Virus record (IMG/VR): IMGVR_UViG_3300020473_000031
Span: 1-60,606 of that record
From: a virus
Strand: one strand, 5' to 3'
Length of the DNA stretch: 60,606 bases
Both the position numbers and the translations under genes were made by a program. How positions within the stretch are numbered: position 1 is the first letter of the stretch; each line of letters begins with the position of its first letter. The notes under the pieces are model-generated. The model saw nothing but the letters and a program-made list of their open reading frames with translations, was not told the origin of the DNA and did not search any database. Below, piece by piece: positions 1 through 60,606 of the stretch.

Positions 1-713
1 CGACCATTAAGTGTAACACCACCTAGCATTTGAATGCCATCATACTTACTTAAGTTACGACCCCACTGTTGTTGGAACAATGCTTCCACATAATCCTTCA
101 ACCAGTTATCATTATACATGGAAGTATAAGTTTCTGGGTCTTGACGCATATTACAATCAACCATAATATAATCACCTGGTGATATATCTTCCCAATCAAA
201 GTCCATATAAAGTCTGCCTTGATGCTCGTTCCATTTAATTCTACGATTTGCTTGAGAGTTGGTTACCCAATCTAAAGTCTCAAGATATTGAGAAGTCAAA
301 AAGTAATGTAAAATACGACCATGTGTCATATTGTACATATCATTCAAAAAGAGTTGATATTTAATATTGAATATATTACCACCAGACATTTTCGACATAC
401 CAATATTGGTATACACATGATTGATACCTAACATTCCTGGAGGTGTATCAATATAATTATCTGCACCATACCAATCAGTAGAACCTTCCTGTGAGAATCC
501 TTCTCCCTGATCCAACATAGCCTGTGTAACTTCAACTCTCATGAAAGTTTTATAACTTCCATTGTAATGATATTCCTGATAGTAATCAATTGCTTCTTCA
601 ATTAGATCATCTAGTTGCTCAGTAGCAACGTTAATGTCTATCGTAGGATATCCTAACCTACGCAGAGCATAATCTCTTATCTCAGTTTTAGTGGCTGGTC
701 TTGTAGCTGACAT
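1..713 (-). CDS. 13: Neck / head-completion protein gp13 (partial, 3' end outside window)
   Basis: Reading the minus strand from the ATG at 713-711 gives an open frame of about 237 residues that runs off the left edge, so the C-terminus is missing. The N-terminus (MSATRPATKTEIRDYALRRL, then GYPTIDINV and DDLIEEAIDYYQEYHY) has the pattern of cyanophage gp13, a T4-like neck protein that joins the filled head to the tail. It starts 5 bases after the stop of the large fibre gene. That order, fibre then gp13, matches T4 (wac then 13). The family call comes from sequence pattern plus position. The bases before the ATG contain only a weak ribosome site, so translation is probably coupled to the upstream gene. 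Confidence 0.75.
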   Translation of the reverse strand, partial: MSATRPATKTEIRDYALRRLGYPTIDINVATEQLDDLIEEAIDYYQEYHYNGSYKTFMRVEVTQAMLDQGEGFSQEGSTDWYGADNYIDTPPGMLGINHVYTNIGMSKMSGGNIFNIKYQLFLNDMYNMTHGRILHYFLTSQYLETLDWVTNSQANRRIKWNEHQGRLYMDFDWEDISPGDYIMVDCNMRQDPETYTSMYNDNWLKDYVEALFQQQWGRNLSKYDGIQMLGGVTLNG

Positions 714-718
714 TTATC

Positions 719-3700
719 TTAAGCGAATGATTGGATAGTCAAGTTAGTAACATCATTAGCACCAACGGTTTCTCCTTTCTTGAAGAACCCATCAACATTA
801 TCAACGGTGACTGAAGTAGCACCTAGAGCAGTGATAACTCCTGTTGAACCAGAAGTACCACCTGTAACAGTTGCACCAACTTCCATTGTTGTAATGTCAG
901 ATAGAGCAAAGGTGGCATTAGTAAAGGTAGTTGAAGTATTAAGTGAAGCTCCTGTACCATGTATAGCAGAAACTGGGATTGTTGCTCCATTACCATGTAT
1001 AGCAGAAACTGGGATAGTAGCATCGCCACCGCCACCTGTAATAGTTATAACTTCGGATGCTGCATAACCAGATCCATCAACATTAATAGCAACAGCAGTA
1101 ACATTTCCACTAGCATTAGCAGTTACATCAACTGTCAATCCTGTTCCTGATCCAGAGGATGTTGTAGCAACTCCAGTTGTAGTTCCTTCAGTATATCCAG
1201 TACCAGCAGCAGAGATAGTTCCAAGAGTCTTAACTCCAGATGCATTAGCATTTGTTAGTGTAATAGTTTCAGAAGCAGCATAGTTCAAACCATCATCAAC
1301 GATAGTTACACCAGTTACAGCACCTGAACCATCAACAGTAATAGAAACTGTTAATCCAGTACCAGATCCGCTTGCTGTTGTTGCAACAGTTCCTGCAGAA
1401 TATCCAGTACCAGCAGTAGCAATTGATCCAAGAGTCTTAACACCAGATGCATTTGCGTTAGCAATAGTTAATGTCTCACCATTTGCATATCCAGATCCAG
1501 CAGCATTAACTGAGACATTAGTAAGAACACCGTTTGTAGCAGTAATATCAACAGTAGCACCTGTTCCTGATCCAGAGGATGTTGTAGCAACTGCAGTTGC
1601 TGTTGTATATCCTGTACCACCTACCAAAGTACCAAGGTTAAGTGTAGAAACACCACCAAGGTTAGGGTTAGTAATAGTTAATGTATCACCAATTTCATAT
1701 CCAGAACCAGCAGCATTTAAAGCGATTGCAGTAACCACTCCACCTACTGTAGTAGTATCAACAGTTAACCCAGAACCAGTACCTCCACTAGTAGCAACTC
1801 CAGTTGCATTACTAAATCCACCAACACCATCAGTAGCAATTGATCCAAGTGTTACAACAGATCCAGGAGTAGGATCTCCAGATAGATTCAATACTAATGT
1901 AGTTGAAGTTGCAAGGTTATTAAGCATTGCACTCAATTGCTCAAATGCATTATCAAGTTTTGCTTGTACTCTTGCTTCTGTATAATATTGATTAGTTCCT
2001 TCAGAAAGATCAGTTGTAGATTTACTTGATAGATCTAAGTTTGCACCAGTTGCAGCTGCAACTCTTGCATTTGCTCTTGTGTCTGTGTAATAAAGATTTG
2101 TTGAACCTTCAGATAAATCATCAGTATCGGCAGCAGCAATACGTGCATCTGCTCTAGCATCTGTGTAATAAAGGTTACTACCCTCAGTGAGATCTCCTGT
2201 ATCAGCAGCAGCAATACGTGCGTCTGCCCTAGCATCAGTATAATAAAGGTTAGATGATCCTTCAGTTATATTGTCAGTATCAAACTCAGTAAAGTCTATT
2301 GCTAAGTCAGCAGTAGCAAGTTTAATACCTGTACCATATGTAAAATGAGTTCTAGTTCTAGTAGCAGTCGTGAATAGATTAGTAGATCCTTCAGTTACGT
2401 TATCTGTATTAATATCAGACTGAGTTACAGAAAGAGCACCTGAACCATCATGTGTAATACCTGTACCATATGTGAAGTGAGTTCTAGTCCTTGCAGCAGT
2501 TGTGAATAGGTTAGTAGAACCTTCTGTTACGTTATCAGTATTTACATCTGCCTGTGTAACTGTAAGAGTATACGTTCCAGCAGCATCATCATAAACCTTA
2601 GTGATACCTGTACCAGCAACTATAAGAGCATTAACTCTGTCATCTACACGTTCGTTAGTGAAGTATAAATTAGACCCTTCTGATAAATCACCTGTATCGT
2701 GGTTGGAGATATCTGAAACTTGACCAGTTACATTACCAGTTAAAGCACCAGTAATAGCAGTTATATTTGCAGCATCTGCAAAAATTCCTTGCCATCTAAC
2801 AGAAGATGTACCAAGATCGTATGTGCTATCTGCAGCAGGATTAAGATCCTTAGCAGTAGAAGTAGCACCTGTAAGATTACCAACTAAGTCTGAAGTAATC
2901 TCATTAGCAGCAAAGTCTCCAGATCCGTCACGTATGACTAAGTTGTTTGCAGCATTTGAACTTGCAGAAGCAACGTTAATTGTTGTGTTACCAGAAACAC
3001 CATCAGCATTAGTAAGTGTAATACCAGAGTTAGCTGTAACACCAAATGTTCTATGAGCATAAGTGTTTGCAGCAGTCCTGACCATGTATCCAGTACCAGT
3101 CTGTGCAGCAAGTGCAGTTATATCTGCATCATCGTAAGTAGTTGTAAGAGTAACAGCAGCACTACCATCAATGGATACGTTACCATTTACAACACCGTCA
3201 ATTGTTAATACTCTAGCAGTCTTCCATGCATCAGCAGTAGTTGCGTTACCTAAGAATCCAGCACCTGCACCAGTAGCACTAGCAGCAGTAATTTGATTAG
3301 CAGCAAAGTCTCCAGAAGCATCACGATTAACAACTGTAGATGCTGTATTAGCACTTGCAGTTGTCATATTATCAAGGTAATCAACGTTTAAGTTGTTAAC
3401 CTTAGTAGTAGATGCTATTGAGAATGGAGCAGTACCAGTACTTAAATTTGATATAACCTGACCATCAACTGTTATAGTACCATCTACATTTACATTATTA
3501 TCAACATCAAGTGCAGTACCAGCAGCAGTAAGATTTAAAGAACCAGCTCTAAGAGCACCGTCTGTACCAGCTAATACTTCAGAAGTATTTGTTGCATCTG
3601 TTATGAATGAGAATTGGTTTGCTGATCTGTCATATCCAAAGAACCCAATTTTAGCAGAGCCGTCGTAGTAACGGAACTCAACACCACGATCCTTAGCATC

Positions 3701-6700
3701 GTTAGACGCTGGTGCTGTGTCACCACCCAGAGTAATAATAGGGTCATCGAGAGTTGTGACCGTACTATTGACAGTAGTTGTTGATCCATTTACTATTAGG
3801 TTACCTCCAACCGTAAGATCATTATGGAATTCACCATCACCAGAAGTATTAGTTACAGTGAATGCTGAACGTGTATTAGTCGCATCATAAACTACAAAGT
3901 TTCCACCGATATATGTGTTCTTATCAATCGTTGCACCACCAGAAACTTGGAGAGCAACTGAACTATCTGCAAGTGATGTTGCATCCTGAGTATTACTAAT
4001 TACAAAATTACCTGAAACATCAGCATTAGCATTAAGATCTAATGCACTACTAAGTTCAGTATTACCATATACTCTCAACCCTTCACCAATCGCAAGATTC
4101 TTACCAATAGCAGCACCACCAGTTAATCTAATAGCACCATCAGCAGCGTATGATCCTGTTAATGTTTGTTGTGTGTTATTGGTAAATGTATTAACACCAG
4201 ATGTTCCGAATGTATCATTAATCTGTGTAGCATCACCAACGGTTAATGTACCAATGATATTTGTATTACCGTTATCGGTATCAACCTCAAACTTCGCAAC
4301 TGCAGAACCATTTTGTACAGAGAAGACTTCGTTGGCAGCATTAATTACAAGTGAATCAATAATATTTGTTTGACCTTGTACAGTTAACGTACCTTGTGTT
4401 TCTGTATTACCATTATCTGTATCAACAACAAACTTATCTACAGAACTATTGTTCTGTATTTTAAACATCTTATTGTCAGCATTGATAGTTACATTGTCTT
4501 GGAATGTAGCACCAGCATCAACATTTAATGTTGAATTTAATTCTGCAGCTGCATCAACAGTTAATGTACCTGATATATCTGTATTACCAGTTGCATTATC
4601 AACAAAGAATTTATCTGTTGTACCAGAACGAACAGCAAAGTCTGCATCAACATCAACAGTACCATTAAATTCTGAATTACCATTTTGTACTAGATCACCT
4701 TCAGATGTGATATCTCCTGAAGCACCTAGAACTTGAAACTTAATTGAATCTCCAGAGTTCTTCTTACCTACAAATAAACCTTCTCCAGATCCAGTACCAC
4801 CAACATGTAGTGAGGTGTTAATACCAGCACCACCATAGACTCTTAAGTTAGAAGTGTTATGATTTGAATAACTTGGAGTGTATGCACCAACAGAACCAGC
4901 ACGTAGTTTATATCTGACAGATAGGTAGTTCCTTAAACCATAGTTCTCAGTTGCATCTTCTTGCTGGTTAAAGTCACCGTTAAGATACAAGTCACCATTA
5001 AACAATACATTCTTATCAAAGTATGCACCACCATCTACTCTTAATGCACCATAGTCACTATTTTGAATTGTATGTGGAGCACCAGATAGAATATCAGGGT
5101 TATCTGTAGATTCAAAATGAACTAGGTCAGCAACATTTAATTTACCTTCAGTATTGGTGTCACCATTATCTGTATCAACAACAAACTTATCTACTCCAGC
5201 AGCAGTTTGAACTTTGAAGGTCTTATTATCTGCTTTAACAATAGTCTCATCAGATACTGTTAAAGTACCAGCAATAGCAGTATTACCAGATGCTGCTACA
5301 ACATTAAACTTGTTAGAATTAATATTAAGATTATTAGTTATATCAACAACACCATAGAATGATGCGTTACCTGTAGTGCTTTGTAGTTCGATACGATTAG
5401 TACCAGAACCATTGTTTAATTGTAAAACCTTAGAAGCACCTTGGATAACAATATTATCATCATGGAGAGTTGTACCATGAACAGTTAAGTTAGTATCAAT
5501 ATCTACTGAACCACCAATATTAACATCATCTCCAATACCAGCACCACCAGCAACTACCAAGTCTCCAGTAGTATTAGATGTTGAGTTAGTATTAGTTGTT
5601 AGTTTTAAATTTCCAGCAATGAGTCCAGCATCTGTTCCAGCGAATACCTCTGAGGTATTTGTGGCATCGTAGAGGAAGGTGAACGCTCCTGAATGTCCTC
5701 CAAGATCGTTGGCCGAATCGTCGTAACCAAAGAATCCAACCTTTGCCGAAGAGTCGTAATATCTGAATTCAACTCCTCTGTCTTTGCTGTCATCTGAAGC
5801 TGGAGCAGTATCACCACCAAGAGTGATAATAGGATCATCCAACGTAGTAACGGTTGAATTAACTGTTGTAGTCGTTCCATCAACTTGTAAATTACCTCGT
5901 ATAGTTACTAGACCTGTAACATCTCTATCATCATTAGGGTCTATTAATATATCACCAGTACCACCCATGTAGTCGCCTTGGAACCTTAAGTTCTCTACAT
6001 GAACTTTACCACCAGCATCTGATGCATCTATATCAACTACATCTTCTGCAGAAATAGTTACTGTACTTGTACCAGTACCAGAGTTAGTTGCAAGTATACT
6101 TAAAGATCTAGCAGAGGTTGAGTTCTGTGTAGTCTGGAATGTTAGATTACCATCTCCAGTCTTGTCTAGAGTTTGTGCAACCGCCCCATCAAGGGTAATG
6201 TCTGCATCACTAAAATAAAGTCTTGCGTTAATATCAACTTCTCCAGCACCACTATCACCAGTATTATTTGCCCCAAACAATAGATTACCACTTGTATCAT
6301 TAACCTTAACATAGTTGAGATAATTAAATCCACGGTATCCTGAAGTAGCAGTTAGTTCTTGGTCAAGGTCGAAGTCCTCTTTCGAGTTGCCGTCAGCAAA
6401 AGAAATTCTACTGTTTTGTAATTGATCATTATCAATAGCACCAGCAGCGAATGTAACATGACCTGCTGCAGATACATCAAAATCTTCTTGGTCAAATGAA
6501 GCAAGTCCTTTCTGAGGTGTTGCACTAGCACCAAGCCATCTCCATGATCCAGCATCAGTAGCATCAGTATGTGTAGGTGCTCCAGCTCCAGCAACTACAT
6601 CTGCAATAGCTTGATAAAGGTTTGATGCATTAGTAATTTGATCGTTTCTGGAATAGGTTGCTGCATTATCATATGCTGCTGCTGTAGTTCCTTGAGTTGC

Positions 6701-7531
6701 CGTTGCAATTGGTAATGTTGTTGATGCTGTTAGTCTACCATAATCATCAACTGTGTAGTTAGTAGCATTGACAGTTTCTGAACCTGCAATTGATGTTAGT
6801 GATGCTGCGTTATACTCAGCAGCAGTAACAGCAGTTGTGATAAGATCAATTGATGGATTATCATTAATACCAGCACCTTCACTAATTGCAATTCTTGTAG
6901 CAGTACCAGTAATAGTTCTGGTTTGCATAGCACCAGAACTTGTTCTAGCAATTAAACCAGTTGTAGTGAGAGCAGCAATTGCATTTAGATCATTATCATA
7001 TGGTTGAGCACCAGTTCCTTCTATACTTGTATCTAATCCATATGCAGCAAGAGTAGTTGGATTAGTTGCTGTTTTAATTCTTCCTTTAGCATCTACGGTA
7101 ACTTTAGTATACGTTCCTTCTGATTCAGCAGTACCATCATAATGTGGTAAAGTTGAAATTAGTTCTAAAGATGTAGATAAGTTTAAGTTTGTAGAACCAT
7201 CAAATACACCAGAAGCTTGAATATCATCAGAGAGTTGAATCTGACGTGTTGAAGCAAGTCGTGTAGCAGTAGAAGCATTACCAATTAGAGTTGATGTAAT
7301 AGTTGCTGCAGCAAAATTACCATCAGCATCCCTTTGAACCAATGTGTTTGCAGTATTTGATGTTGACTCAACTGGTCTCTCATACCTTAAAGAGTTCCAC
7401 GCTGAAACGCCATCTCCGATTTTAAATCGACCAGTGTCTAATTCTATCCCTAATTCACCTTGTGCCAATGTAGGGTTTGAGTTTGCCCATTCCTGAGCAC
7501 CACCTCTTCTTAACTGTATTCTATTTGCCAT
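719..7531 (-). CDS. Giant tail-fibre-like protein with MTD-like N-terminus (fibritin/wac position)
   Basis: A 2270-residue virion protein. The N-terminus (IQLRRGGAQEWANSNPTLAQ followed by GELGIELDTGRFKIGDG) is the short beta module seen at the N-terminus of phage fibres and of the major tropism determinant (MTD_N-like). The rest is repetitive and beta-rich: two copies of a roughly 95-residue block with 'TLDDPIITLGGDTAPAS' and 'DRGVEFRYYD' (about residues 547-645 and 1244-1334); many 'VDTDNGxTxxxGTLTV' units; a 'SEGSNLYYTDARADARI' ladder (about 1611-1858); and a C-terminal run of GxGY repeats (about 1888-2178). It lies between the DUF4815 protein and gp13, where T4 has fibritin, but no fibritin similarity is visible. 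Its likely role is a fibre or whisker in host contact. The fibre assignment is strong; the exact role is inferred. Confidence 0.8.
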   Translation of the reverse strand: MANRIQLRRGGAQEWANSNPTLAQGELGIELDTGRFKIGDGVSAWNSLRYERPVESTSNTANTLVQRDADGNFAAATITSTLIGNASTATRLASTRQIQLSDDIQASGVFDGSTNLNLSTSLELISTLPHYDGTAESEGTYTKVTVDAKGRIKTATNPTTLAAYGLDTSIEGTGAQPYDNDLNAIAALTTTGLIARTSSGAMQTRTITGTATRIAISEGAGINDNPSIDLITTAVTAAEYNAASLTSIAGSETVNATNYTVDDYGRLTASTTLPIATATQGTTAAAYDNAATYSRNDQITNASNLYQAIADVVAGAGAPTHTDATDAGSWRWLGASATPQKGLASFDQEDFDVSAAGHVTFAAGAIDNDQLQNSRISFADGNSKEDFDLDQELTATSGYRGFNYLNYVKVNDTSGNLLFGANNTGDSGAGEVDINARLYFSDADITLDGAVAQTLDKTGDGNLTFQTTQNSTSARSLSILATNSGTGTSTVTISAEDVVDIDASDAGGKVHVENLRFQGDYMGGTGDILIDPNDDRDVTGLVTIRGNLQVDGTTTTVNSTVTTLDDPIITLGGDTAPASDDSKDRGVEFRYYDSSAKVGFFGYDDSANDLGGHSGAFTFLYDATNTSEVFAGTDAGLIAGNLKLTTNTNSTSNTTGDLVVAGGAGIGDDVNIGGSVDIDTNLTVHGTTLHDDNIVIQGASKVLQLNNGSGTNRIELQSTTGNASFYGVVDITNNLNINSNKFNVVAASGNTAIAGTLTVSDETIVKADNKTFKVQTAAGVDKFVVDTDNGDTNTEGKLNVADLVHFESTDNPDILSGAPHTIQNSDYGALRVDGGAYFDKNVLFNGDLYLNGDFNQQEDATENYGLRNYLSVRYKLRAGSVGAYTPSYSNHNTSNLRVYGGAGINTSLHVGGTGSGEGLFVGKKNSGDSIKFQVLGASGDITSEGDLVQNGNSEFNGTVDVDADFAVRSGTTDKFFVDNATGNTDISGTLTVDAAAELNSTLNVDAGATFQDNVTINADNKMFKIQNNSSVDKFVVDTDNGNTETQGTLTVQGQTNIIDSLVINAANEVFSVQNGSAVAKFEVDTDNGNTNIIGTLTVGDATQINDTFGTSGVNTFTNNTQQTLTGSYAADGAIRLTGGAAIGKNLAIGEGLRVYGNTELSSALDLNANADVSGNFVISNTQDATSLADSSVALQVSGGATIDKNTYIGGNFVVYDATNTRSAFTVTNTSGDGEFHNDLTVGGNLIVNGSTTTVNSTVTTLDDPIITLGGDTAPASNDAKDRGVEFRYYDGSAKIGFFGYDRSANQFSFITDATNTSEVLAGTDGALRAGSLNLTAAGTALDVDNNVNVDGTITVDGQVISNLSTGTAPFSIASTTKVNNLNVDYLDNMTTASANTASTVVNRDASGDFAANQITAASATGAGAGFLGNATTADAWKTARVLTIDGVVNGNVSIDGSAAVTLTTTYDDADITALAAQTGTGYMVRTAANTYAHRTFGVTANSGITLTNADGVSGNTTINVASASSNAANNLVIRDGSGDFAANEITSDLVGNLTGATSTAKDLNPAADSTYDLGTSSVRWQGIFADAANITAITGALTGNVTGQVSDISNHDTGDLSEGSNLYFTNERVDDRVNALIVAGTGITKVYDDAAGTYTLTVTQADVNTDNVTEGSTNLFTTAARTRTHFTYGTGITHDGSGALSVTQSDINTDNVTEGSTNLFTTATRTRTHFTYGTGIKLATADLAIDFTEFDTDNITEGSSNLYYTDARADARIAAADTGDLTEGSNLYYTDARADARIAAADTDDLSEGSTNLYYTDTRANARVAAATGANLDLSSKSTTDLSEGTNQYYTEARVQAKLDNAFEQLSAMLNNLATSTTLVLNLSGDPTPGSVVTLGSIATDGVGGFSNATGVATSGGTGSGLTVDTTTVGGVVTAIALNAAGSGYEIGDTLTITNPNLGGVSTLNLGTLVGGTGYTTATAVATTSSGSGTGATVDITATNGVLTNVSVNAAGSGYANGETLTIANANASGVKTLGSIATAGTGYSAGTVATTASGSGTGLTVSITVDGSGAVTGVTIVDDGLNYAASETITLTNANASGVKTLGTISAAGTGYTEGTTTGVATTSSGSGTGLTVDVTANASGNVTAVAINVDGSGYAASEVITITGGGGDATIPVSAIHGNGATIPVSAIHGTGASLNTSTTFTNATFALSDITTMEVGATVTGGTSGSTGVITALGATSVTVDNVDGFFKKGETVGANDVTNLTIQSFA
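1000..1870 (-). repeat. GxGY beta-repeat array in the C-terminus of the 2270-residue fibre
   Basis: About five units of roughly 50 residues, each with a 'GSIATAGTGYS' or 'NAAGSGYANGETLTI' core and a 'GSGTGxTVDIT' linker. At DNA level a unit containing 'ccatgtatagcagaaactgg' also occurs twice within about 40 bases near 957-1012. The same unit type occurs in gp8 and in the 1500-, 800- and 8397-residue proteins. Confidence 0.75.
3530..3800 (-). repeat. Internal duplication, copy B (fibre residues about 1244-1334)
   Basis: Encodes a block closely matching copy A at 5598-5893: both have 'TTTVNSTVTTLDDPIITLGG', a 'DRGVEFRYYD' segment and 'TNTSEV(L/F)AGTD'. Copy B lacks a few residues that copy A has before 'FTFLYDATNT'. 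The protein is more conserved than the DNA, so the duplication is not recent. Confidence 0.85.
5598..5893 (-). repeat. Internal duplication, copy A (fibre residues about 547-645)
   Basis: Partner of the block at 3530-3800. It carries 'TLDDPIITLGGDTAPAS', 'DRGVEFRYYDSSAKVGFFGY' and a short Gly/His insertion (DLGGHSGA) that copy B lacks. Confidence 0.85.
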
Positions 7532-7566
7532 TTTATTGGAACAACTCTATAAAACATGCTTCCAAG

Positions 7567-7574
7567 TTATTTAT
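7567..7574 (-). promoter_or_regulatory. Putative T4-like late promoter (ATAAATAA)
   Basis: Reads ATAAATAA on the minus strand about 36 bases upstream of the 2270-residue fibre gene and just downstream of a hairpin terminator. The same octamer sits before three other transcription units in this window (16996, 22764, 50668). It resembles the TATAAATA late-promoter core of T4-like phages. Confidence 0.6.
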
Positions 7575-7579
7575 GTCAT

Positions 7580-7606
7580 TAAAAAGGGGGAACTTAATCC
7601 CCCTTT
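7580..7606 (-). terminator. Rho-independent terminator after the small coiled-coil genes
   Basis: On the minus strand an AAAGGGGG arm (7599-7606), an 8-base loop and a CCCCCTTT arm (7583-7590) are followed by more T residues. It lies 3 to 29 bases beyond the stop of the 78-residue gene and just before the late promoter of the fibre gene, so it separates two transcription units. Confidence 0.85.
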
Positions 7607-7608
7607 AA

Positions 7609-7845
7609 TTATTCTTGGTCGGTGATATCATCACCAGGTATATCTACATTATCCACTTCGGGTGTTGGTGGATTCTCTTGATAATATTCTAATGCTTCAA
7701 TAGCACCTTGTAGTTTTAAAGCAACTACTTCATTATCTTTAATCTTCTTTGCTGCTTCTTGGTTTTCATTCACCAAATTTTGCAAACGCTCTTTAAATTG
7801 AGCAAGCATCGTTTCTTGCGATACCTTTTCTACTGGGTCTGTCAT
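7609..7845 (-). CDS. Small coiled-coil protein, function unknown
   Basis: A 78-residue protein with a long heptad-like helix (about residues 8-55: EKVSQETMLAQFKERLQNLV and onward) and an acidic, proline-containing tail ending DITDQE. Its ATG overlaps the stop of the preceding gene by 4 bases (ATGA), so the two are translationally coupled. Its place between the DUF4815 structural gene and the fibre gene suggests a fibre-assembly helper or minor structural protein. This is inferred from context only; I do not recognise a named family. Confidence 0.75.
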   Translation of the reverse strand: MTDPVEKVSQETMLAQFKERLQNLVNENQEAAKKIKDNEVVALKLQGAIEALEYYQENPPTPEVDNVDIPGDDITDQE

Positions 7846-8081
7846 GATACGGTTTTGTTAGCTAACGTTTTCAAGAGTGACTTTATTTCACTTATTTCTG
7901 ATTTTAACTCAGAAACCTCATTTTGTAAAGCCTGTCTTTCTGATATTTCTCTTTGACGCTTATTATAAGTCGCCATGTATTTATCATATTCTGATTGATT
8001 GGCATTAATTATAGCATTGGTATTAGGATCTCTAAACCAACCCTCTTTACCATCAACAGGTACTAAATCTTTTATGTCCAT
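7842..8081 (-). CDS. Small coiled-coil protein in the baseplate/fibre operon
   Basis: A 79-residue protein when started at the ATG at 8081-8079 (MDIKDLVPVDGKEGWFRDPN). I prefer this start to an ATG 15 bases upstream because it gives a TAATG overlap with the stop of the 2450-residue gene. The N-terminal half carries a 'GWFRDPNTNAIINANQSEYD' segment that looks like an adaptor to a structural partner. The C-terminal half (about 40-75) is a strong coiled coil (LQNEVSELKSEISEIKSLLK). It may be a short trimeric or linker protein near the fibre base. The function is inferred. Confidence 0.75.
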   Translation of the reverse strand: MDIKDLVPVDGKEGWFRDPNTNAIINANQSEYDKYMATYNKRQREISERQALQNEVSELKSEISEIKSLLKTLANKTVS

Positions 8082-11000
8082 TATGTAGCAAGGCAAATAG
8101 CACGTAGGTCTGCAATTAAAGGTACTCTAGCTTGGTTTGAAGATCTCATTACAATCTTAAGTTGGAATGCATTGAAGTTCAATCCACTAGTTTCATAGTA
8201 GTAATCCTTCCAAAGAATTTCTTCTGATGGTGCATCATCATATTGTAATGGTGCTGGCATTAAAGTCCAACCAACTGAATCAACATCATCACCACTTCCT
8301 GTCATGAATACTCTATAGTATACTCTAACTTCAGCTTGTGGAGGACGTGACATCTGGAAATCAACTCTTATAGATCTCGATTCTCTTGCTAGTCTTGCAA
8401 GACGAGTTATATAAACAGCATCATTCTGATCACCAAATGGTAATACTGAAACATCCTGTGATGTATCTATATTATTTTGCTGACCGTATGCTTCAGGACC
8501 ACCAGGCCACTTATTGATTCTATTCATTGTAGTTATCAATGAACATCTATCAAGGTCAACAACAGGAGATAGTGATTCCTTCTCTGTTGATAATTGAATC
8601 CTCATTGTGAGAGACTTAGTACCACTCAACTTAGCAAGTTCATTAACCTCAGAACAAATCATTCTTGGGTTATCGAAGAAGTTCATATTATTAAGAGTGA
8701 TAGGAACATACGTTCCATCATTAACAAATGAAGCTTGATCAACACTAGTACTTCCATTACCAATAGAAGTTGCACTTGTTGTATTAACAGTTGTAGTAAT
8801 ATCAGTTTCTGGTAAATCCATTGTTGAAACATTTGGTGTCATAGTTTCAAATTGTGTATTCTGACTAGCCCAAATTAGATCACCACCACCACGTATACCA
8901 TTTGTTGCTACACCTGTTATGTGAAGCATATAAGTATCTAACCAAGGACAAGATATACTTGTATGGGTCTTATTAATATCAATAAGTGGAATACCATCTA
9001 AGTTATAACACTCTACAATATCACCTGAAGAGTGTGCAACTTCAGTAGTACTATTAGCACCTCTACCACCAGTAGCTACTGTAATAGATTTACCATCACT
9101 TGCAACTGCAGCGTACTGAATAATCTCATCACCGATCTTAAGATAACCAGGATTACTAGCACTAATTGCTGCACCATTAACAACAGTATGGAAATCAGAT
9201 CCATCCTCAACGTTAATAGTAGTGGTTCCAACTGACAATGCACTTGTTAATGCAGTATTAGCAATCTCTGATACAGCACCTTCAACAGTAACATTATTTG
9301 TTCTGTTGTGCATACAATGATTTCTATGATATATCAATACCTCTTTATCATCTGCTGCGAATGTAGGAACACTTGCTAGGTAAGCACCACGAGAATCTCC
9401 AGAGTACGTTACATTAGCTACACTACCAGTGAATCCACCAGACTCACTAATAGTCTCTGATGCAGTAAAGCTACCAGTCACGTTAGTAAGTATTAAAGTA
9501 GCACCAACATAACTCTTAACAAGTCCAGTAATACCTGAAGAACCTCCAGTTACAGTTTCACCAACTGTTAATGAACCTGTACCAGAACCAACTGTTATTG
9601 TTGCTTCTGCTTGATATGAAGTTAATATGTATGTGGAACCATCTAACCAGTTACCAGTTATATCTGTTACTGTAACAGTATCTGCAACAGATCCAGAAGT
9701 TGTAGATGAAACAACAGTTGCCTGTGCATTAGTTCCTGTTTGAGTTACCCTAGCACCATCAGTAAATGTATACTGAGTTGTTTGTGGATCTAATGATAAT
9801 ACTTGTTTAGGTTTAATAGTTTGAATTGGGTTATTAATTAATCTATGAACACCACCGTTACCCTTACCTTGTGGTGTGTTATTAAGAACTACAGTACCTT
9901 TCTCCTTTGTAAAGTTAGCACGATATATCGTGAACTTAAGGTCTTCATACTGATCAGCAGTCCATGTAGATGCGTTCTGTGACTTGAATAAGACACCAGC
10001 ATAAGGCTGTTCTGATATAGTTCTAGTTCCTGTTACATCAACATCACCCATTCTAGAAATCCAGATCTTATATTCATTAGAGTCTGAAAGAAGAACGAAA
10101 CAATATTCCGTAGATGACTTAATATATACAGGTGCTTTAAACTTGAAGTTAGTCTTAACAGATGCAGTTTCAGATATTTCAATATTATCTGGTGTAACTG
10201 TTATGTCAGAGAATGGTAGAATAGTCTTTGTTGGATAACCATTTTCCATTGTTCTAATTTGCATAGAAACTGGAATATTAGTATCCTTAGTATTAAAGAA
10301 TAGATCAACACTAGATATGAATACACCACCTTCTTCTTCAACAATGAATGATTGAGCAAGAGGGTCATACCAACCAATCTGTCTAGATTCTGTTCTAGTA
10401 GTTGTAACAACTCTATCTTCACTAACTGTATCTCTAACAATCTCAGCATTTCTAACTGCGAGAACATTTTCTTGAACAGTCTGTAAAGTACCAGATGCTG
10501 AGTATGTAGTATCTGCAGATGAATCAACTGCTCCTAATGCCTTACTATTCTCTTCAGAAGTTGTGAATCTAAAGGATCTAGTACCTGTAGCCCAACGAGG
10601 GTTAGCATCATTCTTAGGAGAAGGTATAAAGAAACATCCTTGAATATTACCAACGTTGTCTGTTAACAGACGACGATCTCTAACAACTGCTCTAGCACCA
10701 GATGTTTGACCAACTAGAACTTCACCTACCTGCATATTACCAAAGTAATCTGGAGATACAGTTTCTGATATAGCAGTTATATCATGATTTAAATATATTG
10801 TTTGTGAAGAATATGAAGTAGGAAGAACTTCTGTACCCTTACCATAAGGATTAGTTTTATATCCATCATCAGGTGCAGCAACCTTTACTTGCATTCTTGA
10901 AGTTTCTCCTATAACTGTTTCACCAACAACAAATGGAGTCTCATTAGTACGAGCATCAGTTGTAGAGTTTTTAATTATCTCAATTACTTTAGGTGTAATA

Positions 11001-14000
11001 CTAGTTGTAACGTTAACACCATCAAAGAATGCATAGAATCTTGTACGTGGCTTCATACGATCAACGTTGAATCCTATATTACGAGATCTAATCCAAGGAA
11101 TAGTACTTCTAGAAAGAACTGTATCACCTAATGATCTTCTTTCAATCTTAGGAACAACCCTAGAACGAACACCTTGACGTGCCTGATTATTAACAACACG
11201 ATAAGTACGACGCTCATGTAGATAGAATAGACCTTGACGACGCTGACCGTGACCTGCACGACCTAACTGACGACCAACACCAAATGTACCTGAAGAAGAT
11301 CTTTGTGATGATGAAGACTGTAATGTTTCACCAGTCCAGTTAGTCTGCCAAGAACCCCATTGAATAGGTGCGAAACCGTTCTGATCAACCTGCATATCCT
11401 TAGATACGGATGAGAAGTCTCCTTCGATGTTCTCAACACGAGCTGGAAGACGCTCAATATCAACCCAGTCATCAGATGCTGGAGTAAGATCAATACGTCC
11501 AATGAATGTGAATACGTTGAATGGGTTAATGTTCTCAGTTCTTGAAGCATATGGCTGTGTAATAATAGCCTCATCTTCAAAAGGTAACATAATTACATTA
11601 CCTTCAGTCTTCTGAACATCAACAGAATCTGATTCATTATATACAAGTCCAACGTTAGTTGTGTAATGCTGAGGTCGTAATTGACCTTCTCTAAAATCTA
11701 GAGAACACTTATAATCTGCATTTAAAACATCCCCAATAGTATGATCGGTAAAGTCATCAACAATATATCCATTCTTTAATCTATCAAATCCGTTCTCATC
11801 ATATGTCTTAGTATTATCTGCCTGAGATTCAAGCATTGATAATGATGTATAGTATTCAACGTTAGTTAAACGATTCTCCAAATCACCAATATCTTTCATC
11901 GTATAACGACGAATAACTTCTGCAGTTATAAGACAATCTCTTTCTGGATCAAAGACGTATGGCTTATATTCTATAGTTGCCAACAACATAGAGTTCTCAA
12001 CTCTATCTGGTGGAATAAGAAACTTACCAGAGACACCTTTTTGTACTCTTAATTTACTATCATGTGAAAGATAGAGGTAATCAATTCTTGGTAGATACCA
12101 TGTATAGTCTGCTCTGAATGAAGAATTGACCTGCATAATATCAAATACGGTTGCAGCACCAGAACCACTGACTGTAGAGAATACTCTAGATACAAAGTCA
12201 AAAGTAGTACAGTTAACATAATATGGAGAACCCATACTACCTTGACCATTACGCAATTCTTTTACGCCTGGACGGAAGTCAATTTGATCTCTAATATACT
12301 TAATAGAACCATCAAGTTTATAGTTAGGAATCTCTTTATAAGTTATACCAGTATAAGATTCGTTAGAGAAGTAATCACCTGAAGATTCGTGTGATAGGTA
12401 ATCAAATATAATTAACAGTCTTCTTGATGGTGCAATAGTAGATGGCAATCTAGTAAGTCTAGAAGCATCATAATAATTAGTTCTTTGACCAGCTTCTAAA
12501 GTAAATTGATCTGTAATAACTTTACTACCAAGGAATATTGATCCAGCACTATCATCAACAATACCAGCAAGAGCACCACCAGCAGCATCAAATCCATTTA
12601 TAGTTTCACCTATAATAAATGGTTTTTCATTCAATGCAACAAAGAAAAGTTTTAATGCAGAGTTTTCAAAACTAATAACTCTACCTCTTGCTCCAGATGT
12701 TTTACCTTCTATTAAAGTACCTGCAGCAAAGAATACAGATTCAGTTAATATAACATATGGTGATGATGCATCATTATTATCATATGACTCGTATATTGCA
12801 TGAATATTATATACATCATTAATACCAAATGAGATTGCCTCATCTTGTACTCTAGTACCATATAAAGAACTATATTCTAGACCTGTTGGTTGTGTATCTA
12901 ATTTCTGATTTGTCTTGAATACTTTTAATGCTTGCATCTTAGATGCAGTTTTCAACTTCTTAGTAACAGTGTTCTTAGATACTAAAGCAGTTAATGTAAC
13001 AGTTGCAACTGAACCTAATCCACCAATAGAGATTGACTGGTTATTAGCACCATATGTTGCTGTTAAGTTTCCACCAGAAACCTCGGCATCAACATCTATA
13101 TTCTGACCATTAGCCCATGTTCCACTACCACCATTAGCTACAATAGTAAGAGTAAAGTTCTCTGAAGACATAGCACCAAATGCTTCATTCTCAGGAACTG
13201 TAAATGTAATAGAACCAGTAGTTACCGTTTTAGATGCAAAGTTTCTGTATACAAAGAATGATTCATCAGATATAGATCTCATTGTATCTTCTGGTAAGTC
13301 AAAAGATAATTCTCCATTCTGATAATCTTTCTGGAATACGAAAGGACGCATCCTTACAACATCACTATAATCACCATCACTAATAGCACCTGGATTCATT
13401 GATGATGCTGTTTCAAGTTCTGCTATCTGTGAATCATAATCAAATATTACATCAGCATCAGCAACAGTTGATTTTTTATTAATCTTAGTTACACCAATCG
13501 CTGTTGGATTTACTCTCTCAATACGAAGAGTATTTTTACCTTCAAAGTCAGACACAGTTGTAGTAATAACATCACCTGGTCTCAAATCATTTTCAAATCT
13601 TGTACGGAAACCAGTAATCTCTTGATTAGAAGCTTGGTCAATAGCAACAGTTGTACATTCAATTGGTTGAACATCATTAAGTATCCAATTGCAACCAAAT
13701 CTTACTGCACCACCACCAGTATATCCAAAGGATGCTCTTGTATCAGTTAACTGATAAGTATGTGCTGCTTCTAAAGTACCAACATTAAGACCATCATGCT
13801 CTAGAATTTCACCAACTGTGAATTGACCTGAGACATGTTCCAACATAATATAATGAGTTTGGTTACCAGTATCTGCAACATAACCAGTAGCACCAGATGT
13901 CTTACCTACAATTCTACGTCCAGCAGCAATACCTGGAACTGATGCTACAGCAGAATGGACTGCATTGTTAATATTAACAGCAGTAAACATTTGGGCATCA

Positions 14001-15433
14001 AAAAACCACATATCATATACACCAGCACTAGCTGCAGTACCTGACTGAGAAGCATTTGATGCTGCTGTAGAAGCTGCTTGTAACTGAATACACCTACATC
14101 TACCAATCCTATTACCACCACCAGGTTCATCATTAGTGGAATTTAAAGTCCAAGTATCATATAAATCTAATGTTTGATATCCATCAGTAACACCATCACC
14201 AGAAATTTCTGGCCATCCAAAAACATCATAAACCTTTACAAAGTTACCAAGATTGAAATTGACAATTGAGTTATTACTCATGTCAAAATCTCTAGGCTTA
14301 TCTACATCAACATATTGTGGTGCAATAAATTCTGTGCGATATCCTTTAACATATGCTTTACCTGGAGAAACTTCAATAGCAAGTTTCCCTTCATTAGCTA
14401 AATTACCATCAGCAGAAGTTTCATTCAAAGAATATACACCATTATTAAATCCATCATTAAGATGTTCTCTAACTTTTACATCAAAAGTATCAATTACATA
14501 GTCTCCAGACTCTTCAAAAGTCCTTCGAGCCATAGATCTCTCTAGCTCACTATATGCAGTTCTATTAACAAAATTCTCTACTCTACTCTTATTAATCCTT
14601 AATAGCTCAATAAAATCTTTATCTGCATCATCACTAATTAATCTCTTAACAAATTGTGTTTTAATTCTAAATCTATGACCACCTGGTGCAGAATAGTTTG
14701 AAGTACCAGCAGCATTATCATTCAAACTCTCATCATCTTCTGGAGTTATAATAGATTCTAAAACTTCTAAACCAACCCTATAAGATGGATTGTTACCATA
14801 CTGATCTAATAATAGATATGCAGTAGGAACATTTATAAAATGCCCTCTAATATAATAGACACCTTCACTAATATAAGCAGCAGATCCAACCTCAGTAGCA
14901 TTTACTGGAAGTAACTGTGCAAATGGAGTCCCAATTTCAATAAGAGTTGATCCAAATGTAATCTCTTTATCGGCAATTAACTGCTCATTAATTAGAAAAG
15001 TCTTGGATGCTGTTGATGATGTAGTATCACCAGAATCAATATACTTAACATATAACGTTATATAACCTTTCTCGGATTCAGTAGCAGAAATACTATAAAG
15101 AACTTTTGCCCTAACACCTGTTGTCAAACCTTCAATAATAGATCCATCTAACTGTTCTCTATACGTTTCAACTTCACTACCAAGGAATGACTCTTGAATT
15201 AATATTGCTTGTACATTTAAGTCGTAACCAACCTGTCCTGGAATAACCATTGCACCTTCTTTGAAGGTTGCAGTTCCCATAGACTCAATTTGATTCTGCA
15301 GAATACTCTGCATTGTTGTAAGTTCCCTTGCCTGTATAGGAAATCCAGGTCGGAACAGCACTCGATAAAAATTCTTATCTTTATCAAAGTCGTCGTAATA
15401 CGGTGTTACGTTTAAGTTAGTATTTTGTGCCAT
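8081..15433 (-). CDS. DUF4815-family giant virion structural protein (gp9/gp10 position)
   Basis: A 2450-residue protein. The N-terminus (residues 1-100) has the DUF4815 signature: 'PYYDDFDKDKNFYRVLFRPG' then 'QARELTTMQSILQNQIE', with 'FKEGAMVIPGQVGYD' after it. A 'GKAYVKGYRTEF' segment follows. The middle is beta-rich with many 'GExIxGxTSGAxGxV' units (for example GRRIVGKTSGATGYV and GTLIEGKTSGARGRV), and an Arg/Ser-rich linker lies near 11200-11300. It starts 4 bases after gp8, where T4 carries the baseplate genes 9, 10 and 11. I infer that it is a large baseplate-periphery or fibre-attachment protein; no T4 9/10/11 homology is visible by eye. Confidence 0.8.
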   Translation of the reverse strand: MAQNTNLNVTPYYDDFDKDKNFYRVLFRPGFPIQARELTTMQSILQNQIESMGTATFKEGAMVIPGQVGYDLNVQAILIQESFLGSEVETYREQLDGSIIEGLTTGVRAKVLYSISATESEKGYITLYVKYIDSGDTTSSTASKTFLINEQLIADKEITFGSTLIEIGTPFAQLLPVNATEVGSAAYISEGVYYIRGHFINVPTAYLLLDQYGNNPSYRVGLEVLESIITPEDDESLNDNAAGTSNYSAPGGHRFRIKTQFVKRLISDDADKDFIELLRINKSRVENFVNRTAYSELERSMARRTFEESGDYVIDTFDVKVREHLNDGFNNGVYSLNETSADGNLANEGKLAIEVSPGKAYVKGYRTEFIAPQYVDVDKPRDFDMSNNSIVNFNLGNFVKVYDVFGWPEISGDGVTDGYQTLDLYDTWTLNSTNDEPGGGNRIGRCRCIQLQAASTAASNASQSGTAASAGVYDMWFFDAQMFTAVNINNAVHSAVASVPGIAAGRRIVGKTSGATGYVADTGNQTHYIMLEHVSGQFTVGEILEHDGLNVGTLEAAHTYQLTDTRASFGYTGGGAVRFGCNWILNDVQPIECTTVAIDQASNQEITGFRTRFENDLRPGDVITTTVSDFEGKNTLRIERVNPTAIGVTKINKKSTVADADVIFDYDSQIAELETASSMNPGAISDGDYSDVVRMRPFVFQKDYQNGELSFDLPEDTMRSISDESFFVYRNFASKTVTTGSITFTVPENEAFGAMSSENFTLTIVANGGSGTWANGQNIDVDAEVSGGNLTATYGANNQSISIGGLGSVATVTLTALVSKNTVTKKLKTASKMQALKVFKTNQKLDTQPTGLEYSSLYGTRVQDEAISFGINDVYNIHAIYESYDNNDASSPYVILTESVFFAAGTLIEGKTSGARGRVISFENSALKLFFVALNEKPFIIGETINGFDAAGGALAGIVDDSAGSIFLGSKVITDQFTLEAGQRTNYYDASRLTRLPSTIAPSRRLLIIFDYLSHESSGDYFSNESYTGITYKEIPNYKLDGSIKYIRDQIDFRPGVKELRNGQGSMGSPYYVNCTTFDFVSRVFSTVSGSGAATVFDIMQVNSSFRADYTWYLPRIDYLYLSHDSKLRVQKGVSGKFLIPPDRVENSMLLATIEYKPYVFDPERDCLITAEVIRRYTMKDIGDLENRLTNVEYYTSLSMLESQADNTKTYDENGFDRLKNGYIVDDFTDHTIGDVLNADYKCSLDFREGQLRPQHYTTNVGLVYNESDSVDVQKTEGNVIMLPFEDEAIITQPYASRTENINPFNVFTFIGRIDLTPASDDWVDIERLPARVENIEGDFSSVSKDMQVDQNGFAPIQWGSWQTNWTGETLQSSSSQRSSSGTFGVGRQLGRAGHGQRRQGLFYLHERRTYRVVNNQARQGVRSRVVPKIERRSLGDTVLSRSTIPWIRSRNIGFNVDRMKPRTRFYAFFDGVNVTTSITPKVIEIIKNSTTDARTNETPFVVGETVIGETSRMQVKVAAPDDGYKTNPYGKGTEVLPTSYSSQTIYLNHDITAISETVSPDYFGNMQVGEVLVGQTSGARAVVRDRRLLTDNVGNIQGCFFIPSPKNDANPRWATGTRSFRFTTSEENSKALGAVDSSADTTYSASGTLQTVQENVLAVRNAEIVRDTVSEDRVVTTTRTESRQIGWYDPLAQSFIVEEEGGVFISSVDLFFNTKDTNIPVSMQIRTMENGYPTKTILPFSDITVTPDNIEISETASVKTNFKFKAPVYIKSSTEYCFVLLSDSNEYKIWISRMGDVDVTGTRTISEQPYAGVLFKSQNASTWTADQYEDLKFTIYRANFTKEKGTVVLNNTPQGKGNGGVHRLINNPIQTIKPKQVLSLDPQTTQYTFTDGARVTQTGTNAQATVVSSTTSGSVADTVTVTDITGNWLDGSTYILTSYQAEATITVGSGTGSLTVGETVTGGSSGITGLVKSYVGATLILTNVTGSFTASETISESGGFTGSVANVTYSGDSRGAYLASVPTFAADDKEVLIYHRNHCMHNRTNNVTVEGAVSEIANTALTSALSVGTTTINVEDGSDFHTVVNGAAISASNPGYLKIGDEIIQYAAVASDGKSITVATGGRGANSTTEVAHSSGDIVECYNLDGIPLIDINKTHTSISCPWLDTYMLHITGVATNGIRGGGDLIWASQNTQFETMTPNVSTMDLPETDITTTVNTTSATSIGNGSTSVDQASFVNDGTYVPITLNNMNFFDNPRMICSEVNELAKLSGTKSLTMRIQLSTEKESLSPVVDLDRCSLITTMNRINKWPGGPEAYGQQNNIDTSQDVSVLPFGDQNDAVYITRLARLARESRSIRVDFQMSRPPQAEVRVYYRVFMTGSGDDVDSVGWTLMPAPLQYDDAPSEEILWKDYYYETSGLNFNAFQLKIVMRSSNQARVPLIADLRAICLAT

Positions 15434-15437
15434 TCGG

Positions 15438-16970
15438 TTAGAACTCGATTACGATTTTAATGTCTTCTACTTGGTCGTTTGCACGACTGATTGATCTTCT
15501 ATTATCTATGTATACAACCTGACCACTATTTGACTTAATCTCTGGTTTAGCATATCCAGAGTTAAATTTCATACCAAGATCATATTCAGTATTGTTAATA
15601 GTTCTAGAAGAGGTATTTGGTACAGCAGGGAAGTTAACATCTGGTTGTCCAGCAGCACCCGAAGTTGATCCACTAATAACATTAGATCCATCAAATTCGT
15701 TTTGAGTACCTGTAACTTCAGGGAAAATACCATCAACAGCATTCTGATAATATTTCAAAACTTTAGTTGTAGCATTCCATGAAATAACTCTTGCACGAGA
15801 GGTAACATTTGTACCACCAACAACACGTGTCTGGGTGATGATTTCATCAGGAACGTAATTACCTTGGAATGTTGGTGCAAAAATAACTGCTTTAGTAGCA
15901 GAAACCGTTAAATCAGAAATCAACTCAGTTGTACCAAACTTGAGTGGATTTGTGATTAAACCAATACGACGGTAATCATTGTCAATAGGGAAGTCACCAG
16001 CACCCTCATCATATGAGAGTTTAGCATTAATCATAACTCGGAATGCACCAAGTTCAACAATAGTATCATTTCCATGACCACCTGGAGGAGGAATGATCAC
16101 ATCGACTTGACCACCTTGACCAGTACCAATACCAGTAATATTATCAACAGAAATTTTACCAAAGGTATATCCAGTACCACCAGAAGTAACGGTAGCAGAA
16201 ATGATCTTACCACCATCAACAACAATACTAACCCTACCGCCAGTTCCATCACCATTAATGGCGACGTTATCGTAAGTGCCGTTGTTGTAACCAGCACCAG
16301 CAGCAGTAATAACAATAGTGTCAATTTCACCCTCAACTGCGTTCGTTTTCACTGCGTCATTAGTAAAGACTGGCATATAGTCATTACTAAAAAACTTAAG
16401 AACAGATGCAACTGGAATAGTATACATATACTTCCAACGATAACCATCACCAGTTGTAACAATAGAGGTACTAGTACCAGTAGGTTCAACTGTAGAGGGT
16501 TTTCCGTTAGGATCGCTAGGAGATGTTCCGTTATAGATGCACTTATAAACTTGATACTGAGAATTTACAACATAAAAATCAGAATCATATAGTTTAGTAG
16601 CACCAGAGGCAGCAGTTCTACTAGGAGAATAGTCATGTCTGTACATGTCATAGGTAAAACCTAATCCACCAGTAGTTTGTTCTGGGGAAACCCAGTCAAT
16701 CCTACGAGCAACCTGTACTGTATCAGCAGCAAGAACTCTTTTCAGAGAGATCATATCATCATATGATCCAGAAAATTCTGCAAAAGAATCTACTGCTTGC
16801 GGTGGTGAGTTTTCATTGTCCCAACTTTGTGGTCTTCCAATGAATAAGTATATGCGATCACGAGAAGTTCCAGCAGCATCATCACTTTGAGTCGCATCTG
16901 GACCTTCAAGAGCTTTTATGAATTTCTGTGCCGAAAATATTCTAAATTGATCAGTTAATAGAGCTGCCAT
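15438..16970 (-). CDS. 8: Baseplate wedge subunit gp8
   Basis: A 510-residue protein with the N-terminal pattern of T4-like cyanophage gp8: 'LTDQFRIFSAQKFIKALEG', 'DRIYLFIGRPQSWDNENSPP', and later 'SDPNGKPSTVEPTG' and 'GDGYRWKYMYTIPVASVLKF'. T4 gp8 (334 residues) is a dimeric baseplate-wedge protein. The extra length here comes largely from a GxGY beta-repeat insertion (about residues 220-290, with 'TAAGAGYNNGTY' and 'VTSGGTGYTFGKI') and a C-terminal extension. It sits between the copper-site proteins and the DUF4815 gene and has its own putative late promoter just upstream. Confidence 0.85.
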   Translation of the reverse strand: MAALLTDQFRIFSAQKFIKALEGPDATQSDDAAGTSRDRIYLFIGRPQSWDNENSPPQAVDSFAEFSGSYDDMISLKRVLAADTVQVARRIDWVSPEQTTGGLGFTYDMYRHDYSPSRTAASGATKLYDSDFYVVNSQYQVYKCIYNGTSPSDPNGKPSTVEPTGTSTSIVTTGDGYRWKYMYTIPVASVLKFFSNDYMPVFTNDAVKTNAVEGEIDTIVITAAGAGYNNGTYDNVAINGDGTGGRVSIVVDGGKIISATVTSGGTGYTFGKISVDNITGIGTGQGGQVDVIIPPPGGHGNDTIVELGAFRVMINAKLSYDEGAGDFPIDNDYRRIGLITNPLKFGTTELISDLTVSATKAVIFAPTFQGNYVPDEIITQTRVVGGTNVTSRARVISWNATTKVLKYYQNAVDGIFPEVTGTQNEFDGSNVISGSTSGAAGQPDVNFPAVPNTSSRTINNTEYDLGMKFNSGYAKPEIKSNSGQVVYIDNRRSISRANDQVEDIKIVIEF

Positions 16971-16995
16971 TTCCTAGTGACTATTGTCCTCTTGT

Positions 16996-17003
16996 TTATT
17001 TAT
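16996..17003 (-). promoter_or_regulatory. Putative late promoter (ATAAATAA) before gp8
   Basis: ATAAATAA on the minus strand, about 26 bases upstream of the gp8 ATG, in the short gap after the 1500-residue gene. It matches the other late-promoter candidates in the window. Confidence 0.6.
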
Positions 17004-17008
17004 GTGTA

Positions 17009-20000
17009 TTACGAACGGAGTTGTGCAGAATACTCAATTCTACTGAGTCTATAAGTAGCACCACCGTTACCCATTATATCTTCTCCACCCATAACTACTT
17101 GAGCAGCTGCTCCACTTCCAGTAGAATCACCAACTGCATTAACGAAAGTTACTGTTGGGTGTGTATTATATGTATTGTCAACAGATTGCACAATTCCATA
17201 ACCACCATTGACAATAGTACATGAAGCAACTTGGTCTTGTGCAGATGTTAAATTAACAGTTGCTGTACATTGTATATCACCAACATTCTCAACTGTTACT
17301 GTTGGAACTGCTGTATAGTTAGTACCTGGACTTTGAATTATAAAATCAACCACGGTACTATCATGTGAAAACTCATACAAGTATCCACCTATACCTACAT
17401 TAACATTACCAGTATTAAACGGAGTTATATCCTGAACTATAAGTACAGAATTAACTGGATCCCAAGAAACTACAGTTGCTCTAACACCAGAAACAGATCC
17501 AGTAACAATTTCGTTAACACCAAAATTCAATCCATTAGAAAGATTAGGATCTAAGAATAATTTTATAAGTGCAGTATGTGGAACACCATCAGTTAAAGTA
17601 CCTGCATCACTAACTGTAGCATACTTAAATGGCAAACTACCATCTTTAACCTGATCACCAACTTGGAATAGGGTTGTATTTTGACCACCTTGGGTTTCTT
17701 CAATACCATACAATGAAGTATGGATACCACCATCAAGATTTATTTGATTTTCATAATCAGTTCCTGCATTAACAAGATCTATAATTCCATCTCCAGCACC
17801 ATCTAATTCATCGTTGTCTTCAAATTCTTTATCTATTATTTGAGATATTGGTTCTGTTAAAGCTATAATAAATGCACCTTCAGATGAATCTACATCTAAA
17901 AGAACATGAGGATTAAATCCACCTGGAGCAGATGCTGCAAGACCAGCATCAAATTGAACAATAGCATCTTCAGTTGATGGTATTCCAGCATCAATAAATG
18001 CCAATTCATCAACTTCAAATGTTACTAATAATTCTCTAGTTGTTGGATCCCAGTCATATACCTTTGCAACCTTATTACCTTCATTTTCAATTTTTCTAAT
18101 AACTCTATCATTAACATTAAACTTATAAGTTGAATTACCCTCACCATCAATCTGTCCAGCATCAAGAACAATTCTCTGGTCAAAATTAAAATTAACTCCT
18201 CTAGTTAAACCAGAGAATTTACCTTTAGATTTAGCAGTATATGCAATGGTTTCTTTGTTAAGAATTAATTCACCAGAACCAGGGAAAGCATCAGTAGAAT
18301 CAACATACAATTCAGTATCAGATTTTAATACATCCTTAACAAGACCAGTGAGGAAACCAGCAACAGAATTGTATGCCTGTCTTGCTCTTGACTTACGTTT
18401 TAAGTTAACTAATTTTGTGAATATTACTTTAGGTTGATCAATATATCCGCTACCTGGATCTGTAATTTCAATATCAGTAATAACACCTTGAGCAACTTTT
18501 GCTATAGCTTTAGCACCAATACCTCCACCACCATTAATAAGAATATAAGGAGGTTCTTGATAATATTCACCTTCATCTACAATATTAATATTAGTAACTC
18601 TACCAAGTACATCAATTTCAGCAGCACCTTGAGCACCTTGTCCTCCACCACCTTCAAAGATAAGTGTTGGTGGTGTAGCATAATCTCTTCCACCTTGTAA
18701 TAGTGATAAACCTGTAACTGTCTGTACAGTAGGTGTTCCTGTAGCACCAGTACCCTCTCCACCTAATATTCTTGCAGTTGCTGCACCAAAATAATTATCA
18801 CCTTTTTTGGTCATCTTAACATAACTGACAGTACCATCAGTATTCAATACAACATCTCCTGCTGCACCATCTGGGAATGTATCTGGTTGAGCAGGGACAA
18901 TATCACCCTCAAACAATGGAGTACCATACATTGTTGGTCCAATTGCATAAGGATAAGTTGGAACACCACTACCGTTTTCTGTTAAGAAATAAGCATAAGT
19001 TCCATTAGGATACTCAGGAGTAACAGCAAATTTACCATTATGTTCATCCAAAGTACCAACACTAGTATCCCAAATATAATCTTGAACTAAATCTCCAATT
19101 ACATATCCATCTTGAACTGTTCTTATACCAATACCAGAAGTTGTATAACCAAAGGTATACAAAGCAAGAGGTGCAGTTACAGGTACTTCAAATCTTATCT
19201 CTCTTGCAGTAGCAGTATTAAACCCACTAATATAAGCACTATAAGTTACTTCGGATCCTTCTAACCAATAGGTAATACCTGGTCCTTCAAAAAGATATGT
19301 TGTATCTGGTGGAGTACCAGCATGCCATCCATCATCAGTAGTAGATATTAATAACTGTTCATTATCATTACTAGAATCATTCTGTTGGAATACATATGTT
19401 TTTCCTCTCCATAAACTTAAGAAAGGAACAGTGCTACCATCGATATTAAACTCACCATTAGCAACTGTTACAGCATAAGTTATAGTTTCTGCAGTAACTA
19501 CATCGGGTCTAGCACCAGCTAATTCATCACCTACTCTATATCTAAATCCAGTAACTTCTCTAGCAACGGTATTAGTACTATCATATCCATAAGGTCCGTA
19601 AATAGGATATCCATCAAATGCCATTCCTAATATCTTAGAATGACCATCAGCATGCCGTGAATAATCTATAGTAGAAGGATCAGATTCATTACTCTGATAA
19701 TAGTCTGTAATATAATAATCATTAGGTAAAGGATCATCATCTATTTCTAGATCCAAAGTCATATATCCTTCATGACCTTCATACCCAGACATATATCTGT
19801 GATACTTACAGTAATAATATATTCTACTATTTTCATCACCATTCATTATGAATAAAGGTTTAAACTCATTTTCATAATCTGTAGATGGTGCTTCTGTTAT
19901 TCCTGTACTCTTATAATATAAACTACCACCATTTAACAACCCATCCTGTGTGGTACTAAACTGCATAGGATGTCCATGAGGATGATGATCAGACGGTTGA

Positions 20001-21511
20001 TTAGTTGAATCGGATTGATTCCAAATAATTAAATAATTTCTCTGTACCTTAATATTTTCTGGTGCAAAATAATATTGTCCCTCAACAAAAGGACCAAACT
20101 CTGTAGAATCTGGACCAAACTCAATATAAAAAATACCGTTAGTTAACGTTGTTGGTGGTTCTAATATTTTAAAACTAAACCCAGTAGATCCTAAAACAAC
20201 ATTATTCTCAGCAAACACATCAGACCCACTTATATTTCTAACATAGATGTGGGTTATAGTTCCTAAATTATTTCTTACAATCTTTGCAATTTCTGCTTTA
20301 GCAGTAGTAGCTATAGCATCTATAGTTCTACCTCTCTCAACTACACCTAAAGTTTCATCAACATTACCAACTTCAAACATCAAGTTATCAAATTCTGTTT
20401 TAATGTTCCAAGTAAAAGGTCTAATCTTACCCCAATCAAACACACCATTATGTTCAGCAAACTCAGAAATCAATCTAGATGATTGATAGTAATAAGTATT
20501 ACCATCTACTACTGCATCAGAAGAAGTGTTACTTTTAATATGTGAATGTTTAACTGCATCAATTGAAAATCCAGGAGTAGGATTTCCAGCTTGACCCCAT
20601 TCTGGAGTATGAAGTTGAACTCCATTTGCCATTATACCTAATGACTTATTAAGTTGCTCTTGTCTAGCATCAGGATGAGGAGCATCTTTACCACCCCTAA
20701 AAATATAAGTTTGATCAAATGAACGATCTACTAATGATCCACCACTACTAACTGCACCAAAAGTAGCAGACTTAAAGGTATGAGCACTAGTATTAGTTGC
20801 AGGAGCAACACCCAATACTTGTACGGTAATAGTTGTAGATGTTGTAGAAAGAATTGGTATAGCAACACCTGCTACTGGATCAGTTGCACGAGGATATGTA
20901 TGATCAGTACCATGATCATCTAAAGCACAAGTAAACGTTAATGAATCTGTTGCAATCTTAATACTATCACCTGTAGTATAACTATGACTACCAATGGTCA
21001 TTTCCATTAAACCAGTAGTAGGGTTGTAGTTAATTGCTGAAGGTGTATACTGAGCAAGAGTACCACCAGATCCACCACCAGGAGCTCTTTCTGCTAAAAG
21101 GGGTGTTGGTTTTGGATGATTATCACTTTGTATTCTTAATCTATCACTATTAGAAGTGAATAATCCAGTTGTAGGTGAATTGGGATGTGACTGCCATATC
21201 CTATTAATATCAAAAGATTGTATGACAGTTGGTGTATCTTGTGTTGGTATTATTTGCAATCTAAGAGGATCATATCCAAGACCTCTTTCTAAAACTCTAA
21301 CATGAACTATCCTTCCAGATAACTCATCAATAATTGGATATAGAAGTGCTTCCTGTGTCGGAGTACCACAACCAGTAACAGTTAATCTTGGAGGATTGGT
21401 TATATCATAACCTTCACCACCATCAACTACTTGTATTGCACGAACACCAAATTTTTCATCAAATATGGGTTCAATTACAGCACCGTATCCAGGAACAGTT
21501 CTTGTTGACAT
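17009..21511 (-). CDS. Virion protein with cupredoxin-like and YHYH domains
   Basis: A 1500-residue modular protein. In order: N-terminal GxGY-type repeats (about 1-110); one copy of the 'LTFTC...YPRATDP' repeat (about 165-240, Tyr at about 206); a cupredoxin-like domain (about 480-600) whose apparent type-1 copper ligands are H514, C568, H571 and M574 in 'YYYCKYHRYMSG'; a YHYH-type core ('GMAFDGYPIYGPYGYD', about 628-643); a second cupredoxin-like segment without the Cys-His-Met loop (about 674-797); the second half of the YHYH domain (about 809-864); then more GxGY repeats and a C-terminal structural region. It starts 6 bases after the 408-residue gene. It is probably a baseplate-associated or fibre protein. 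Copper binding is a prediction from the residue pattern. Confidence 0.75.
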   Translation of the reverse strand: MSTRTVPGYGAVIEPIFDEKFGVRAIQVVDGGEGYDITNPPRLTVTGCGTPTQEALLYPIIDELSGRIVHVRVLERGLGYDPLRLQIIPTQDTPTVIQSFDINRIWQSHPNSPTTGLFTSNSDRLRIQSDNHPKPTPLLAERAPGGGSGGTLAQYTPSAINYNPTTGLMEMTIGSHSYTTGDSIKIATDSLTFTCALDDHGTDHTYPRATDPVAGVAIPILSTTSTTITVQVLGVAPATNTSAHTFKSATFGAVSSGGSLVDRSFDQTYIFRGGKDAPHPDARQEQLNKSLGIMANGVQLHTPEWGQAGNPTPGFSIDAVKHSHIKSNTSSDAVVDGNTYYYQSSRLISEFAEHNGVFDWGKIRPFTWNIKTEFDNLMFEVGNVDETLGVVERGRTIDAIATTAKAEIAKIVRNNLGTITHIYVRNISGSDVFAENNVVLGSTGFSFKILEPPTTLTNGIFYIEFGPDSTEFGPFVEGQYYFAPENIKVQRNYLIIWNQSDSTNQPSDHHPHGHPMQFSTTQDGLLNGGSLYYKSTGITEAPSTDYENEFKPLFIMNGDENSRIYYYCKYHRYMSGYEGHEGYMTLDLEIDDDPLPNDYYITDYYQSNESDPSTIDYSRHADGHSKILGMAFDGYPIYGPYGYDSTNTVAREVTGFRYRVGDELAGARPDVVTAETITYAVTVANGEFNIDGSTVPFLSLWRGKTYVFQQNDSSNDNEQLLISTTDDGWHAGTPPDTTYLFEGPGITYWLEGSEVTYSAYISGFNTATAREIRFEVPVTAPLALYTFGYTTSGIGIRTVQDGYVIGDLVQDYIWDTSVGTLDEHNGKFAVTPEYPNGTYAYFLTENGSGVPTYPYAIGPTMYGTPLFEGDIVPAQPDTFPDGAAGDVVLNTDGTVSYVKMTKKGDNYFGAATARILGGEGTGATGTPTVQTVTGLSLLQGGRDYATPPTLIFEGGGGQGAQGAAEIDVLGRVTNINIVDEGEYYQEPPYILINGGGGIGAKAIAKVAQGVITDIEITDPGSGYIDQPKVIFTKLVNLKRKSRARQAYNSVAGFLTGLVKDVLKSDTELYVDSTDAFPGSGELILNKETIAYTAKSKGKFSGLTRGVNFNFDQRIVLDAGQIDGEGNSTYKFNVNDRVIRKIENEGNKVAKVYDWDPTTRELLVTFEVDELAFIDAGIPSTEDAIVQFDAGLAASAPGGFNPHVLLDVDSSEGAFIIALTEPISQIIDKEFEDNDELDGAGDGIIDLVNAGTDYENQINLDGGIHTSLYGIEETQGGQNTTLFQVGDQVKDGSLPFKYATVSDAGTLTDGVPHTALIKLFLDPNLSNGLNFGVNEIVTGSVSGVRATVVSWDPVNSVLIVQDITPFNTGNVNVGIGGYLYEFSHDSTVVDFIIQSPGTNYTAVPTVTVENVGDIQCTATVNLTSAQDQVASCTIVNGGYGIVQSVDNTYNTHPTVTFVNAVGDSTGSGAAAQVVMGGEDIMGNGGATYRLSRIEYSAQLRS

Positions 21512-21517
21512 ATCTTA

Positions 21518-22744
21518 TTAACCAACTACGTTAATAGTTCCTTGCATTGCTGCATGGAGTGTACATTGATAATAAAGAGTACTTGGAGCATCCATTGGAA
21601 CTGTCCAATAAAGAACTGCAGTTCCACTACCAGTCTGACCTGTAGTATAAGGAGTTCCAGTTAAACCTTGAGTACTTTGAATTCTAAATGGGTGTGCAGT
21701 TGCTTGGACAGTATTATCAAAAGCATATGTTAGACCTCTCATAACATAAAGAGTTGCATCAGCAGTAGCAGATGCAAATCCAGGTCCATTAAACGTATAA
21801 TCTGATGCACCATTAGCATTCAATTCCCACCATGTAATAGGACTTCTAGTCGCAATCCAATTAGTACCATTAAAGAATAGTGAATCACCTTGAACTGCTC
21901 CACTCAAATCAGTATCAGTTAATGCTGATAGCGTAGTAGTTAAAGTACCACTGAAATCTACTGTTAATGTATCCCCAACAACTGTCGTTGTTATATTAGT
22001 TCCACCAGCAATAGTTAACGTATCTGCCTGTGCATTTGCTGTTGTAGATCCAGTATCACCATCAACGGTGGCCCATGTATTCAATGATGAAAGACCAGAT
22101 TCATCATCTTGAGGAGTCCATTTACCAGCAGATGAACTCCACTTTAAAACTTGTAAATTTGTAGGAGCAGCAGTTGTTGTATCTACATCCCCTAATAAAT
22201 CAATACTAGAATATTCAGTTGCTATCTTTGCTCTAACATCCCCAACACCACCAGTAGTGATATTAATATTCACATAAGGATTATCATCACCATCAACAGT
22301 GAAAAAATAACCTCCGTAAGATGCAGCAGAAGGTGCATTTCCTAATGCGGAAAATTCATTCTTATACTTAACTTTGGTTGGCATATCAATAACACCATCC
22401 GCACCTGCAAAAGTATTAGTAATACCACCAACACCAATAGTTAAATTACCAGTACCATTTGCAGCAATATTAATATTGCCATTACTAGAAGAAACTATAG
22501 AGTTACCATTAACGTCTAATGATGATGTTAAATTAGCATAGTCAGATGGAGCGAATTGAGATCCATTGTACCTTAATACTTGCCCTACTGCAGGGTTAGT
22601 AACATCAACAGTTATATTAGTACCATTACCAATAGCAGAATATATTTCATTAAAATTATCGTTTATCTTGTCGCCTCCACCACGCAGGGTATCCCCTGTG
22701 TTATCATTAGCTACCGTACCAAGATTTAGTGATTGTTTGGCCAT
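21518..22744 (-). CDS. Fibre-like virion protein with C-terminal amicyanin-like cupredoxin domain
   Basis: A 408-residue protein. The N-terminus (LNLGTVANDNTGDTLRGGGD, then INDNFNEIYSAI) is the common start of phage fibre or structural proteins. The middle is a beta-repeat stalk. The last 105 or so residues read as a cupredoxin: 'YVMRGLTYAFDN', 'TAHPFRIQS' and 'LYYQCTLHAAMQGTINVVG'. The set H351, C394, H397 and M400 matches the Cys-x2-His-x2-Met loop of amicyanin-type blue copper proteins. No signal peptide is visible. Position and N-terminus argue for a virion protein rather than a free electron carrier. The fold assignment is by eye. Confidence 0.75.
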   Translation of the reverse strand: MAKQSLNLGTVANDNTGDTLRGGGDKINDNFNEIYSAIGNGTNITVDVTNPAVGQVLRYNGSQFAPSDYANLTSSLDVNGNSIVSSSNGNINIAANGTGNLTIGVGGITNTFAGADGVIDMPTKVKYKNEFSALGNAPSAASYGGYFFTVDGDDNPYVNINITTGGVGDVRAKIATEYSSIDLLGDVDTTTAAPTNLQVLKWSSSAGKWTPQDDESGLSSLNTWATVDGDTGSTTANAQADTLTIAGGTNITTTVVGDTLTVDFSGTLTTTLSALTDTDLSGAVQGDSLFFNGTNWIATRSPITWWELNANGASDYTFNGPGFASATADATLYVMRGLTYAFDNTVQATAHPFRIQSTQGLTGTPYTTGQTGSGTAVLYWTVPMDAPSTLYYQCTLHAAMQGTINVVG

Positions 22745-22763
22745 TACTCGCTACATTTTTTAG

Positions 22764-22771
22764 TTATTTAT
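22764..22771 (-). promoter_or_regulatory. Putative late promoter (ATAAATAA) before the 408-residue gene
   Basis: ATAAATAA on the minus strand, about 20 bases upstream of the 408-residue ATG, overlapping the stop codon of the giant gene. It is the only motif of this type between the giant gene and its downstream neighbours. Confidence 0.6.
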
Positions 22772-25700
22772 GGTGTTTCAGGGTCTACCTCTTCTTCACC
22801 GTATAGGCTAAGATCAGGTGCGTTCCAATCAAGAGGAACAGTTGTTTCAACTTCAACTTTTGGATCCTTATATCCAGATCCAGCATTATTCATTTCAACA
22901 CCTGCAACCCCGATCAATGCTCTGATGTTTCCATCAAATCCAGATATAGAATCGATTCTAACATTCGGTCTGGTTGTATATCCAGAACCACCAGATGTTA
23001 CCTGAACATCATTGATGAATCCTGCAGTCAGAATAGCAGTTGCCTTAGCATCTTGTCCGAATACAGATCCAAGATAGTCGAAGGTGATTAAGGAGTTTGA
23101 TGATTCAATAACAGCAACTTCTCTGTCTGATGTCTCACCTTGGATGTCAATAAAGTCACCAGGTTCGATAGGTGGTACAACTTCAGCAGCATCAACGTCT
23201 GCCTCAGAACCAACGTAGGAGAAGGCAACGAATGTTGATCCTACACGAGGAATTTCAGAGAAGATAATTCTAGAACCAACGATCTCGAAACCTACACCTG
23301 GTTCCTGTATAACACCATTCAGAGAAACGATGATGTTATTTTCTGGACGTATAGTTGAAGATTGAACACCCTCAGTTAGAGTTAGTGAGTAGAATACATC
23401 ATTACGCTTGAGGTTAAATGACTGACGTAAGGAGTCGAACTCGAATGAAATATCATCCAACTGTCTCAACTTACCTACGTAGAATCCTGTGAAGGATGCA
23501 CCTAGTTCTGGTGGTTCTGTGAATTGAATCTGATTAGAGAACGCTGTATATGCGTTAGTACCACCTGGAGGTTGTAGAATACCATTGATGTATACAAGAA
23601 GATGTCCTTCTGGATCTGGGAGGTAATTAACACCATTATCAATCGTTAGATTAAATGTATCTTGAACACCATCAAATCCCTTAAACGCTCTCTTAACACG
23701 TGCTTTAAGATCAACTTTATTTTGAACTGCTGCCCTATAGTCTCCAGGTCCAATAACAGAATCCTTAAGGTCAAATGATCCTGTAATATCACTTAAATAT
23801 AATCTCTTGAACTGACCATCTGGACGTATATCCTGTACTAATGCAGCACCAGCACCAGGAGTATTAACTCTGGTAATTACCGATGCATAACCTACAGGGA
23901 AGTTACCACCAAGACCATAATCACCTACGAGATCACCATTTGTAATTTGATCTCCTACGAAATCAGCGATATAAAGGAAGTTGTTATCTATATCAACCTC
24001 AGTAATAATTGCATAGTTATTTTGATCAGCAACACCACCAATAACTTTATAAAGTCTATTACCAACAGTAAATGAACTTAAATCACTAATAATAGAAATA
24101 CCAATTCTTACGTATCCATTTGATGCTATTCTGTCACCAACACCTATATCTAAACCATTATATTTACTTACATTAATAAATTGTCTAGAAGTTTCTGGAT
24201 AAACAACAGAAGTTTTTTCAAATGAACCAACAAGAGTTTCAGTATCAACTGTTAGAGTACCACCAGTATTATCAAGAATAGCAGCTTCGTTTCTAAGGAA
24301 GTCAGTAGGTGTAGCAGAAGCACCACTTGTATATCCTTTAAACGGTACAGTTGCGTCAAATTCACCATCAAGATCAATAATCTGTATACGATCCTCTATC
24401 AAACTAACCTGTGCTGTTGTGTTATTTGTAGAACCAACAATATAATCAGTGATAGCCCAAGGATTACCAGTAACTTCAATGTCTAAGTAACTAAAGTTCT
24501 CATCCTCATGAACTCCGTATATAATACCAGTAACTGATGGATCACCATTCTTAGAAACAGTTTCGTTCATGACCCAAGGACCATCAACTACATCACCATC
24601 AAAACGTAATCTCTGATAGATCTTAACAATCTCACCCTTATTAGGAATAAGAGTTTCTAATTCAGCATAACTGTCACTAGCAGTACCATATAGATAATCT
24701 GATGATTTTAATCCACCACCCAATCCAACTGGTAATTCTCTATTACCATATGTGTAGGTAGGAATTGTAATTCCATTGTTAACTGTAACAGTAGTATAAT
24801 GAGTATCAATTGCTAATTGCTCACTAATCAAATTAAGATTATCACGTACAACTCTACTTACAGATCTAATATCATAATATCCAGCAGCATCAGCAGAGAA
24901 GAATTTCAAATATCCAGCCTCAGGAGATGGACTTGTAAGACCATCAGTCATTGCCTGAATAATATATTGTTCTAATTTATCTAATGCATATCTCTTAATA
25001 TTAAACTCACCATCAGCATAGAATATTCCACCACTAGCAGAAGTATATGGATCTAATGTACCCTTAGAAAGTTTTGCACCCCAAGCATAAACACCTTTAG
25101 TTCCATCACCACTGTATGATAACTGATTATTTTCATTTGATACGTTAATTCTAGCCTTAAGTTCTGTGAATCCAAATGAGAATGTTGTTGTAACATATGC
25201 TCTATACCAACCGCCACCATAAGGAACAGCACCATAAGCATCACCTGATATACCACCTTGAGGTATAAACAGAGTACCTGTATTACCAGTATTCATATTA
25301 AGATCAAAGAATACACTTTGTTCTCCAGCAGTTCCATCATCAAGTATGATATGGAATCTTATTTGCTCATATTCTGCCTTCTTAAAGAAGCATGAGAATG
25401 TATATTGCTGATCATCACCACCAGTTCCTGATCCACCTTCATCAAAGCTATTTGTAGTATCATCAAATGTAATATTACCATCATCCCATGTATCATATGC
25501 AGTTAAGTCGTATATTCTATCAACGGTATGCTCACCACCAGCACTAGAAGAAATTAATTTAGAAGCAGTAGTACTGTTATCTGGTGCTTCTGTAAAGTTA
25601 TCACTAAATCCAACTCCAGTACCTGTCCAATTAGGTACGAACAATTCTGGATTAGTAAATAAGTTAATACCAGAAACTTGACCAGTTATATTTGATGTAA

Positions 25701-28700
25701 TATTTCTAGCAAAAGCTATTGTCCTTACATTACCTGGTGAATTGAACCAAGTGTAACTACTACCAACACCATTTACAGAAACAGTTGCTAATGCATTAGA
25801 TTTTGTTCCAGTTAATGAAGTATTAGATATCCAAGGAGTTCCTACAAATTCACCAACAACTAAGAATTTAGTGTCTGAATTATATTCTAGAACCTTAGCA
25901 GATCCCTTGTCAGAAGTAATTAATTCACCAACTTCAAATCTTCCAATAACACTTTCAATTGTTATATTATGAGCAATAGAAGAATCACTGATATCTGTAG
26001 TTAACAAATCATGACTCATATTAGTGATAATACTATCAACCCAATCATTATATTGCCAAGTATTAAGACCAAACTGTGCATTAACTAGAGTTGTAATTTC
26101 TTCCTTATAATATCCTCTATTATAAATGAGGTTCTTAGCAGCACCCCTCATAGGTCTCTTACCTGGAACAATGAGATTAATTGCAGTATTAACTAATTCT
26201 TTAATCCTAGTTCCAACTACTGTCATATCAGTAGGTGTTTCACTATCAGTATATGGATCGTCAAATGAATGTACATAAGCATAAAGAGGATCAACTGATG
26301 AACCACCTTTAATTCTTAACTCACCTTTAACAGCATGCTCACATAAGAATCCTAATTGCTCTATAGCATAAACTGTTGCTAGAAGCTCATCTTCAACATT
26401 AATGATTTGCATCTGAGAAGACAAATAGTATTCCATTGCAGCAACGGTACTATTATTACCACCAGTCTGTAAGTCAGATATTATACCCAATATAATAAGT
26501 TTCAAATCTCTCTGACATGTACTTTCTCCACCTGGTTCTGGATAAGAGAAAGCAAACTGTTGAGAAGTATCCAACATGTAAGTAAACTCTGCTCTTGTTA
26601 AACCAGTAATTTCAGATGAAATACCATCTCTATTAAAGTAAAGTCTATCAGCAGCAATTGCAAAATCAGCATTTGTAGGAGCAATAATATCATTTGCAAT
26701 AGTTACTAAGTTATCAATAGCATCAGTAACGTTTGCACAATCTCCAGGAGCAGTTACACAATCGGTAACAGCACTCTGGAATGTATGTAATGTTGTGTTA
26801 GAAGAAGTTCCAACATTAACAGTAATTGTAGTTGCTGTTATATCAATAATTTCAATATTCTGTAGATATACAGGGTCTGTAGTTCTAGGATATGTGTGAT
26901 CACTACCATTACTATCTTCAAGACAACGGAATGTTAATCCATCAGTTGCAATTCTTATCTTTCTACCTTTAACTAAAGTATGAGAACCAATAGTTAACTC
27001 TAATTCACCTGTTGTTGGCTCATAAGTTGCTCCAGTTGGAGTAAATGATTGAGAATTAGATTGTGTGATTCCCCAAGCACCAACAATGATCTTATCAGTA
27101 TTACCTGTTGTTAGATCACCATTAACTGCTTGCTTCATATAGAATGCAAGACGCTCATGGGCATAAGCAGACTGGAATACTTGTAATCGAATATGTAGTA
27201 GAATATCATTAGTACCAAGATATCTCTTAGCAACATTTACAGTATTAAAATTACCACCATCTCTAAGATCTTTAATAAACTCTTGAAGAATTAACGCTAG
27301 GTCAGTCTTACACTGTAATGTACCAGCACCACTTCCATCAAAGTTTCTAGGCATATCCAAAGCAAGATCTGGATAACGCTCTAACATATCATTAGATGCT
27401 TTATCAACAATAGGACCAGCATTTAACTGAACTAAATTAGCAGCATCTATAAATCTATACTTACCTGCAGCACCAATCTGATTAGTAAACATGATATCTT
27501 CTGTACCATCATGCCAATTAATTGGGAACTCTTCTTCATAGTAAGAGTATATTCTACCACCAAGGAATTCGTGTGGAGGTGAATACTTAACAAGACTACC
27601 AAGATAATCAAGAGGTGGATTCTGTATTGCAGCATCTAATGTATCTGTAACAATACTAATTAAGTTCTCTATAGTTGTTTGTACATCAGTACAATCAGAT
27701 GTGTTGTAATTAAGAATCTTAATTCCATTTGCAGTTGTTTGTGCAAAATTGTGTATTGTTAATTGATGCTTAACTGATCCAGGATCACAAGATACAAATG
27801 TATGTGATGCTTGTGGAGTGTATGAAACAGTATTAGAACCTTGGTTACCTACAAATGTATGTGTGTAATCACCACCAGTAGAAATAACTGCTCTAGTAAT
27901 ACAATTAGCAATTGTAGAATGATATGTATGTGCAGTTATATTGGTAGAAGGAGTTACATCTAATACCTGTATATCAAATGTATTAGTTTGTACATTTGAA
28001 ATTGGAATATACTTACCACTGATAGGATCAGTAGAGCGTGGATATGCATGAGTTGTTGCATAATTATCATGAGCACAAGTAAATTTCAATCCACCATCAG
28101 CAATCTTAATATGCTCACCATTAACAAATCCATGATCGGCAACGGTTATAGTAATTACACCAGTAGTAGGATTATATGATGCAGTAGAAGGTGTATATGT
28201 ATTATTTGCATTCTGGAATACATGAGTTGTTGTATTACTTGAAGTTCCTACATCAAGTGTAACAGTTGTAGGAGTTACAGCAGTAATATTAACTGCTGTA
28301 TTCCATGCAGGATCGTTACCAGATGCACCATTTTGACCATTTGCACGAGGATAAGAATGATCAGAACTTTGACCATCTTGATCGCAACGGAATATAAGTG
28401 AATTATTAGCAATTCTAACTGCTGTACCAGCAGTTAAACTATGGTTACCAATAGTAACAGTAAGAAGTCCAGTTCCAGGAACAAATGATGCATCAGTTAC
28501 ATCATATCCCTTAATAGGAGATTTACCAACATTAACTGTAATTACACCACTCTGTCTTCTAAGACCTTTAGTAGAAGCCTTTTGGAATACGTGTGTTGTG
28601 GTATCAGATGAAGTACCAACATTAATTTCAAATGTATCATTAGTCTTATTGGAAATTGGTAACCATCTACCACTAGCATAATCTGTAGATCTTGGATATA

Positions 28701-31700
28701 CATGATCAGTACTATTACCATCAAGCAAACATCTCAATGTCAATGATTCATCAACAATCTGAACATAATCCCCATTAGAATATCCGTGTGCAGGTACGGT
28801 TAGAACCATCAAACCAGAACCAGGAGTATACACTGCATTGGTTATTGTTGCGTGTGTATGACCTACATGAGTAATTGGAATAGACTTATTATCTCCATAT
28901 GGATCTGTTGAACGAGGATAATCCTTATTAGAACCATTACCATCCATTCCACATGTGAATCTTAAACTACCATTTGCAATAGTAACGTTTGCACCAACTC
29001 TCATACCATGCTGACCAATTGTTAAAGTCATCTCACCAGTCTTAGCATCATAAGATGCATCAGAAGGTGTAAATGTTTGGTCTGCTTGTGCAACACCTAC
29101 ATTAAGACTAATTGTATTAACTGTGGTTCCAAGAATCTTAAGTTTCTTTCTTGCTGCACGAACATCATGTCCTGGACGTGGATAAGACTTAGTAGTCTGA
29201 TTGTTATCCATTGCACAAGTAAATTTAATAGAATTATCTTCTAATGTCACATAATCATCTTGAGTTAATGGATGTCCCTCAATAGTTAATATTAATATAC
29301 CAGTAGAAGGATCGTATGTAGCAAAGGAAGGTGAATATGCAGTATAATTTCTATTATCACCAAAAGTAGTACTACCAACATTTACAGTAAATGTATCAGC
29401 AGTGTAATGAGTAATAGGTAATGCAGACTTGTATGCTGGATCTGTTGTACGAGGATATGGATGAGTAGTTTCAGCACCATCCATATCACAAGTAAACTTA
29501 AGTGCATCAGGTAAAATTTCTATTGCCTGGCCTTGCTTATAGATTCCATTAATAGTTGCAGATTTAAATGTATGGTTATAAACACCACCTGTCATAAGCA
29601 CCGCCCTATGAACACCACCTGTAGATGCAGATACAAATGTATGAGCATCAGTATTGGTAGAAGGTGTAGAATCTAATACCTGAATAGTAAATGTATCAGT
29701 CGTTACATTACCGATAGGTACATACTTACCGCTAATTGGATCAGATGATCTAGGATATGATTTGTCTGTTGCACTACCACCGAAACTACAATTAAAGACT
29801 ATGGAATTATCATCCATCATAATATGATCACCAGCTTCAAATCCATGATTAGGAATTGTAAGGGTCATTACACCTGTAGTTGGGTTGTAAGCACCATTAG
29901 TTACTGTATAAGCACTAGGAGAAACAAACTCATGTCTGTATATACCACCAGCAATAACAGCATTCTTTCTAGCACTAGCAAATGTATGAGTGTGATTTCC
30001 ACCAGTTCTCAAAATACCTCTAGTGATACTATTAGAAACAGCAGATACAAATGAATGTGTATCAGTGTTTGTGGAAGGTGCTACATCTAATACTTGTACA
30101 TCAAATGAATTAGTTTGTACATTAGAAACAGATAACCATCTACCACTAGCAGGGTCAGATGATCTTGGATAATCCTTCTCTGCAGCAGTACCAGATGCAC
30201 CACCAAATGCACAACTTAACTTAATAGCACCGTCATCAATCATAACTTGCTCACCATTTGCCATATTATGATCATTAACAGTGATAGTCATGACACCTGT
30301 AGTTGGGTTGTAAGCAGCATTAGTAGGTGTTAACTTAGTTGCAGCAACATAATTATGAGTAGTTGTATCAGTCGATATACCAACATTCAAATTAATGACA
30401 CCAGTTTGACTATGAAGACTACTATCTAAAGCAGATACAAATGTATGTGTCGATAAATCACTAGACTTACCAATATAAACATCGAATGAATCTGCTAAAA
30501 CATTACTTAATGGTAACCACTCATCGAATGATGGATCAGTTCTTCTTGGATATGAATGCTCACTAGCACCATTATCCTTACCACATGTAAATGTTAATGC
30601 GTTTTCAGCAAGTTTGATGCATGAATTTGCTTTGGTTAATCCATTAGCAACAGCAGATACAAAAGCATGTGTAGTTGTATGTGAAATTGCTGCTGGACCA
30701 AACATGTTACCAACATTAACTTCAAAGAAGTTTGTACTTACATTGAATATTGGTAACCATCTATTACTTGCGAAATCAGATGCTCTAGGATAATCATGAT
30801 TACTTGCATTACTATCCTTATCACATGTAAATCTTAAAGATCCATCAGCAAGTTTAACTCTATCTCCGTCTTGGAAACCATGACCAGCAACAGTAAGTTT
30901 CATTACACCAGTAGTAGGTGTAAATGTTGCAGCAGTTACTGTGTGGTTAGTTGATAATGCAAATCCATGATTTACTAACTCGATGTTCATAACACCAGTA
31001 GCAGGAGTATATGTTGCTAAAGTTGGTGTATGTGCATTAGTTCCAACTGATGTAATAGGAACTGGTTTGTTATATGCATAGTCAGCACCACCAGGAGCAT
31101 TAGAACCTGATGCTCTAGGATATTTCTTCTCAGTAGTATTTCCATCACCATTAAAGTCGCATGTAAAGGTCATAGACTCTTCACCAATCATTACGGTTTC
31201 ATTTGTTCTGTATACTCCATTAGTAGAAGCAGTTACAAATGTATGGTTATAATCACCACCAGAAATTACTGCGTCTTGAGATGTACCACCAGTCCAATTA
31301 TGGGCAGTTACATCAGATGAAGTACCAACATTAAATGTTATTGTTGTTGCACTCTTAGCAGTAATTACTACAGGAGTTCTCCATGCAGGGTCAGCAACAC
31401 CAGCATTCTGTATAAATCCTGTTTCTCTAGGATATAATTTAGAAATTGTATCTCCATCAAGACCACAACTAAATGAGAAACCATAATCCTTAAGCATTAT
31501 TGGCTCACCAACTTCAAGAGTATGGGATCCGATAGTTGCTTCAATAAGACCAGTAGCAGGATCATATGTTGCAGTTGTTACATCGTGTTTTACGAGAGGT
31601 GAAGAACCAACATTAACTTTAAATGTATCAGTTGTTATTCCTACAACTGGCAACCACTTATTGAATGATGGGTCTGTAGATCTTGGATATTGCTTATTAG

Positions 31701-34700
31701 TTGCATTACCATTCATTGTACATGTGAATGTAATGCTATTTTCTGCAAACTTAATGTAATCACCAACAGAGAATCCATGATTAGCAACAGTAACAGTCAT
31801 AATACCTGTTGTTGCCTCATATGATGCAGTTTCTGCTGTATACTGAGATCCACCACGAAGGTAATGATTTCCAATACTCATTGCCATAGAACCAGTACCA
31901 GGGTTATATGTCACTGATGATGGGTTATGTGAAACAGTAGGTGACTTACCAACATTAACTGTAATATAACCAGTTTGTACTTTTAAACCACCACCAGTTG
32001 CAGTTTGATATACATGTGTTGATGTGTCAGAAGACTTACCAACATTAAGAACAATAGTATTAGAATCTGGTGCAGATGTAATAGGAATCCATTGCTGATG
32101 AACAGGGTCACTTACTCTTGGATATGTGTGATCAGTTGCCTGTGCATCTTTATCACATCTAAATGTAATTGAATTATCATCAAACTTAACTGAATCTTTT
32201 GCTCTCTTTACGCAACTTGAAGTAGCAGAAATAAATCTATGGTCACTTAAATCTTGTGATTTACCAATATTAACTGTAAATCTATCTATATGTACATTCT
32301 GTACAGACAACCACTTCAAACTAGAAGGATCAGTTGATCTAGGATATGTGTGTTGCGATCCATGATTATCCTTACCACAAGTAAAGGTTAGGCAATCGTC
32401 ATCAAGTAGAACTCTATCACCATTATCAAAACTATGACCAACAATAGTTAACTCTAATTCACCAGTAGCAGGGTTATAAACTGCATCAGTTGGTGTATGT
32501 GTTGTAGCAGGATTAAGATTATGTCCAGTAACAGTTAGACTCATCTGTCCTGAAGTTGGTGTATAAACTGCTCCAGTTATAGTCTTACTTGTCTCACCAA
32601 CATTAGTAATATTGAGTGCATGCTTACGAGATGGATCAGTCAATCTAGGATAACTATGAGATGTTGCATTACCATCCATAGAACATGTAAATGATAATCC
32701 ATTATCCGCAATTTGTATTGTTTGATTCTCTAAAAGGTTATGTATTCCAACATTAAGAACCATATCACCAGTAAGAGGATCATATGTAGCACCAGCAACA
32801 TCATATCCAACTCTAGGTGACTTACCAACATCAAATGTTATACTTCCATCTCTCTTAGTAATTCCATTTGTATAAGCTGATTTGAATATATGTGATGAAG
32901 TATCAGGAGAAATTCCAACATTAACATCAAATGTATTAGCACCTACATTAGATACTGCTAACCACCTTCCATTATAAGGATCTGTTGATCTTGGATATGA
33001 ATGCTCAGTTTCTTGATTATCTAACTGACATCTAAATGTTAATGAATTAGTAGCAAGTTTAATTCTATCCCCATTAAGAAGTCCATGCTTATTAGCAACA
33101 ACACCATTAGTAAGAGCACTATGGAAGATATGTTCATAATCACCACCAGTGTGTATACAACCAGTAGTAGCACCAACCCAAGTGTGGGTATCAGTGTTAG
33201 TTGAAGGAACATTCTCTAGAATCTTAACAGTAATAGCATTAGTAGTAGCTGATTCAATCTTTACTGCAGTATCATAGAATGGGTCTGTAGATCTTGGGTA
33301 AGACTTCTTAGCAGCATCGCCACTAGCACCACCAAATCCACAACTAAAGGTTAATGATTCTTTTGCAATCTTAATACTTGTACCAGCAGTTAATCCATGA
33401 GGAGTTGCAAATTCCAACGTCATCATACCTGTTGTTGGATTGTAGATACCATTATTAGGTGTTAATTGTACTTTAGGTGAAATACCAACATTAACCGAGA
33501 ATGAATGTGTTTGAACATTAGTAATAGATAACTGAAGTCCTCTCTTAGGATCAGTTGTTCTAGGATAAGCATGAGTACTATAGTGATCATCCATAGCACA
33601 TGTAAATGTTATAGCACCATCTTCTAATCTTATAGTATCACCAGCTTGCATTCCATGATCAGGAATGGTTAAATTCATCATTCCATTAACAGCATTATAT
33701 GTTGCATCAAGAGGAGTAAATGTCTTACCAGCAGTAATCTTCATTACACCTGTTGTAGGTGTATAGTTAGCAAATGATGCACTTAGTTGCTCACCATCAT
33801 ATGCAATTGGAGTAGGCTTACCTGCAATTGGATCTGTAGTTCTAGGATACTTCTTAACAGCTTGCAATCCATCACTTGTACATCTGAAGTAAATTGAATT
33901 AGGTGCAATCTTAACGTTAGTTCCTGGAGTTAATATATTATCACCTATCTGTAACTTCATATGACCAGTAGATGCATCATAAGATCCACCAGTAGGATTG
34001 AAGACTAATAAAGGTGATTTACCAACATCAAGATCAAAACTATTTGTTTGTGAATTAGAAACAGTTAACCAACCAGCAAGTGCTGGATCTGATGCTCTTG
34101 GATACTTATGCTCAGTCTTATGACCATCCATATCACAAGTAAAGGTTAATGACTCTTTCTCAAGCATTACCTTGTCACCATTCTGGAATAAGTGACTTGC
34201 AGATGTTACAGAAAGAATTCCAGTTTCAGCATTATATGTTGTACCATTTTGTACTGTTATTGCTCTTCTACCAACTAATCCATGACCTACCTCAGTAAGT
34301 GTTAAATTTCCAGTATCTGCATCATAAGTTGCACCAGTAGGTGTCTTATAAGTAAATGACGTTGTAGAAGAATCAGTAATAGTTGTATCAGTGTATTGCT
34401 TTAATCCATGATCACCAACTGGTTTCCACTCACTATTAGTAACAATAAACTCTAACATTTGATCGAGTTTATTATAAGCCCAAATAGTTTCTCTAACTTC
34501 TGTTTCTATATTAAGTAGTTTTACATTTGCTGTATCAGCTCTATCAATATAGTATGAAACGGCAAGCCAAGTCTTATTGTTACCACCATTACGCATATCT
34601 GCTACGATAGATCTACAGATATCTTTAACATCATCCTCACAATTAACATCCCCACCAATAACAGTAAAGTTAGGGAACTTTTGATTAATCATGTATACAA

Positions 34701-37700
34701 CTTCTTTCGCAATAAATTCTAAGTTCTTAAGAATTAATTGTCCAGCATTATTGTATCTGTGGCTATTCTTAACAAATCCTTGTTGAATTGCTACACCAAC
34801 ATTAACTGTAATTGTAGTAGCAGTTACTGCAGTAATTGCAATTGCAGTATCATATACAGGGTCAGTTATACGTGGATAAGTATGCTGAGTAGCATTATTA
34901 TCCATTTCACAAGTAAATGTTAATGAATTAGGAGCAATCTTAACAGTATTTGATGTTGTGTAACTATGAGATCCTATAGTTAATACTAAATCTCCTGTTA
35001 AACCATTGTAAGTAGCATCAGTTACATCTTTTTCAATTATACCTTGTTGAATGATAACAGCACCACTTACAGTACCACCAGTATAGGTATGCTTACCAAT
35101 ATAACGTCTAGAAGCTACAATAGGATCATTATTAAAGTATTCCTTATTACTAAATGATTCTCCACCAGACCAATCATCAACAAACTGATCTCCATCAGAA
35201 CTATCAAAGTGTAATAATACCTTAGTATCAACATCACCTTGATGAATACCTGCAGGAGGAGTAAATGCAGCAGTATATCTTGCTACATCAGAAATTCTAA
35301 ACTCATCAATATATCCAGCAAATGAATTAGTTGCTGCATAACTAGATCCAATTCTAATTGGTCTAGCAACATATGTACTACTGTCTGTACCAGATCCTAC
35401 TTCAACTCCATCAAGGAATAATTTAACCGTTGTTCCAGATCTACTTACAGCAATATGATACCAAGTATTATTAGTTGGAATTACAGTAGCACCAGAAGTT
35501 ACAATATCAGAACCATTAACATTGTAACGAATCTGAGCACCATTTAAATAAATTCTACCAGAGATTTCAGGATCAGATGTTCTAGTATCATAAATTTCAG
35601 CAAGACCTGCTAATGCAGCAGTATCTGGTCTGCACCAAAATTCAATAGTATATTCACCTGTACCAAAAGCCATCTCACTTGTAGATGCAACACTAATATA
35701 ATCTCCAGAACCATCTAATTGAAGTGAAGTATCACCAAACTTCTTCTGTGTAGAAGAAATTTTAGCATCATTTGTAAAGTCAAACTCGAAATAATCTTCA
35801 CCATTTGACTTACTTCTACCTATTTTACCTAAGTAAACAATTCCTCTTGCTTGATTATATCCAATAACTTCTGCTTTAGTATCACGAGTTCTAATTATTT
35901 GACCTGCATTAAAGAATCCTTCACCCTCTTTATCATACATTGATATCTTTCTAACTCTACCAGCTTCACCAGCAGTAAATTCTCCAGTATTATTACCATA
36001 TTCTATCTTGTAATTTCTAATATCTTCACCAATTTGTAATGTTCCTACTGCATTAGAGTAAGGAATGATATAGTTACTAACTATCTCATTTGATGGGAAG
36101 TTAGTGTTGTATGCAGTTTCATTATCAGTGAAATCAACAATACTAATCTGAGACTTAGAAATATCATCTATAACTACGTTTGGATAAGATGTAGATGTAA
36201 TTCTGTTGAATAGTAGTCCAAAGAATGAAGATCCAGGAGAAATATCAACCTGACCAATAAACTCTCCAGTAACAGGATCTTGATACACACTAGCAGTTGT
36301 AACTCTAGATACAGTACCAGATTTAGCACCAATAATAACATCATTCAATTGAATATTATAAAGACCTGGTGTAGACTGATATGTACCAGCAGTCTTACTT
36401 AATGTAAGAGCCTCAGTAACGTTAATATCAGTACTATACATTGGAGAACCCTCTTGTTGGGCAGTTGCCTGAGTTCCTAACGTACCCCTAACTACAGTTA
36501 ATGTTGTGGAATCAAATCCATCAACAACTGAGAGTACTTCCATAATTTCAGCACCGATTCTAAATCCATCATTAACTGCCACATCTATGGTTCCAGCAGG
36601 AAGTGGTCCAGTACCATCAACAGGAACTACTTCAAATTCAGTAGTAGAAGGTCCAATAGCATAACGTAAATCACAAACTGGAGATTCAGCACCAGTTTCT
36701 AAGTTAATTTGTTCAACTTTAGCAGTATCACCTTGAAGATTAGTAACTGTTTCTCCGTAAATATACAATCCAATATTAGAAACAGCTGTAATATCAACTA
36801 GATTACCAGAGAATCCAGTTGCAGAAACAGTACATAATTCACCAGGAATGAATGTACCTTCATCCATATATCCACTGATAATAGTACCAGTAACTGAAGT
36901 TACAATCAATCTAGCTTGTGAGCTAGTACCAACAAGACTATTACCAATAAGAGGGTAAATACCACTTTGGTTATTCCATGTTAAATCCCATGTTTGAATT
37001 TGACTAATAGTAAGATTAGCATATTTAACACTAGCAGGTGGTGAAGGTGGTTCAGAGAATACTATAGAATCACCTTGTATTTGGAATGATGTATTTGGAT
37101 TTTGTACAATACCGTTAAGAACGATCATTAACTGGTTTGCATTAGCAACTACAGTTCCACCCTCAACTGTTAATGGGAATGCAATTCTTTCACCATCAAA
37201 TAAGTGATCAATATTATCAACACGTTGAACAACAGAAGTTAGAATATTCTCAGAAGATGTCAATCTCTTTTGACGGAATAAAACTTCAGTATTATTAAAT
37301 TCTGAATAAATTGGCTCAACTAGAGCAAAACTTTGAATATTAGGAACAACTGCTTCTTGAGCAAGTTCAACTGATTTAGTTAACTGGAAGAATGTCTCCT
37401 TATTAGGAATTTGACCATATTCATTTAAGTTTAACTCACCAAACACCTTAAACGATGCAGGGTGAACATTTCTGATTAGAATTTCTTTCCACTCACTAAT
37501 AGAAACAGCAGACTTAACAGCATAAGAGAAGTCCTGATAGTAGTAAGAGTCTTGAATCTTCTGAATGATTTCAGATGGCTTACCAACATCATCAATAAAT
37601 TGACCAGTAGTTTTAGTAATAGAACCAATATCTAAGACACCACGAGCAACTTTAAGATCACTAATAATACCAGAAGACTTAGAAATAACACCAGTTATTC

Positions 37701-40700
37701 TTTCACTCTCTGCAAACACACCATCATGATCAACAATCTTAAGGATTCTAGGTCCAACTTGCCAACCAGAGTTTGTAGAAACATATCCAGTTGCAGTAGC
37801 AACTTCTAAAGATTCTCCTTGATAAACCAATTCACCTTCTAAGAAAGTAGATGTAATAACATTAGCTTCAGCAGCACCACCGAAAGATTCGGTTAATACA
37901 CTCTGACGACCTTCACCAGCATTAACAAATGTAAGTGCGTCACCAAGTTCTGCGTTAGCTTCAGTAATAGCAATTTTTAATTGATCATCTTCTAGTGAAT
38001 TTGCTGAACCAGAAATAGCATAGTAAGTAGTAACTCCATTAAGACGACCAGTAGCACCAGCAGATAGTGGGAAATCAGCTCCATCTCCAGTATCAGTCAC
38101 TGCCAATGAAAGTTCAGCACCATTAGGTATTCCATGAGGATATGCAAATTGTAATAAACCTAAGTCTAAGTTAACAACATAGTTGAAAGAAGATCTTAAA
38201 CTAACTTGTGGTGTAGAAGAATATCCAGCACCAGGATCTTTAACAACAATGTTATCCAATCTACCATTCTTAATAGATGCTTCTGCTTGAGCACCAAATC
38301 CACCACCACCTTGAATTATTACAGTAGGTGCTAATGAATATCCAGAACCTGGATTCGTAACGGTAATACTTTCAAGAATACTTGTAGAAGTTAACTGAGC
38401 ATTTATTGGGAATGTAATCTCAGGACGTAAAGTATAGTCATGAGGATAATCATAACCAAAGTTATTGTTCTTAAGTTTCTTAATCTTACCAACTTTATCA
38501 CCTTTAGTGAAAATAGATGCTTCAGTACCAAAAGGAGGAATAACAACAGTTAATTCTGCACCAGATCCTTGTAATCCAGGTCCAAGAATACCATCAATTG
38601 ATTCAATATCAATATAAGCAGTGGTATATGCTTTACCTGGAGAAGTAACAACTACTTCTTGTATCTGACCTGGAATTGTAATACCATCTTCATCCGATCC
38701 ATCATTAACTAAAATACTAACTAAACCACCTTCACCATCACCTAATATAGGAACAGAATTATAAACACCAACAGCATATTCAGTACCTGGTTCATTAATT
38801 TGAACTCTTTCTATATTTCTTGTTGATTGTATATCTGTAACAATAGGTAATTTGGTATAGAATCCACCAGGATTAACTATACGAACATCTGCGATAGATC
38901 CAACTGCTTTTAGAGAACTTGTACTGTAAGATGCCTGATTTACATTTGCATTTCCTTCGGGTTCATTAGCAAGAAGGAATTTGAATACATCTGCACCTTC
39001 GGTAATAGTTGCACCAGCAGTACTTGAAATTACAAAATTACCCTTATAAGGAGAATCTGTAACATCAAGATAACTACCTGCAATCACAGGAGAATTATCT
39101 CCAGTTCTAGAAGGATCGAAATAATATGAAATATTAGTAACAATATCTGGATCAATTTTTAACTTAACTGTAGGTGTAGGTTGTCCTTGACCAGTTACAC
39201 CTGGAATACCAATTCTTTCAATAGAGTTGAATGAATATTCCAACTTATAAAGATTATCCTTAGAGAATGATAAGTTACCACCAACCATTGAAGAGTGACT
39301 TAGGTCAAACAAATATTGATGACCATTGTACATCTTTAAGACAGGAGATTTAACAAATATATTAACATTAGCTGCTATTGTAGAAGGAGAAGTTACAGCA
39401 GCTTGATTTAACTTATATGTAAATTCTAACGGGCTAATAACACTATCAACTGGGAAAGCACCATCATATTCATCATAGGTAGTTCCACCAGATTCTTGTG
39501 CTGGATTACCATCAACATATATCATTTCGCCATTACTTAAGTAATGACTTGTAGAGGTAATACAGTATACTTCATCTGTATTAGAAACAGAACTAACTTG
39601 AAGAATCTTTGTTAAATTAGCAGTTAAAGTGATCTTAAGAACACCTGCCAAATTGGTAATCTGACATGTACTATAAGAAGTATTAAATGTTATATCACTA
39701 GAAGTAATATCAATAACAGATCCAGGAATATATGTGGATCCACCTGAAACTTCATCTATTCTAATTGAATAGTCATTTACATCAAATTCCTTTAATTTTG
39801 CAAAATCATCTAAATTATTAGTTCCCCCAACATCAGAAGGTGCATCAAAAGTAGAAAGATCTATATCAAATGTTCCTGGAGTTGTGTTATTAATCTCAGT
39901 AAACACATAATTCTTAACTTCATTAACATCATTTGGAAGAGGACCAATAATACCATAACTATCTTGCTCACTGAATTGTTGTGTAATTAATTCACCATTA
40001 TCCAAATCATCAGTCCAAGGATTGTGAATAATAGCAAGATATATTTTATTAGCAGAATTATCCTTTTTAATAATATAACCACTATTAATAAACGTACCGT
40101 TAGGATTTTGAAGTACTAATTTAGCACCAACTGTAAAATCAAATGACTGATTTATAGTAAGTTCTTGTATGTTATTAATAACAACTGTGGATGTAGGTTT
40201 AATATAGTACCTATCATTAACAACAGCAGATACCTTTAATTTTTGAGATCCTGGAGAAGGAACAGTTGAAGTTCTAGCACTCCAAATATCAGCAACATAA
40301 GTTAATGCCTCTGTATCCTGAGACATAGTTGTTGTAGCATCATCAAAGTCTAATGATTGGAAACCTGCTTCTGCTAATTCAAAACCAGTACTACCAATAC
40401 TTAAAGTAGTTCCAGTAACAGGAGCAATATCTGCTCTTGCAAATCCAATCTGTGTATTTGTTTGTAGTCCTTGATCACCTAAACGATCCGAATCAGCATT
40501 TTTATCAATTTTTAAACCAAAACCAATATAATCTTCAGATTCATATCTTCTTGTTTGAGCATCAAACCAAGCAGTATCTGTCCAAGAATAACCAAAACCA
40601 AACTGAGATGCTTGTGGAAGTCCATTTATATCAGCTGGTGAAGTAGGAGTTATTGCTCTATTCTTTAATTTAACATCATCAAGATAGAATTGACCTTGTG

Positions 40701-43700
40701 TATCTTTATCAAAGTCATTAATACCAGCACCAAATCCAGGTCCAACACCAAAGTATAGATCCTTACCAGCAAATGATGTGTTTGATATAGTTCCACTAGC
40801 TACTTGAATACCATTAACAAATGACGAGAATAAATTCCCAGACTTAGTTATTGCTACAGAAATCCAAGTATTATTAAGCATTACAGAAGAAGCACTTGAA
40901 ATAGCGGTAGCATTAACAATTTGAGTTGAACTATTAGCAATTGTTAAATCTAAACCACGACCTGTACCAAATCCCAACCAAAGACCACCAGTAGGATCCT
41001 GAGAACTACCAATCTGACATAAAGTCATTAAATTTTGACTTAAACTAAATGGAAGACCAGAATCTCCATCGATGTATACCATCATCTGAATGGTAAAGTC
41101 TCCATCCAATGTAGTACCCAATTCAGAAGAAGATGCTTTAATATGACCATTTTCCCAAGTAGTTTGAGTATTAGCTGGTACATTACATCCATCAATCTTT
41201 GCTACACCACTCACATAACGTATAGAATTATTAGCACTTTGATCTGTAATAGTGTAATGAGAAGCAAGATCAGTAAGAGGAGATCCACCATCATCAAAAT
41301 CTAAAATAAACTCATTTCTATTCCATTGAGTTTGACCGTAAATGTATACATCACCAGATACATCTACAGCAAGTGCTTTTGCAGTAATACCTTCAACTTG
41401 ATTCTGATTAAACTCATTTGTACTATGCTTCTTCATAGTACCATCATAACCAATCTTAACAGTTCCTACAGTTGTTTTTCTAGTAACTTGATCATCTTTT
41501 GTATATGCAACATTAAGATCACCAAATATATCAATAATAGAATTATCAACCAGAGTTAATTCTCTACCAGTAGCAAGATAACGATAATTCCAAATTATAT
41601 TACCATCAGTATTTAATTTACCTACCCAGAAACTATCTCTAGTAGTATCATCAGACTTAAGTCTGCAAGTTGCAGTAATATAAAATTCATTAAATTCATC
41701 TATTGTTAAACTAGTGTTTATGAAAGAATAAACTGTATTACTTAATTCTTTTATCCAATCTATTGTTATTGCATTAATACCAATCGTTGCTTTACCAAAA
41801 GCTACATTAATATCCTTAGAATCTGGAGCAGAGGCAGTTTCCATAATGAAATAGACACTATCCTCAATGATTATCATATCCGTCATTCTTTCGGATAAAG
41901 TTCCAGATGCAATCTTTCTCTTAACAGCAAAATTACCTGTAGTGTCAATAGATGCTATAAAGGCATCATCAGGGTTTAATGAGTTTGTATTTGTATAACC
42001 ACCAATAACATAACGAATATCAGAGTATTTCTCAAGACAAGTAACATAATCTGCACGATTAGCACCAGATATACCAGCATATCCCTTTTGGAAATCTAGA
42101 GTAGCATCTAATCCATCTTCGGATTGAGTATACTTACATAGAATAATATCTGGATTATAAACATTTAAAAGGTTTGCATTTGGTCTATTATTACCTACAA
42201 CCCATATTTCATCATTAGTAAATGGATTTTTATTGACATATAACTTTTGGAATTCTGTATAATATTGACCATCTGTACTTTCTAATGTTCTTTCCCATTC
42301 TTTAACACCTAAAGCAGAATGCTTAGATATAAATGCAACTGTATTTCCAGTAGCATCTTTTGTTTTACCACAATAGTATGTCTCTTTTTCTTCATTAACA
42401 TAGACATCATTAACAGAAACATAATTATTATTTGATATCGTTGTTACAAAATAATCTGCTTTTTTGAAAATCTGTGGATGACTTAATATAACACGAGGAC
42501 TTGTTGTGTAATCTGATCCAGAATTAATAATATTAACAGTATCAATAGATCCTACAGAACTAACTACTGCTTCTAACTTACCAGCAGTACCATCTCCATC
42601 AATAATAATTGTTGGTGGAATCTCTTCATCATATCCAGAACCAGATTGTTCAATTACAATAGACTCAATACCTTTAATCTGACGAACAACAAAAGTTTTG
42701 TTCGTATTTTGCATTATAGGAGTATAATCTACAAATACTTCATCACCAGTAACTAAATTATGAGGAACATTAGTATCTAAAACACCATAATTCAATCCAT
42801 TAACATTCTCAAAACTATAAGAATCTATAGCTTCACCCTTAATTCTAGAAATACGAGCAGAAACACCAGCTCCATCAGTACCTTCATTATCAAATGTAAG
42901 TATATCATCAACCTGATAGTTCTTACCTGGGTTTTCAATAGTAAATCCAGTTACTGAAGCATCTTCAAACTTAGTTATAGTTTCAACTTCAATATCAACT
43001 TTAGAGTCAAACTTAACTTTAGGGAAGTAATCAAAGAGTTGTAATGGTGACTCCTCAAACATTTGAGCAGGATCTGCGGTTTCATCAGGAGTAATAACAC
43101 CATCACGGTTAACATCTTCCACCTCAAACATCAAAATATCACCATCTTCAGTTGTTAATGCAGCAGTAGAAGCATTTGGTGTTCTTTCAACATCAATATC
43201 AACATTTTCATAAGGATCTCTATATCTTACAACACCAGAAGGTATATTTTGCTGTACAGCACTAGTTGAAAGATTCCAAGTATCAACAACAGAGTTATAA
43301 CTTGGTCCAATAACATATGGGAATAAAGCATTACCATCTTCTGTAGCATCAATAGTTACAAAATAGCAATACCTACCATCTGGATAATCTGGAGTCTTAC
43401 AAAAACGACCATTATATTGATCCAAATCACCTAATCCAAAGACATATTCATAATCTTCAACAAATTTACCTGCAGGATACAAATAATCTCCACTTGTATC
43501 TACATCTGTAAGAAGAGGTCCATCACTTCTAACAGGATATGGATTAGTAGTTGCATCAAATACAAGACTTTCTTGCAATCTATATGAAGTGCTAAGTCTA
43601 ATTACAGCAGATCCTTGGTCAGTTGGATCAGTATATCCATAAGGACCGTAAATTGGATTACCATCAAATGCCCAACCAATAATAGGAGAGTGTGCTAACT

Positions 43701-46700
43701 GGTCTTCTTTTTCTAAAGTTTTACCATAAGCATCTTTATAAAGGTTATCACCTAAAATATATCTCATTCTCTGAGGATTGGATAGGTGAGCATATTCACC
43801 ACCATACTCATTATTATAACCAGTAAATACACCACCTCTTGCATCGTCAAATATAGAAGTAGATTCTAAATTATAAGTCCATTCAAATACATTTGACTCA
43901 AATAAAGCATCTTGACCAACAGAAGTTAGATTAATAACTGTAGTACCCTGAAGATAGTTAATACCTCTGTTAACAATCTCAATTCCAGTTACCCTACCTG
44001 CATTTTCACCATCAACATCAATTGTTGCTCTTGCTATAGCACCAAATCCATCACCTTGAATAGTAACTTCAGGTGCAGTAGTATAACCTTGACCAGCAGA
44101 AATTATAGCAATAGATATAATTCTTCCATTGTTAACAATAGCTTGTGCAACAGCACCACTACCAGAACTTAATGATATATCAGGTTTTGATGTATATGAA
44201 TTACCACCATTAGTAACATTGATTGATTTAATAGGACCACGTACAGAAGCTGTACCTTGTGCTCCAGTACCACCTCCACCAACAATAGTAATAGAAGGTT
44301 GTGAAGTATAACCAGTACCTCCAGTATTGATTAGAATACGTGAAACTTCACCTTTAGTAATAATTGCCGTAGCAGCAGCTCCAGACCCATTACCACCGAC
44401 TATAGATACCAATGGTGAGGTTGTATAACCAGAACCACCTTCTGTAACTGTAATTTCACTAATAGAACCATCAACAGTTACTGCTGCCGTTGCTCCAGTA
44501 CCTCCACCACCAGATACCGTAATTGCTGGAGGAGAAGCAGCATCATAATCTTTACCTGAATTTAATATATTAATACTCGTTACAGCACCAAATGTCTTGC
44601 TTAAATCTGACTTATAAGACCATATAGAGACACCATTAACCCATGTACCAATAGGACCAGGCTTAATAAGGTCTTTAGTTGAAATTGTTTGTGCAAGTTT
44701 AGGGAACCTATTTAACTTACGCTGGTTACCTGGAAGAAGTGCAGATCCTGGGAAAGGACCAATTTCATAGTTTGGAATACCTGTAGAAGCAACATATACA
44801 TAATCATCATTAAAGAATGAGTTCTGTACGTTTGTAGTATAAGGACTAATAGCATTAAAAATAGCACTATTAAGAGATTTACCTTTATTAAGGTCAATAG
44901 ATACAAGAATATTACCTTGTGGTTCAACAGTAGCAGGTTGTACTAAATTATATTGGAAAACATACTCACCATCTCTAGATGTTACAAGGAAAGATCCGTT
45001 ATAGATGATTGGGTTAGCACCATAAATTGTAACCTGATCCCCAACCAATAGACCATGAGGATTAGCACAAGTTACAGTAGCAGATTGATTGTTAACACCA
45101 CCATAAGTGATAGATGTAACTTCAATTAATTTTTTAACGTTATATAACCAAGTTGTCAAATCTGGACCAATACCAGTACCACCCAACTTAGAAACTGTTA
45201 ATTTATCACCAGGAAGATAGTAAGATCCAGTATCAGTTAAAGTTGTTTGTTGAGCATCAACGATACCAACAATATTCATCACAACTTCTTGAAGAGTACC
45301 CTTATTAATGTAAATTCTAAAATTAGACTTTACTTCAGTAGCAGAATCCCAATCTTCTACAACACCATTAACAGAACGAGTACATTCAATAAACTGGTTT
45401 AATGATTTTTCCTTATATTGTACAACCTCACTATCACCAATAACAAACTCACCATTTCTTTCTGGCCAACCAATAGTAGAGTCAACTGTAATAATACTAT
45501 CAGTTTCGTTTAAAGGCTCACCTAATCTCGTCTTATAAGGTACAGTAAAAGTACCATTAATCGTTTCTTCAGATAAAACAAGTTCAAAAATCTCTAATTC
45601 AGAGGTTTTAATAGAAATAAAATTCTCTACAAGAGCACTTGCTGCTTGAACATTAGGATCAGCAATATCAGCTTCTTGAACTATAAGTCCATCTTTAATA
45701 TCACGAGGATCACCACTAACTAAAGATGCACGAAGAATGGTGTCAATAGACCAAGTAGCGTTGGATGGCTTAATAATTTGATCTTTTGGATAAGAAATAC
45801 TTACAGTTTCACCATATAATAACTTAAAGAGATACGCAATACTAAAAGATGTACCCTTAGATGAATAAAAATCTTTAATTGATTTTATAGCATTTCTTAC
45901 ATCAATCTTTGTATAATCTAGACTTGGAACATCTGGAAGGAATTGTTCTGTATATTTGTCAAGAAGTCTCTTAACAAAGAGTTGATCCAAGCATTTTACT
46001 GGAGTATTAACCTCTGCAGATGTTGCAGTAGTGTTATTCGTGAAAACTGCGTTACCATCTTCAGTATATGCAGTAATACCACTTGCTGCTCTAGCACAAC
46101 CTTCAAATTGTGCCTTTGTATACTTACTACCATTCTGATTTACTGTAAATCCAGTAACTTGATTTAATCCCACATTTGCAGATGCTTCTGCAGATGGTGG
46201 AGACTGAATGAATATTGTTGGTGGATTAGCAGAACTATAGTCTCTACCAAAATTAACAATATTAATATCAATGATTCTACCATTGAATATTGATGCTACT
46301 GCAGTAGCTCCACTACCACCAGCATATGCTCCAGTTCCATCTGTTCTATCATCTAAGATGTATACAGAAGGAACATCATCATATCCACTACCACCACTCA
46401 ATAATTCAATAGAAACAACTCTTCCATCACCATCAACCTTAGTTTCTAATACTTGAGCACCTATAGGATCTATTATTGCAATTCTAGGAACAGTTTCATA
46501 TCCCTGACCAGAATTCAAAATATTAATACTCTGAACTTGACCATCTACCATTACTGCCTGTAATGAAGCTTTAATACCATCTTCACCTGTTGGTTCATCA
46601 ACATATATTTCAGGAACAGTTGTATATCCAAATCCCTTCTCTAAAACTTCAATAGTTCCACTAATAGAACCCCCAATCATCGTTGGAGTGCCTATTTTTG

Positions 46701-47961
46701 CCCCACCTGGTTGTTTAAAAGTTAATCTAGGTGTAAAAGTATATCCACTACCAGAATTAACTATTTCTAAATCACTAACTTGTCCATTAGTGACTGTTGC
46801 TTTTATTTCTGAAGTTTTTGCACCAGGTTTAGTTGGATCTTGAACAATTACAGTTGGTGGATTAGTATCACTATAACCTTTACCACCATCCAATAATTGT
46901 ACTTCCTTAACACCGTTAACAAGTGCTGTTGCAGAAGCACCACTACCAGTTAAACTATTGATTGATACTTTTGGTGGATACTCATATCGATAATTATCAC
47001 CATTAACACTTGTAGAAATTCCTGTAAGCTGACCATCATCATCAATACGAGCATATCCTACAGCATCAGCACCAAAAGAAGGAATTGGTGCTTCAACAGC
47101 AAACAATTCCAAATATCTACCGTTTAAAGGTGGATTTTTAAATATAAATTGATCGTGGTCAATATAAAATTCTTCTTTTGGTATTAAAAGTTGATTATCA
47201 TATATTGCATAAACATATTCATCAATAACTGGTTCATACCTCTCATTATTCCTAGTAATAGTGAATTGCCTTTTATCATCACCAAAACTATTGGATATAT
47301 TATCAATTTGTACTATAGGACTCTCAACAAAACCACTCATGTATGTTATAGTAGTGGAAGATGTGTCATCAGCATCCAATTTTGCTCTAGGAGGCTCAGT
47401 AAAGACAATATCAGTACCATCTACAGTAAAATCCAAAAGAGGTACTTGCAATTCACCATATACTTTAACAATTAAATGCTGTGCAGATGGTGGAGCAATA
47501 GGATTATCCTGTGATGTTAACGGAAATCTCTGCCTAGAACCATCAAAAAGTGATAATGGACTTGCAAGACCAGTCCATTTTAACTGAACCTGCTCGTATG
47601 AAATACCTGGACTTAACGCAATATTAGGTGAAGCTGTTGTTTTCTCGTAATATATTACTTCGTCGCCAATTAATAATGATCCATTCTTCTCTAAGAAATC
47701 ATCAACAGACTCTACAATTATCTTATCATCAGTGGCAGTTATTGGTTCTACAATCTTTGTCGTACCATCAAGAATCCCAACATCCAGTTTATCAATATCC
47801 AGATATTGTAGAAAATTATTAACTATATTCTGTCCTAGACCAGTCTTTTCTTGAGATCTATAATAGTACTCAATAAACTTATTAAACAGTGGATAATCCT
47901 GTTCAACAAAATCAGGGGTTAATGATTTAACTGACTGAGAGACTTTATTCGTATTTGCCAT
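22768..47961 (-). CDS. Giant (8397-residue) modular virion protein in the gp7 position
   Basis: One uninterrupted frame of 25.2 kb, predicted near 0.9 MDa. T4 gp7, at this position after gp25 and gp6, is 1032 residues, so gp7 identity rests on synteny. The N-terminus 'VKSLTPDFVEQDYPLFNKF' is typical of cyanophage baseplate proteins. Modules in order: GxGY repeats (about 334-580, 1130-1307, 1774-1827, 3014-3254); a YHYH domain (about 1420-1560, 'GWAFDGNPIYGPYGY'); a propeller-like segment (about 1837-2210); LamG-like domains (about 2217-2435 and 4055-4256); 23 'TFTC...YPR' repeats (about 4320-7060); three helical Cys/GGN modules (about 4410-4510, 6753-6963, 7071-7216); and C-terminal 'NGxxQxPG' and GxGY units ending near 'WNAPDLSLYGEEE'. 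It is probably a baseplate hub or fibre scaffold that also contacts host glycans; that role is inferred. Confidence 0.8.
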   Translation of the reverse strand: MANTNKVSQSVKSLTPDFVEQDYPLFNKFIEYYYRSQEKTGLGQNIVNNFLQYLDIDKLDVGILDGTTKIVEPITATDDKIIVESVDDFLEKNGSLLIGDEVIYYEKTTASPNIALSPGISYEQVQLKWTGLASPLSLFDGSRQRFPLTSQDNPIAPPSAQHLIVKVYGELQVPLLDFTVDGTDIVFTEPPRAKLDADDTSSTTITYMSGFVESPIVQIDNISNSFGDDKRQFTITRNNERYEPVIDEYVYAIYDNQLLIPKEEFYIDHDQFIFKNPPLNGRYLELFAVEAPIPSFGADAVGYARIDDDGQLTGISTSVNGDNYRYEYPPKVSINSLTGSGASATALVNGVKEVQLLDGGKGYSDTNPPTVIVQDPTKPGAKTSEIKATVTNGQVSDLEIVNSGSGYTFTPRLTFKQPGGAKIGTPTMIGGSISGTIEVLEKGFGYTTVPEIYVDEPTGEDGIKASLQAVMVDGQVQSINILNSGQGYETVPRIAIIDPIGAQVLETKVDGDGRVVSIELLSGGSGYDDVPSVYILDDRTDGTGAYAGGSGATAVASIFNGRIIDINIVNFGRDYSSANPPTIFIQSPPSAEASANVGLNQVTGFTVNQNGSKYTKAQFEGCARAASGITAYTEDGNAVFTNNTTATSAEVNTPVKCLDQLFVKRLLDKYTEQFLPDVPSLDYTKIDVRNAIKSIKDFYSSKGTSFSIAYLFKLLYGETVSISYPKDQIIKPSNATWSIDTILRASLVSGDPRDIKDGLIVQEADIADPNVQAASALVENFISIKTSELEIFELVLSEETINGTFTVPYKTRLGEPLNETDSIITVDSTIGWPERNGEFVIGDSEVVQYKEKSLNQFIECTRSVNGVVEDWDSATEVKSNFRIYINKGTLQEVVMNIVGIVDAQQTTLTDTGSYYLPGDKLTVSKLGGTGIGPDLTTWLYNVKKLIEVTSITYGGVNNQSATVTCANPHGLLVGDQVTIYGANPIIYNGSFLVTSRDGEYVFQYNLVQPATVEPQGNILVSIDLNKGKSLNSAIFNAISPYTTNVQNSFFNDDYVYVASTGIPNYEIGPFPGSALLPGNQRKLNRFPKLAQTISTKDLIKPGPIGTWVNGVSIWSYKSDLSKTFGAVTSINILNSGKDYDAASPPAITVSGGGGTGATAAVTVDGSISEITVTEGGSGYTTSPLVSIVGGNGSGAAATAIITKGEVSRILINTGGTGYTSQPSITIVGGGGTGAQGTASVRGPIKSINVTNGGNSYTSKPDISLSSGSGAVAQAIVNNGRIISIAIISAGQGYTTAPEVTIQGDGFGAIARATIDVDGENAGRVTGIEIVNRGINYLQGTTVINLTSVGQDALFESNVFEWTYNLESTSIFDDARGGVFTGYNNEYGGEYAHLSNPQRMRYILGDNLYKDAYGKTLEKEDQLAHSPIIGWAFDGNPIYGPYGYTDPTDQGSAVIRLSTSYRLQESLVFDATTNPYPVRSDGPLLTDVDTSGDYLYPAGKFVEDYEYVFGLGDLDQYNGRFCKTPDYPDGRYCYFVTIDATEDGNALFPYVIGPSYNSVVDTWNLSTSAVQQNIPSGVVRYRDPYENVDIDVERTPNASTAALTTEDGDILMFEVEDVNRDGVITPDETADPAQMFEESPLQLFDYFPKVKFDSKVDIEVETITKFEDASVTGFTIENPGKNYQVDDILTFDNEGTDGAGVSARISRIKGEAIDSYSFENVNGLNYGVLDTNVPHNLVTGDEVFVDYTPIMQNTNKTFVVRQIKGIESIVIEQSGSGYDEEIPPTIIIDGDGTAGKLEAVVSSVGSIDTVNIINSGSDYTTSPRVILSHPQIFKKADYFVTTISNNNYVSVNDVYVNEEKETYYCGKTKDATGNTVAFISKHSALGVKEWERTLESTDGQYYTEFQKLYVNKNPFTNDEIWVVGNNRPNANLLNVYNPDIILCKYTQSEDGLDATLDFQKGYAGISGANRADYVTCLEKYSDIRYVIGGYTNTNSLNPDDAFIASIDTTGNFAVKRKIASGTLSERMTDMIIIEDSVYFIMETASAPDSKDINVAFGKATIGINAITIDWIKELSNTVYSFINTSLTIDEFNEFYITATCRLKSDDTTRDSFWVGKLNTDGNIIWNYRYLATGRELTLVDNSIIDIFGDLNVAYTKDDQVTRKTTVGTVKIGYDGTMKKHSTNEFNQNQVEGITAKALAVDVSGDVYIYGQTQWNRNEFILDFDDGGSPLTDLASHYTITDQSANNSIRYVSGVAKIDGCNVPANTQTTWENGHIKASSSELGTTLDGDFTIQMMVYIDGDSGLPFSLSQNLMTLCQIGSSQDPTGGLWLGFGTGRGLDLTIANSSTQIVNATAISSASSVMLNNTWISVAITKSGNLFSSFVNGIQVASGTISNTSFAGKDLYFGVGPGFGAGINDFDKDTQGQFYLDDVKLKNRAITPTSPADINGLPQASQFGFGYSWTDTAWFDAQTRRYESEDYIGFGLKIDKNADSDRLGDQGLQTNTQIGFARADIAPVTGTTLSIGSTGFELAEAGFQSLDFDDATTTMSQDTEALTYVADIWSARTSTVPSPGSQKLKVSAVVNDRYYIKPTSTVVINNIQELTINQSFDFTVGAKLVLQNPNGTFINSGYIIKKDNSANKIYLAIIHNPWTDDLDNGELITQQFSEQDSYGIIGPLPNDVNEVKNYVFTEINNTTPGTFDIDLSTFDAPSDVGGTNNLDDFAKLKEFDVNDYSIRIDEVSGGSTYIPGSVIDITSSDITFNTSYSTCQITNLAGVLKITLTANLTKILQVSSVSNTDEVYCITSTSHYLSNGEMIYVDGNPAQESGGTTYDEYDGAFPVDSVISPLEFTYKLNQAAVTSPSTIAANVNIFVKSPVLKMYNGHQYLFDLSHSSMVGGNLSFSKDNLYKLEYSFNSIERIGIPGVTGQGQPTPTVKLKIDPDIVTNISYYFDPSRTGDNSPVIAGSYLDVTDSPYKGNFVISSTAGATITEGADVFKFLLANEPEGNANVNQASYSTSSLKAVGSIADVRIVNPGGFYTKLPIVTDIQSTRNIERVQINEPGTEYAVGVYNSVPILGDGEGGLVSILVNDGSDEDGITIPGQIQEVVVTSPGKAYTTAYIDIESIDGILGPGLQGSGAELTVVIPPFGTEASIFTKGDKVGKIKKLKNNNFGYDYPHDYTLRPEITFPINAQLTSTSILESITVTNPGSGYSLAPTVIIQGGGGFGAQAEASIKNGRLDNIVVKDPGAGYSSTPQVSLRSSFNYVVNLDLGLLQFAYPHGIPNGAELSLAVTDTGDGADFPLSAGATGRLNGVTTYYAISGSANSLEDDQLKIAITEANAELGDALTFVNAGEGRQSVLTESFGGAAEANVITSTFLEGELVYQGESLEVATATGYVSTNSGWQVGPRILKIVDHDGVFAESERITGVISKSSGIISDLKVARGVLDIGSITKTTGQFIDDVGKPSEIIQKIQDSYYYQDFSYAVKSAVSISEWKEILIRNVHPASFKVFGELNLNEYGQIPNKETFFQLTKSVELAQEAVVPNIQSFALVEPIYSEFNNTEVLFRQKRLTSSENILTSVVQRVDNIDHLFDGERIAFPLTVEGGTVVANANQLMIVLNGIVQNPNTSFQIQGDSIVFSEPPSPPASVKYANLTISQIQTWDLTWNNQSGIYPLIGNSLVGTSSQARLIVTSVTGTIISGYMDEGTFIPGELCTVSATGFSGNLVDITAVSNIGLYIYGETVTNLQGDTAKVEQINLETGAESPVCDLRYAIGPSTTEFEVVPVDGTGPLPAGTIDVAVNDGFRIGAEIMEVLSVVDGFDSTTLTVVRGTLGTQATAQQEGSPMYSTDINVTEALTLSKTAGTYQSTPGLYNIQLNDVIIGAKSGTVSRVTTASVYQDPVTGEFIGQVDISPGSSFFGLLFNRITSTSYPNVVIDDISKSQISIVDFTDNETAYNTNFPSNEIVSNYIIPYSNAVGTLQIGEDIRNYKIEYGNNTGEFTAGEAGRVRKISMYDKEGEGFFNAGQIIRTRDTKAEVIGYNQARGIVYLGKIGRSKSNGEDYFEFDFTNDAKISSTQKKFGDTSLQLDGSGDYISVASTSEMAFGTGEYTIEFWCRPDTAALAGLAEIYDTRTSDPEISGRIYLNGAQIRYNVNGSDIVTSGATVIPTNNTWYHIAVSRSGTTVKLFLDGVEVGSGTDSSTYVARPIRIGSSYAATNSFAGYIDEFRISDVARYTAAFTPPAGIHQGDVDTKVLLHFDSSDGDQFVDDWSGGESFSNKEYFNNDPIVASRRYIGKHTYTGGTVSGAVIIQQGIIEKDVTDATYNGLTGDLVLTIGSHSYTTSNTVKIAPNSLTFTCEMDNNATQHTYPRITDPVYDTAIAITAVTATTITVNVGVAIQQGFVKNSHRYNNAGQLILKNLEFIAKEVVYMINQKFPNFTVIGGDVNCEDDVKDICRSIVADMRNGGNNKTWLAVSYYIDRADTANVKLLNIETEVRETIWAYNKLDQMLEFIVTNSEWKPVGDHGLKQYTDTTITDSSTTSFTYKTPTGATYDADTGNLTLTEVGHGLVGRRAITVQNGTTYNAETGILSVTSASHLFQNGDKVMLEKESLTFTCDMDGHKTEHKYPRASDPALAGWLTVSNSQTNSFDLDVGKSPLLVFNPTGGSYDASTGHMKLQIGDNILTPGTNVKIAPNSIYFRCTSDGLQAVKKYPRTTDPIAGKPTPIAYDGEQLSASFANYTPTTGVMKITAGKTFTPLDATYNAVNGMMNLTIPDHGMQAGDTIRLEDGAITFTCAMDDHYSTHAYPRTTDPKRGLQLSITNVQTHSFSVNVGISPKVQLTPNNGIYNPTTGMMTLEFATPHGLTAGTSIKIAKESLTFSCGFGGASGDAAKKSYPRSTDPFYDTAVKIESATTNAITVKILENVPSTNTDTHTWVGATTGCIHTGGDYEHIFHSALTNGVVANKHGLLNGDRIKLATNSLTFRCQLDNQETEHSYPRSTDPYNGRWLAVSNVGANTFDVNVGISPDTSSHIFKSAYTNGITKRDGSITFDVGKSPRVGYDVAGATYDPLTGDMVLNVGIHNLLENQTIQIADNGLSFTCSMDGNATSHSYPRLTDPSRKHALNITNVGETSKTITGAVYTPTSGQMSLTVTGHNLNPATTHTPTDAVYNPATGELELTIVGHSFDNGDRVLLDDDCLTFTCGKDNHGSQHTYPRSTDPSSLKWLSVQNVHIDRFTVNIGKSQDLSDHRFISATSSCVKRAKDSVKFDDNSITFRCDKDAQATDHTYPRVSDPVHQQWIPITSAPDSNTIVLNVGKSSDTSTHVYQTATGGGLKVQTGYITVNVGKSPTVSHNPSSVTYNPGTGSMAMSIGNHYLRGGSQYTAETASYEATTGIMTVTVANHGFSVGDYIKFAENSITFTCTMNGNATNKQYPRSTDPSFNKWLPVVGITTDTFKVNVGSSPLVKHDVTTATYDPATGLIEATIGSHTLEVGEPIMLKDYGFSFSCGLDGDTISKLYPRETGFIQNAGVADPAWRTPVVITAKSATTITFNVGTSSDVTAHNWTGGTSQDAVISGGDYNHTFVTASTNGVYRTNETVMIGEESMTFTCDFNGDGNTTEKKYPRASGSNAPGGADYAYNKPVPITSVGTNAHTPTLATYTPATGVMNIELVNHGFALSTNHTVTAATFTPTTGVMKLTVAGHGFQDGDRVKLADGSLRFTCDKDSNASNHDYPRASDFASNRWLPIFNVSTNFFEVNVGNMFGPAAISHTTTHAFVSAVANGLTKANSCIKLAENALTFTCGKDNGASEHSYPRRTDPSFDEWLPLSNVLADSFDVYIGKSSDLSTHTFVSALDSSLHSQTGVINLNVGISTDTTTHNYVAATKLTPTNAAYNPTTGVMTITVNDHNMANGEQVMIDDGAIKLSCAFGGASGTAAEKDYPRSSDPASGRWLSVSNVQTNSFDVQVLDVAPSTNTDTHSFVSAVSNSITRGILRTGGNHTHTFASARKNAVIAGGIYRHEFVSPSAYTVTNGAYNPTTGVMTLTIPNHGFEAGDHIMMDDNSIVFNCSFGGSATDKSYPRSSDPISGKYVPIGNVTTDTFTIQVLDSTPSTNTDAHTFVSASTGGVHRAVLMTGGVYNHTFKSATINGIYKQGQAIEILPDALKFTCDMDGAETTHPYPRTTDPAYKSALPITHYTADTFTVNVGSTTFGDNRNYTAYSPSFATYDPSTGILILTIEGHPLTQDDYVTLEDNSIKFTCAMDNNQTTKSYPRPGHDVRAARKKLKILGTTVNTISLNVGVAQADQTFTPSDASYDAKTGEMTLTIGQHGMRVGANVTIANGSLRFTCGMDGNGSNKDYPRSTDPYGDNKSIPITHVGHTHATITNAVYTPGSGLMVLTVPAHGYSNGDYVQIVDESLTLRCLLDGNSTDHVYPRSTDYASGRWLPISNKTNDTFEINVGTSSDTTTHVFQKASTKGLRRQSGVITVNVGKSPIKGYDVTDASFVPGTGLLTVTIGNHSLTAGTAVRIANNSLIFRCDQDGQSSDHSYPRANGQNGASGNDPAWNTAVNITAVTPTTVTLDVGTSSNTTTHVFQNANNTYTPSTASYNPTTGVITITVADHGFVNGEHIKIADGGLKFTCAHDNYATTHAYPRSTDPISGKYIPISNVQTNTFDIQVLDVTPSTNITAHTYHSTIANCITRAVISTGGDYTHTFVGNQGSNTVSYTPQASHTFVSCDPGSVKHQLTIHNFAQTTANGIKILNYNTSDCTDVQTTIENLISIVTDTLDAAIQNPPLDYLGSLVKYSPPHEFLGGRIYSYYEEEFPINWHDGTEDIMFTNQIGAAGKYRFIDAANLVQLNAGPIVDKASNDMLERYPDLALDMPRNFDGSGAGTLQCKTDLALILQEFIKDLRDGGNFNTVNVAKRYLGTNDILLHIRLQVFQSAYAHERLAFYMKQAVNGDLTTGNTDKIIVGAWGITQSNSQSFTPTGATYEPTTGELELTIGSHTLVKGRKIRIATDGLTFRCLEDSNGSDHTYPRTTDPVYLQNIEIIDITATTITVNVGTSSNTTLHTFQSAVTDCVTAPGDCANVTDAIDNLVTIANDIIAPTNADFAIAADRLYFNRDGISSEITGLTRAEFTYMLDTSQQFAFSYPEPGGESTCQRDLKLIILGIISDLQTGGNNSTVAAMEYYLSSQMQIINVEDELLATVYAIEQLGFLCEHAVKGELRIKGGSSVDPLYAYVHSFDDPYTDSETPTDMTVVGTRIKELVNTAINLIVPGKRPMRGAAKNLIYNRGYYKEEITTLVNAQFGLNTWQYNDWVDSIITNMSHDLLTTDISDSSIAHNITIESVIGRFEVGELITSDKGSAKVLEYNSDTKFLVVGEFVGTPWISNTSLTGTKSNALATVSVNGVGSSYTWFNSPGNVRTIAFARNITSNITGQVSGINLFTNPELFVPNWTGTGVGFSDNFTEAPDNSTTASKLISSSAGGEHTVDRIYDLTAYDTWDDGNITFDDTTNSFDEGGSGTGGDDQQYTFSCFFKKAEYEQIRFHIILDDGTAGEQSVFFDLNMNTGNTGTLFIPQGGISGDAYGAVPYGGGWYRAYVTTTFSFGFTELKARINVSNENNQLSYSGDGTKGVYAWGAKLSKGTLDPYTSASGGIFYADGEFNIKRYALDKLEQYIIQAMTDGLTSPSPEAGYLKFFSADAAGYYDIRSVSRVVRDNLNLISEQLAIDTHYTTVTVNNGITIPTYTYGNRELPVGLGGGLKSSDYLYGTASDSYAELETLIPNKGEIVKIYQRLRFDGDVVDGPWVMNETVSKNGDPSVTGIIYGVHEDENFSYLDIEVTGNPWAITDYIVGSTNNTTAQVSLIEDRIQIIDLDGEFDATVPFKGYTSGASATPTDFLRNEAAILDNTGGTLTVDTETLVGSFEKTSVVYPETSRQFINVSKYNGLDIGVGDRIASNGYVRIGISIISDLSSFTVGNRLYKVIGGVADQNNYAIITEVDIDNNFLYIADFVGDQITNGDLVGDYGLGGNFPVGYASVITRVNTPGAGAALVQDIRPDGQFKRLYLSDITGSFDLKDSVIGPGDYRAAVQNKVDLKARVKRAFKGFDGVQDTFNLTIDNGVNYLPDPEGHLLVYINGILQPPGGTNAYTAFSNQIQFTEPPELGASFTGFYVGKLRQLDDISFEFDSLRQSFNLKRNDVFYSLTLTEGVQSSTIRPENNIIVSLNGVIQEPGVGFEIVGSRIIFSEIPRVGSTFVAFSYVGSEADVDAAEVVPPIEPGDFIDIQGETSDREVAVIESSNSLITFDYLGSVFGQDAKATAILTAGFINDVQVTSGGSGYTTRPNVRIDSISGFDGNIRALIGVAGVEMNNAGSGYKDPKVEVETTVPLDWNAPDLSLYGEEEVDPETP
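26860..26990 (-). repeat. Outlying copy of the YPR repeat (copy 23)
   Basis: A single copy, with Tyr at about residue 7024, separated from the main array by a helical Cys/GGN module. It has the standard core 'LTFRCLEDSNGSDHTYPR'. Confidence 0.85.
27830..34350 (-). repeat. Array of about 21 'TFTC...YPR' protein repeats in the giant protein
   Basis: From about residue 4540 to 6720 the unit recurs about every 101 residues (303 bases): 'xTGxMxLTIxxHG', 'IxxxxxSLTFTCxMDG', 'xYPRSTDP', 'xWLPIxNVxTxxFxVNVGxS' and 'THxFxSA'. The single Cys after 'TF' and the YPR triad are the most constant parts. A few units differ after YPR (for example YPRETG and YPRPGH). An earlier copy lies at about residue 4362 and a later one at about 7024. 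The units are diverged in DNA, so this is an old array and not a recent tandem expansion. Confidence 0.9.
34840..34990 (-). repeat. First copy of the YPR repeat (copy 1)
   Basis: Tyr of YPR at about residue 4362 ('LTFTCEMDNNATQHTYPR'). It lies between the second LamG-like domain and the first helical Cys/GGN module. Confidence 0.85.
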
Positions 47962-47967
47962 CTAATT

Positions 47968-49992
47968 TTAGAAACAAGTCGAGCTGTTTGGATCACCTGT
48001 ATTAGTAATCGGAGTTACCTCAACCAAAGTTGGTGTTTGGTTAAATGTTTGTGGTGTCAAACTATTTAGAGGAATAGTGGTAGGTGGAATAGTTCCAATT
48101 GGTGCTACCGTTACTTCAGGATTAACTACATTAATAATAGTACCAGGAGTTGACGCTGGAATTGTCGTATTATTGCCTGGTATAAAGAGTACTGGGAGGT
48201 TTAAATTCGTAGGTAATTTAGTAGGATCAATAACAGTACCTGTTCCTGTTACAGGATCGGTTAAATCCATGTTTGTTGAATCAGGAACATCATCGCCTGC
48301 ACCAACAATATTAATAGGACCTATACATATTTCCCCAGTATCGTAATTAATACTACCAGCAGAATTATTAGTATAAACCTTCTTATTTCCAGTATTATAG
48401 TATGTTTTTAGTTTACCAAACCCATCATCTTCAAATAATTGATCAATACCTGGTCTATCAGCAGTCCTAAAGTTTCCAGAAAGTATAACTGGCTCTTTAT
48501 TACATGCTCCATCTGTATTACTAGGAGCACTATTATAAAGAGCACCACCAGTAGAAATACAATAAGTATTTGTCTGATTGGCATCTGCTCTAATATACTT
48601 TAAAAGAGAGGTTTGAACAGAAACGTCACTAACTGCCTTATCTGCTAAAGCAATTGCTTTTTGGAACTGTTGGTTTCTAAACGTAGAGTTGAAATTATTG
48701 ATTTGAGTTTGTGTAGCCCAATCATTAATAGCATTTTGAATATTAGTCTTAATATCAGATGTATTGCTTGTTACACCAGTATCATAAAGAACAAAGACTT
48801 TAGGATAGATATAAAGCTCATCTGGATCAATAACAACAGGATCTATAGATGCCATTGAATATGATCTTAATTTTGTCTGCAAATCTTTCTTAGACTGGTC
48901 ATTCAAAAGAGATCCAGTCTTAGTTTTAACAGCAACGTATACTTTACCGTATATTGGAGGTGTTAAAGAATCTCCACCATAAGCAACAACAGACTCAGCA
49001 TTAGAATAAAGATTTTTAGTAATAACAGCGTAATCCTGTGCTGTTACTGCTCTATATTGAGAAGCATAGAATCTTGGAGCCATATACTTAATAGATTCTA
49101 CTGTTTCTGGATCATCACCCATTTGAGAACGTTCTTTAGTAGTAAGAATAATATCAGCGTTAGAAACTGATACATTATTACTATCTTCCATAGATCCAAT
49201 ATAACCAAAACCCGTCACTTCATTTGCTTCTTTCCCAGAACAGGTCAAATACTCAAAATTAATAACTTCACCATCTTTTAATTTTCTACCAATACTATCA
49301 TCACCAAATCTTACTCTATACCTCATATCCTCACCTTCAGAGATGAAATAACTACGTGTATTACCAGTTAGATTAGTAACAGTTTCTACAGCGTTATAGA
49401 GGTCTGAAGTAGTAGAAGATTCGTTTGCTTTAACTGTAACCTTTAAAGTCTCTATATCAGCGTCTTCTGAAGGAATTTTATATTCTTGAGTCTGGAAAGT
49501 ATTAACAGTATATGAAAAATTAATTACAGATCCTTCATTGATAGTAACACAATCAAAAATCGCTTTACCAGTTACAGTATCAACTTCTGCAGTAATATCT
49601 TCTAAAGTATTCCAAATATAATTACTACCTCTTGCAACTGGACCCTTTTTCAAAGTAACTGAACTAGGATATGCCTGATTAGTCTGAGATGTTTGTACTT
49701 CTAAATTTATTGCTGCTTTAGAGCATGTAATTGATCTAGGAACATAATTTAGTAGTTTAGCAATATTAACAATATTATCTCTAATCGTAGCTGATGGTAA
49801 AAATACCTCATTCATTGCCATATTAGACATAAATGCTGAATAATAACTATTATACGCTAAAACATCAACAAGATATGATAGTGTAGATCCATTGAAATCA
49901 TAATCTGTGAACTCATCTCTAGTCCTCAAATATGAATTTATAGAAGCTTTGATATCTTCAAAGTCTAATGCTGTTAACTTATTCGGTTGCAT
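47968..49992 (-). CDS. 6: Baseplate wedge protein gp6
   Basis: A 674-residue protein, close to the length of T4 gp6 (660 residues). The N-terminal segment ('LTALDFEDIKASINSYLRTR', 'YLVDVLAYNSYYSAFMSNMA', 'LPSATIRDNIVNIAKLLNYV') is characteristic of T4-like gp6 (baseplate_J-like). gp6 forms the ring of the baseplate that clamps neighbouring wedges. The C-terminus (from about 560) is Pro/Thr-rich and low complexity, which looks like an extra tail. It lies between gp25 and the giant gene in the standard T4 order. The start is the ATG at 49992, 1 base after the gp25 stop. Confidence 0.88.
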   Translation of the reverse strand: MQPNKLTALDFEDIKASINSYLRTRDEFTDYDFNGSTLSYLVDVLAYNSYYSAFMSNMAMNEVFLPSATIRDNIVNIAKLLNYVPRSITCSKAAINLEVQTSQTNQAYPSSVTLKKGPVARGSNYIWNTLEDITAEVDTVTGKAIFDCVTINEGSVINFSYTVNTFQTQEYKIPSEDADIETLKVTVKANESSTTSDLYNAVETVTNLTGNTRSYFISEGEDMRYRVRFGDDSIGRKLKDGEVINFEYLTCSGKEANEVTGFGYIGSMEDSNNVSVSNADIILTTKERSQMGDDPETVESIKYMAPRFYASQYRAVTAQDYAVITKNLYSNAESVVAYGGDSLTPPIYGKVYVAVKTKTGSLLNDQSKKDLQTKLRSYSMASIDPVVIDPDELYIYPKVFVLYDTGVTSNTSDIKTNIQNAINDWATQTQINNFNSTFRNQQFQKAIALADKAVSDVSVQTSLLKYIRADANQTNTYCISTGGALYNSAPSNTDGACNKEPVILSGNFRTADRPGIDQLFEDDGFGKLKTYYNTGNKKVYTNNSAGSINYDTGEICIGPINIVGAGDDVPDSTNMDLTDPVTGTGTVIDPTKLPTNLNLPVLFIPGNNTTIPASTPGTIINVVNPEVTVAPIGTIPPTTIPLNSLTPQTFNQTPTLVEVTPITNTGDPNSSTCF

Positions 49993-49993
49993 T

Positions 49994-50419
49994 TTAAGTA
50001 GGTCTCTGTAATACGAATGCTATAGATTCCACAATAGGTAAGCCAACAACCTTATATCTAACGGATACTGATACTTTACCTGAACTATAATATGGAGTTA
50101 AGTTACAAGATATTAATTGTACTCGACTTTCATACTGATTAATGGTATTTATGATGTCACTTTGTATTGAATCGACTGAGAATGCATCTAACTGTTCAAA
50201 AAGTCTTTGATATATTCCACAACCAACATTACTTCTAAATAATTTTTCTCCTGGTCTAGTTAAGACTAGATTTTTAATAGATTGTTTAATTGAATTTTCA
50301 TTTGTTACCTTTGAACAATCATCAGTAAACCTATTTTTAGAGAATGCCATATTAATATCAGCAAACCGCCTGGATTTACCTTTAGTTAATTCTGCTCCTG
50401 TTATTGGTTTTAATGCCAC
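49994..50419 (-). CDS. 25: Baseplate wedge protein gp25
   Basis: A 141-residue protein with the gp25/GPW lysozyme-like fold pattern: an N-terminal 'RRFADINMAFSKNRFTDDCS', the conserved 'NLVLTRPGEKLFRSNVGCGI' and 'LFEQLDAFSVDSIQSDIINT'. T4 gp25 sits at the sheath-baseplate junction. The start is GTG (50419-50417), which forms a TAGTG overlap with the stop of the upstream 74-residue gene; a purine-rich AGGGAAGGTGA stretch precedes it. Confidence 0.88.
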   Translation of the reverse strand: MALKPITGAELTKGKSRRFADINMAFSKNRFTDDCSKVTNENSIKQSIKNLVLTRPGEKLFRSNVGCGIYQRLFEQLDAFSVDSIQSDIINTINQYESRVQLISCNLTPYYSSGKVSVSVRYKVVGLPIVESIAFVLQRPT

Positions 50420-50643
50420 TATTCACCTTCCCTTTTTTTAAGATAATAGTCACTTCTTGGGTCTGTAATTAGATATTTACAATGTTCCCAACCATTCTTT
50501 CGGAATTCTTCAGACATATCAACAGGTCTATTTGCCACACCCTTTCCATACGTCTTATTATAAGCTGCCTCCATTTCCTCTGCAGTAGGTCCTACAGAGC
50601 TGCCTCTTGGTACTATACTTTTGACTATAATGGGATCACTCAT
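50419..50643 (-). CDS. Small conserved-looking protein, first gene of the late structural operon
   Basis: A 74-residue protein (MSDPIIVKSIVPRGSSVGPT, then 'YGKGVANRPVDMSEEFRKNG' and a C-terminal 'YLITDPRSDYYLKKREGE'). I do not recognise a family. It is coupled to gp25 by the TAGTG overlap and follows the ATAAATAA motif at 50668 by about 25 bases, so it leads the late structural transcript. A small baseplate accessory role is plausible from context only. Confidence 0.7.
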   Translation of the reverse strand: MSDPIIVKSIVPRGSSVGPTAEEMEAAYNKTYGKGVANRPVDMSEEFRKNGWEHCKYLITDPRSDYYLKKREGE

Positions 50644-50667
50644 GAATAAAGACGGTATACGTCCTTA

Positions 50668-50675
50668 TTATTTAT
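50668..50675 (-). promoter_or_regulatory. Putative late promoter (ATAAATAA) of the structural operon
   Basis: ATAAATAA on the minus strand, about 25 bases before the 74-residue ATG, overlapping the stop codon of the oxygenase gene upstream. A GACGTATACCGTC near-palindrome (50651-50663) lies in the leader. This motif probably starts the transcript that covers gp25, gp6 and the giant gene. Confidence 0.6.
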
Positions 50676-51370
50676 CTATTAAACATAACGTTTTTCACAT
50701 CCTTCTTTATTTGGTTCTGTTTTTCCACATCTCGTCTTTTTTTATTCTCAGTCATATCTGCCATTGTTTTAGAATCTAAAAAATGTGTCATACACCATCT
50801 ACCCATATTTTGACCTGCATATTTTGGATGCAATCTAACTTCCAGAACCTGATGCCTAATAAATGATGGGAAAAGTATCATTCTATTGCTAACTACTTCA
50901 ATATCAAGCTTATAATCAGGAAATATAAACTGCCCTCCTTCAAATTTTTTAGGTTCTTTAAAAAACCAAAATAGACCAGTAACCGTTGATGCATCTGTAT
51001 GTGCTCTATAATAGTTGTCACTTTCATAATATGACAATAATGTAGCATCATAGTCGCAAGTCTTAATAAAATTGGTAAAAAACCAACTTTTTCCCTGTTG
51101 TAAGACCTCTTCTGTGAAAATTTTGCGATTTAGGCGTAAAATTTCGCATTTTTCCCGTTTTTTTGCAAAATATTCGTCTAAATGAATGCATTTATTCATT
51201 TTTAGGAAGCCATTCTCATCAAAAGCACTATAAGAGTCGACTGGATCTAAGAAAATGTCCTCTTTATACAGTTTATCGACCTCATTCCACAATATTTCCA
51301 TCTCTTCTTCATCAAAGTAATCATCAACAACGATGAATGGAAACCCATGTTCATGTGTTTGTATTTGCAT
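50672..51370 (-). CDS. 2OG-Fe(II) oxygenase-like protein
   Basis: A 232-residue protein with a prolyl-4-hydroxylase-type double-stranded beta-helix pattern: HxD in 'YYRAHTDAST' (H124, D126), a distal His in 'FPSFIRHQVLEV' (H173) and a candidate 2-oxoglutarate-binding Arg in 'MGRWCMTHF' (R191). Family members use Fe(II), O2 and 2-oxoglutarate to hydroxylate proteins or small molecules. The C-terminus (from about 205) is a Lys/Arg-rich tail. It follows the 198-residue oxygenase by 2 bases and belongs to the ho1/oxygenase cluster. The substrate is unknown. Confidence 0.82.
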   Translation of the reverse strand: MQIQTHEHGFPFIVVDDYFDEEEMEILWNEVDKLYKEDIFLDPVDSYSAFDENGFLKMNKCIHLDEYFAKKREKCEILRLNRKIFTEEVLQQGKSWFFTNFIKTCDYDATLLSYYESDNYYRAHTDASTVTGLFWFFKEPKKFEGGQFIFPDYKLDIEVVSNRMILFPSFIRHQVLEVRLHPKYAGQNMGRWCMTHFLDSKTMADMTENKKRRDVEKQNQIKKDVKNVMFNR

Positions 51371-51372
51371 AA

Positions 51373-51969
51373 TTAATAATTGCTCTCGTTTCTATCGAAG
51401 ACTATGTTAAAAGATAAACTCATTCTATCATGATTTGTCTGATTTGTCGTTATACCATGCATCAACCAACCAGGAAAGAAGGCAAGCAGACCATTACTAG
51501 GAACTATTTGCTCTCTTTCACATAAACCTTTATAGCAAAAAGATGAAGTCATAGCAGGAGTTGGATTTTCAAAGTATATATTACCATCAGATCCATCAGT
51601 TTTATAATAGTATACTCCAGACACATCACTAGTACCATGATGATGGCAATGTCCATAATTACCTTTTTTAAATAAAGAAATCCATGAACTTCCAATATAT
51701 CCATTAGTATGAGGAAAACCTATAGCTTTCATATAATGGTCTAAATGATATACAATTTGATCTCTCAAAAAGTTTAGATCATTTTTAATAATGAAATTAT
51801 CTTTAAAAGTTGGGTCTGAAAGGAAATGGGTTGCACCCCAATCCCCTTTCATTCCAAATTCAACTTCTTTTACTGCTGTAGTAATTTCATTTTGTATTTC
51901 ATCGAAATTATCAACCTTCTCCACCCAATATATTGGAGTTGGATACAAATTAGCTAAAGTGCCTTTCAT
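51373..51969 (-). CDS. 2OG-Fe(II) oxygenase-like protein (HxH type)
   Basis: A 198-residue protein of the phage-type 2OG-FeII_Oxy_5-like group: 'LYPTPIYWVEKVDNF', a His cluster in 'GNYGHCHHHGTSDVSGVYYY' (H107 to H111), a distal His in 'FFPGWLMHGITTNQ' (H171) and Arg in 'NHDRMSLSFNI' (R182). The first metal ligands appear as an HxH-type cluster rather than HxD, which is usual in this group. Its ATG overlaps the ho1 stop by 4 bases, so ho1 and this gene are expressed together. The substrate is unknown. Confidence 0.8.
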   Translation of the reverse strand: MKGTLANLYPTPIYWVEKVDNFDEIQNEITTAVKEVEFGMKGDWGATHFLSDPTFKDNFIIKNDLNFLRDQIVYHLDHYMKAIGFPHTNGYIGSSWISLFKKGNYGHCHHHGTSDVSGVYYYKTDGSDGNIYFENPTPAMTSSFCYKGLCEREQIVPSNGLLAFFPGWLMHGITTNQTNHDRMSLSFNIVFDRNESNY

Positions 51970-52643
51970 TTTCCAGTAATAGTTCCCCAGAGTACTTTAA
52001 GTAGTCCTTTTTTAGCATCTCCCTGAAGTTCATCAAAAATATACATGTTAAGTCTGAATGCATAGTTTGCTTCAGCAATTAATGAATTGACTTGATTCTC
52101 ATTAACTTCTAATCCATCTAGAACTGCCCTGTAATCGGTTTTAAACGCCTTTGCATCATTTATCATAGGAAAGTCGTAAAAGTGTAATCCCTCTCCTTCA
52201 GGGGGATTTAACGCCTTCTTAGCAATACCCTTAAGGATTTGACCACCTGATAAATCACCAATATACCTAGTATAATGATGTGCTATAAGAAGATATGGAT
52301 CCTTCTCTGCAATTTCATTAAGTCTATAGCAATATGTGTTACAAGCCTCTGATGGGGTTAACATATCTCTGTACATAGGACCATAGTAATATCTAAGATC
52401 TCTATTAAGAAATGCGGTTCTATAAAGTTTAGCACCCCACTGCTTTAATACACTTGCTAGAGGATCCTTAGTTTCCTCTATCCTCTGCTCCATTGTCTCA
52501 TAGACATAATAAAAGTCCGTGATTAGTTTACGGTACTCTTCTGGGTTTAATACTCCTTTAAGGAATCCAGCAACAAATTTAGTATTTTCTGCTGCATTAT
52601 GAGATTTTTTAGTACCTTCTTTTAATCTAGTTGATAAAGTCAT
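51966..52643 (-). CDS. ho1: Heme oxygenase (phage ho1)
   Basis: A 225-residue protein. It has the proximal heme His at H15 ('GTKKSHNAAENTKFVAGFL') and the distal-helix 'YTRYIGDLSGGQILKG' (GDLSGG at 129-134), and its length and layout match cyanobacterial/cyanophage HO1. It opens heme to biliverdin IXalpha with release of iron and CO. In cyanophages biliverdin feeds bilin synthesis, usually with pcyA or pebS; neither lies in this window. It overlaps genes on both sides by 4 bases (ATGA), which ties it to the oxygenase cluster. No frameshift or missing key residue is visible. Confidence 0.95.
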   Translation of the reverse strand: MTLSTRLKEGTKKSHNAAENTKFVAGFLKGVLNPEEYRKLITDFYYVYETMEQRIEETKDPLASVLKQWGAKLYRTAFLNRDLRYYYGPMYRDMLTPSEACNTYCYRLNEIAEKDPYLLIAHHYTRYIGDLSGGQILKGIAKKALNPPEGEGLHFYDFPMINDAKAFKTDYRAVLDGLEVNENQVNSLIAEANYAFRLNMYIFDELQGDAKKGLLKVLWGTITGK

Positions 52644-54106
52644 AATTCTCTATGTTTTTTTAGGAAAATGTTGCCTGATATAGCACATCTACCGTTACAC
52701 TTATTAGGTGGAACCTTGTGCTTCATTCTACTTTCAAAAATAACTACCTTACCTGGTCTTGGATCTATTATACCCTCTGGATTCTGAAATAGCAAGGGTG
52801 ATGATCCTTCTGGAACATTGACATAATAAACAAAGGAATAACAACTAATTCCATGATTATGCCATTCTATATCTTCACCTTCCTTATATGTAACTGCCCA
52901 TGTCTCTACTGTCTTAAAATCATGCTCTGGAGGATCAAACTGATCATCAATAATTCGTTGAACCCAATCAACCATAGTTTTAACATGCTCTTGACTTGAA
53001 TACAAGTCCCAGTCAGTCATTGTGCAATGTGCTTCTTCAGGATTTACTCCTGTCTTACCAGATCCCAAATCTTGTATGATATAAAATAATTTCTCATTAA
53101 TATCATTATATGGTGGATAATGATATTCACCAATTTTCTTACCTGTATGTTCTGGTAGAGATACTATAGAAGTACTAGTACTACGATGATTTCTTTCTAA
53201 TGTACCTGTTTCTACAAAGTCACTTAAATCCGTATTCATTTCTACAGGTACTTTTGTATTAGTATTGAGAACTATATTACCAGATATAGAAATTCTATAT
53301 TCATTATTATTAAAGAATGGGTATACCTGATGCTTTAAATTAGATGGGAATAGAAGCATAGTACCTTCTAATGGTGATCCCATATCATACCAAAATGAAT
53401 GACTAGCACCAAAAATATCAGTATAATGAAATTCAAATGATCCATTTGAAGCATGACCTGACATCTTACCTGCTCTTTTAGCAATGGCAACTTCTGGATT
53501 TGATCCTGTTTCGTTCTGTTCCTCATTAGTATAAGGAATTTTCATCCAAATAACAAAACTAAAACATCCAGTATGGTCGTGAGTAGGGTTATATTCACCT
53601 TGACGCTGATAATTTACCCACCATTTATGTAAACAAAAAGGATGTAGGTTATTAACCGCAATTTTATCTCCTGGATTACCAAAGTTATGCATATAATCTT
53701 GCATCAATGGATCCAAGACGTTAATGAAAAAGTAATCTTCCTTATCTTCAAGATAATAACTGTCCATTACATGACCAGCAAGCATCTCACCACAAGTTTC
53801 TCCCTTATTACCAATCATATCCCAAAGGAACTTCATATGATCCGCACTAAGTTTTTTCTCCATCCACCCACCAGTAAAAGGTACGATAGGTCTAGAAGAC
53901 TCTTCCTTACTATTGTAATAATCTACTGCATTTGCTGGTTTTAGATATAAATCCGATTCTCCTTGAGTATTCCTTGGTACTGGTGGAACACCTTTAGGAA
54001 TTCTATAATCATATGATTCATCAGCAATACCAGAATTACCCTCCCTTTGTATAACAGAGGATTTAGATTCTCTATCAGGGTTCTTTTTCTGATTAATAAT
54101 GCCCAT
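52640..54106 (-). CDS. Tandem-domain 2OG-oxygenase-like protein
   Basis: A 488-residue protein with two oxygenase-like halves joined by a linker. Half one has H176/H178 ('EYNPTHDHTGCFSFVIW'), H259 ('FPSNLKHQVYPF') and R271. Half two has H416/H418 ('IEWHNHGISCYSFVYYV'), H463 ('ESRMKHKVPPN') and R473. The two halves look like an old duplication and both keep the His-His-Arg set. The N-terminus (1-60) is extended and disordered-looking. The ATG is coupled to the 50-residue gene by TAATG, and its stop overlaps ho1. The substrate is unknown; the linkage suggests work alongside ho1 in the same infection stage. Confidence 0.8.
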   Translation of the reverse strand: MGIINQKKNPDRESKSSVIQREGNSGIADESYDYRIPKGVPPVPRNTQGESDLYLKPANAVDYYNSKEESSRPIVPFTGGWMEKKLSADHMKFLWDMIGNKGETCGEMLAGHVMDSYYLEDKEDYFFINVLDPLMQDYMHNFGNPGDKIAVNNLHPFCLHKWWVNYQRQGEYNPTHDHTGCFSFVIWMKIPYTNEEQNETGSNPEVAIAKRAGKMSGHASNGSFEFHYTDIFGASHSFWYDMGSPLEGTMLLFPSNLKHQVYPFFNNNEYRISISGNIVLNTNTKVPVEMNTDLSDFVETGTLERNHRSTSTSIVSLPEHTGKKIGEYHYPPYNDINEKLFYIIQDLGSGKTGVNPEEAHCTMTDWDLYSSQEHVKTMVDWVQRIIDDQFDPPEHDFKTVETWAVTYKEGEDIEWHNHGISCYSFVYYVNVPEGSSPLLFQNPEGIIDPRPGKVVIFESRMKHKVPPNKCNGRCAISGNIFLKKHREL

Positions 54107-54258
54107 TATCTACCCTGTCCTCGATAGGCTTTCTTCTTTGCATTACGTGAAGTAGCACTCAACTTAGTATGAGGACTTCTTCCTTGACGAGTCTTTTTAG
54201 GTTGCGGAAGAATGTAATCAGTATTACTCCACGCACCACCATTTTTGAACTTTGGCAT
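54106..54258 (-). CDS. Small basic protein, function unknown
   Basis: A 50-residue protein (MPKFKNGGAWSNTDYILPQP, then 'KKTRQGRSPHTKLSATSRNA' and 'KKKAYRGQGR'). It is strongly basic at the C-terminus, as in nucleic-acid-binding or packaged proteins. The ATG is at 54258-54256, and its TAA shares a base with the downstream start (TAATG at 54108-54104). The gene is short, but length, coupling and composition support it. I do not recognise a named family. Confidence 0.75.
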   Translation of the reverse strand: MPKFKNGGAWSNTDYILPQPKKTRQGRSPHTKLSATSRNAKKKAYRGQGR

Positions 54259-54260
54259 AA

Positions 54261-54800
54261 TTAATCTCCAATAAAAACGTCTTTACTCCCACCTGAGATA
54301 GTTGATAAGCAAGGCCACGTAGTTGTGTTCTCACCTAAATCGTCACCTATTCTACCAGCAAGCTTGCCTGTAATCCATACAGTCTTCGTACTAGAGTAAC
54401 ATCTCCGTTGATGTCCCTCTGAAGACTCTCTACCACCTGATATACCCTCCGTGCAATGCCACGCAGGACTTGATCTGACAGTAAAACACTTTCTACCAAC
54501 GGAAGTAGTAGTGTGTTTTGTTTTAGTAGGGTGTAGAACAAGCTCATCTCTATCTATGATAGGGATCTTGTTGTTTATTATAACACTCCTTTCTAACTTT
54601 TGTCTAGGTTTTTGTTCAGTAGGTTTCCAAGTTGTAACAGCATCCATCTGTGCTACGGGTTTTGGGTTAATTTGCCCTGCTGTTGGTGAGTGAGGGCATC
54701 CACCAAGTACTCCTCCACCTAGTCCTGGGTGGTGTGAAGATCCACTACCACTACCATGACCGCTACAATTACCTTTAAATAACGCTGCTCCTATTGCCAT
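54261..54800 (-). CDS. PAAR-like spike-tip protein
   Basis: A 179-residue protein starting at the ATG at 54800-54798, which shares a base with the stop of the 800-residue gene (TAATG). The N-terminus is 'MAIGAALFKGNCSGHGSG' then 'HHPGLGGGVLGGCPHS', a Cys/His/Gly-rich stretch. The C-terminus has 'VWITGKLAGRIGDDLGE' and 'STISGGSKDVFIGD', the 'ITxGSxxVFIxG' type of ending of PAAR-repeat proteins that cap contractile-tail spikes (T4 gp5.4 is one). PAAR tips bind a metal with Cys and His. The middle (about 45-115) is unusual for a PAAR and may hold an insertion. An upstream in-frame Met at 54860 is less likely because it would overlap the 800-residue gene. Confidence 0.72.
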   Translation of the reverse strand: MAIGAALFKGNCSGHGSGSGSSHHPGLGGGVLGGCPHSPTAGQINPKPVAQMDAVTTWKPTEQKPRQKLERSVIINNKIPIIDRDELVLHPTKTKHTTTSVGRKCFTVRSSPAWHCTEGISGGRESSEGHQRRCYSSTKTVWITGKLAGRIGDDLGENTTTWPCLSTISGGSKDVFIGD

Positions 54801-57202
54801 TATGGTAAATACATTCCTGTATCGTAAGGGTTTCCGTATGCAGCGATTGCTGCGTTCCAAGCTGATCTAGCTCTGGTTAGATCATTCCATATTTTCATCT
54901 TTCCACTTGCAGTCCACGGTTTGCATCCATCCCCAAGTAACCCAGACATGGTAATTGTCTGATTTGGACCAGGAGTTGAACCTGCAGGTGCAGTACATGA
55001 TATATGTCCACACCCACTTTCCACGGTACTACATGATAATGTTACATTAATATCTATACTATCTTGGGGATCTGGTCTATATTGCTTCATCATATACTTA
55101 GTATACTCTGACGCATGAGGTAATTCACTCACTCTTCCCTGTACTGTAGTGACATAACGCTCATCATGGTTACTAAATTCAGGAATAATCTTTTGTGTTA
55201 TGTCATCTATGTGCTGCATTCTACTTCTATGATTCTCATCACGGAGATATTTCTTAAGAATATCTTTTAAATCCGTAGGTATTACAGTACTATTCTCTAC
55301 TATGCTCATATCTAAGTCATCAATTGCGTTAGTTTCCTTTAATGGGTTTGTAGCACTGTCACTATACATCCTTTGAGCCTTTTGTCTAACACGTTGAGCG
55401 TCAGGATCACCTTTAACACTGAAGTCTGCTACCTTATATTGATCTAAAAAGTTCTGAGGTAGGTTTTCTATTGCTCTTAACGTAGCAGCAGTTGATACTG
55501 AGTCACCTTCTGGCAAAGAAAGTAGGTATGCTCTTATATCATCCGCATATGTCGATCTATATGCACCGTTATCTATGGTACGATCTACTACCTTATGTAC
55601 ATTTCTTATCTGTAATTGCGGTGGAGATGAGGAAGAATACCCAGATCCTCCGTCAGTTACCTGAATACCAGTCATCGCACCGCCTACAAATTGAGCATTT
55701 ACAGTTGCTCTCTTACCTGTGGTGGTTAAGGGGGCGGTAATATACACATCTGGTACAGCATCTAGCGTTTGCCAACCAGATCCACCATCAACTATACTAA
55801 TATTATCTACTTGTCCATTAACAATAGACATAGTAACCTGTGGTACTCTTAGGTCATGGAACCTATTTGGTGCATCTTGATCTACATCAGCAGTAACATA
55901 CTGTATAGACTTATTCATAAACTCATAAAAACCTACAAGATGTGCTCGGTCTGGAATACCCCAACCTGCTTTTGCTGTAATTACGTGGTTCCTATCAGAT
56001 GTATACTGTGTCTCTTTAACAAAATTACTACCACAAGCATCAATATATGCTATATGGTATGGAAAATTATCTAAATCGGTATGAAATACACGAGTTATTA
56101 TATGACCATTGATTGTATCACCTGCTCTTAGTACATCAAACCCTTCTTGACCCTCTGTTGCTTGTACTGGACCTACTGTTTTAATTTTTATGTTATTAGT
56201 AAGAACAGTTGTACTATTATCTGGAAGGGTATGAGTATAACTTAGAGGAAATGTGGTTCCCACGGTGTAGCCCGTCCCAGGCGATAAGACCTCTGTAATA
56301 CGCCAGGACGTGCCTGAAAAGACTGTTGGGTCTGGATCATCATCAAATATAGGTTTAATCTCAACTTTAATCCTAAGACCTTGTGCAAGACCAGAATCTA
56401 ATTCAAATATCTTGAAGTCACTGAACGCCTCGTCGCCAGCCTGGTAGGGGTTCTGTGCCGTAGTATACTCAGTACCAGTCGTTTCATTCTCATTCCAACT
56501 ATCAGTATAGGTTACTCCATCATATGACAACTCAAAGTCTAGACATCCATTAGGTAACGTGGTTGAAAGCGAGTCATAACTGAACGTTAGTTTAGGACTT
56601 TGAGTATCTACTGCAAATAAAGTCGAATGAGGGCAGTCGGGGTCGTCTGAATCCCTTCCTTCATTTCCCACAGTATACGATATTGTGGTCGAAGCGGGGG
56701 TGCAGTCAAAATCACCACAAGGAAAACAAGTAGATGATGATGAATATTCTCCTCCACTATCTGTATTATCTGTTTCTTCTGTCTCTATATGATAGCAAGG
56801 TGTTCCTAATATACCTGCTTTATCGGTAGTATCAAATAAGTATGACATCCATGTATCAGAATACCCAAAATCAAAAGAAAGACCTGTAGGGTAGTAGTCA
56901 TATACAAATAAACAATCTCCAGCACTCTCTCCTTCTTCTAATGACTCAACGTTTAAGCGAGTTGCCTTACCACACATACCATCAGTTAACATGTCTGCTG
57001 GATTTCCACCTTCGTTGCATACTAGATCAGATTGATACTGAACAGTTGTGCCATCTCTCGCAGGTACGTTGTAAGGTAGATTACCTATTCTAATCGTTGC
57101 TTGAGGGTATTCGATAAATTCTACACTAACACCATCAGCAGTACCTGGATGAGATCTCACACAGGAATTTGTATATCTTTCTCCAACAGGTTTACAACCC
57201 AT
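54800..57202 (-). CDS. Large Cys-rich virion structural protein
   Basis: An 800-residue protein with many Cys residues in the first 200 and last 100 ('STCFPCGDFDCTP', 'DDPDCPHS', 'NVTLSCSTVESGCGHISC'). The centre has GxGY-type repeats ('IVDGGSGWQTL', 'VTDGGSGYSSSS'). Residues about 560-690 are helical and charged ('DQYKVADFSVKGDPDAQRVR'). It overlaps the 105-residue gene by 11 bases and the PAAR gene by 1 base. This layout next to PAAR suggests a tail-hub or spike-related role, but no known domain is certain by eye. Confidence 0.72.
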   Translation of the reverse strand: MGCKPVGERYTNSCVRSHPGTADGVSVEFIEYPQATIRIGNLPYNVPARDGTTVQYQSDLVCNEGGNPADMLTDGMCGKATRLNVESLEEGESAGDCLFVYDYYPTGLSFDFGYSDTWMSYLFDTTDKAGILGTPCYHIETEETDNTDSGGEYSSSSTCFPCGDFDCTPASTTISYTVGNEGRDSDDPDCPHSTLFAVDTQSPKLTFSYDSLSTTLPNGCLDFELSYDGVTYTDSWNENETTGTEYTTAQNPYQAGDEAFSDFKIFELDSGLAQGLRIKVEIKPIFDDDPDPTVFSGTSWRITEVLSPGTGYTVGTTFPLSYTHTLPDNSTTVLTNNIKIKTVGPVQATEGQEGFDVLRAGDTINGHIITRVFHTDLDNFPYHIAYIDACGSNFVKETQYTSDRNHVITAKAGWGIPDRAHLVGFYEFMNKSIQYVTADVDQDAPNRFHDLRVPQVTMSIVNGQVDNISIVDGGSGWQTLDAVPDVYITAPLTTTGKRATVNAQFVGGAMTGIQVTDGGSGYSSSSPPQLQIRNVHKVVDRTIDNGAYRSTYADDIRAYLLSLPEGDSVSTAATLRAIENLPQNFLDQYKVADFSVKGDPDAQRVRQKAQRMYSDSATNPLKETNAIDDLDMSIVENSTVIPTDLKDILKKYLRDENHRSRMQHIDDITQKIIPEFSNHDERYVTTVQGRVSELPHASEYTKYMMKQYRPDPQDSIDINVTLSCSTVESGCGHISCTAPAGSTPGPNQTITMSGLLGDGCKPWTASGKMKIWNDLTRARSAWNAAIAAYGNPYDTGMYLP

Positions 57203-57506
57203 TTATCTTTTCCTCTAAAGCAGTAAGTCTTTTACCATGATCTGTAGAAGGTGCTTTATGTGCCATTGCTTCTAATTCTTCTAACCTACGATATATCTCA
57301 TCATAGTTCTCTTTAATATTTAGATACTCCTCTGCTCCTTTTGGTTTATATAATATCTTCTCAGGAGTTGCTAGGTCATTAACATACTTTGTGACCTCTC
57401 CTAGACGTTCTGCTAGTCCTTGTACGCACTGATTGAGTACTTCGTGTGCCTCTGCATTATCTTGCCAAGGATCATACTCTGTAATATTCTGATTAGGATC
57501 ACTCAT
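57192..57506 (-). CDS. Small helical protein
   Basis: A 104-residue protein. I start it at the ATG at 57506-57504 (MSDPNQNITEYDPWQDNAEA); a GTG lies 3 bases upstream. It is mainly helical, with an acidic N-terminus and a C-terminal coiled-coil-like tract ('LNIKENYDEIYRRLEELEAM' and 'LTALEEKINGL'). The start overlaps the 53-residue gene by 8 bases, and the stop lies inside the 800-residue gene start (11-base overlap). It is probably a chaperone or minor structural partner of the next protein; no family is recognised. Confidence 0.72.
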   Translation of the reverse strand: MSDPNQNITEYDPWQDNAEAHEVLNQCVQGLAERLGEVTKYVNDLATPEKILYKPKGAEEYLNIKENYDEIYRRLEELEAMAHKAPSTDHGKRLTALEEKINGL

Positions 57507-57660
57507 CACTTTTTTTAAATGTTAGTTTAGGTTCTTCTAAGGAGTATTCTAACACATCTTCTATATTCCAATCAAGTGCTTCTGCAACTTCTTCAGGAAT
57601 AGGAATGTATGCATCACCAAAATCATCCTCTTGTAGGGTAAGTGTGAATCTCTTTGACAT
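57499..57660 (-). CDS. Small protein, possible AbrB-like swapped-hairpin fold
   Basis: A 53-residue protein (MSKRFTLTLQEDDFGDAYIP then 'IPEEVAEALDWNIEDVLEYS'). The 'IP-EV--AL-W---D-L' pattern resembles short AbrB/MazE-like DNA-binding hairpins, but the length and context do not confirm that. It is too short for many gene finders but has ATG, stop and an 8-base overlap with the next gene, so it is likely real. Confidence 0.55.
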   Translation of the reverse strand: MSKRFTLTLQEDDFGDAYIPIPEEVAEALDWNIEDVLEYSLEEPKLTFKKSDE

Positions 57661-57669
57661 ATTCAGTTA

Positions 57670-57882
57670 TCATAAACGGTTAACCGATGAAGTGGATGGT
57701 GTTCTTTTCTTAAAATCTTCCCAACTTTTAACTACATCTTTAACATCATTTATACAATCTGTACTTACACAAAGATCAGCACAGGCATACATTCTAGTAT
57801 CAAGACATCCCTCGTGCCTTATAAGGGTTTCGAGAACCCATGTACGTGTGTCTTGGAAATCTTGTGAAAACTCTACGGTCAT
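57670..57882 (-). CDS. Small Cys-containing protein, function unknown
   Basis: A 70-residue protein (MTVEFSQDFQDTRTWVLETL then 'CLDTRMYACADLCVSTDCIN' and 'KSWEDFKKRTPSTSSVN'). It has four Cys residues in a 20-residue stretch, which suggests a metal-binding or disulfide-linked mini-domain. The neighbouring gene lies 10 bases downstream. A frame of 123 residues in the opposite direction overlaps it, but every surrounding gene is on the minus strand, so I take the minus frame. Confidence 0.55.
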   Translation of the reverse strand: MTVEFSQDFQDTRTWVLETLIRHEGCLDTRMYACADLCVSTDCINDVKDVVKSWEDFKKRTPSTSSVNRL

Positions 57883-58077
57883 GTTTTTTACTGGGGAAAT
57901 TTTTTTAAAATATTTTTATATATCACTTGCTCTTGGGAACCTTTGTAGGTTAGGGTCTCTTACTTTTTTAATATAAGGGCCGCATCAAACATCGAGAACC
58001 CCCATCACCACTGTCATTTGGGCGGAGTTCTTTACATTTAGTAGATCAATTTAACTGTCTGAGTGTTACATAAGCAT

Positions 58078-58106
58078 TAAAAAGGGAGTGCTGTTTAACA
58101 CTCCCA
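58078..58106 (-). terminator. Rho-independent terminator of the small-gene block
   Basis: On the minus strand GGGAGTG (58099-58105), an 8-base loop, and CACTCCC (58084-58090) followed by TTTTT. It lies just past the stop of the 76-residue gene, with a strong 7-base stem. Confidence 0.85.
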
Positions 58107-58114
58107 TTCTAACA

Positions 58115-58345
58115 TTATGCTGCTAGATTGTCAAGAACTGACTGGTCAATCTCTGTTACGTTTGTAACATTTTTCAACCACTTATTTATGTGGCGAGATG
58201 TAGTAACTGACCAAAACTTAGAGGTTCTAACATAACCCTCAGAGGGTAAATATGCTGCTACTGGTGTTCTATAACTGAAGAAGATTTGTGTTCCGTCGTT
58301 GATAGTAACTTCGTTCTGATTAGCAGCGATAGGTGTTAGTTTCAT
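58115..58345 (-). CDS. Small protein typical of cyanophage early regions
   Basis: A 76-residue protein (MKLTPIAANQNEVTINDGTQ, then 'SYRTPVAAYLPSEGYVRTSK' and 'HINKWLKNVTNVTEIDQSVL'). The pattern of a short beta sheet followed by 'RTSKFWSVTTSRHINKWL' resembles small hypothetical proteins common in T4-like cyanophages; I cannot name a family. It has a host-like promoter close upstream (58378-58405) and a strong terminator downstream, so it is likely a one-gene unit expressed early. Confidence 0.75.
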   Translation of the reverse strand: MKLTPIAANQNEVTINDGTQIFFSYRTPVAAYLPSEGYVRTSKFWSVTTSRHINKWLKNVTNVTEIDQSVLDNLAA

Positions 58346-58377
58346 TTTAGGATTAATCCTTTGTTTGTTACTCTCTT

Positions 58378-58405
58378 ATTATAACCCCTGAGAGGTTACT
58401 TACAA
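58378..58405 (-). promoter_or_regulatory. Host-like sigma70 promoter, TTGTAA - 16 - TATAAT
   Basis: On the minus strand the -35 TTGTAA (58400-58405) and -10 TATAAT (58378-58383) are 16 bases apart, about 32 bases before the 76-residue ATG. The perfect -10 suggests early transcription by host polymerase. Confidence 0.6.
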
Positions 58406-58496
58406 CAACCTGTGTGCCACTTTGTCAGGTGTCACATACTATGTGTTAACAACTCAATGTAATTAGGTCATGGGTTTCTGTTACCTCTCAAGGTAA

Positions 58497-58525
58497 ATTG
58501 TAGCATAATTTGTGATACTTTGCAA
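58497..58525 (-). promoter_or_regulatory. Second sigma70-like promoter, TTGCAA - 17 - TACAAT
   Basis: On the minus strand the -35 TTGCAA (58520-58525) and -10 TACAAT (58497-58502) are 17 bases apart, about 150 bases before the 76-residue gene. It would make a longer leader that contains an imperfect inverted repeat. Confidence 0.45.
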
Positions 58526-58656
58526 GAAATGTGTGCTTTCTACGATATACTTGACAGTCGGTAGATTGCATGCTAAGAGTGTTATTGTTTTCCACATTTC
58601 CACAGGTAAGTAACACTCAACCTAGTTTAATTAACCATTTAATTGTTTTCAACAAT

Positions 58657-58821
58657 TCAGGGTAAGTTTTCCACATCCCTGTTAAATAGTGTCCATAATC
58701 TATGTTTTCTGATATAATCCCACTGCATGATAATTAACTCCTTAAGTGTTATAAACACATAGTTAATCTGTTCTCCGTGAGTAACATTTAAGTCATACTC
58801 TTTGTTCTCACTATTTGTCAT
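58657..58821 (-). CDS. Small protein, function unknown
   Basis: A 54-residue protein (MTNSENKEYDLNVTHGEQIN then 'YVFITLKELIIMQWDYIRKH'). The ATG (58821-58819) overlaps the stop of the upstream 92-residue gene by 4 bases (ATGA), a pattern used by many real genes in this window. It has an aromatic and basic C-terminal half. No family recognised. Confidence 0.6.
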   Translation of the reverse strand: MTNSENKEYDLNVTHGEQINYVFITLKELIIMQWDYIRKHRLWTLFNRDVENLP

Positions 58822-59096
58822 TGTACGTCCTCATATCTTCCCTCTTGTGATTTATACATAGCGGATGAAGATTGTTGTTCTTCCGTATTACTTTGTAACT
58901 CCAATTCATCCCAGTATTTGTTGTTAACTAAGAGATTAACTTCATTATATGGATAACAACTATGTTTTGCAATTTCAGGCGATTTATTCCACCTATGGAG
59001 TGTAAGAGTTATATACATTTTGTCAATGAAATTAACCTCTCCTATTTCATCTTTCCATTTGACAATTTGTCCTTTCTTAAACTCATTTAGTCGCAT
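58818..59096 (-). CDS. Small protein, function unknown
   Basis: A 92-residue protein (MRLNEFKKGQIVKWKDEIGE then 'VNFIDKMYITLTLHRWNKSP'). I start it at the ATG at 59096 because AGGAGG lies 5 bases before it; the longer frame from 59216 would overlap the upstream gene. The N-terminus looks like a small SH3-like or Tudor-like beta barrel ('KKGQIVKWKDEIGEVNFID'), a guess from pattern only. The C-terminus is polar and low complexity. Confidence 0.65.
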   Translation of the reverse strand: MRLNEFKKGQIVKWKDEIGEVNFIDKMYITLTLHRWNKSPEIAKHSCYPYNEVNLLVNNKYWDELELQSNTEEQQSSSAMYKSQEGRYEDVQ

Positions 59097-59106
59097 GTAA
59101 TCCTCC

Positions 59107-59295
59107 TCAGTGATTGTCAACAACGTCCCAAAACCATCCGATTGATTTGATATAATCAAAGCATGAATGTTTAGGCAATTCTTTATACCTATCTCCTCTA
59201 GAGTTTCTAACACCATCCATGTACAATTCTAGGTCACTAATTGTTTCAAACGTGCCATGTAATTGCTCTGAATTGTCATAAACTTTGTACTGCAT
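59107..59295 (-). CDS. Small acidic protein, function unknown
   Basis: A 62-residue protein (MQYKVYDNSEQLHGTFETIS then 'DLELYMDGVRNSRGDRYKEL'). It ends 10 bases before the ATG of the 92-residue gene and follows a possible TATAAT box at 59341. No family recognised. Confidence 0.62.
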   Translation of the reverse strand: MQYKVYDNSEQLHGTFETISDLELYMDGVRNSRGDRYKELPKHSCFDYIKSIGWFWDVVDNH

Positions 59296-59340
59296 TTGTC
59301 TAAGGGAAATTGTTAACTAGAGAGAACAATCATCAACATT

Positions 59341-59346
59341 ATTATA
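59341..59346 (-). promoter_or_regulatory. Possible -10 box (TATAAT)
   Basis: A perfect TATAAT on the minus strand, about 46 bases before the 62-residue ATG. No convincing -35 is visible at 16-18 bases, so this could be chance in AT-rich DNA. Confidence 0.35.
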
Positions 59347-59383
59347 TGTGAGTTGATTGTAATCATATCATCATAAGTCATAA

Positions 59384-59617
59384 TTAGATGATTAAATATG
59401 TGTCGAATTCTTTTTGTTCAACACGTCTAACTTTCAAATAATCGTTAACATCTTCATCATACAATGTTACTGGTTTAAGTAACTCTTCCTCTGGCAAGTT
59501 TTCCAGAGTTGTTAATAAGTCAAGATAGGTCATTTGTTCATTAGATGTGAATGTATCAACATAACTATCCCACCCAGTTGTTAATGTATTCCACTGAATT
59601 AGGATAATTGGTTGCAT
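59384..59617 (-). CDS. Small acidic protein, function unknown
   Basis: A 77-residue protein (MQPIILIQWNTLTTGWDSYV then 'LLTTLENLPEEELLKPVTLY'). The 'LENLPEEELLKPVTLYDED' segment looks like the short 'P-E-LL-PV' mini-domains seen in phage-encoded small proteins. No family recognised. Confidence 0.62.
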   Translation of the reverse strand: MQPIILIQWNTLTTGWDSYVDTFTSNEQMTYLDLLTTLENLPEEELLKPVTLYDEDVNDYLKVRRVEQKEFDTYLII

Positions 59618-59636
59618 AATAGTGAGTTAATTAGTA

Positions 59637-59954
59637 TTACTTATAATGCACCATGTTGTCGAGGTTGTTATCATTTTCATTAGGTAATTCTGCCCCACTC
59701 TTTGATACATACTCTTTGATAATTGCGTATGCTTGATTAAAAATAGGAGTGAAATCTAATGACCCTCGTAGATCATGTGCAAGTTCATCTATCTGCTCTG
59801 ATGTTAAACAATGGTCAGGATGTCTAATATCACATAGAGGGATAGTATGCTCCACTAATTCATTCAAATTAATGGTAATTTCATAGTCACGATATACTGG
59901 CATGGGGGGATTAGGGTGTAATTGTTGATAATCAGGAGTAATGATTACGTCCAT
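59637..59954 (-). CDS. Small protein, function unknown
   Basis: A 105-residue protein (MDVIITPDYQQLHPNPPMPV, then 'CDIRHPDHCLTSEQIDELAH' and 'YAIIKEYVSKSGAELPNEND'). A GGAGAG purine tract precedes the ATG by 7 bases. The Cys/His pair in 'CDIRHPDHC' could bind a metal; this is a guess. It starts 2 bases after the 72-residue gene stop. Confidence 0.65.
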   Translation of the reverse strand: MDVIITPDYQQLHPNPPMPVYRDYEITINLNELVEHTIPLCDIRHPDHCLTSEQIDELAHDLRGSLDFTPIFNQAYAIIKEYVSKSGAELPNENDNNLDNMVHYK

Positions 59955-59956
59955 AT

Positions 59957-60175
59957 TTATCTCTCCCAGTACATTGAATTAAACTCAGCAATGTTTAAGT
60001 AATCATCATCATGTACCTGGGAATTGTTATCAATTTCAAATACAAATTCCTCTGCAAAATATTCAACTGGGATGCCTCCTAAATCCTCACAGCAACGTAA
60101 TATGTCACCTATTTGTTCATCTGACATCTCACATTCATCAATGCAAAATGCAATGTCTCGTTCTAATTGTGTCAT
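59957..60175 (-). CDS. Small acidic protein, function unknown
   Basis: A 72-residue, strongly acidic protein (MTQLERDIAFCIDECEMSDE then 'QIGDILRCCEDLGGIPVEYF'). It contains four Cys residues and a helical pattern. Acidic small phage proteins can mimic DNA or inhibit host enzymes, but nothing here shows that. Confidence 0.62.
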   Translation of the reverse strand: MTQLERDIAFCIDECEMSDEQIGDILRCCEDLGGIPVEYFAEEFVFEIDNNSQVHDDDYLNIAEFNSMYWER

Positions 60176-60220
60176 GGTTGTTGTTAATTAAGGAACAAAA
60201 AATCGGGCGTTGATCCACAC

Positions 60221-60349
60221 CTACTGGCATAAATCTTCAAATCTTGCTTTAGCAATAGACTCACAAGATTCTTCATCTAAATGAGAATATTCTTCTAAAA
60301 CTTCCTCATAGATTGTTTCTAATAGTGCTTCGTGATGTAAAACTGACAT
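60221..60349 (-). CDS. Short helical protein, function unknown
   Basis: A 42-residue protein. The better start is the internal ATG at 60349 (MSVLHHEALLETIYEEVLEE); a GGAGT lies 10 bases before it. The longer frame from 60409 would overlap the 75-residue gene. It is a single acidic helix-loop-helix, a common size and pattern among small cyanophage proteins. Confidence 0.58.
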   Translation of the reverse strand: MSVLHHEALLETIYEEVLEEYSHLDEESCESIAKARFEDLCQ

Positions 60350-60354
60350 AATAA

Positions 60355-60582
60355 TTAAACTCCAATTAATGATACTGAATTGTTGTGATCTTGCTTTAAA
60401 TGTAAGCAAGTCTTATGAATTTGAAAGAGCAAAGACATATTAACTCCCTCCCAATCTGACCACTCTGATACATAATCCCAAGTGTCAAAATCACCTGTGC
60501 CATCAACATTTAGTGGGCATGATTTGAATTCTAAATCTTCATCAATCCAGAAGATTCTTCCAAAAGCGTCACTACTATACAT
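60355..60582 (-). CDS. Small protein, function unknown
   Basis: A 75-residue protein (MYSSDAFGRIFWIDEDLEFK then 'DTWDYVSEWSDWEGVNMSLL'). The ATG follows a strong ribosome site: ACGGAGG with about 8 bases of spacing, seen at 60583-60600. It is Trp-rich and acidic. No family recognised. Confidence 0.65.
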   Translation of the reverse strand: MYSSDAFGRIFWIDEDLEFKSCPLNVDGTGDFDTWDYVSEWSDWEGVNMSLLFQIHKTCLHLKQDHNNSVSLIGV

Positions 60583-60606
60583 TGTAAGTAACCTCCGTAG
60601 ATGATA

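Follow-up and report, generated by a model that had tools for sequence, protein, structure and literature searches.

A predicted blue-copper domain in the baseplate protein gp9 of a T4-like cyanophage

A baseplate protein of ocean viruses that infect cyanobacteria, corresponding to the long-fibre socket of phage T4, carries a C-terminal domain of ~105 residues that is predicted to adopt the cupredoxin fold and retains every residue expected to hold a type-1 copper ion, so that the virions may carry copper. We consider it most likely (probability of about 0.6) that the domain is a copper-holding stability or attachment module at the fibre joint, although copper occupancy, the place on the particle and the role are inferred and no metal has been measured. 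In the literature we searched, which did not include most subscription journals, no paper describes a cupredoxin in a phage tail or baseplate protein, and searches for plastocyanin-like domains in phage tails or cyanophages likewise returned nothing relevant, which is only weak evidence of novelty.

The domain forms the C-terminus of gp9 in a baseplate gene block

The stretch of DNA that we analysed (the window) is a virus record of 60,606 bases, and by DNA its nearest named relatives in the region of interest are Synechococcus phages (ACG-2014b) at about 70% identity. An earlier note, made from the sequence alone, had described a complete type-1 copper ligand set in a 'fibre-like' virion protein of 408 residues. 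We confirmed the four residues at exactly the positions given there, but the term 'fibre-like' is vague and the protein can be assigned more precisely. Its first ~110 residues match the T4 gp9/gp10 N-terminal domain (Pfam T4_gp9_10_N, E 1.6e-11), and residues 1-407 match the phage family 'baseplate wedge tail fiber protein connector' (phrog_677, E 1e-190), identifying it as gp9 of a T4-like cyanomyovirus. In line with this, families called baseplate wedge subunit are matched by the products at 15438-16970 (also Pfam T4 Gp8), 17009-21511, 47968-49992, 49994-50419 and 54800-57202. The relevant features are as follows.

21518..22744, minus strand: gp9, baseplate wedge tail-fibre connector, 408 aa
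22412..22738, minus strand: T4 gp9/gp10-like N-terminal domain, residues 3-111
21521..21838, minus strand: predicted C-terminal cupredoxin domain, residues 303-408
21692..21694, minus strand: codon of H351, first His ligand
21563..21565, minus strand: codon of C394, Cys ligand and only Cys of the protein
21554..21556, minus strand: codon of H397, second His ligand
21545..21547, minus strand: codon of M400, axial Met ligand
19784..20080, minus strand: second domain copy with its own H, C, H, M set, residues 478-576 of the neighbouring 1500-aa baseplate protein (17009-21511, minus strand)
19157..19471, minus strand: third, ligand-less domain copy, residues 681-785 of the same neighbouring protein, just before the best-matching stretch of its YHYH domain

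The stretch 21518-21832 highlighted in the note corresponds to residues 305-408 plus the stop and contains the loop 'YYQCTLHAAMQGTI'. Of note, the C-terminal domain matches 342 public phage records, nearly all of them cyanophages, and was found almost only in marine phages. The N-terminal part also matches more than a thousand enteric and other phage records over a short stretch only, and in enteric T4-like phages only the first ~40-70 residues match.

The four putative copper ligands are conserved and are kept or lost as a set

The whole protein contains one Cys (C394), two His (H351 and H397) and five Met. To address whether the ligand set could have arisen by chance, we compared 79 full-length gp9 sequences (the window plus viral contigs; pairwise identity of the C-terminal part median 77%, minimum 64%), which had been fetched with patterns not covering these residues. 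Strikingly, H351, C394, H397 and M400 are unchanged in 79/79 sequences, and 72 of the 79 have no other Cys. Synonymous codons are mixed at the His and Cys ligands (CAT 19/CAC 17; TGT 24/TGC 12; CAT 22/CAC 14 in 36 homologues), so that what is conserved is the residue. In a 24-member alignment of the wider family (A1), reaching ~30% identity to the window, only seven columns are invariant, H351, P352, G369, Y392, C394, H397 and M400, four of which are the ligands (about 7e-6 for four named columns, ignoring relatedness).

We next examined 417 distinct domain hits and found that 334 have all four residues, a fraction that is somewhat biased upwards because some of the loci were fetched with patterns that touch the ligand loop or the first His; most of the remaining hits are one paralogous copy in the neighbouring 1500-residue protein. 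The first His is present in 338 of 340 hits that have the Cys-His loop, but in only 10 of 74 that do not. Since the sequences are related, a Fisher test on these counts does not yield a true probability, but this is the pattern of a metal site kept or lost as a whole. The invariance of the ligands in two further alignments (A2 and A3) is partly by construction, because members with all four residues were chosen for them, and our claims therefore rest on the sets not chosen in this way. The earlier note had considered that the ligands might be kept by chance, and had named a fold other than cupredoxin and random ligand loss among homologues as observations that would speak against its proposal. 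The predicted fold is cupredoxin (see below) and homologues do not lose the ligands at random, and hence ligands kept by chance are effectively excluded.

Structure prediction and sequence profiles point to a cupredoxin with an amicyanin-type loop

AlphaFold2 modelling of residues 293-408 with 44 sequences gave a confident model (mean pLDDT 93.2, pTM 0.84). When this model was searched against the PDB using Foldseek, all 17 matches at E<=1e-3 were copper proteins, namely three-domain copper nitrite reductases, rusticyanin, pseudoazurin, amicyanin and a laccase, although TM-scores by query length are moderate (0.42-0.55). Independently, a profile built from the 24 members of A1 found copper nitrite reductase (1.1e-5), amicyanin (2.2e-5) and plastocyanin (4.1e-4) by sequence alone. 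In our reading of that alignment the loop ligands fall together, while the first His is shifted by two residues against that of amicyanin, so that its equivalence rests on the model and on co-conservation. In the model, H351 (model residue 59) comes just before a strand, C394 (102) ends the penultimate strand, and H397 and M400 lie in the following loop, which is the cupredoxin plan and is consistent with a type-1 site, albeit without measured ligand distances.

The short C-x2-H-x2-M loop is that of amicyanin (TIGR02657; PDB 1aaj, 3ply), and NCBIfam amicyanin is the commonest weak match in the family (13 of 24). However, the window scores only 12.2 bits against a curated equivalog cut-off of 110 bits, and amicyanin is a free periplasmic electron carrier in which the first His is followed by Asn, whereas here the domain is fused to a baseplate protein and H351 is followed by Pro, which is invariant in A1. 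Asn (or Ser) at this position is usual but not defining in cupredoxins; its replacement would be expected to remove one hydrogen bond to the Cys sulfur and to shift the potential. The best fold and sequence matches are cupredoxin domains of copper nitrite reductases (PDB 2dv6, 6hbe, 9cck), and 9cck has the near-identical stretch 'YICTLHPWMKGTISV', but in these proteins the domain is part of an enzyme with a second copper type and there is no enzyme here. The window protein does not match Pfam Copper-bind (PF00127), and six of the 24 relatives match it weakly (best E 0.0011).

As such cyanophages also encode a free plastocyanin, PetE, with a complete type-1 set, we were wondering whether the gp9 domain could be a recent fusion of the phage's own plastocyanin. 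This was rejected, because the free plastocyanins of five such phages, which are encoded by a separate gene and reach the Pfam Copper-bind cut-off, have C-x2-H-x4-M and a PHN motif.

The module recurs in other phage tail proteins and in bacterial proteins

More distant members lie in tail proteins of a Pelagibacter phage, a Methylophilales phage, S-SCSM1 (annotated long tail fibre), P-SSM5 and S-SCSM2R, and in many viral contigs. The S-SCSM2R protein (positions 2794-3300 of locus L082) is annotated PetE, but it is a member of this tail-domain family with the C-x2-H-x2-M loop, next to tail-like genes, and not a plastocyanin of the usual phage type. A search of predicted viral structures (BFVD) added a P-SSM2 protein annotated as putative proximal tail fibre and others; small 'beta-sandwich' proteins of Pithovirus- and Marseillevirus-like giant viruses also match the fold (E about 1e-6). 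A first search of cellular genomes found nothing, but a second search with a closer sub-family found eight bacterial relatives. These HPF-type cupredoxin domains of Bacteroidota, Acidobacteriota and other bacterial proteins share the HPF...YYxCxxHxxM module with all four residues and occur mostly at the C-terminus of proteins of unknown function, several of which have lipoprotein- or signal-like starts, suggesting a module used outside the cytoplasm.

Within the window, an iterated profile search revealed the two further copies in the neighbouring baseplate protein listed above. The ligand-bearing copy is also supported by an alignment of 21 relatives, but its structure model was poor (pLDDT 55.7), which made its fold search meaningless, and its fold therefore rests on sequence only. 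The YHYH domain of this protein (Pfam E 6e-16) lies next to the two cupredoxin-like copies, and YHYH and cupredoxin modules may be functionally linked. Notably, the ligand-less copy and a PSS2 protein have the fold signature without the ligands, indicating that the fold can be used without metal. This raises the possibility that in gp9, too, the fold serves only as a binding module and that the four residues are kept for folding or for contacts. We regard this as the least likely alternative, since the ligands stay invariant at ~30% identity and are lost together, and since other Cys and His are largely avoided in gp9.

A possible copper-holding module at the fibre joint

In T4 the C-terminal part of gp9 holds the long tail fibre, so the domain should be displayed on the outside of the baseplate at the fibre joint. 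Virion proteomics of S-SM1 found 41 proteins (PMC3037559), but whether gp9 is among them was not established here. Most likely, each chain binds one copper and the metal rigidifies a small beta-sandwich used for fibre attachment or host contact. Copper is scarce in the cytoplasm where phages assemble, and its loading is unexplained; in our model it would take place outside the cytoplasm or at lysis.

The main, though unlikely, rival is that the four residues form a site for another metal, or for copper as a purely structural ion, in the way that iron stabilises some phage tail tips and fibres (compare the Ferrojan Horse literature). Joint conservation of the four residues would fit any metal site. 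On the other hand, Cys-x2-His-x2-Met with an upstream His on this fold is the type-1 copper set in the known proteins that match, and a Met ligand is atypical for Zn or Fe structural sites.

Type-1 sites are built for electron transfer and adsorption of several marine cyanomyoviruses is light-dependent (PMC2984593), which led us to consider a redox-active switch in which reduction, oxidation or light acts on gp9 and controls fibre deployment or adsorption. This reading is possible but unsupported. S-PM2, which is probably one of the light-dependent adsorbers, has no hit to the domain profile and no H-CxxHxxM set in the 95 kb examined, which include its tail genes. Moreover, no electron partner is known outside the cell, and the domain also occurs in phages of non-photosynthetic hosts. 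It remains conceivable, but doubtful, that marine T4-like cyanophages and many other aquatic phages carry functional blue-copper centres on the virion surface as a redox-active part of fibre deployment or host contact; if the stoichiometry of gp9 is as in T4, presumably six trimers, this would amount to about 18 per particle, and more if the copy in the neighbouring protein also binds.

A conserved copper site on the fibre connector would make the virions copper-bearing particles, add copper to iron as a metal of phage tails and offer copper, chelators and redox state as simple handles for testing adsorption. Our analysis also puts a predicted fold and a testable function on an unannotated domain found in more than 300 phage records.

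Other features of the baseplate block

Between gp6 and gp9 lies a single open frame of 8397 residues (22768-47961, minus strand) with many repeats of a unit like 'TFTCxxDxxxTxHxYPRxTDP', each with a conserved Cys, and a YHYH-like stretch ('GWAFDGNPIYGPYGY'). In addition, three proteins matching 2OG-Fe(II) oxygenase families lie in a cluster inside the baseplate block (50672-54106, minus strand) and could modify virion proteins.

Follow-up and report, generated by a model that had tools for sequence, protein, structure and literature searches.

An 8397-residue gp7-type protein with a variable YPR-repeat region in a marine cyanophage genome

The window analysed in this study, the whole 60,606-base IMG/VR record IMGVR_UViG_3300020473_000031, contains a single gene that occupies 41.6% of its length. 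A gene of this size raises the questions of which known protein it encodes, from where its length stems, and whether its product is a single chain. We consider the product, with a probability of roughly 0.78, to be a gp7-type wedge organiser of a T4-like marine cyanomyovirus (Kyanoviridae) with a very large peripheral arm that is beta-rich, evolving, and likely in contact with the host. The features on which this reading is based are listed in Table 1.

Table 1. Features of the giant protein and its neighbours in the window, in order of position
Feature	Residues	Position	Strand	Remarks
gp8 baseplate wedge protein		15438..16970	-	PF09215
1500-aa baseplate wedge protein		17009..21511	-	one YPR unit and YHYH-domain matches
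gp9/10-like fibre connector		21518..22744	-	adjoins giant gene downstream; PF07880, PHROG 677
Giant gp7-type baseplate wedge / virion structural protein	8397 aa	22768..47961	-	PHROG 701, orthologues, codon statistics
Fibre-type unit 3	8096-8288	23098..23676	-	within strongly conserved C-terminal region
Helical Cys module 3	7145-7215	26317..26529	-	
YPR units, 23 copies	4312-7057	26791..35028	-	predicted small beta-barrels
Helical Cys module 2	6880-6951	27109..27324	-	
Helical Cys module 1	4437-4510	34432..34653	-	
LamG-like domain 2	4089-4236	35254..35697	-	Pfam
Fibre-type unit 2	3525-3690	36892..37389	-	opens the half that is separate in S-SSM7, B23
gp7 core island 3	~3440-3516	37414..37644	-	T4 gp7 863-896
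LamG-like domain 1	2274-2440	40642..41142	-	Pfam
YHYH domain	1387-1539	43345..43803	-	PF14240, E 2.5e-29
gp7 core island 2	644-770	45652..46032	-	T4 gp7 727-759; PF23786
Fibre-type unit 1	139-290	47092..47547	-	
gp7 core island 1	~5-72	47746..47949	-	aligns with T4 gp7 647-673
gp6 baseplate wedge protein		47968..49992	-	adjoins giant gene upstream
gp25 baseplate wedge protein		49994..50419	-	position and sequence; same order in relatives

Reading frame of the giant gene

The frame opens with ATG and predicts a product of 904,975 Da (905 kDa). The preliminary description, made from the sequence alone, had given one uninterrupted frame, a share of about 42% of the window, and a mass near 0.9 MDa, all of which were reproduced. 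No N occurs anywhere in the window. At this base composition, such a frame would be open by chance with a probability of about 10^-282, and each of the remaining frames over the gene contains 404–1325 stops. The third-position GC content was 0.12–0.18 in all blocks. In comparison with three close relatives, changes were mostly located at third positions, and almost everywhere along the gene there were more synonymous than amino-acid differences. These codon statistics show that purifying selection acts uniformly along the gene. Orthologous frames on three other IMG/VR contigs (8394, 8396, and 8391 aa) were free of stops and 89–93% identical to the giant protein.

A gp7 core split into three islands

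The gene follows that of gp6 and precedes the gp9 and gp8 genes as in the T4 order, which bears out the gp7 slot originally assigned to it. A VrlC-like protein is also encoded downstream, beyond gp8. The order gp25-gp6-[giant]-gp9-(1400–1500 aa)-gp8-VrlC is common to S-SM1, P-RSM4, S-MbCM6, P-SSM4, and Syn19, and close variants of the window order were found in P-TIM40 and P-RSM6.

The link to gp7 had been offered by position only. When segments of the giant protein were compared by hhalign with an alignment of seven T4-type gp7 sequences, islands 2 and 3 matched at 96.3% (P 1.8e-9) and 88% (P 3e-6), respectively; island 1 was weak alone (P 0.044), yet colinear, and the three islands concatenated reached 97.4%. 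In a control comparison of the same alignment with 139 tiles that span the entire giant protein, the four best tiles fell in islands 2 and 3 at colinear T4 positions (P 1e-8 to 4e-4), the next best having a P of 0.008. A PDB profile search returned T4 gp7 as its top match at marginal significance, with E values of 0.12 for the window alignment and 0.023 for the gp7-slot protein of phiN3. The latter protein, with 1006 aa, matches both PHROG 701 (E 5e-19), to which the giant protein belongs, and PHROG 964, that of T4 gp7 (E 9e-7), and islands 1–3 are conserved, in unchanged order, from the window protein to the phiN3 protein.

The island alignments, the tile control, and the bridge through phiN3 together indicate that the giant protein contains the gp7 core, interrupted by insertions of approximately 570 and 2700 aa and followed by an extension of about 4880 residues. 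In T4 gp7 (1032 aa; PDB 5IV5 and others), which is encoded between gp6 and gp8 and is eight times shorter, the C-terminal core (~647–896) has the same order but is unsplit. Judged by its sequence, the giant protein is a true gp7-type protein that holds the C-terminal core of T4 gp7 as three colinear islands. The N-terminal 640 residues of T4 gp7 had no sequence match in the giant protein, an absence that leaves a common fold possible, and Pfam domains V and VI of T4 gp7 were matched neither in the giant protein nor in the same-slot protein of phiN3. The N-terminal 1300 aa of the giant protein, searched as a single sequence, gave chance matches only.

Relatives in cultured cyanophages

In PHROG 701, a virion structural protein profile of 6136 positions, residues 3–4197 of the giant protein correspond to positions 2–4178, and its C-terminal ~1016 residues to positions 5123–6134. 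A comparison with the gp7-position gene of related cyanophages, proposed in the preliminary description, revealed giant same-slot genes of 6180–8573 aa: S-SM1 (6180 aa), Syn19 (6483 aa), P-RSM4 and S-TIM4 (6603 aa), S-MbCM6 (7022 aa), P-SSM4 (7312 aa), P-TIM40 (7351 aa), and P-RSM6 (8573 aa). Proteins of this kind are already on record for dozens of marine cyanophages. The exceptional size implied earlier was not upheld, since 6–8 thousand residues are usual at the gp7 position in this lineage, and a unique or record-size protein is ruled out by the P-RSM6 isolate.

SSM1_102 of S-SM1 (PHROG 701 / T4-GC969) shares the slot and the domain order of the giant protein, with identities of 75% over the N-terminal 1300 and 67% over the C-terminal 999 residues; the window protein is 2217 aa longer and has 23 YPR units against 2. 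ORF_101 of S-TIM4 and the proteins of Syn19 and P-RSM4 are grouped with it. PSSM4_080 of P-SSM4, annotated as gp7 baseplate wedge initiator, shares the slot, both ends, and the YHYH, LamG, and YPR modules, but has 11 YPR units. CPXG_00128 of P-RSM6, annotated as a hypothetical protein, has the same slot, the N- and C-terminal landmarks, and 19 YPR units; it differs in having more helical Cys modules, in YPR units that are not one-to-one orthologous, and in an ORF added before gp9.

T4-GC969 was detected by mass spectrometry in purified S-SM1 virions (Sullivan et al. 2010, PMC3037559). Because GC969 is SSM1_102 in the S-SM1 record, an orthologue of the giant protein, the PHROG 701 family is a virion protein by experiment, through the S-SM1 orthologue. 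Searches of the literature on giant cyanophage proteins yielded, for the giant gene, no description other than "structural" or "exceptionally large hypothetical". The presence of the gene in cultured cyanophages and its membership in a virion protein family are already known, and the gene is not unique; the gp7 core homology, the tracking of length by YPR count, the predicted YPR barrel, and the split-gene halves are new. Sequence evidence now ties a "hypothetical" gene of hundreds of cyanophage records to the gp7 of T4. In this picture, the baseplate of an abundant group of marine phages is built around gp7-type proteins 3000–8600 residues long.

Modules outside the core

The mosaic of modules noted at the outset stood for the YHYH domain, the two LamG domains (Pfam), the 23 YPR units, the three Cys-rich helical modules, and the three fibre-type units, but not for a "propeller-like" region, which gained no support from Pfam or PDB sequence searches. 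The insertions between the islands hold GxGY beta-repeats, YHYH, and LamG, and the C-terminal half holds a fibre unit, LamG, the YPR units, helical Cys modules, and a further fibre unit. Pfam matches to PepQ_N and DUF4183 were discarded as they lay under the curated cut-off. AlphaFold2 modelling of the conserved C-terminal 352 aa from a shallow alignment (n = 18) gave a pLDDT of 30 and no usable fold.

In YHYH domains elsewhere, a His/Asp metal site and a hydrolase role have been proposed, and the histidines of the motif are likely part of that site (PMC7824862). The motif reads YCYF in the giant protein and YxYF in cyanophage relatives where readable. As the name-giving motif is absent, an active metal hydrolase is unsupported, and we claim no such role for the giant protein. 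HSPIIGxAxDGxPIYG within this domain is mostly retained across the cyanophage relatives read.

Copy number, fold, and exchange of the YPR units

Among 22 full-length relatives with 2 to 23 units, protein length followed the YPR tripeptide count with r = 0.94 and about 89 aa per unit; r summarises the trend here and does not amount to a statistical test, the sequences being related and hence not independent. The added length of the giant protein appears to stem chiefly from YPR copy number, through both gain and loss of units; the length of a gp7-type protein would thus be largely fixed by copies of one small module. The units pair one by one among close relatives, gain and loss are seen at about 60% identity, and beyond this the one-to-one pairing is gone. 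In the phage collection, the unit occurred in 398 records, all from marine cyanophages or marine single-cell viruses, and it is also found in other tail genes, including tail-fibre genes.

The YPR tripeptide and a Cys about 11 residues before it are invariant in the alignment of the units. One Cys is kept per unit and is mostly unpaired within it, so that inter-unit or inter-chain bonds are possible. The AlphaFold2 model of two adjacent units had a pLDDT of 87.5 and showed beta-domains; a small beta-barrel is the predicted fold of the unit. Structure comparison, for which the tool sets a caution level of Z 8, gave as best neighbours the FCCH domain of ubiquitin E1 (UBA6; Z 8.2, 79 residues, rmsd 2.7) and the barrel of the phage phi92 endosialidase, a tailspike (Z 7.4, 75 residues, rmsd 2.1), both of them weak matches that show no function. 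A Pfam match to E1_FCCH in the giant protein (E 0.05), not significant alone, agrees with the former. Foldseek of the model against the PDB gave no match below E 0.001, and a PDB sequence search with a single YPR pair gave nothing useful.

The ends of the orthologues are conserved, and the middle is variable. Amino-acid changes among the closest relatives showed no clear enrichment in the YPR array, and short-term host-driven selection there is therefore without support. Synonymous differences to contig G006 drop to about half over residues ~4200–6900 (28000–35400, minus strand), the region of the array; the drop was seen against G006 but not against contigs G004 or G007. From this pattern, the array looks as if it was recently exchanged between phage lineages.

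Proposed role of the giant protein

The giant protein is placed in the wedge by homology, since our searches turned up no baseplate structure from a marine T4-like cyanophage. T4 gp7 is a monomer of the wedge, present in six copies per tail, and binds gp9, the carrier of the long fibres (PMC3004832). By homology, we infer the wedge contacts, copy number, arm geometry, and host-contact role as follows. The three islands within residues 1 to ~3516 would fold together, and the resulting core would join gp6/gp25 to gp8 and the gp9/10-type proteins. Each wedge would contain one giant protein, probably six per tail, which amount to about 5.4 MDa if the T4 copy number holds. The inter-island insertions and the C-terminal half of ~4880 residues probably form a beta-rich arm that projects from the rim of the baseplate and likely touches the cyanobacterial surface.

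During coexistence with Synechococcus, an early non-synonymous mutation arose in S-PM2d081, and such early mutations were reported to be repeatable (PMC9910659). S-PM2d081 is a homologue of the giant protein with all three islands, and this mutation lends indirect support to host contact by the arm. The LamG domains, the fibre-type units, and the YPR barrels, which are among the inserted and C-terminal modules, are most simply read as parts of such an arm on the baseplate, from where it could reach the host. An explanation that we regard as possible but rather unlikely is that the long part acts mainly mechanically, setting the distance between fibres as a spacer, shield, or tail-rim scaffold instead of binding the host as an arm. 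Conserved ends around a variable middle would suit such a part, as would the lack of a catalytic or proven binding site and the degenerate YHYH motif, whereas the lectin-like fold of the LamG domains, the reappearance of the YPR unit in further tail-fibre genes, and the adaptive mutation in the S-PM2 homologue (PMC9910659) argue for contact with the host.

Within the reading as a gp7-type protein with a host-contacting arm, a more tentative suggestion is that the gp7 of this lineage is a wedge organiser fused to that arm and that the YPR array serves as an evolvable device for reach or avidity on the baseplate core. If so, contact with the host would be linked covalently to the contraction-triggering wedge. 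The reading makes what was an oddity of size accessible to testing and suggests where the evolution of host contact in cyanophages could be sought.

One chain or two

Two relatives, S-SSM7 and B23, encode the gp7 half and the fibre half in separate genes (SSSM7_101 and SSSM7_103, and gp257 and gp258, respectively). The first gene of each pair, with the gp7 core, extends about 430–530 residues beyond island 3, and the second contains both bracketing fibre-type units and, in S-SSM7, the YPR array; unlike in the window, a gp9/10-like gene stands between the two halves in S-SSM7. The matching position in the giant protein is near residues 3516–3525, and the separate genes imply that cleavage directly behind residue ~3516 would be tolerated. 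The giant protein could accordingly be a polyprotein-like precursor, cut most plausibly at ~3516–3525 into gp7 and a separate YPR/fibre protein, as both halves evidently work unlinked in these two phages. We consider this improbable, since the halves are fused in all other relatives of the lineage examined, no protease signal was identified, and no processing of T4 baseplate wedge proteins is known. The sequence still gives no direct sign of cleavage, as initially stated, and we infer that the giant protein stays uncleaved.

That separate genes or copies were joined by gene finding or repeat misassembly, as the repeats and the metagenomic source might suggest, is ruled out by the independent contigs of 8391–8396 aa and the uniform coding signal, and is further opposed by the isolates of 6180–8573 aa and by the divergence of the repeats, a single 36-base tandem DNA repeat within the gene and a mean protein-repeat identity of 33% making repeat-driven misassembly unlikely.

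Other features of the window

The gp9/10-like connector ends in a His/Cys segment, HPFRIQS...YQCTLHAAM, that is cupredoxin-like by eye. An 800-aa protein (54800–57202, minus strand) matches PHROG 719, "baseplate wedge subunit", and has GxGY-type stretches that match those of the giant protein. In the region between gp25 and this structural gene (50672–54106, minus strand), a heme oxygenase gene (51966–52643) stands among three 2OG-Fe(II) oxygenase-like genes. An overlapping ORF with a TTG start (54261–54860, minus strand), whose translation may in fact begin at a Met 20 codons further on, has a Gly/His-rich beginning and a "GGSKDVFIG"-type end and is PAAR-like by eye; a Pfam search with it gave no match. 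A 132-base direct repeat (2323–2568; 1.9 copies, 84%) lies inside a gene for a 2270-aa YadA-like fibre.

Follow-up and report, generated by a model that had tools for sequence, protein, structure and literature searches.

The giant gp7-position gene and its surroundings

The window, meaning the whole 60,606-nucleotide stretch analyzed (IMG/VR virus record IMGVR_UViG_3300020473_000031), is, judged by its sequence, a fragment of a T4-like marine cyanophage. Its minus strand, on which all features given here with coordinates lie, encodes a giant open reading frame (ORF) of 8397 aa (22768..47961), a gp7-position baseplate wedge protein carrying an array of repeat units, and a 1500-aa baseplate wedge ORF (17009..21511; phrog_708) carrying one more. 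The gene order gp25-gp6-giant-gp9-wedge-gp8 is common to the window, P-SSM4, and P-RSM4, and the giant gene lies where gp7 lies in cyanophages (Kyanoviridae), between gp6 and gp9, with the wedge gene and gp8 following. The giant protein matches the annotated gp7 of P-SSM4 at 72% over 999 residues, and phrog_701 matches most of it in four consecutive pieces (5242, 2188, 1297, and 1602 bits). With T4 gp7 it shares the gene position after gp6 and one 40-residue segment (residues 683-722; 45796..45915), which corresponds to T4 gp7 residues 714-758 with a BLASTP E value of 5e-5 in a single comparison; PF23786 (Baseplate_wedge) gives a subthreshold match at residues 683-729. However, T4 gp7 has 1032 residues and lacks the unit, and its Pfam domains Gp7_5th, Gp7_6th, and Gp7_helical were not found in the giant ORF at E values up to 10.

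Two further domains lie upstream of the array. A LamG domain (Laminin_G_3; residues 4083-4228, 35278..35715; Pfam E 3.2e-23) directly precedes the first unit. A domain with an HG..GD motif and without the TFTC/YPR part of the unit (residues 957-1023; 44893..45093) resembles the endosialidase beta-barrel, and an alignment of its orthologues matched six endosialidase barrels with an hhalign probability of 82% over 55 columns. Searching the PDB with gp7 residues 1-1000, with the array, and with the 1500-aa ORF brought up a single protein, SAKe6DEref (E 0.075), and otherwise no relative at the limits applied. The repetitive iota-carbonic anhydrase that emerged when PDB sequences were searched with the unit profile (E 2.9e-5) was judged a chance match, as single segments gave 4.6 or worse.

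The repeat unit and its invariant residues

The initial annotation had counted 23 copies of the unit in the giant protein and a 24th in its 1500-residue neighbor, and searching with a profile of the 24 YPR stretches recovered exactly these, each with an independent E value of ≤6.5e-21. The 23 units span residues 4306-7064 (26770..35046). Unit 1 (YPR at residue 4362; 34744..35046) is an upstream outlier and unit 23 (7024; 26770..27072) a downstream one. The 21 clustered units run from unit 2 (4620; 34006..34284) through units 3 (4705; 33748..34005), 4 (4799; 33472..33744), 5 (4888; 33169..33480), 6 (4989; 32875..33180), 7 (5104; 32551..32835), and 8 (5206; 32224..32529); unit 9 (5280; 31996..32247), with an HxF.SA-type stretch in place of the first hairpin; unit 10 (5425; 31594..31851); units 11 (5510; 31291..31602) and 12 (5614; 30997..31284), both with a longer loop after YPR; units 13 (5724; 30652..30975), 14 (5804; 30430..30702), 15 (5931; 30040..30363), 16 (6069; 29626..29937), 17 (6169; 29326..29610), 18 (6260; 29083..29361), 19 (6348; 28837..29088), and 20 (6422; 28576..28863); unit 21 (6537; 28207..28536), again with a longer loop after YPR; to unit 22 (6640; 27913..28218). 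Three half-unit matches lie at residues 4536-4572, 5335-5372, and 5642-5667 of the giant ORF. The 24th unit occupies residues 152-250 of the 1500-aa ORF (20762..21058) and lies outside its phrog_708 match, the best stretch of which begins at residue 252.

The array is less regular than it was thought to be. The proposed period of about 303 bases holds only on average: from one clustered unit to the next, the 20 intervals range from 74 to 145 residues (mean 101, sd 19.7), and Tandem Repeats Finder reported no array over the unit stretch. A VNVG end described as conserved does occur, in its exact form in just 7 of the 23 gp7 units. By contrast, the single Cys and the YPR triad claimed for every unit are identical in 24/24 window units, as is one Asp, which a MAFFT alignment puts at 90% or more, not 100%. 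More weight falls on a wider set of 638 distinct profile matches from 55 loci plus the window, many of them close relatives, because the window units were first chosen by YPR. Among the matches covering the respective column, and with a profile that itself favors these residues, Cys is kept in 626/626, Tyr and Pro in 622/622, Arg in 620/623, and Asp in 606/609. Otherwise the units have diverged widely, with pairwise identities among the 24 of 19% to 59% (median 35%). They agree throughout only at the five invariant residues and at certain core positions, and outside the invariant hairpin they show no evident surface patch in common. Elsewhere positions vary, and the unit loops retain some position-specific residues across relatives.

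Predicted fold, structural relatives, and distribution

The initial annotation treated the unit as a domain, and a single unit is indeed predicted with high confidence to fold independently: the model of unit 16 (taken as 29614-29937) has a pLDDT of 93.6, a pTM of 0.82, and eight strands, and describes a putative small beta-barrel. The best 39 rows in VIA-align (Z 4.3 to 6.4) belonged without exception to phage endosialidases and E1 FCCH domains, and the next to a V-ATPase (Z 4.3). Endosialidase barrels top this list at Z 5.9 to 6.4 and E1 FCCH rows have Z 4.3 to 6.3, all below the value of 8 under which, the tool warns, a match may be only a common arrangement. K1F endosialidase (1v0e) aligned at residues 424-503 with Z 6.2 and an rmsd of 2.3 over 75 residues; its residues 411-510 are the PF12195 domain. 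With the same model, no PDB entry reached an E value of 0.001 in Foldseek, where the endosialidase barrel had an E value above 0.1. When 99 units were compared with six endosialidase barrels by hhalign, the HG..GD motif aligned in the same register as in the structure match (P 5.2e-5), and 0 of 300 column shuffles reached the score (best 22.8 versus 30.4).

In predicted fold the units resemble the PF12195 barrels of the K1F, phi92, and K1G tailspikes, and the HG(L/F)xxGDxV motif of the two lines up in register. However, the tailspike enzymes contain one copy each, the six aligned barrels lack the TFTC/YPR hairpin, and the units stay below the Pfam cut-off (End_beta_barrel, 15.2 bits versus 35; best E 0.02, 9 of 99 units). 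The E1 FCCH domain (PF16190), a single domain of a eukaryotic enzyme, is likewise similar in predicted fold, and 4 of the 99 units match its model below the cut-off (12.1 bits versus a cut-off of 29.5; best E 0.002). The K1F barrel is described as a sialic-acid site and a hot spot of host discrimination (PMC12632334); the fold as such does not imply sugar binding, as E1 FCCH shows. The invariant Cys lies in a predicted strand (46-50), alternating with the hydrophobic positions 46 and 48. Since, in addition, only one Cys is invariant, we rejected a metal or disulfide role and consider a buried core residue likelier on the model.

Does the unit belong to a described family? The initial annotation knew of none, and this holds insofar as no Pfam model exceeded its cut-off on the units. 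The unit is, however, already contained in the profiles phrog_701, phrog_5342, phrog_18802, and phrog_1276, labeled virion structural protein, tail fiber protein, or unknown function with no repeat, fold, or role named, and in the P-SSM4 protein annotated gp7. No title or abstract in the library searched described the repeat. The search of phage proteins that had been proposed found the unit in 323 of 50,697 phage records, all from cyanophages or marine viruses; two loci in marine metagenome-assembled genomes, found by a scan of genome contigs, are likely misbinned phage.

The module also occurs outside gp7. S-SSM7, whose gp7 gene lacks the unit, has 12 copies in another protein of 3001 aa; Syn1 and P-HM1 have 4 and 3 units in a "tail fiber protein," and S-WAM2 has units in proteins other than gp7. 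S-RIM2 has one unit, S-SSM5 and S-SM1 have two each, and none was seen in the stretches of S-PM2 that were read, so many units are not needed to infect Synechococcus.

Array length, evolution, and a possible role at the host surface

Kyanoviridae gp7 proteins (T4-GC397, 643, and 969; P-SSM4 gp7, P-RSM4, S-SM1, S-SSM5, and Syn19) have the same gene position and 67-74% identity to the giant protein over long stretches of its first 4100 residues. The unit was present in 6/6 orthologues checked with a complete ORF, which have 1 to 11 units (18 in P-RSM6) versus 23 here. Across seven orthologues with 1 to 23 units, gp7 length increases by 115 aa per unit (r 0.966). This fit leaves out P-SSM2, a distant gp7 (10 units, 5195 aa; r 0.76 with it), and S-SM1 (2 units, 6180 aa). 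Also outside it are Syn30, truncated by the end of its record, and four phages that carry their units in proteins other than gp7 (S-SSM7, Syn1, P-HM1, and S-WAM2). The gp7 of S-SSM5 can be aligned with both flanks of the array (residues 3-4289 and 6729-8395 of the giant protein), and its residues 4612/4611 join residues 4650/6729 of the giant protein, leaving one unit there versus 21 here. Whole-unit gain or loss accounts for the differences in gp7 length. The original idea of a domain that builds length or presents a repeated binding surface is therefore upheld for length, while the regularity adduced for it did not stand and the binding surface as then worded found no support.

The scaling of length with unit number is also what would be expected if the role of the barrels were confined to an arm's length and bending, with binding left to its tip or to other domains. 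For such a passive spacer it speaks, too, that the units have diverged to a median identity of 35% within one protein and share only five invariant residues, in or near one predicted hairpin, besides core positions. Yet it explains poorly why the units adjoin a LamG domain, why their loops keep position-specific residues across relatives, and why the 1500-aa protein has a single unit, and we regard it as possible and rather unlikely.

A unit is more similar to the unit at the same position in a related phage than to the units beside it. The nearest unit in locus L017 is the same-index unit for 20/23 gp7 units, and in a tree of 258 units from 14 genomes, some of them close relatives and with units of <45 bits or at contig ends left out, the nearest neighbor came from the same genome for only 16. 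Together with the median identity, these 16 of 258 led us to reject recent tandem duplication or homogenization. A conserved order would suit fixed contacts, and the carriers are wedge-position proteins; the units might thus pack against neighboring wedges or fibers and stabilize the large cyanophage baseplate instead of reaching the host. We find this improbable: 1 to 23 units between alignable flanks are hard to fit into a fixed lattice, and the module recurs in proteins annotated as tail fibers. Nor do we attach more than a slight chance to an array that is a by-product of recombination, its length having no selected role. Copy number does vary widely, and in L008 and L010 the array has a different dS from its flanks, as in a mosaic; however, dN/dS against close relatives is about 0.2 in the array, similar to the flanks, the same-index correspondence with L017 persists, and five residues hardly vary among the distinct matches.

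What could a chain of barrels do at the baseplate? We give about an even chance to a variable-length arm of barrel modules that probably touches host surface glycans. The unit would be a small all-beta barrel of the endosialidase (PF12195)/E1 FCCH kind plus a hairpin bearing the Cys and YPR, and 23 of these would be strung after LamG in the second half of the giant wedge protein. Some junctions may be tight and others flexible: in a three-unit model, one junction at a spacing of 89 has a pLDDT of 82-93 and the linker 201-213 about 33, with a pTM of only 0.53, so that no arm shape can be derived. Fold, chain, whole-unit gain and loss, and a module in fiber-like proteins are supported by prediction or comparison, as is a virion-located orthologue: T4-GC969 of S-SM1, with two units, is reported as detected in purified virions (PMC3037559). 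That the chain protrudes at the baseplate edge, contacts the host, and has a glycan as ligand is what we infer. In favor of the reading as a whole, LamG adjoins the array, the same module occurs in proteins annotated as tail fibers, and the K1F barrel is described as a sialic-acid site. Such arms would most likely extend to the envelope of the cyanobacterium during adsorption and engage its surface glycans through many weak contacts.

More tentatively, the giant protein may be a fusion of a baseplate wedge protein and a fiber-like adhesive arm, in which endosialidase-type barrels provide tunable, many-fold glycan binding and lineages set the length to the host envelope (1 to about 32 units in the carriers seen), with longer arms on phages isolated on Prochlorococcus; we consider this rather unlikely. 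Among the phages listed, those isolated on Prochlorococcus had a median of 9 tblastn matches (n = 11) and those grouped with Synechococcus a median of 4 (n = 30; Mann-Whitney p 0.013, no correction for kinship), counts from part of the 323 records that underestimate the units and include near-identical phages. From these sequences an association of array length with host is a lead only. PMC3037559 splits the gp7 orthologues into several gene clusters and calls GC969 Synechococcus-enriched.

Giant proteins of the gp7 type are present in hundreds of deposited marine cyanophages, and their long half is labeled only in such terms as "virion structural protein." The unit links gene clusters that had been treated separately in earlier work. 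With a defined domain, a predicted fold, and orthologues that range naturally from 1 to 23 copies, the role of the long half becomes directly testable, all the more so since one site has alleles with one unit and with 21. Should the units prove to bind host glycans, abundant ocean viruses would possess a large adhesion module that has had no name so far.

Genome setting and the repeat unit

The window, a virus record of 60,606 bases, has the gene order of T4-like marine cyanophages (gp25-like gene, gp6-like gene, an 8,397-residue ORF, gp9-like gene, a 1,500-residue wedge protein [17009-21511, minus strand] and gp8), which agrees with that of P-SSM4 and P-RSM4. Residues 1 to 1000 of the giant ORF (22768-47961, minus strand) have matches in 477 of 50,697 phage records, including the protein annotated 'gp7: baseplate wedge initiator' in P-SSM4 (72%). 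T4 gp7 shares only one short segment with it (E 5e-5), and a Pfam search found none of the T4 gp7 domains. Hence, we name the protein cyanophage gp7, the positional counterpart of T4 gp7. In its first half (38872-47961), a YHYH domain occupies residues 1387-1539 and a second LamG domain residues 2271-2440, alongside numerous GGxGY..PP-type stretches. Elsewhere, 2OG-Fe(II) oxygenase profiles match three ORFs (50672-54106) located between the gp25-like gene and an 800-residue wedge ORF, and a 132-base repeat (1.9 copies; 2323-2568) lies within a 2,270-residue ORF opening with an Mtd_N domain.

The initial annotation described a repeat of about 100 residues in two proteins, and this observation is real. 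A profile search recovered 23 units in gp7 and 1 in the 1,500-residue protein; the claimed invariant Cys and YPR are kept in all 24, as is an Asp, and these positions are almost invariant across 638 distinct profile matches (55 loci plus the window). The regular spacing and conserved VNVG end did not hold: the interval varies from 74 to 145 residues, and exact VNVG ends occur in a minority of gp7 units (7 of 23). Another interspersed repeat stands between the array and the outlying units (34372-34764, 27082-27804 and 25972-26769; gp7 residues about 4400-4530, 6720-6960 and 7065-7330); by eye it looks helix-like, and it contains a Cys and a D-x-x-x-GGN motif. In contig L054, the single unit is followed by a stretch resembling this repeat.

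Predicted fold and relatives

The presumption that one unit folds independently was supported by modeling, which predicted an all-beta domain (pLDDT 93.6, 99-row alignment). The first 39 VIA-align rows for this model were exclusively endosialidase barrels (PF12195) and E1 FCCH domains (PF16190), with Z of 4.3 to 6.4. Foldseek returned no significant match in the PDB and 19 matches at E ≤0.001 among predicted viral structures, of which those with names were tail, structural and baseplate proteins of cyanophages; a much weaker match was labeled endosialidase (Synechococcus virus S-PRM1, E 0.025). In profile-profile comparison, units and endosialidase barrels agree in an HG..GD motif (P 5.2e-5, reached by 0 of 300 shuffles), and gp7 residues 957-1023 form an HG..GD domain lacking the hairpin and nearer the endosialidase family than the unit. 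The unit appears to be an endosialidase/FCCH-type barrel with an added TFTC-to-YPR hairpin, and kinship to such barrels is probable. In a three-unit model (pTM 0.53) the directly abutting junction was confident and the longer linker was not, which pictures the predicted chain as beads, part tightly joined and part flexibly linked.

Copy number, divergence and distribution

A single-unit query matched 323 of 50,697 phage records, every one named Synechococcus, Prochlorococcus, cyanophage or marine virus. The unit occurs in 12 of 14 phage records examined, T4 and the endosialidase phage K1F being those without it. S-SM1 has two units, and S-PM2 has none in three stretches covering about 133 kb of its 186.7-kb genome. 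Among the matches listed, and uncorrected for kinship, Prochlorococcus-isolated phages had a median of 9 unit matches (n=11) and Synechococcus-grouped phages 4 (n=30).

The gp7 array holds 23 units in all six complete loci of the window's clade (viral contigs L004, L005, L006, L008, L010 and L016); further lineages have 19, 20, 22, 26, 29 or 32 matches per ORF, contig ends cutting some loci. Across seven gp7 orthologues, length grows by 115 residues per unit (r 0.966; 0.76 with the distant P-SSM2 added). S-SSM5 gp7 aligns to window gp7 through residue 4289 and again from 6729 onward, with one unit at the array site against 21 in the window.

For 20 of the 23 window gp7 units the nearest relative is the same-index unit of contig L017; by sequence comparison, the gp7 units are old and have kept their positions. 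In the array, dN/dS comes to about 0.2 in comparisons with close relatives and 0.39 to 0.46 with distant ones (flanks, 0.15 to 0.25 and 0.30 to 0.35), and between contig L013 and the window identity is 51% in the array and 67 to 68% in the flanks. These values indicate an array under constraint that diverges somewhat faster than its flanks. Against L008 and L010, dS is about 0.22 in the array and 0.36 to 0.55 in both flanks, which suggests that the array moved between relatives by recombination. The 24th unit, in the 1,500-residue protein and at a distance of 1.03 from the closest gp7 unit, is by this measure no recent copy of one; the corresponding ORFs of P-SSM4, P-RSM4 and Syn19 have no unit.

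A separable module and its possible role

The S-SSM7 gp7 gene (3,007 residues) matches parts of window gp7 residues 1-3510, and no unit was found in it. After its gp9-like gene, S-SSM7 encodes a separate 3,001-residue protein with 12 units that matches window gp7 from residue 4297 on, including 8046-8296; in Syn1 and P-HM1 the units are in a 'tail fiber protein'. These separate carriers argue that the array half acts as a module, either fused to gp7 or free-standing. The module also occurs outside gp7-type proteins, as three similar contigs (L053, L054 and L055) have one unit close to the start of a 2,224-residue ORF with a phrog_5838 match; a Nol-like carbamoyltransferase is encoded nearby. 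Two marine MAG contigs labeled Dehalococcoidia and Euryarchaeota (L063 and L064) encode the unit in large ORFs and are probably misbinned cyanophage DNA. Window gp7 is already known under bare labels; as far as our searches show, the literature searched holds no description of the module, its likely fold, the copy-number series or the independent carriers.

What does the array do? The main alternative to a binding role is a passive spacer. We cautiously favor binding. The S-SM1 orthologue of window gp7 belongs to T4-GC969, which PMC3037559 reports as detected in purified virions, and this places the gp7 protein in the particle. S-PM2d081, at the gp7 position, with about 30% match to parts of the gp7 N-terminal half and without a unit, gained non-synonymous changes in S-PM2 evolving alongside its host, according to PMC9910659. 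Among solved phage barrels, the closest one binds sialic acid and influences host discrimination (PMC12632334). In window gp7, a LamG domain lies just upstream of the array. The array may therefore be an arm that would make weak, many-fold contacts with surface glycans.
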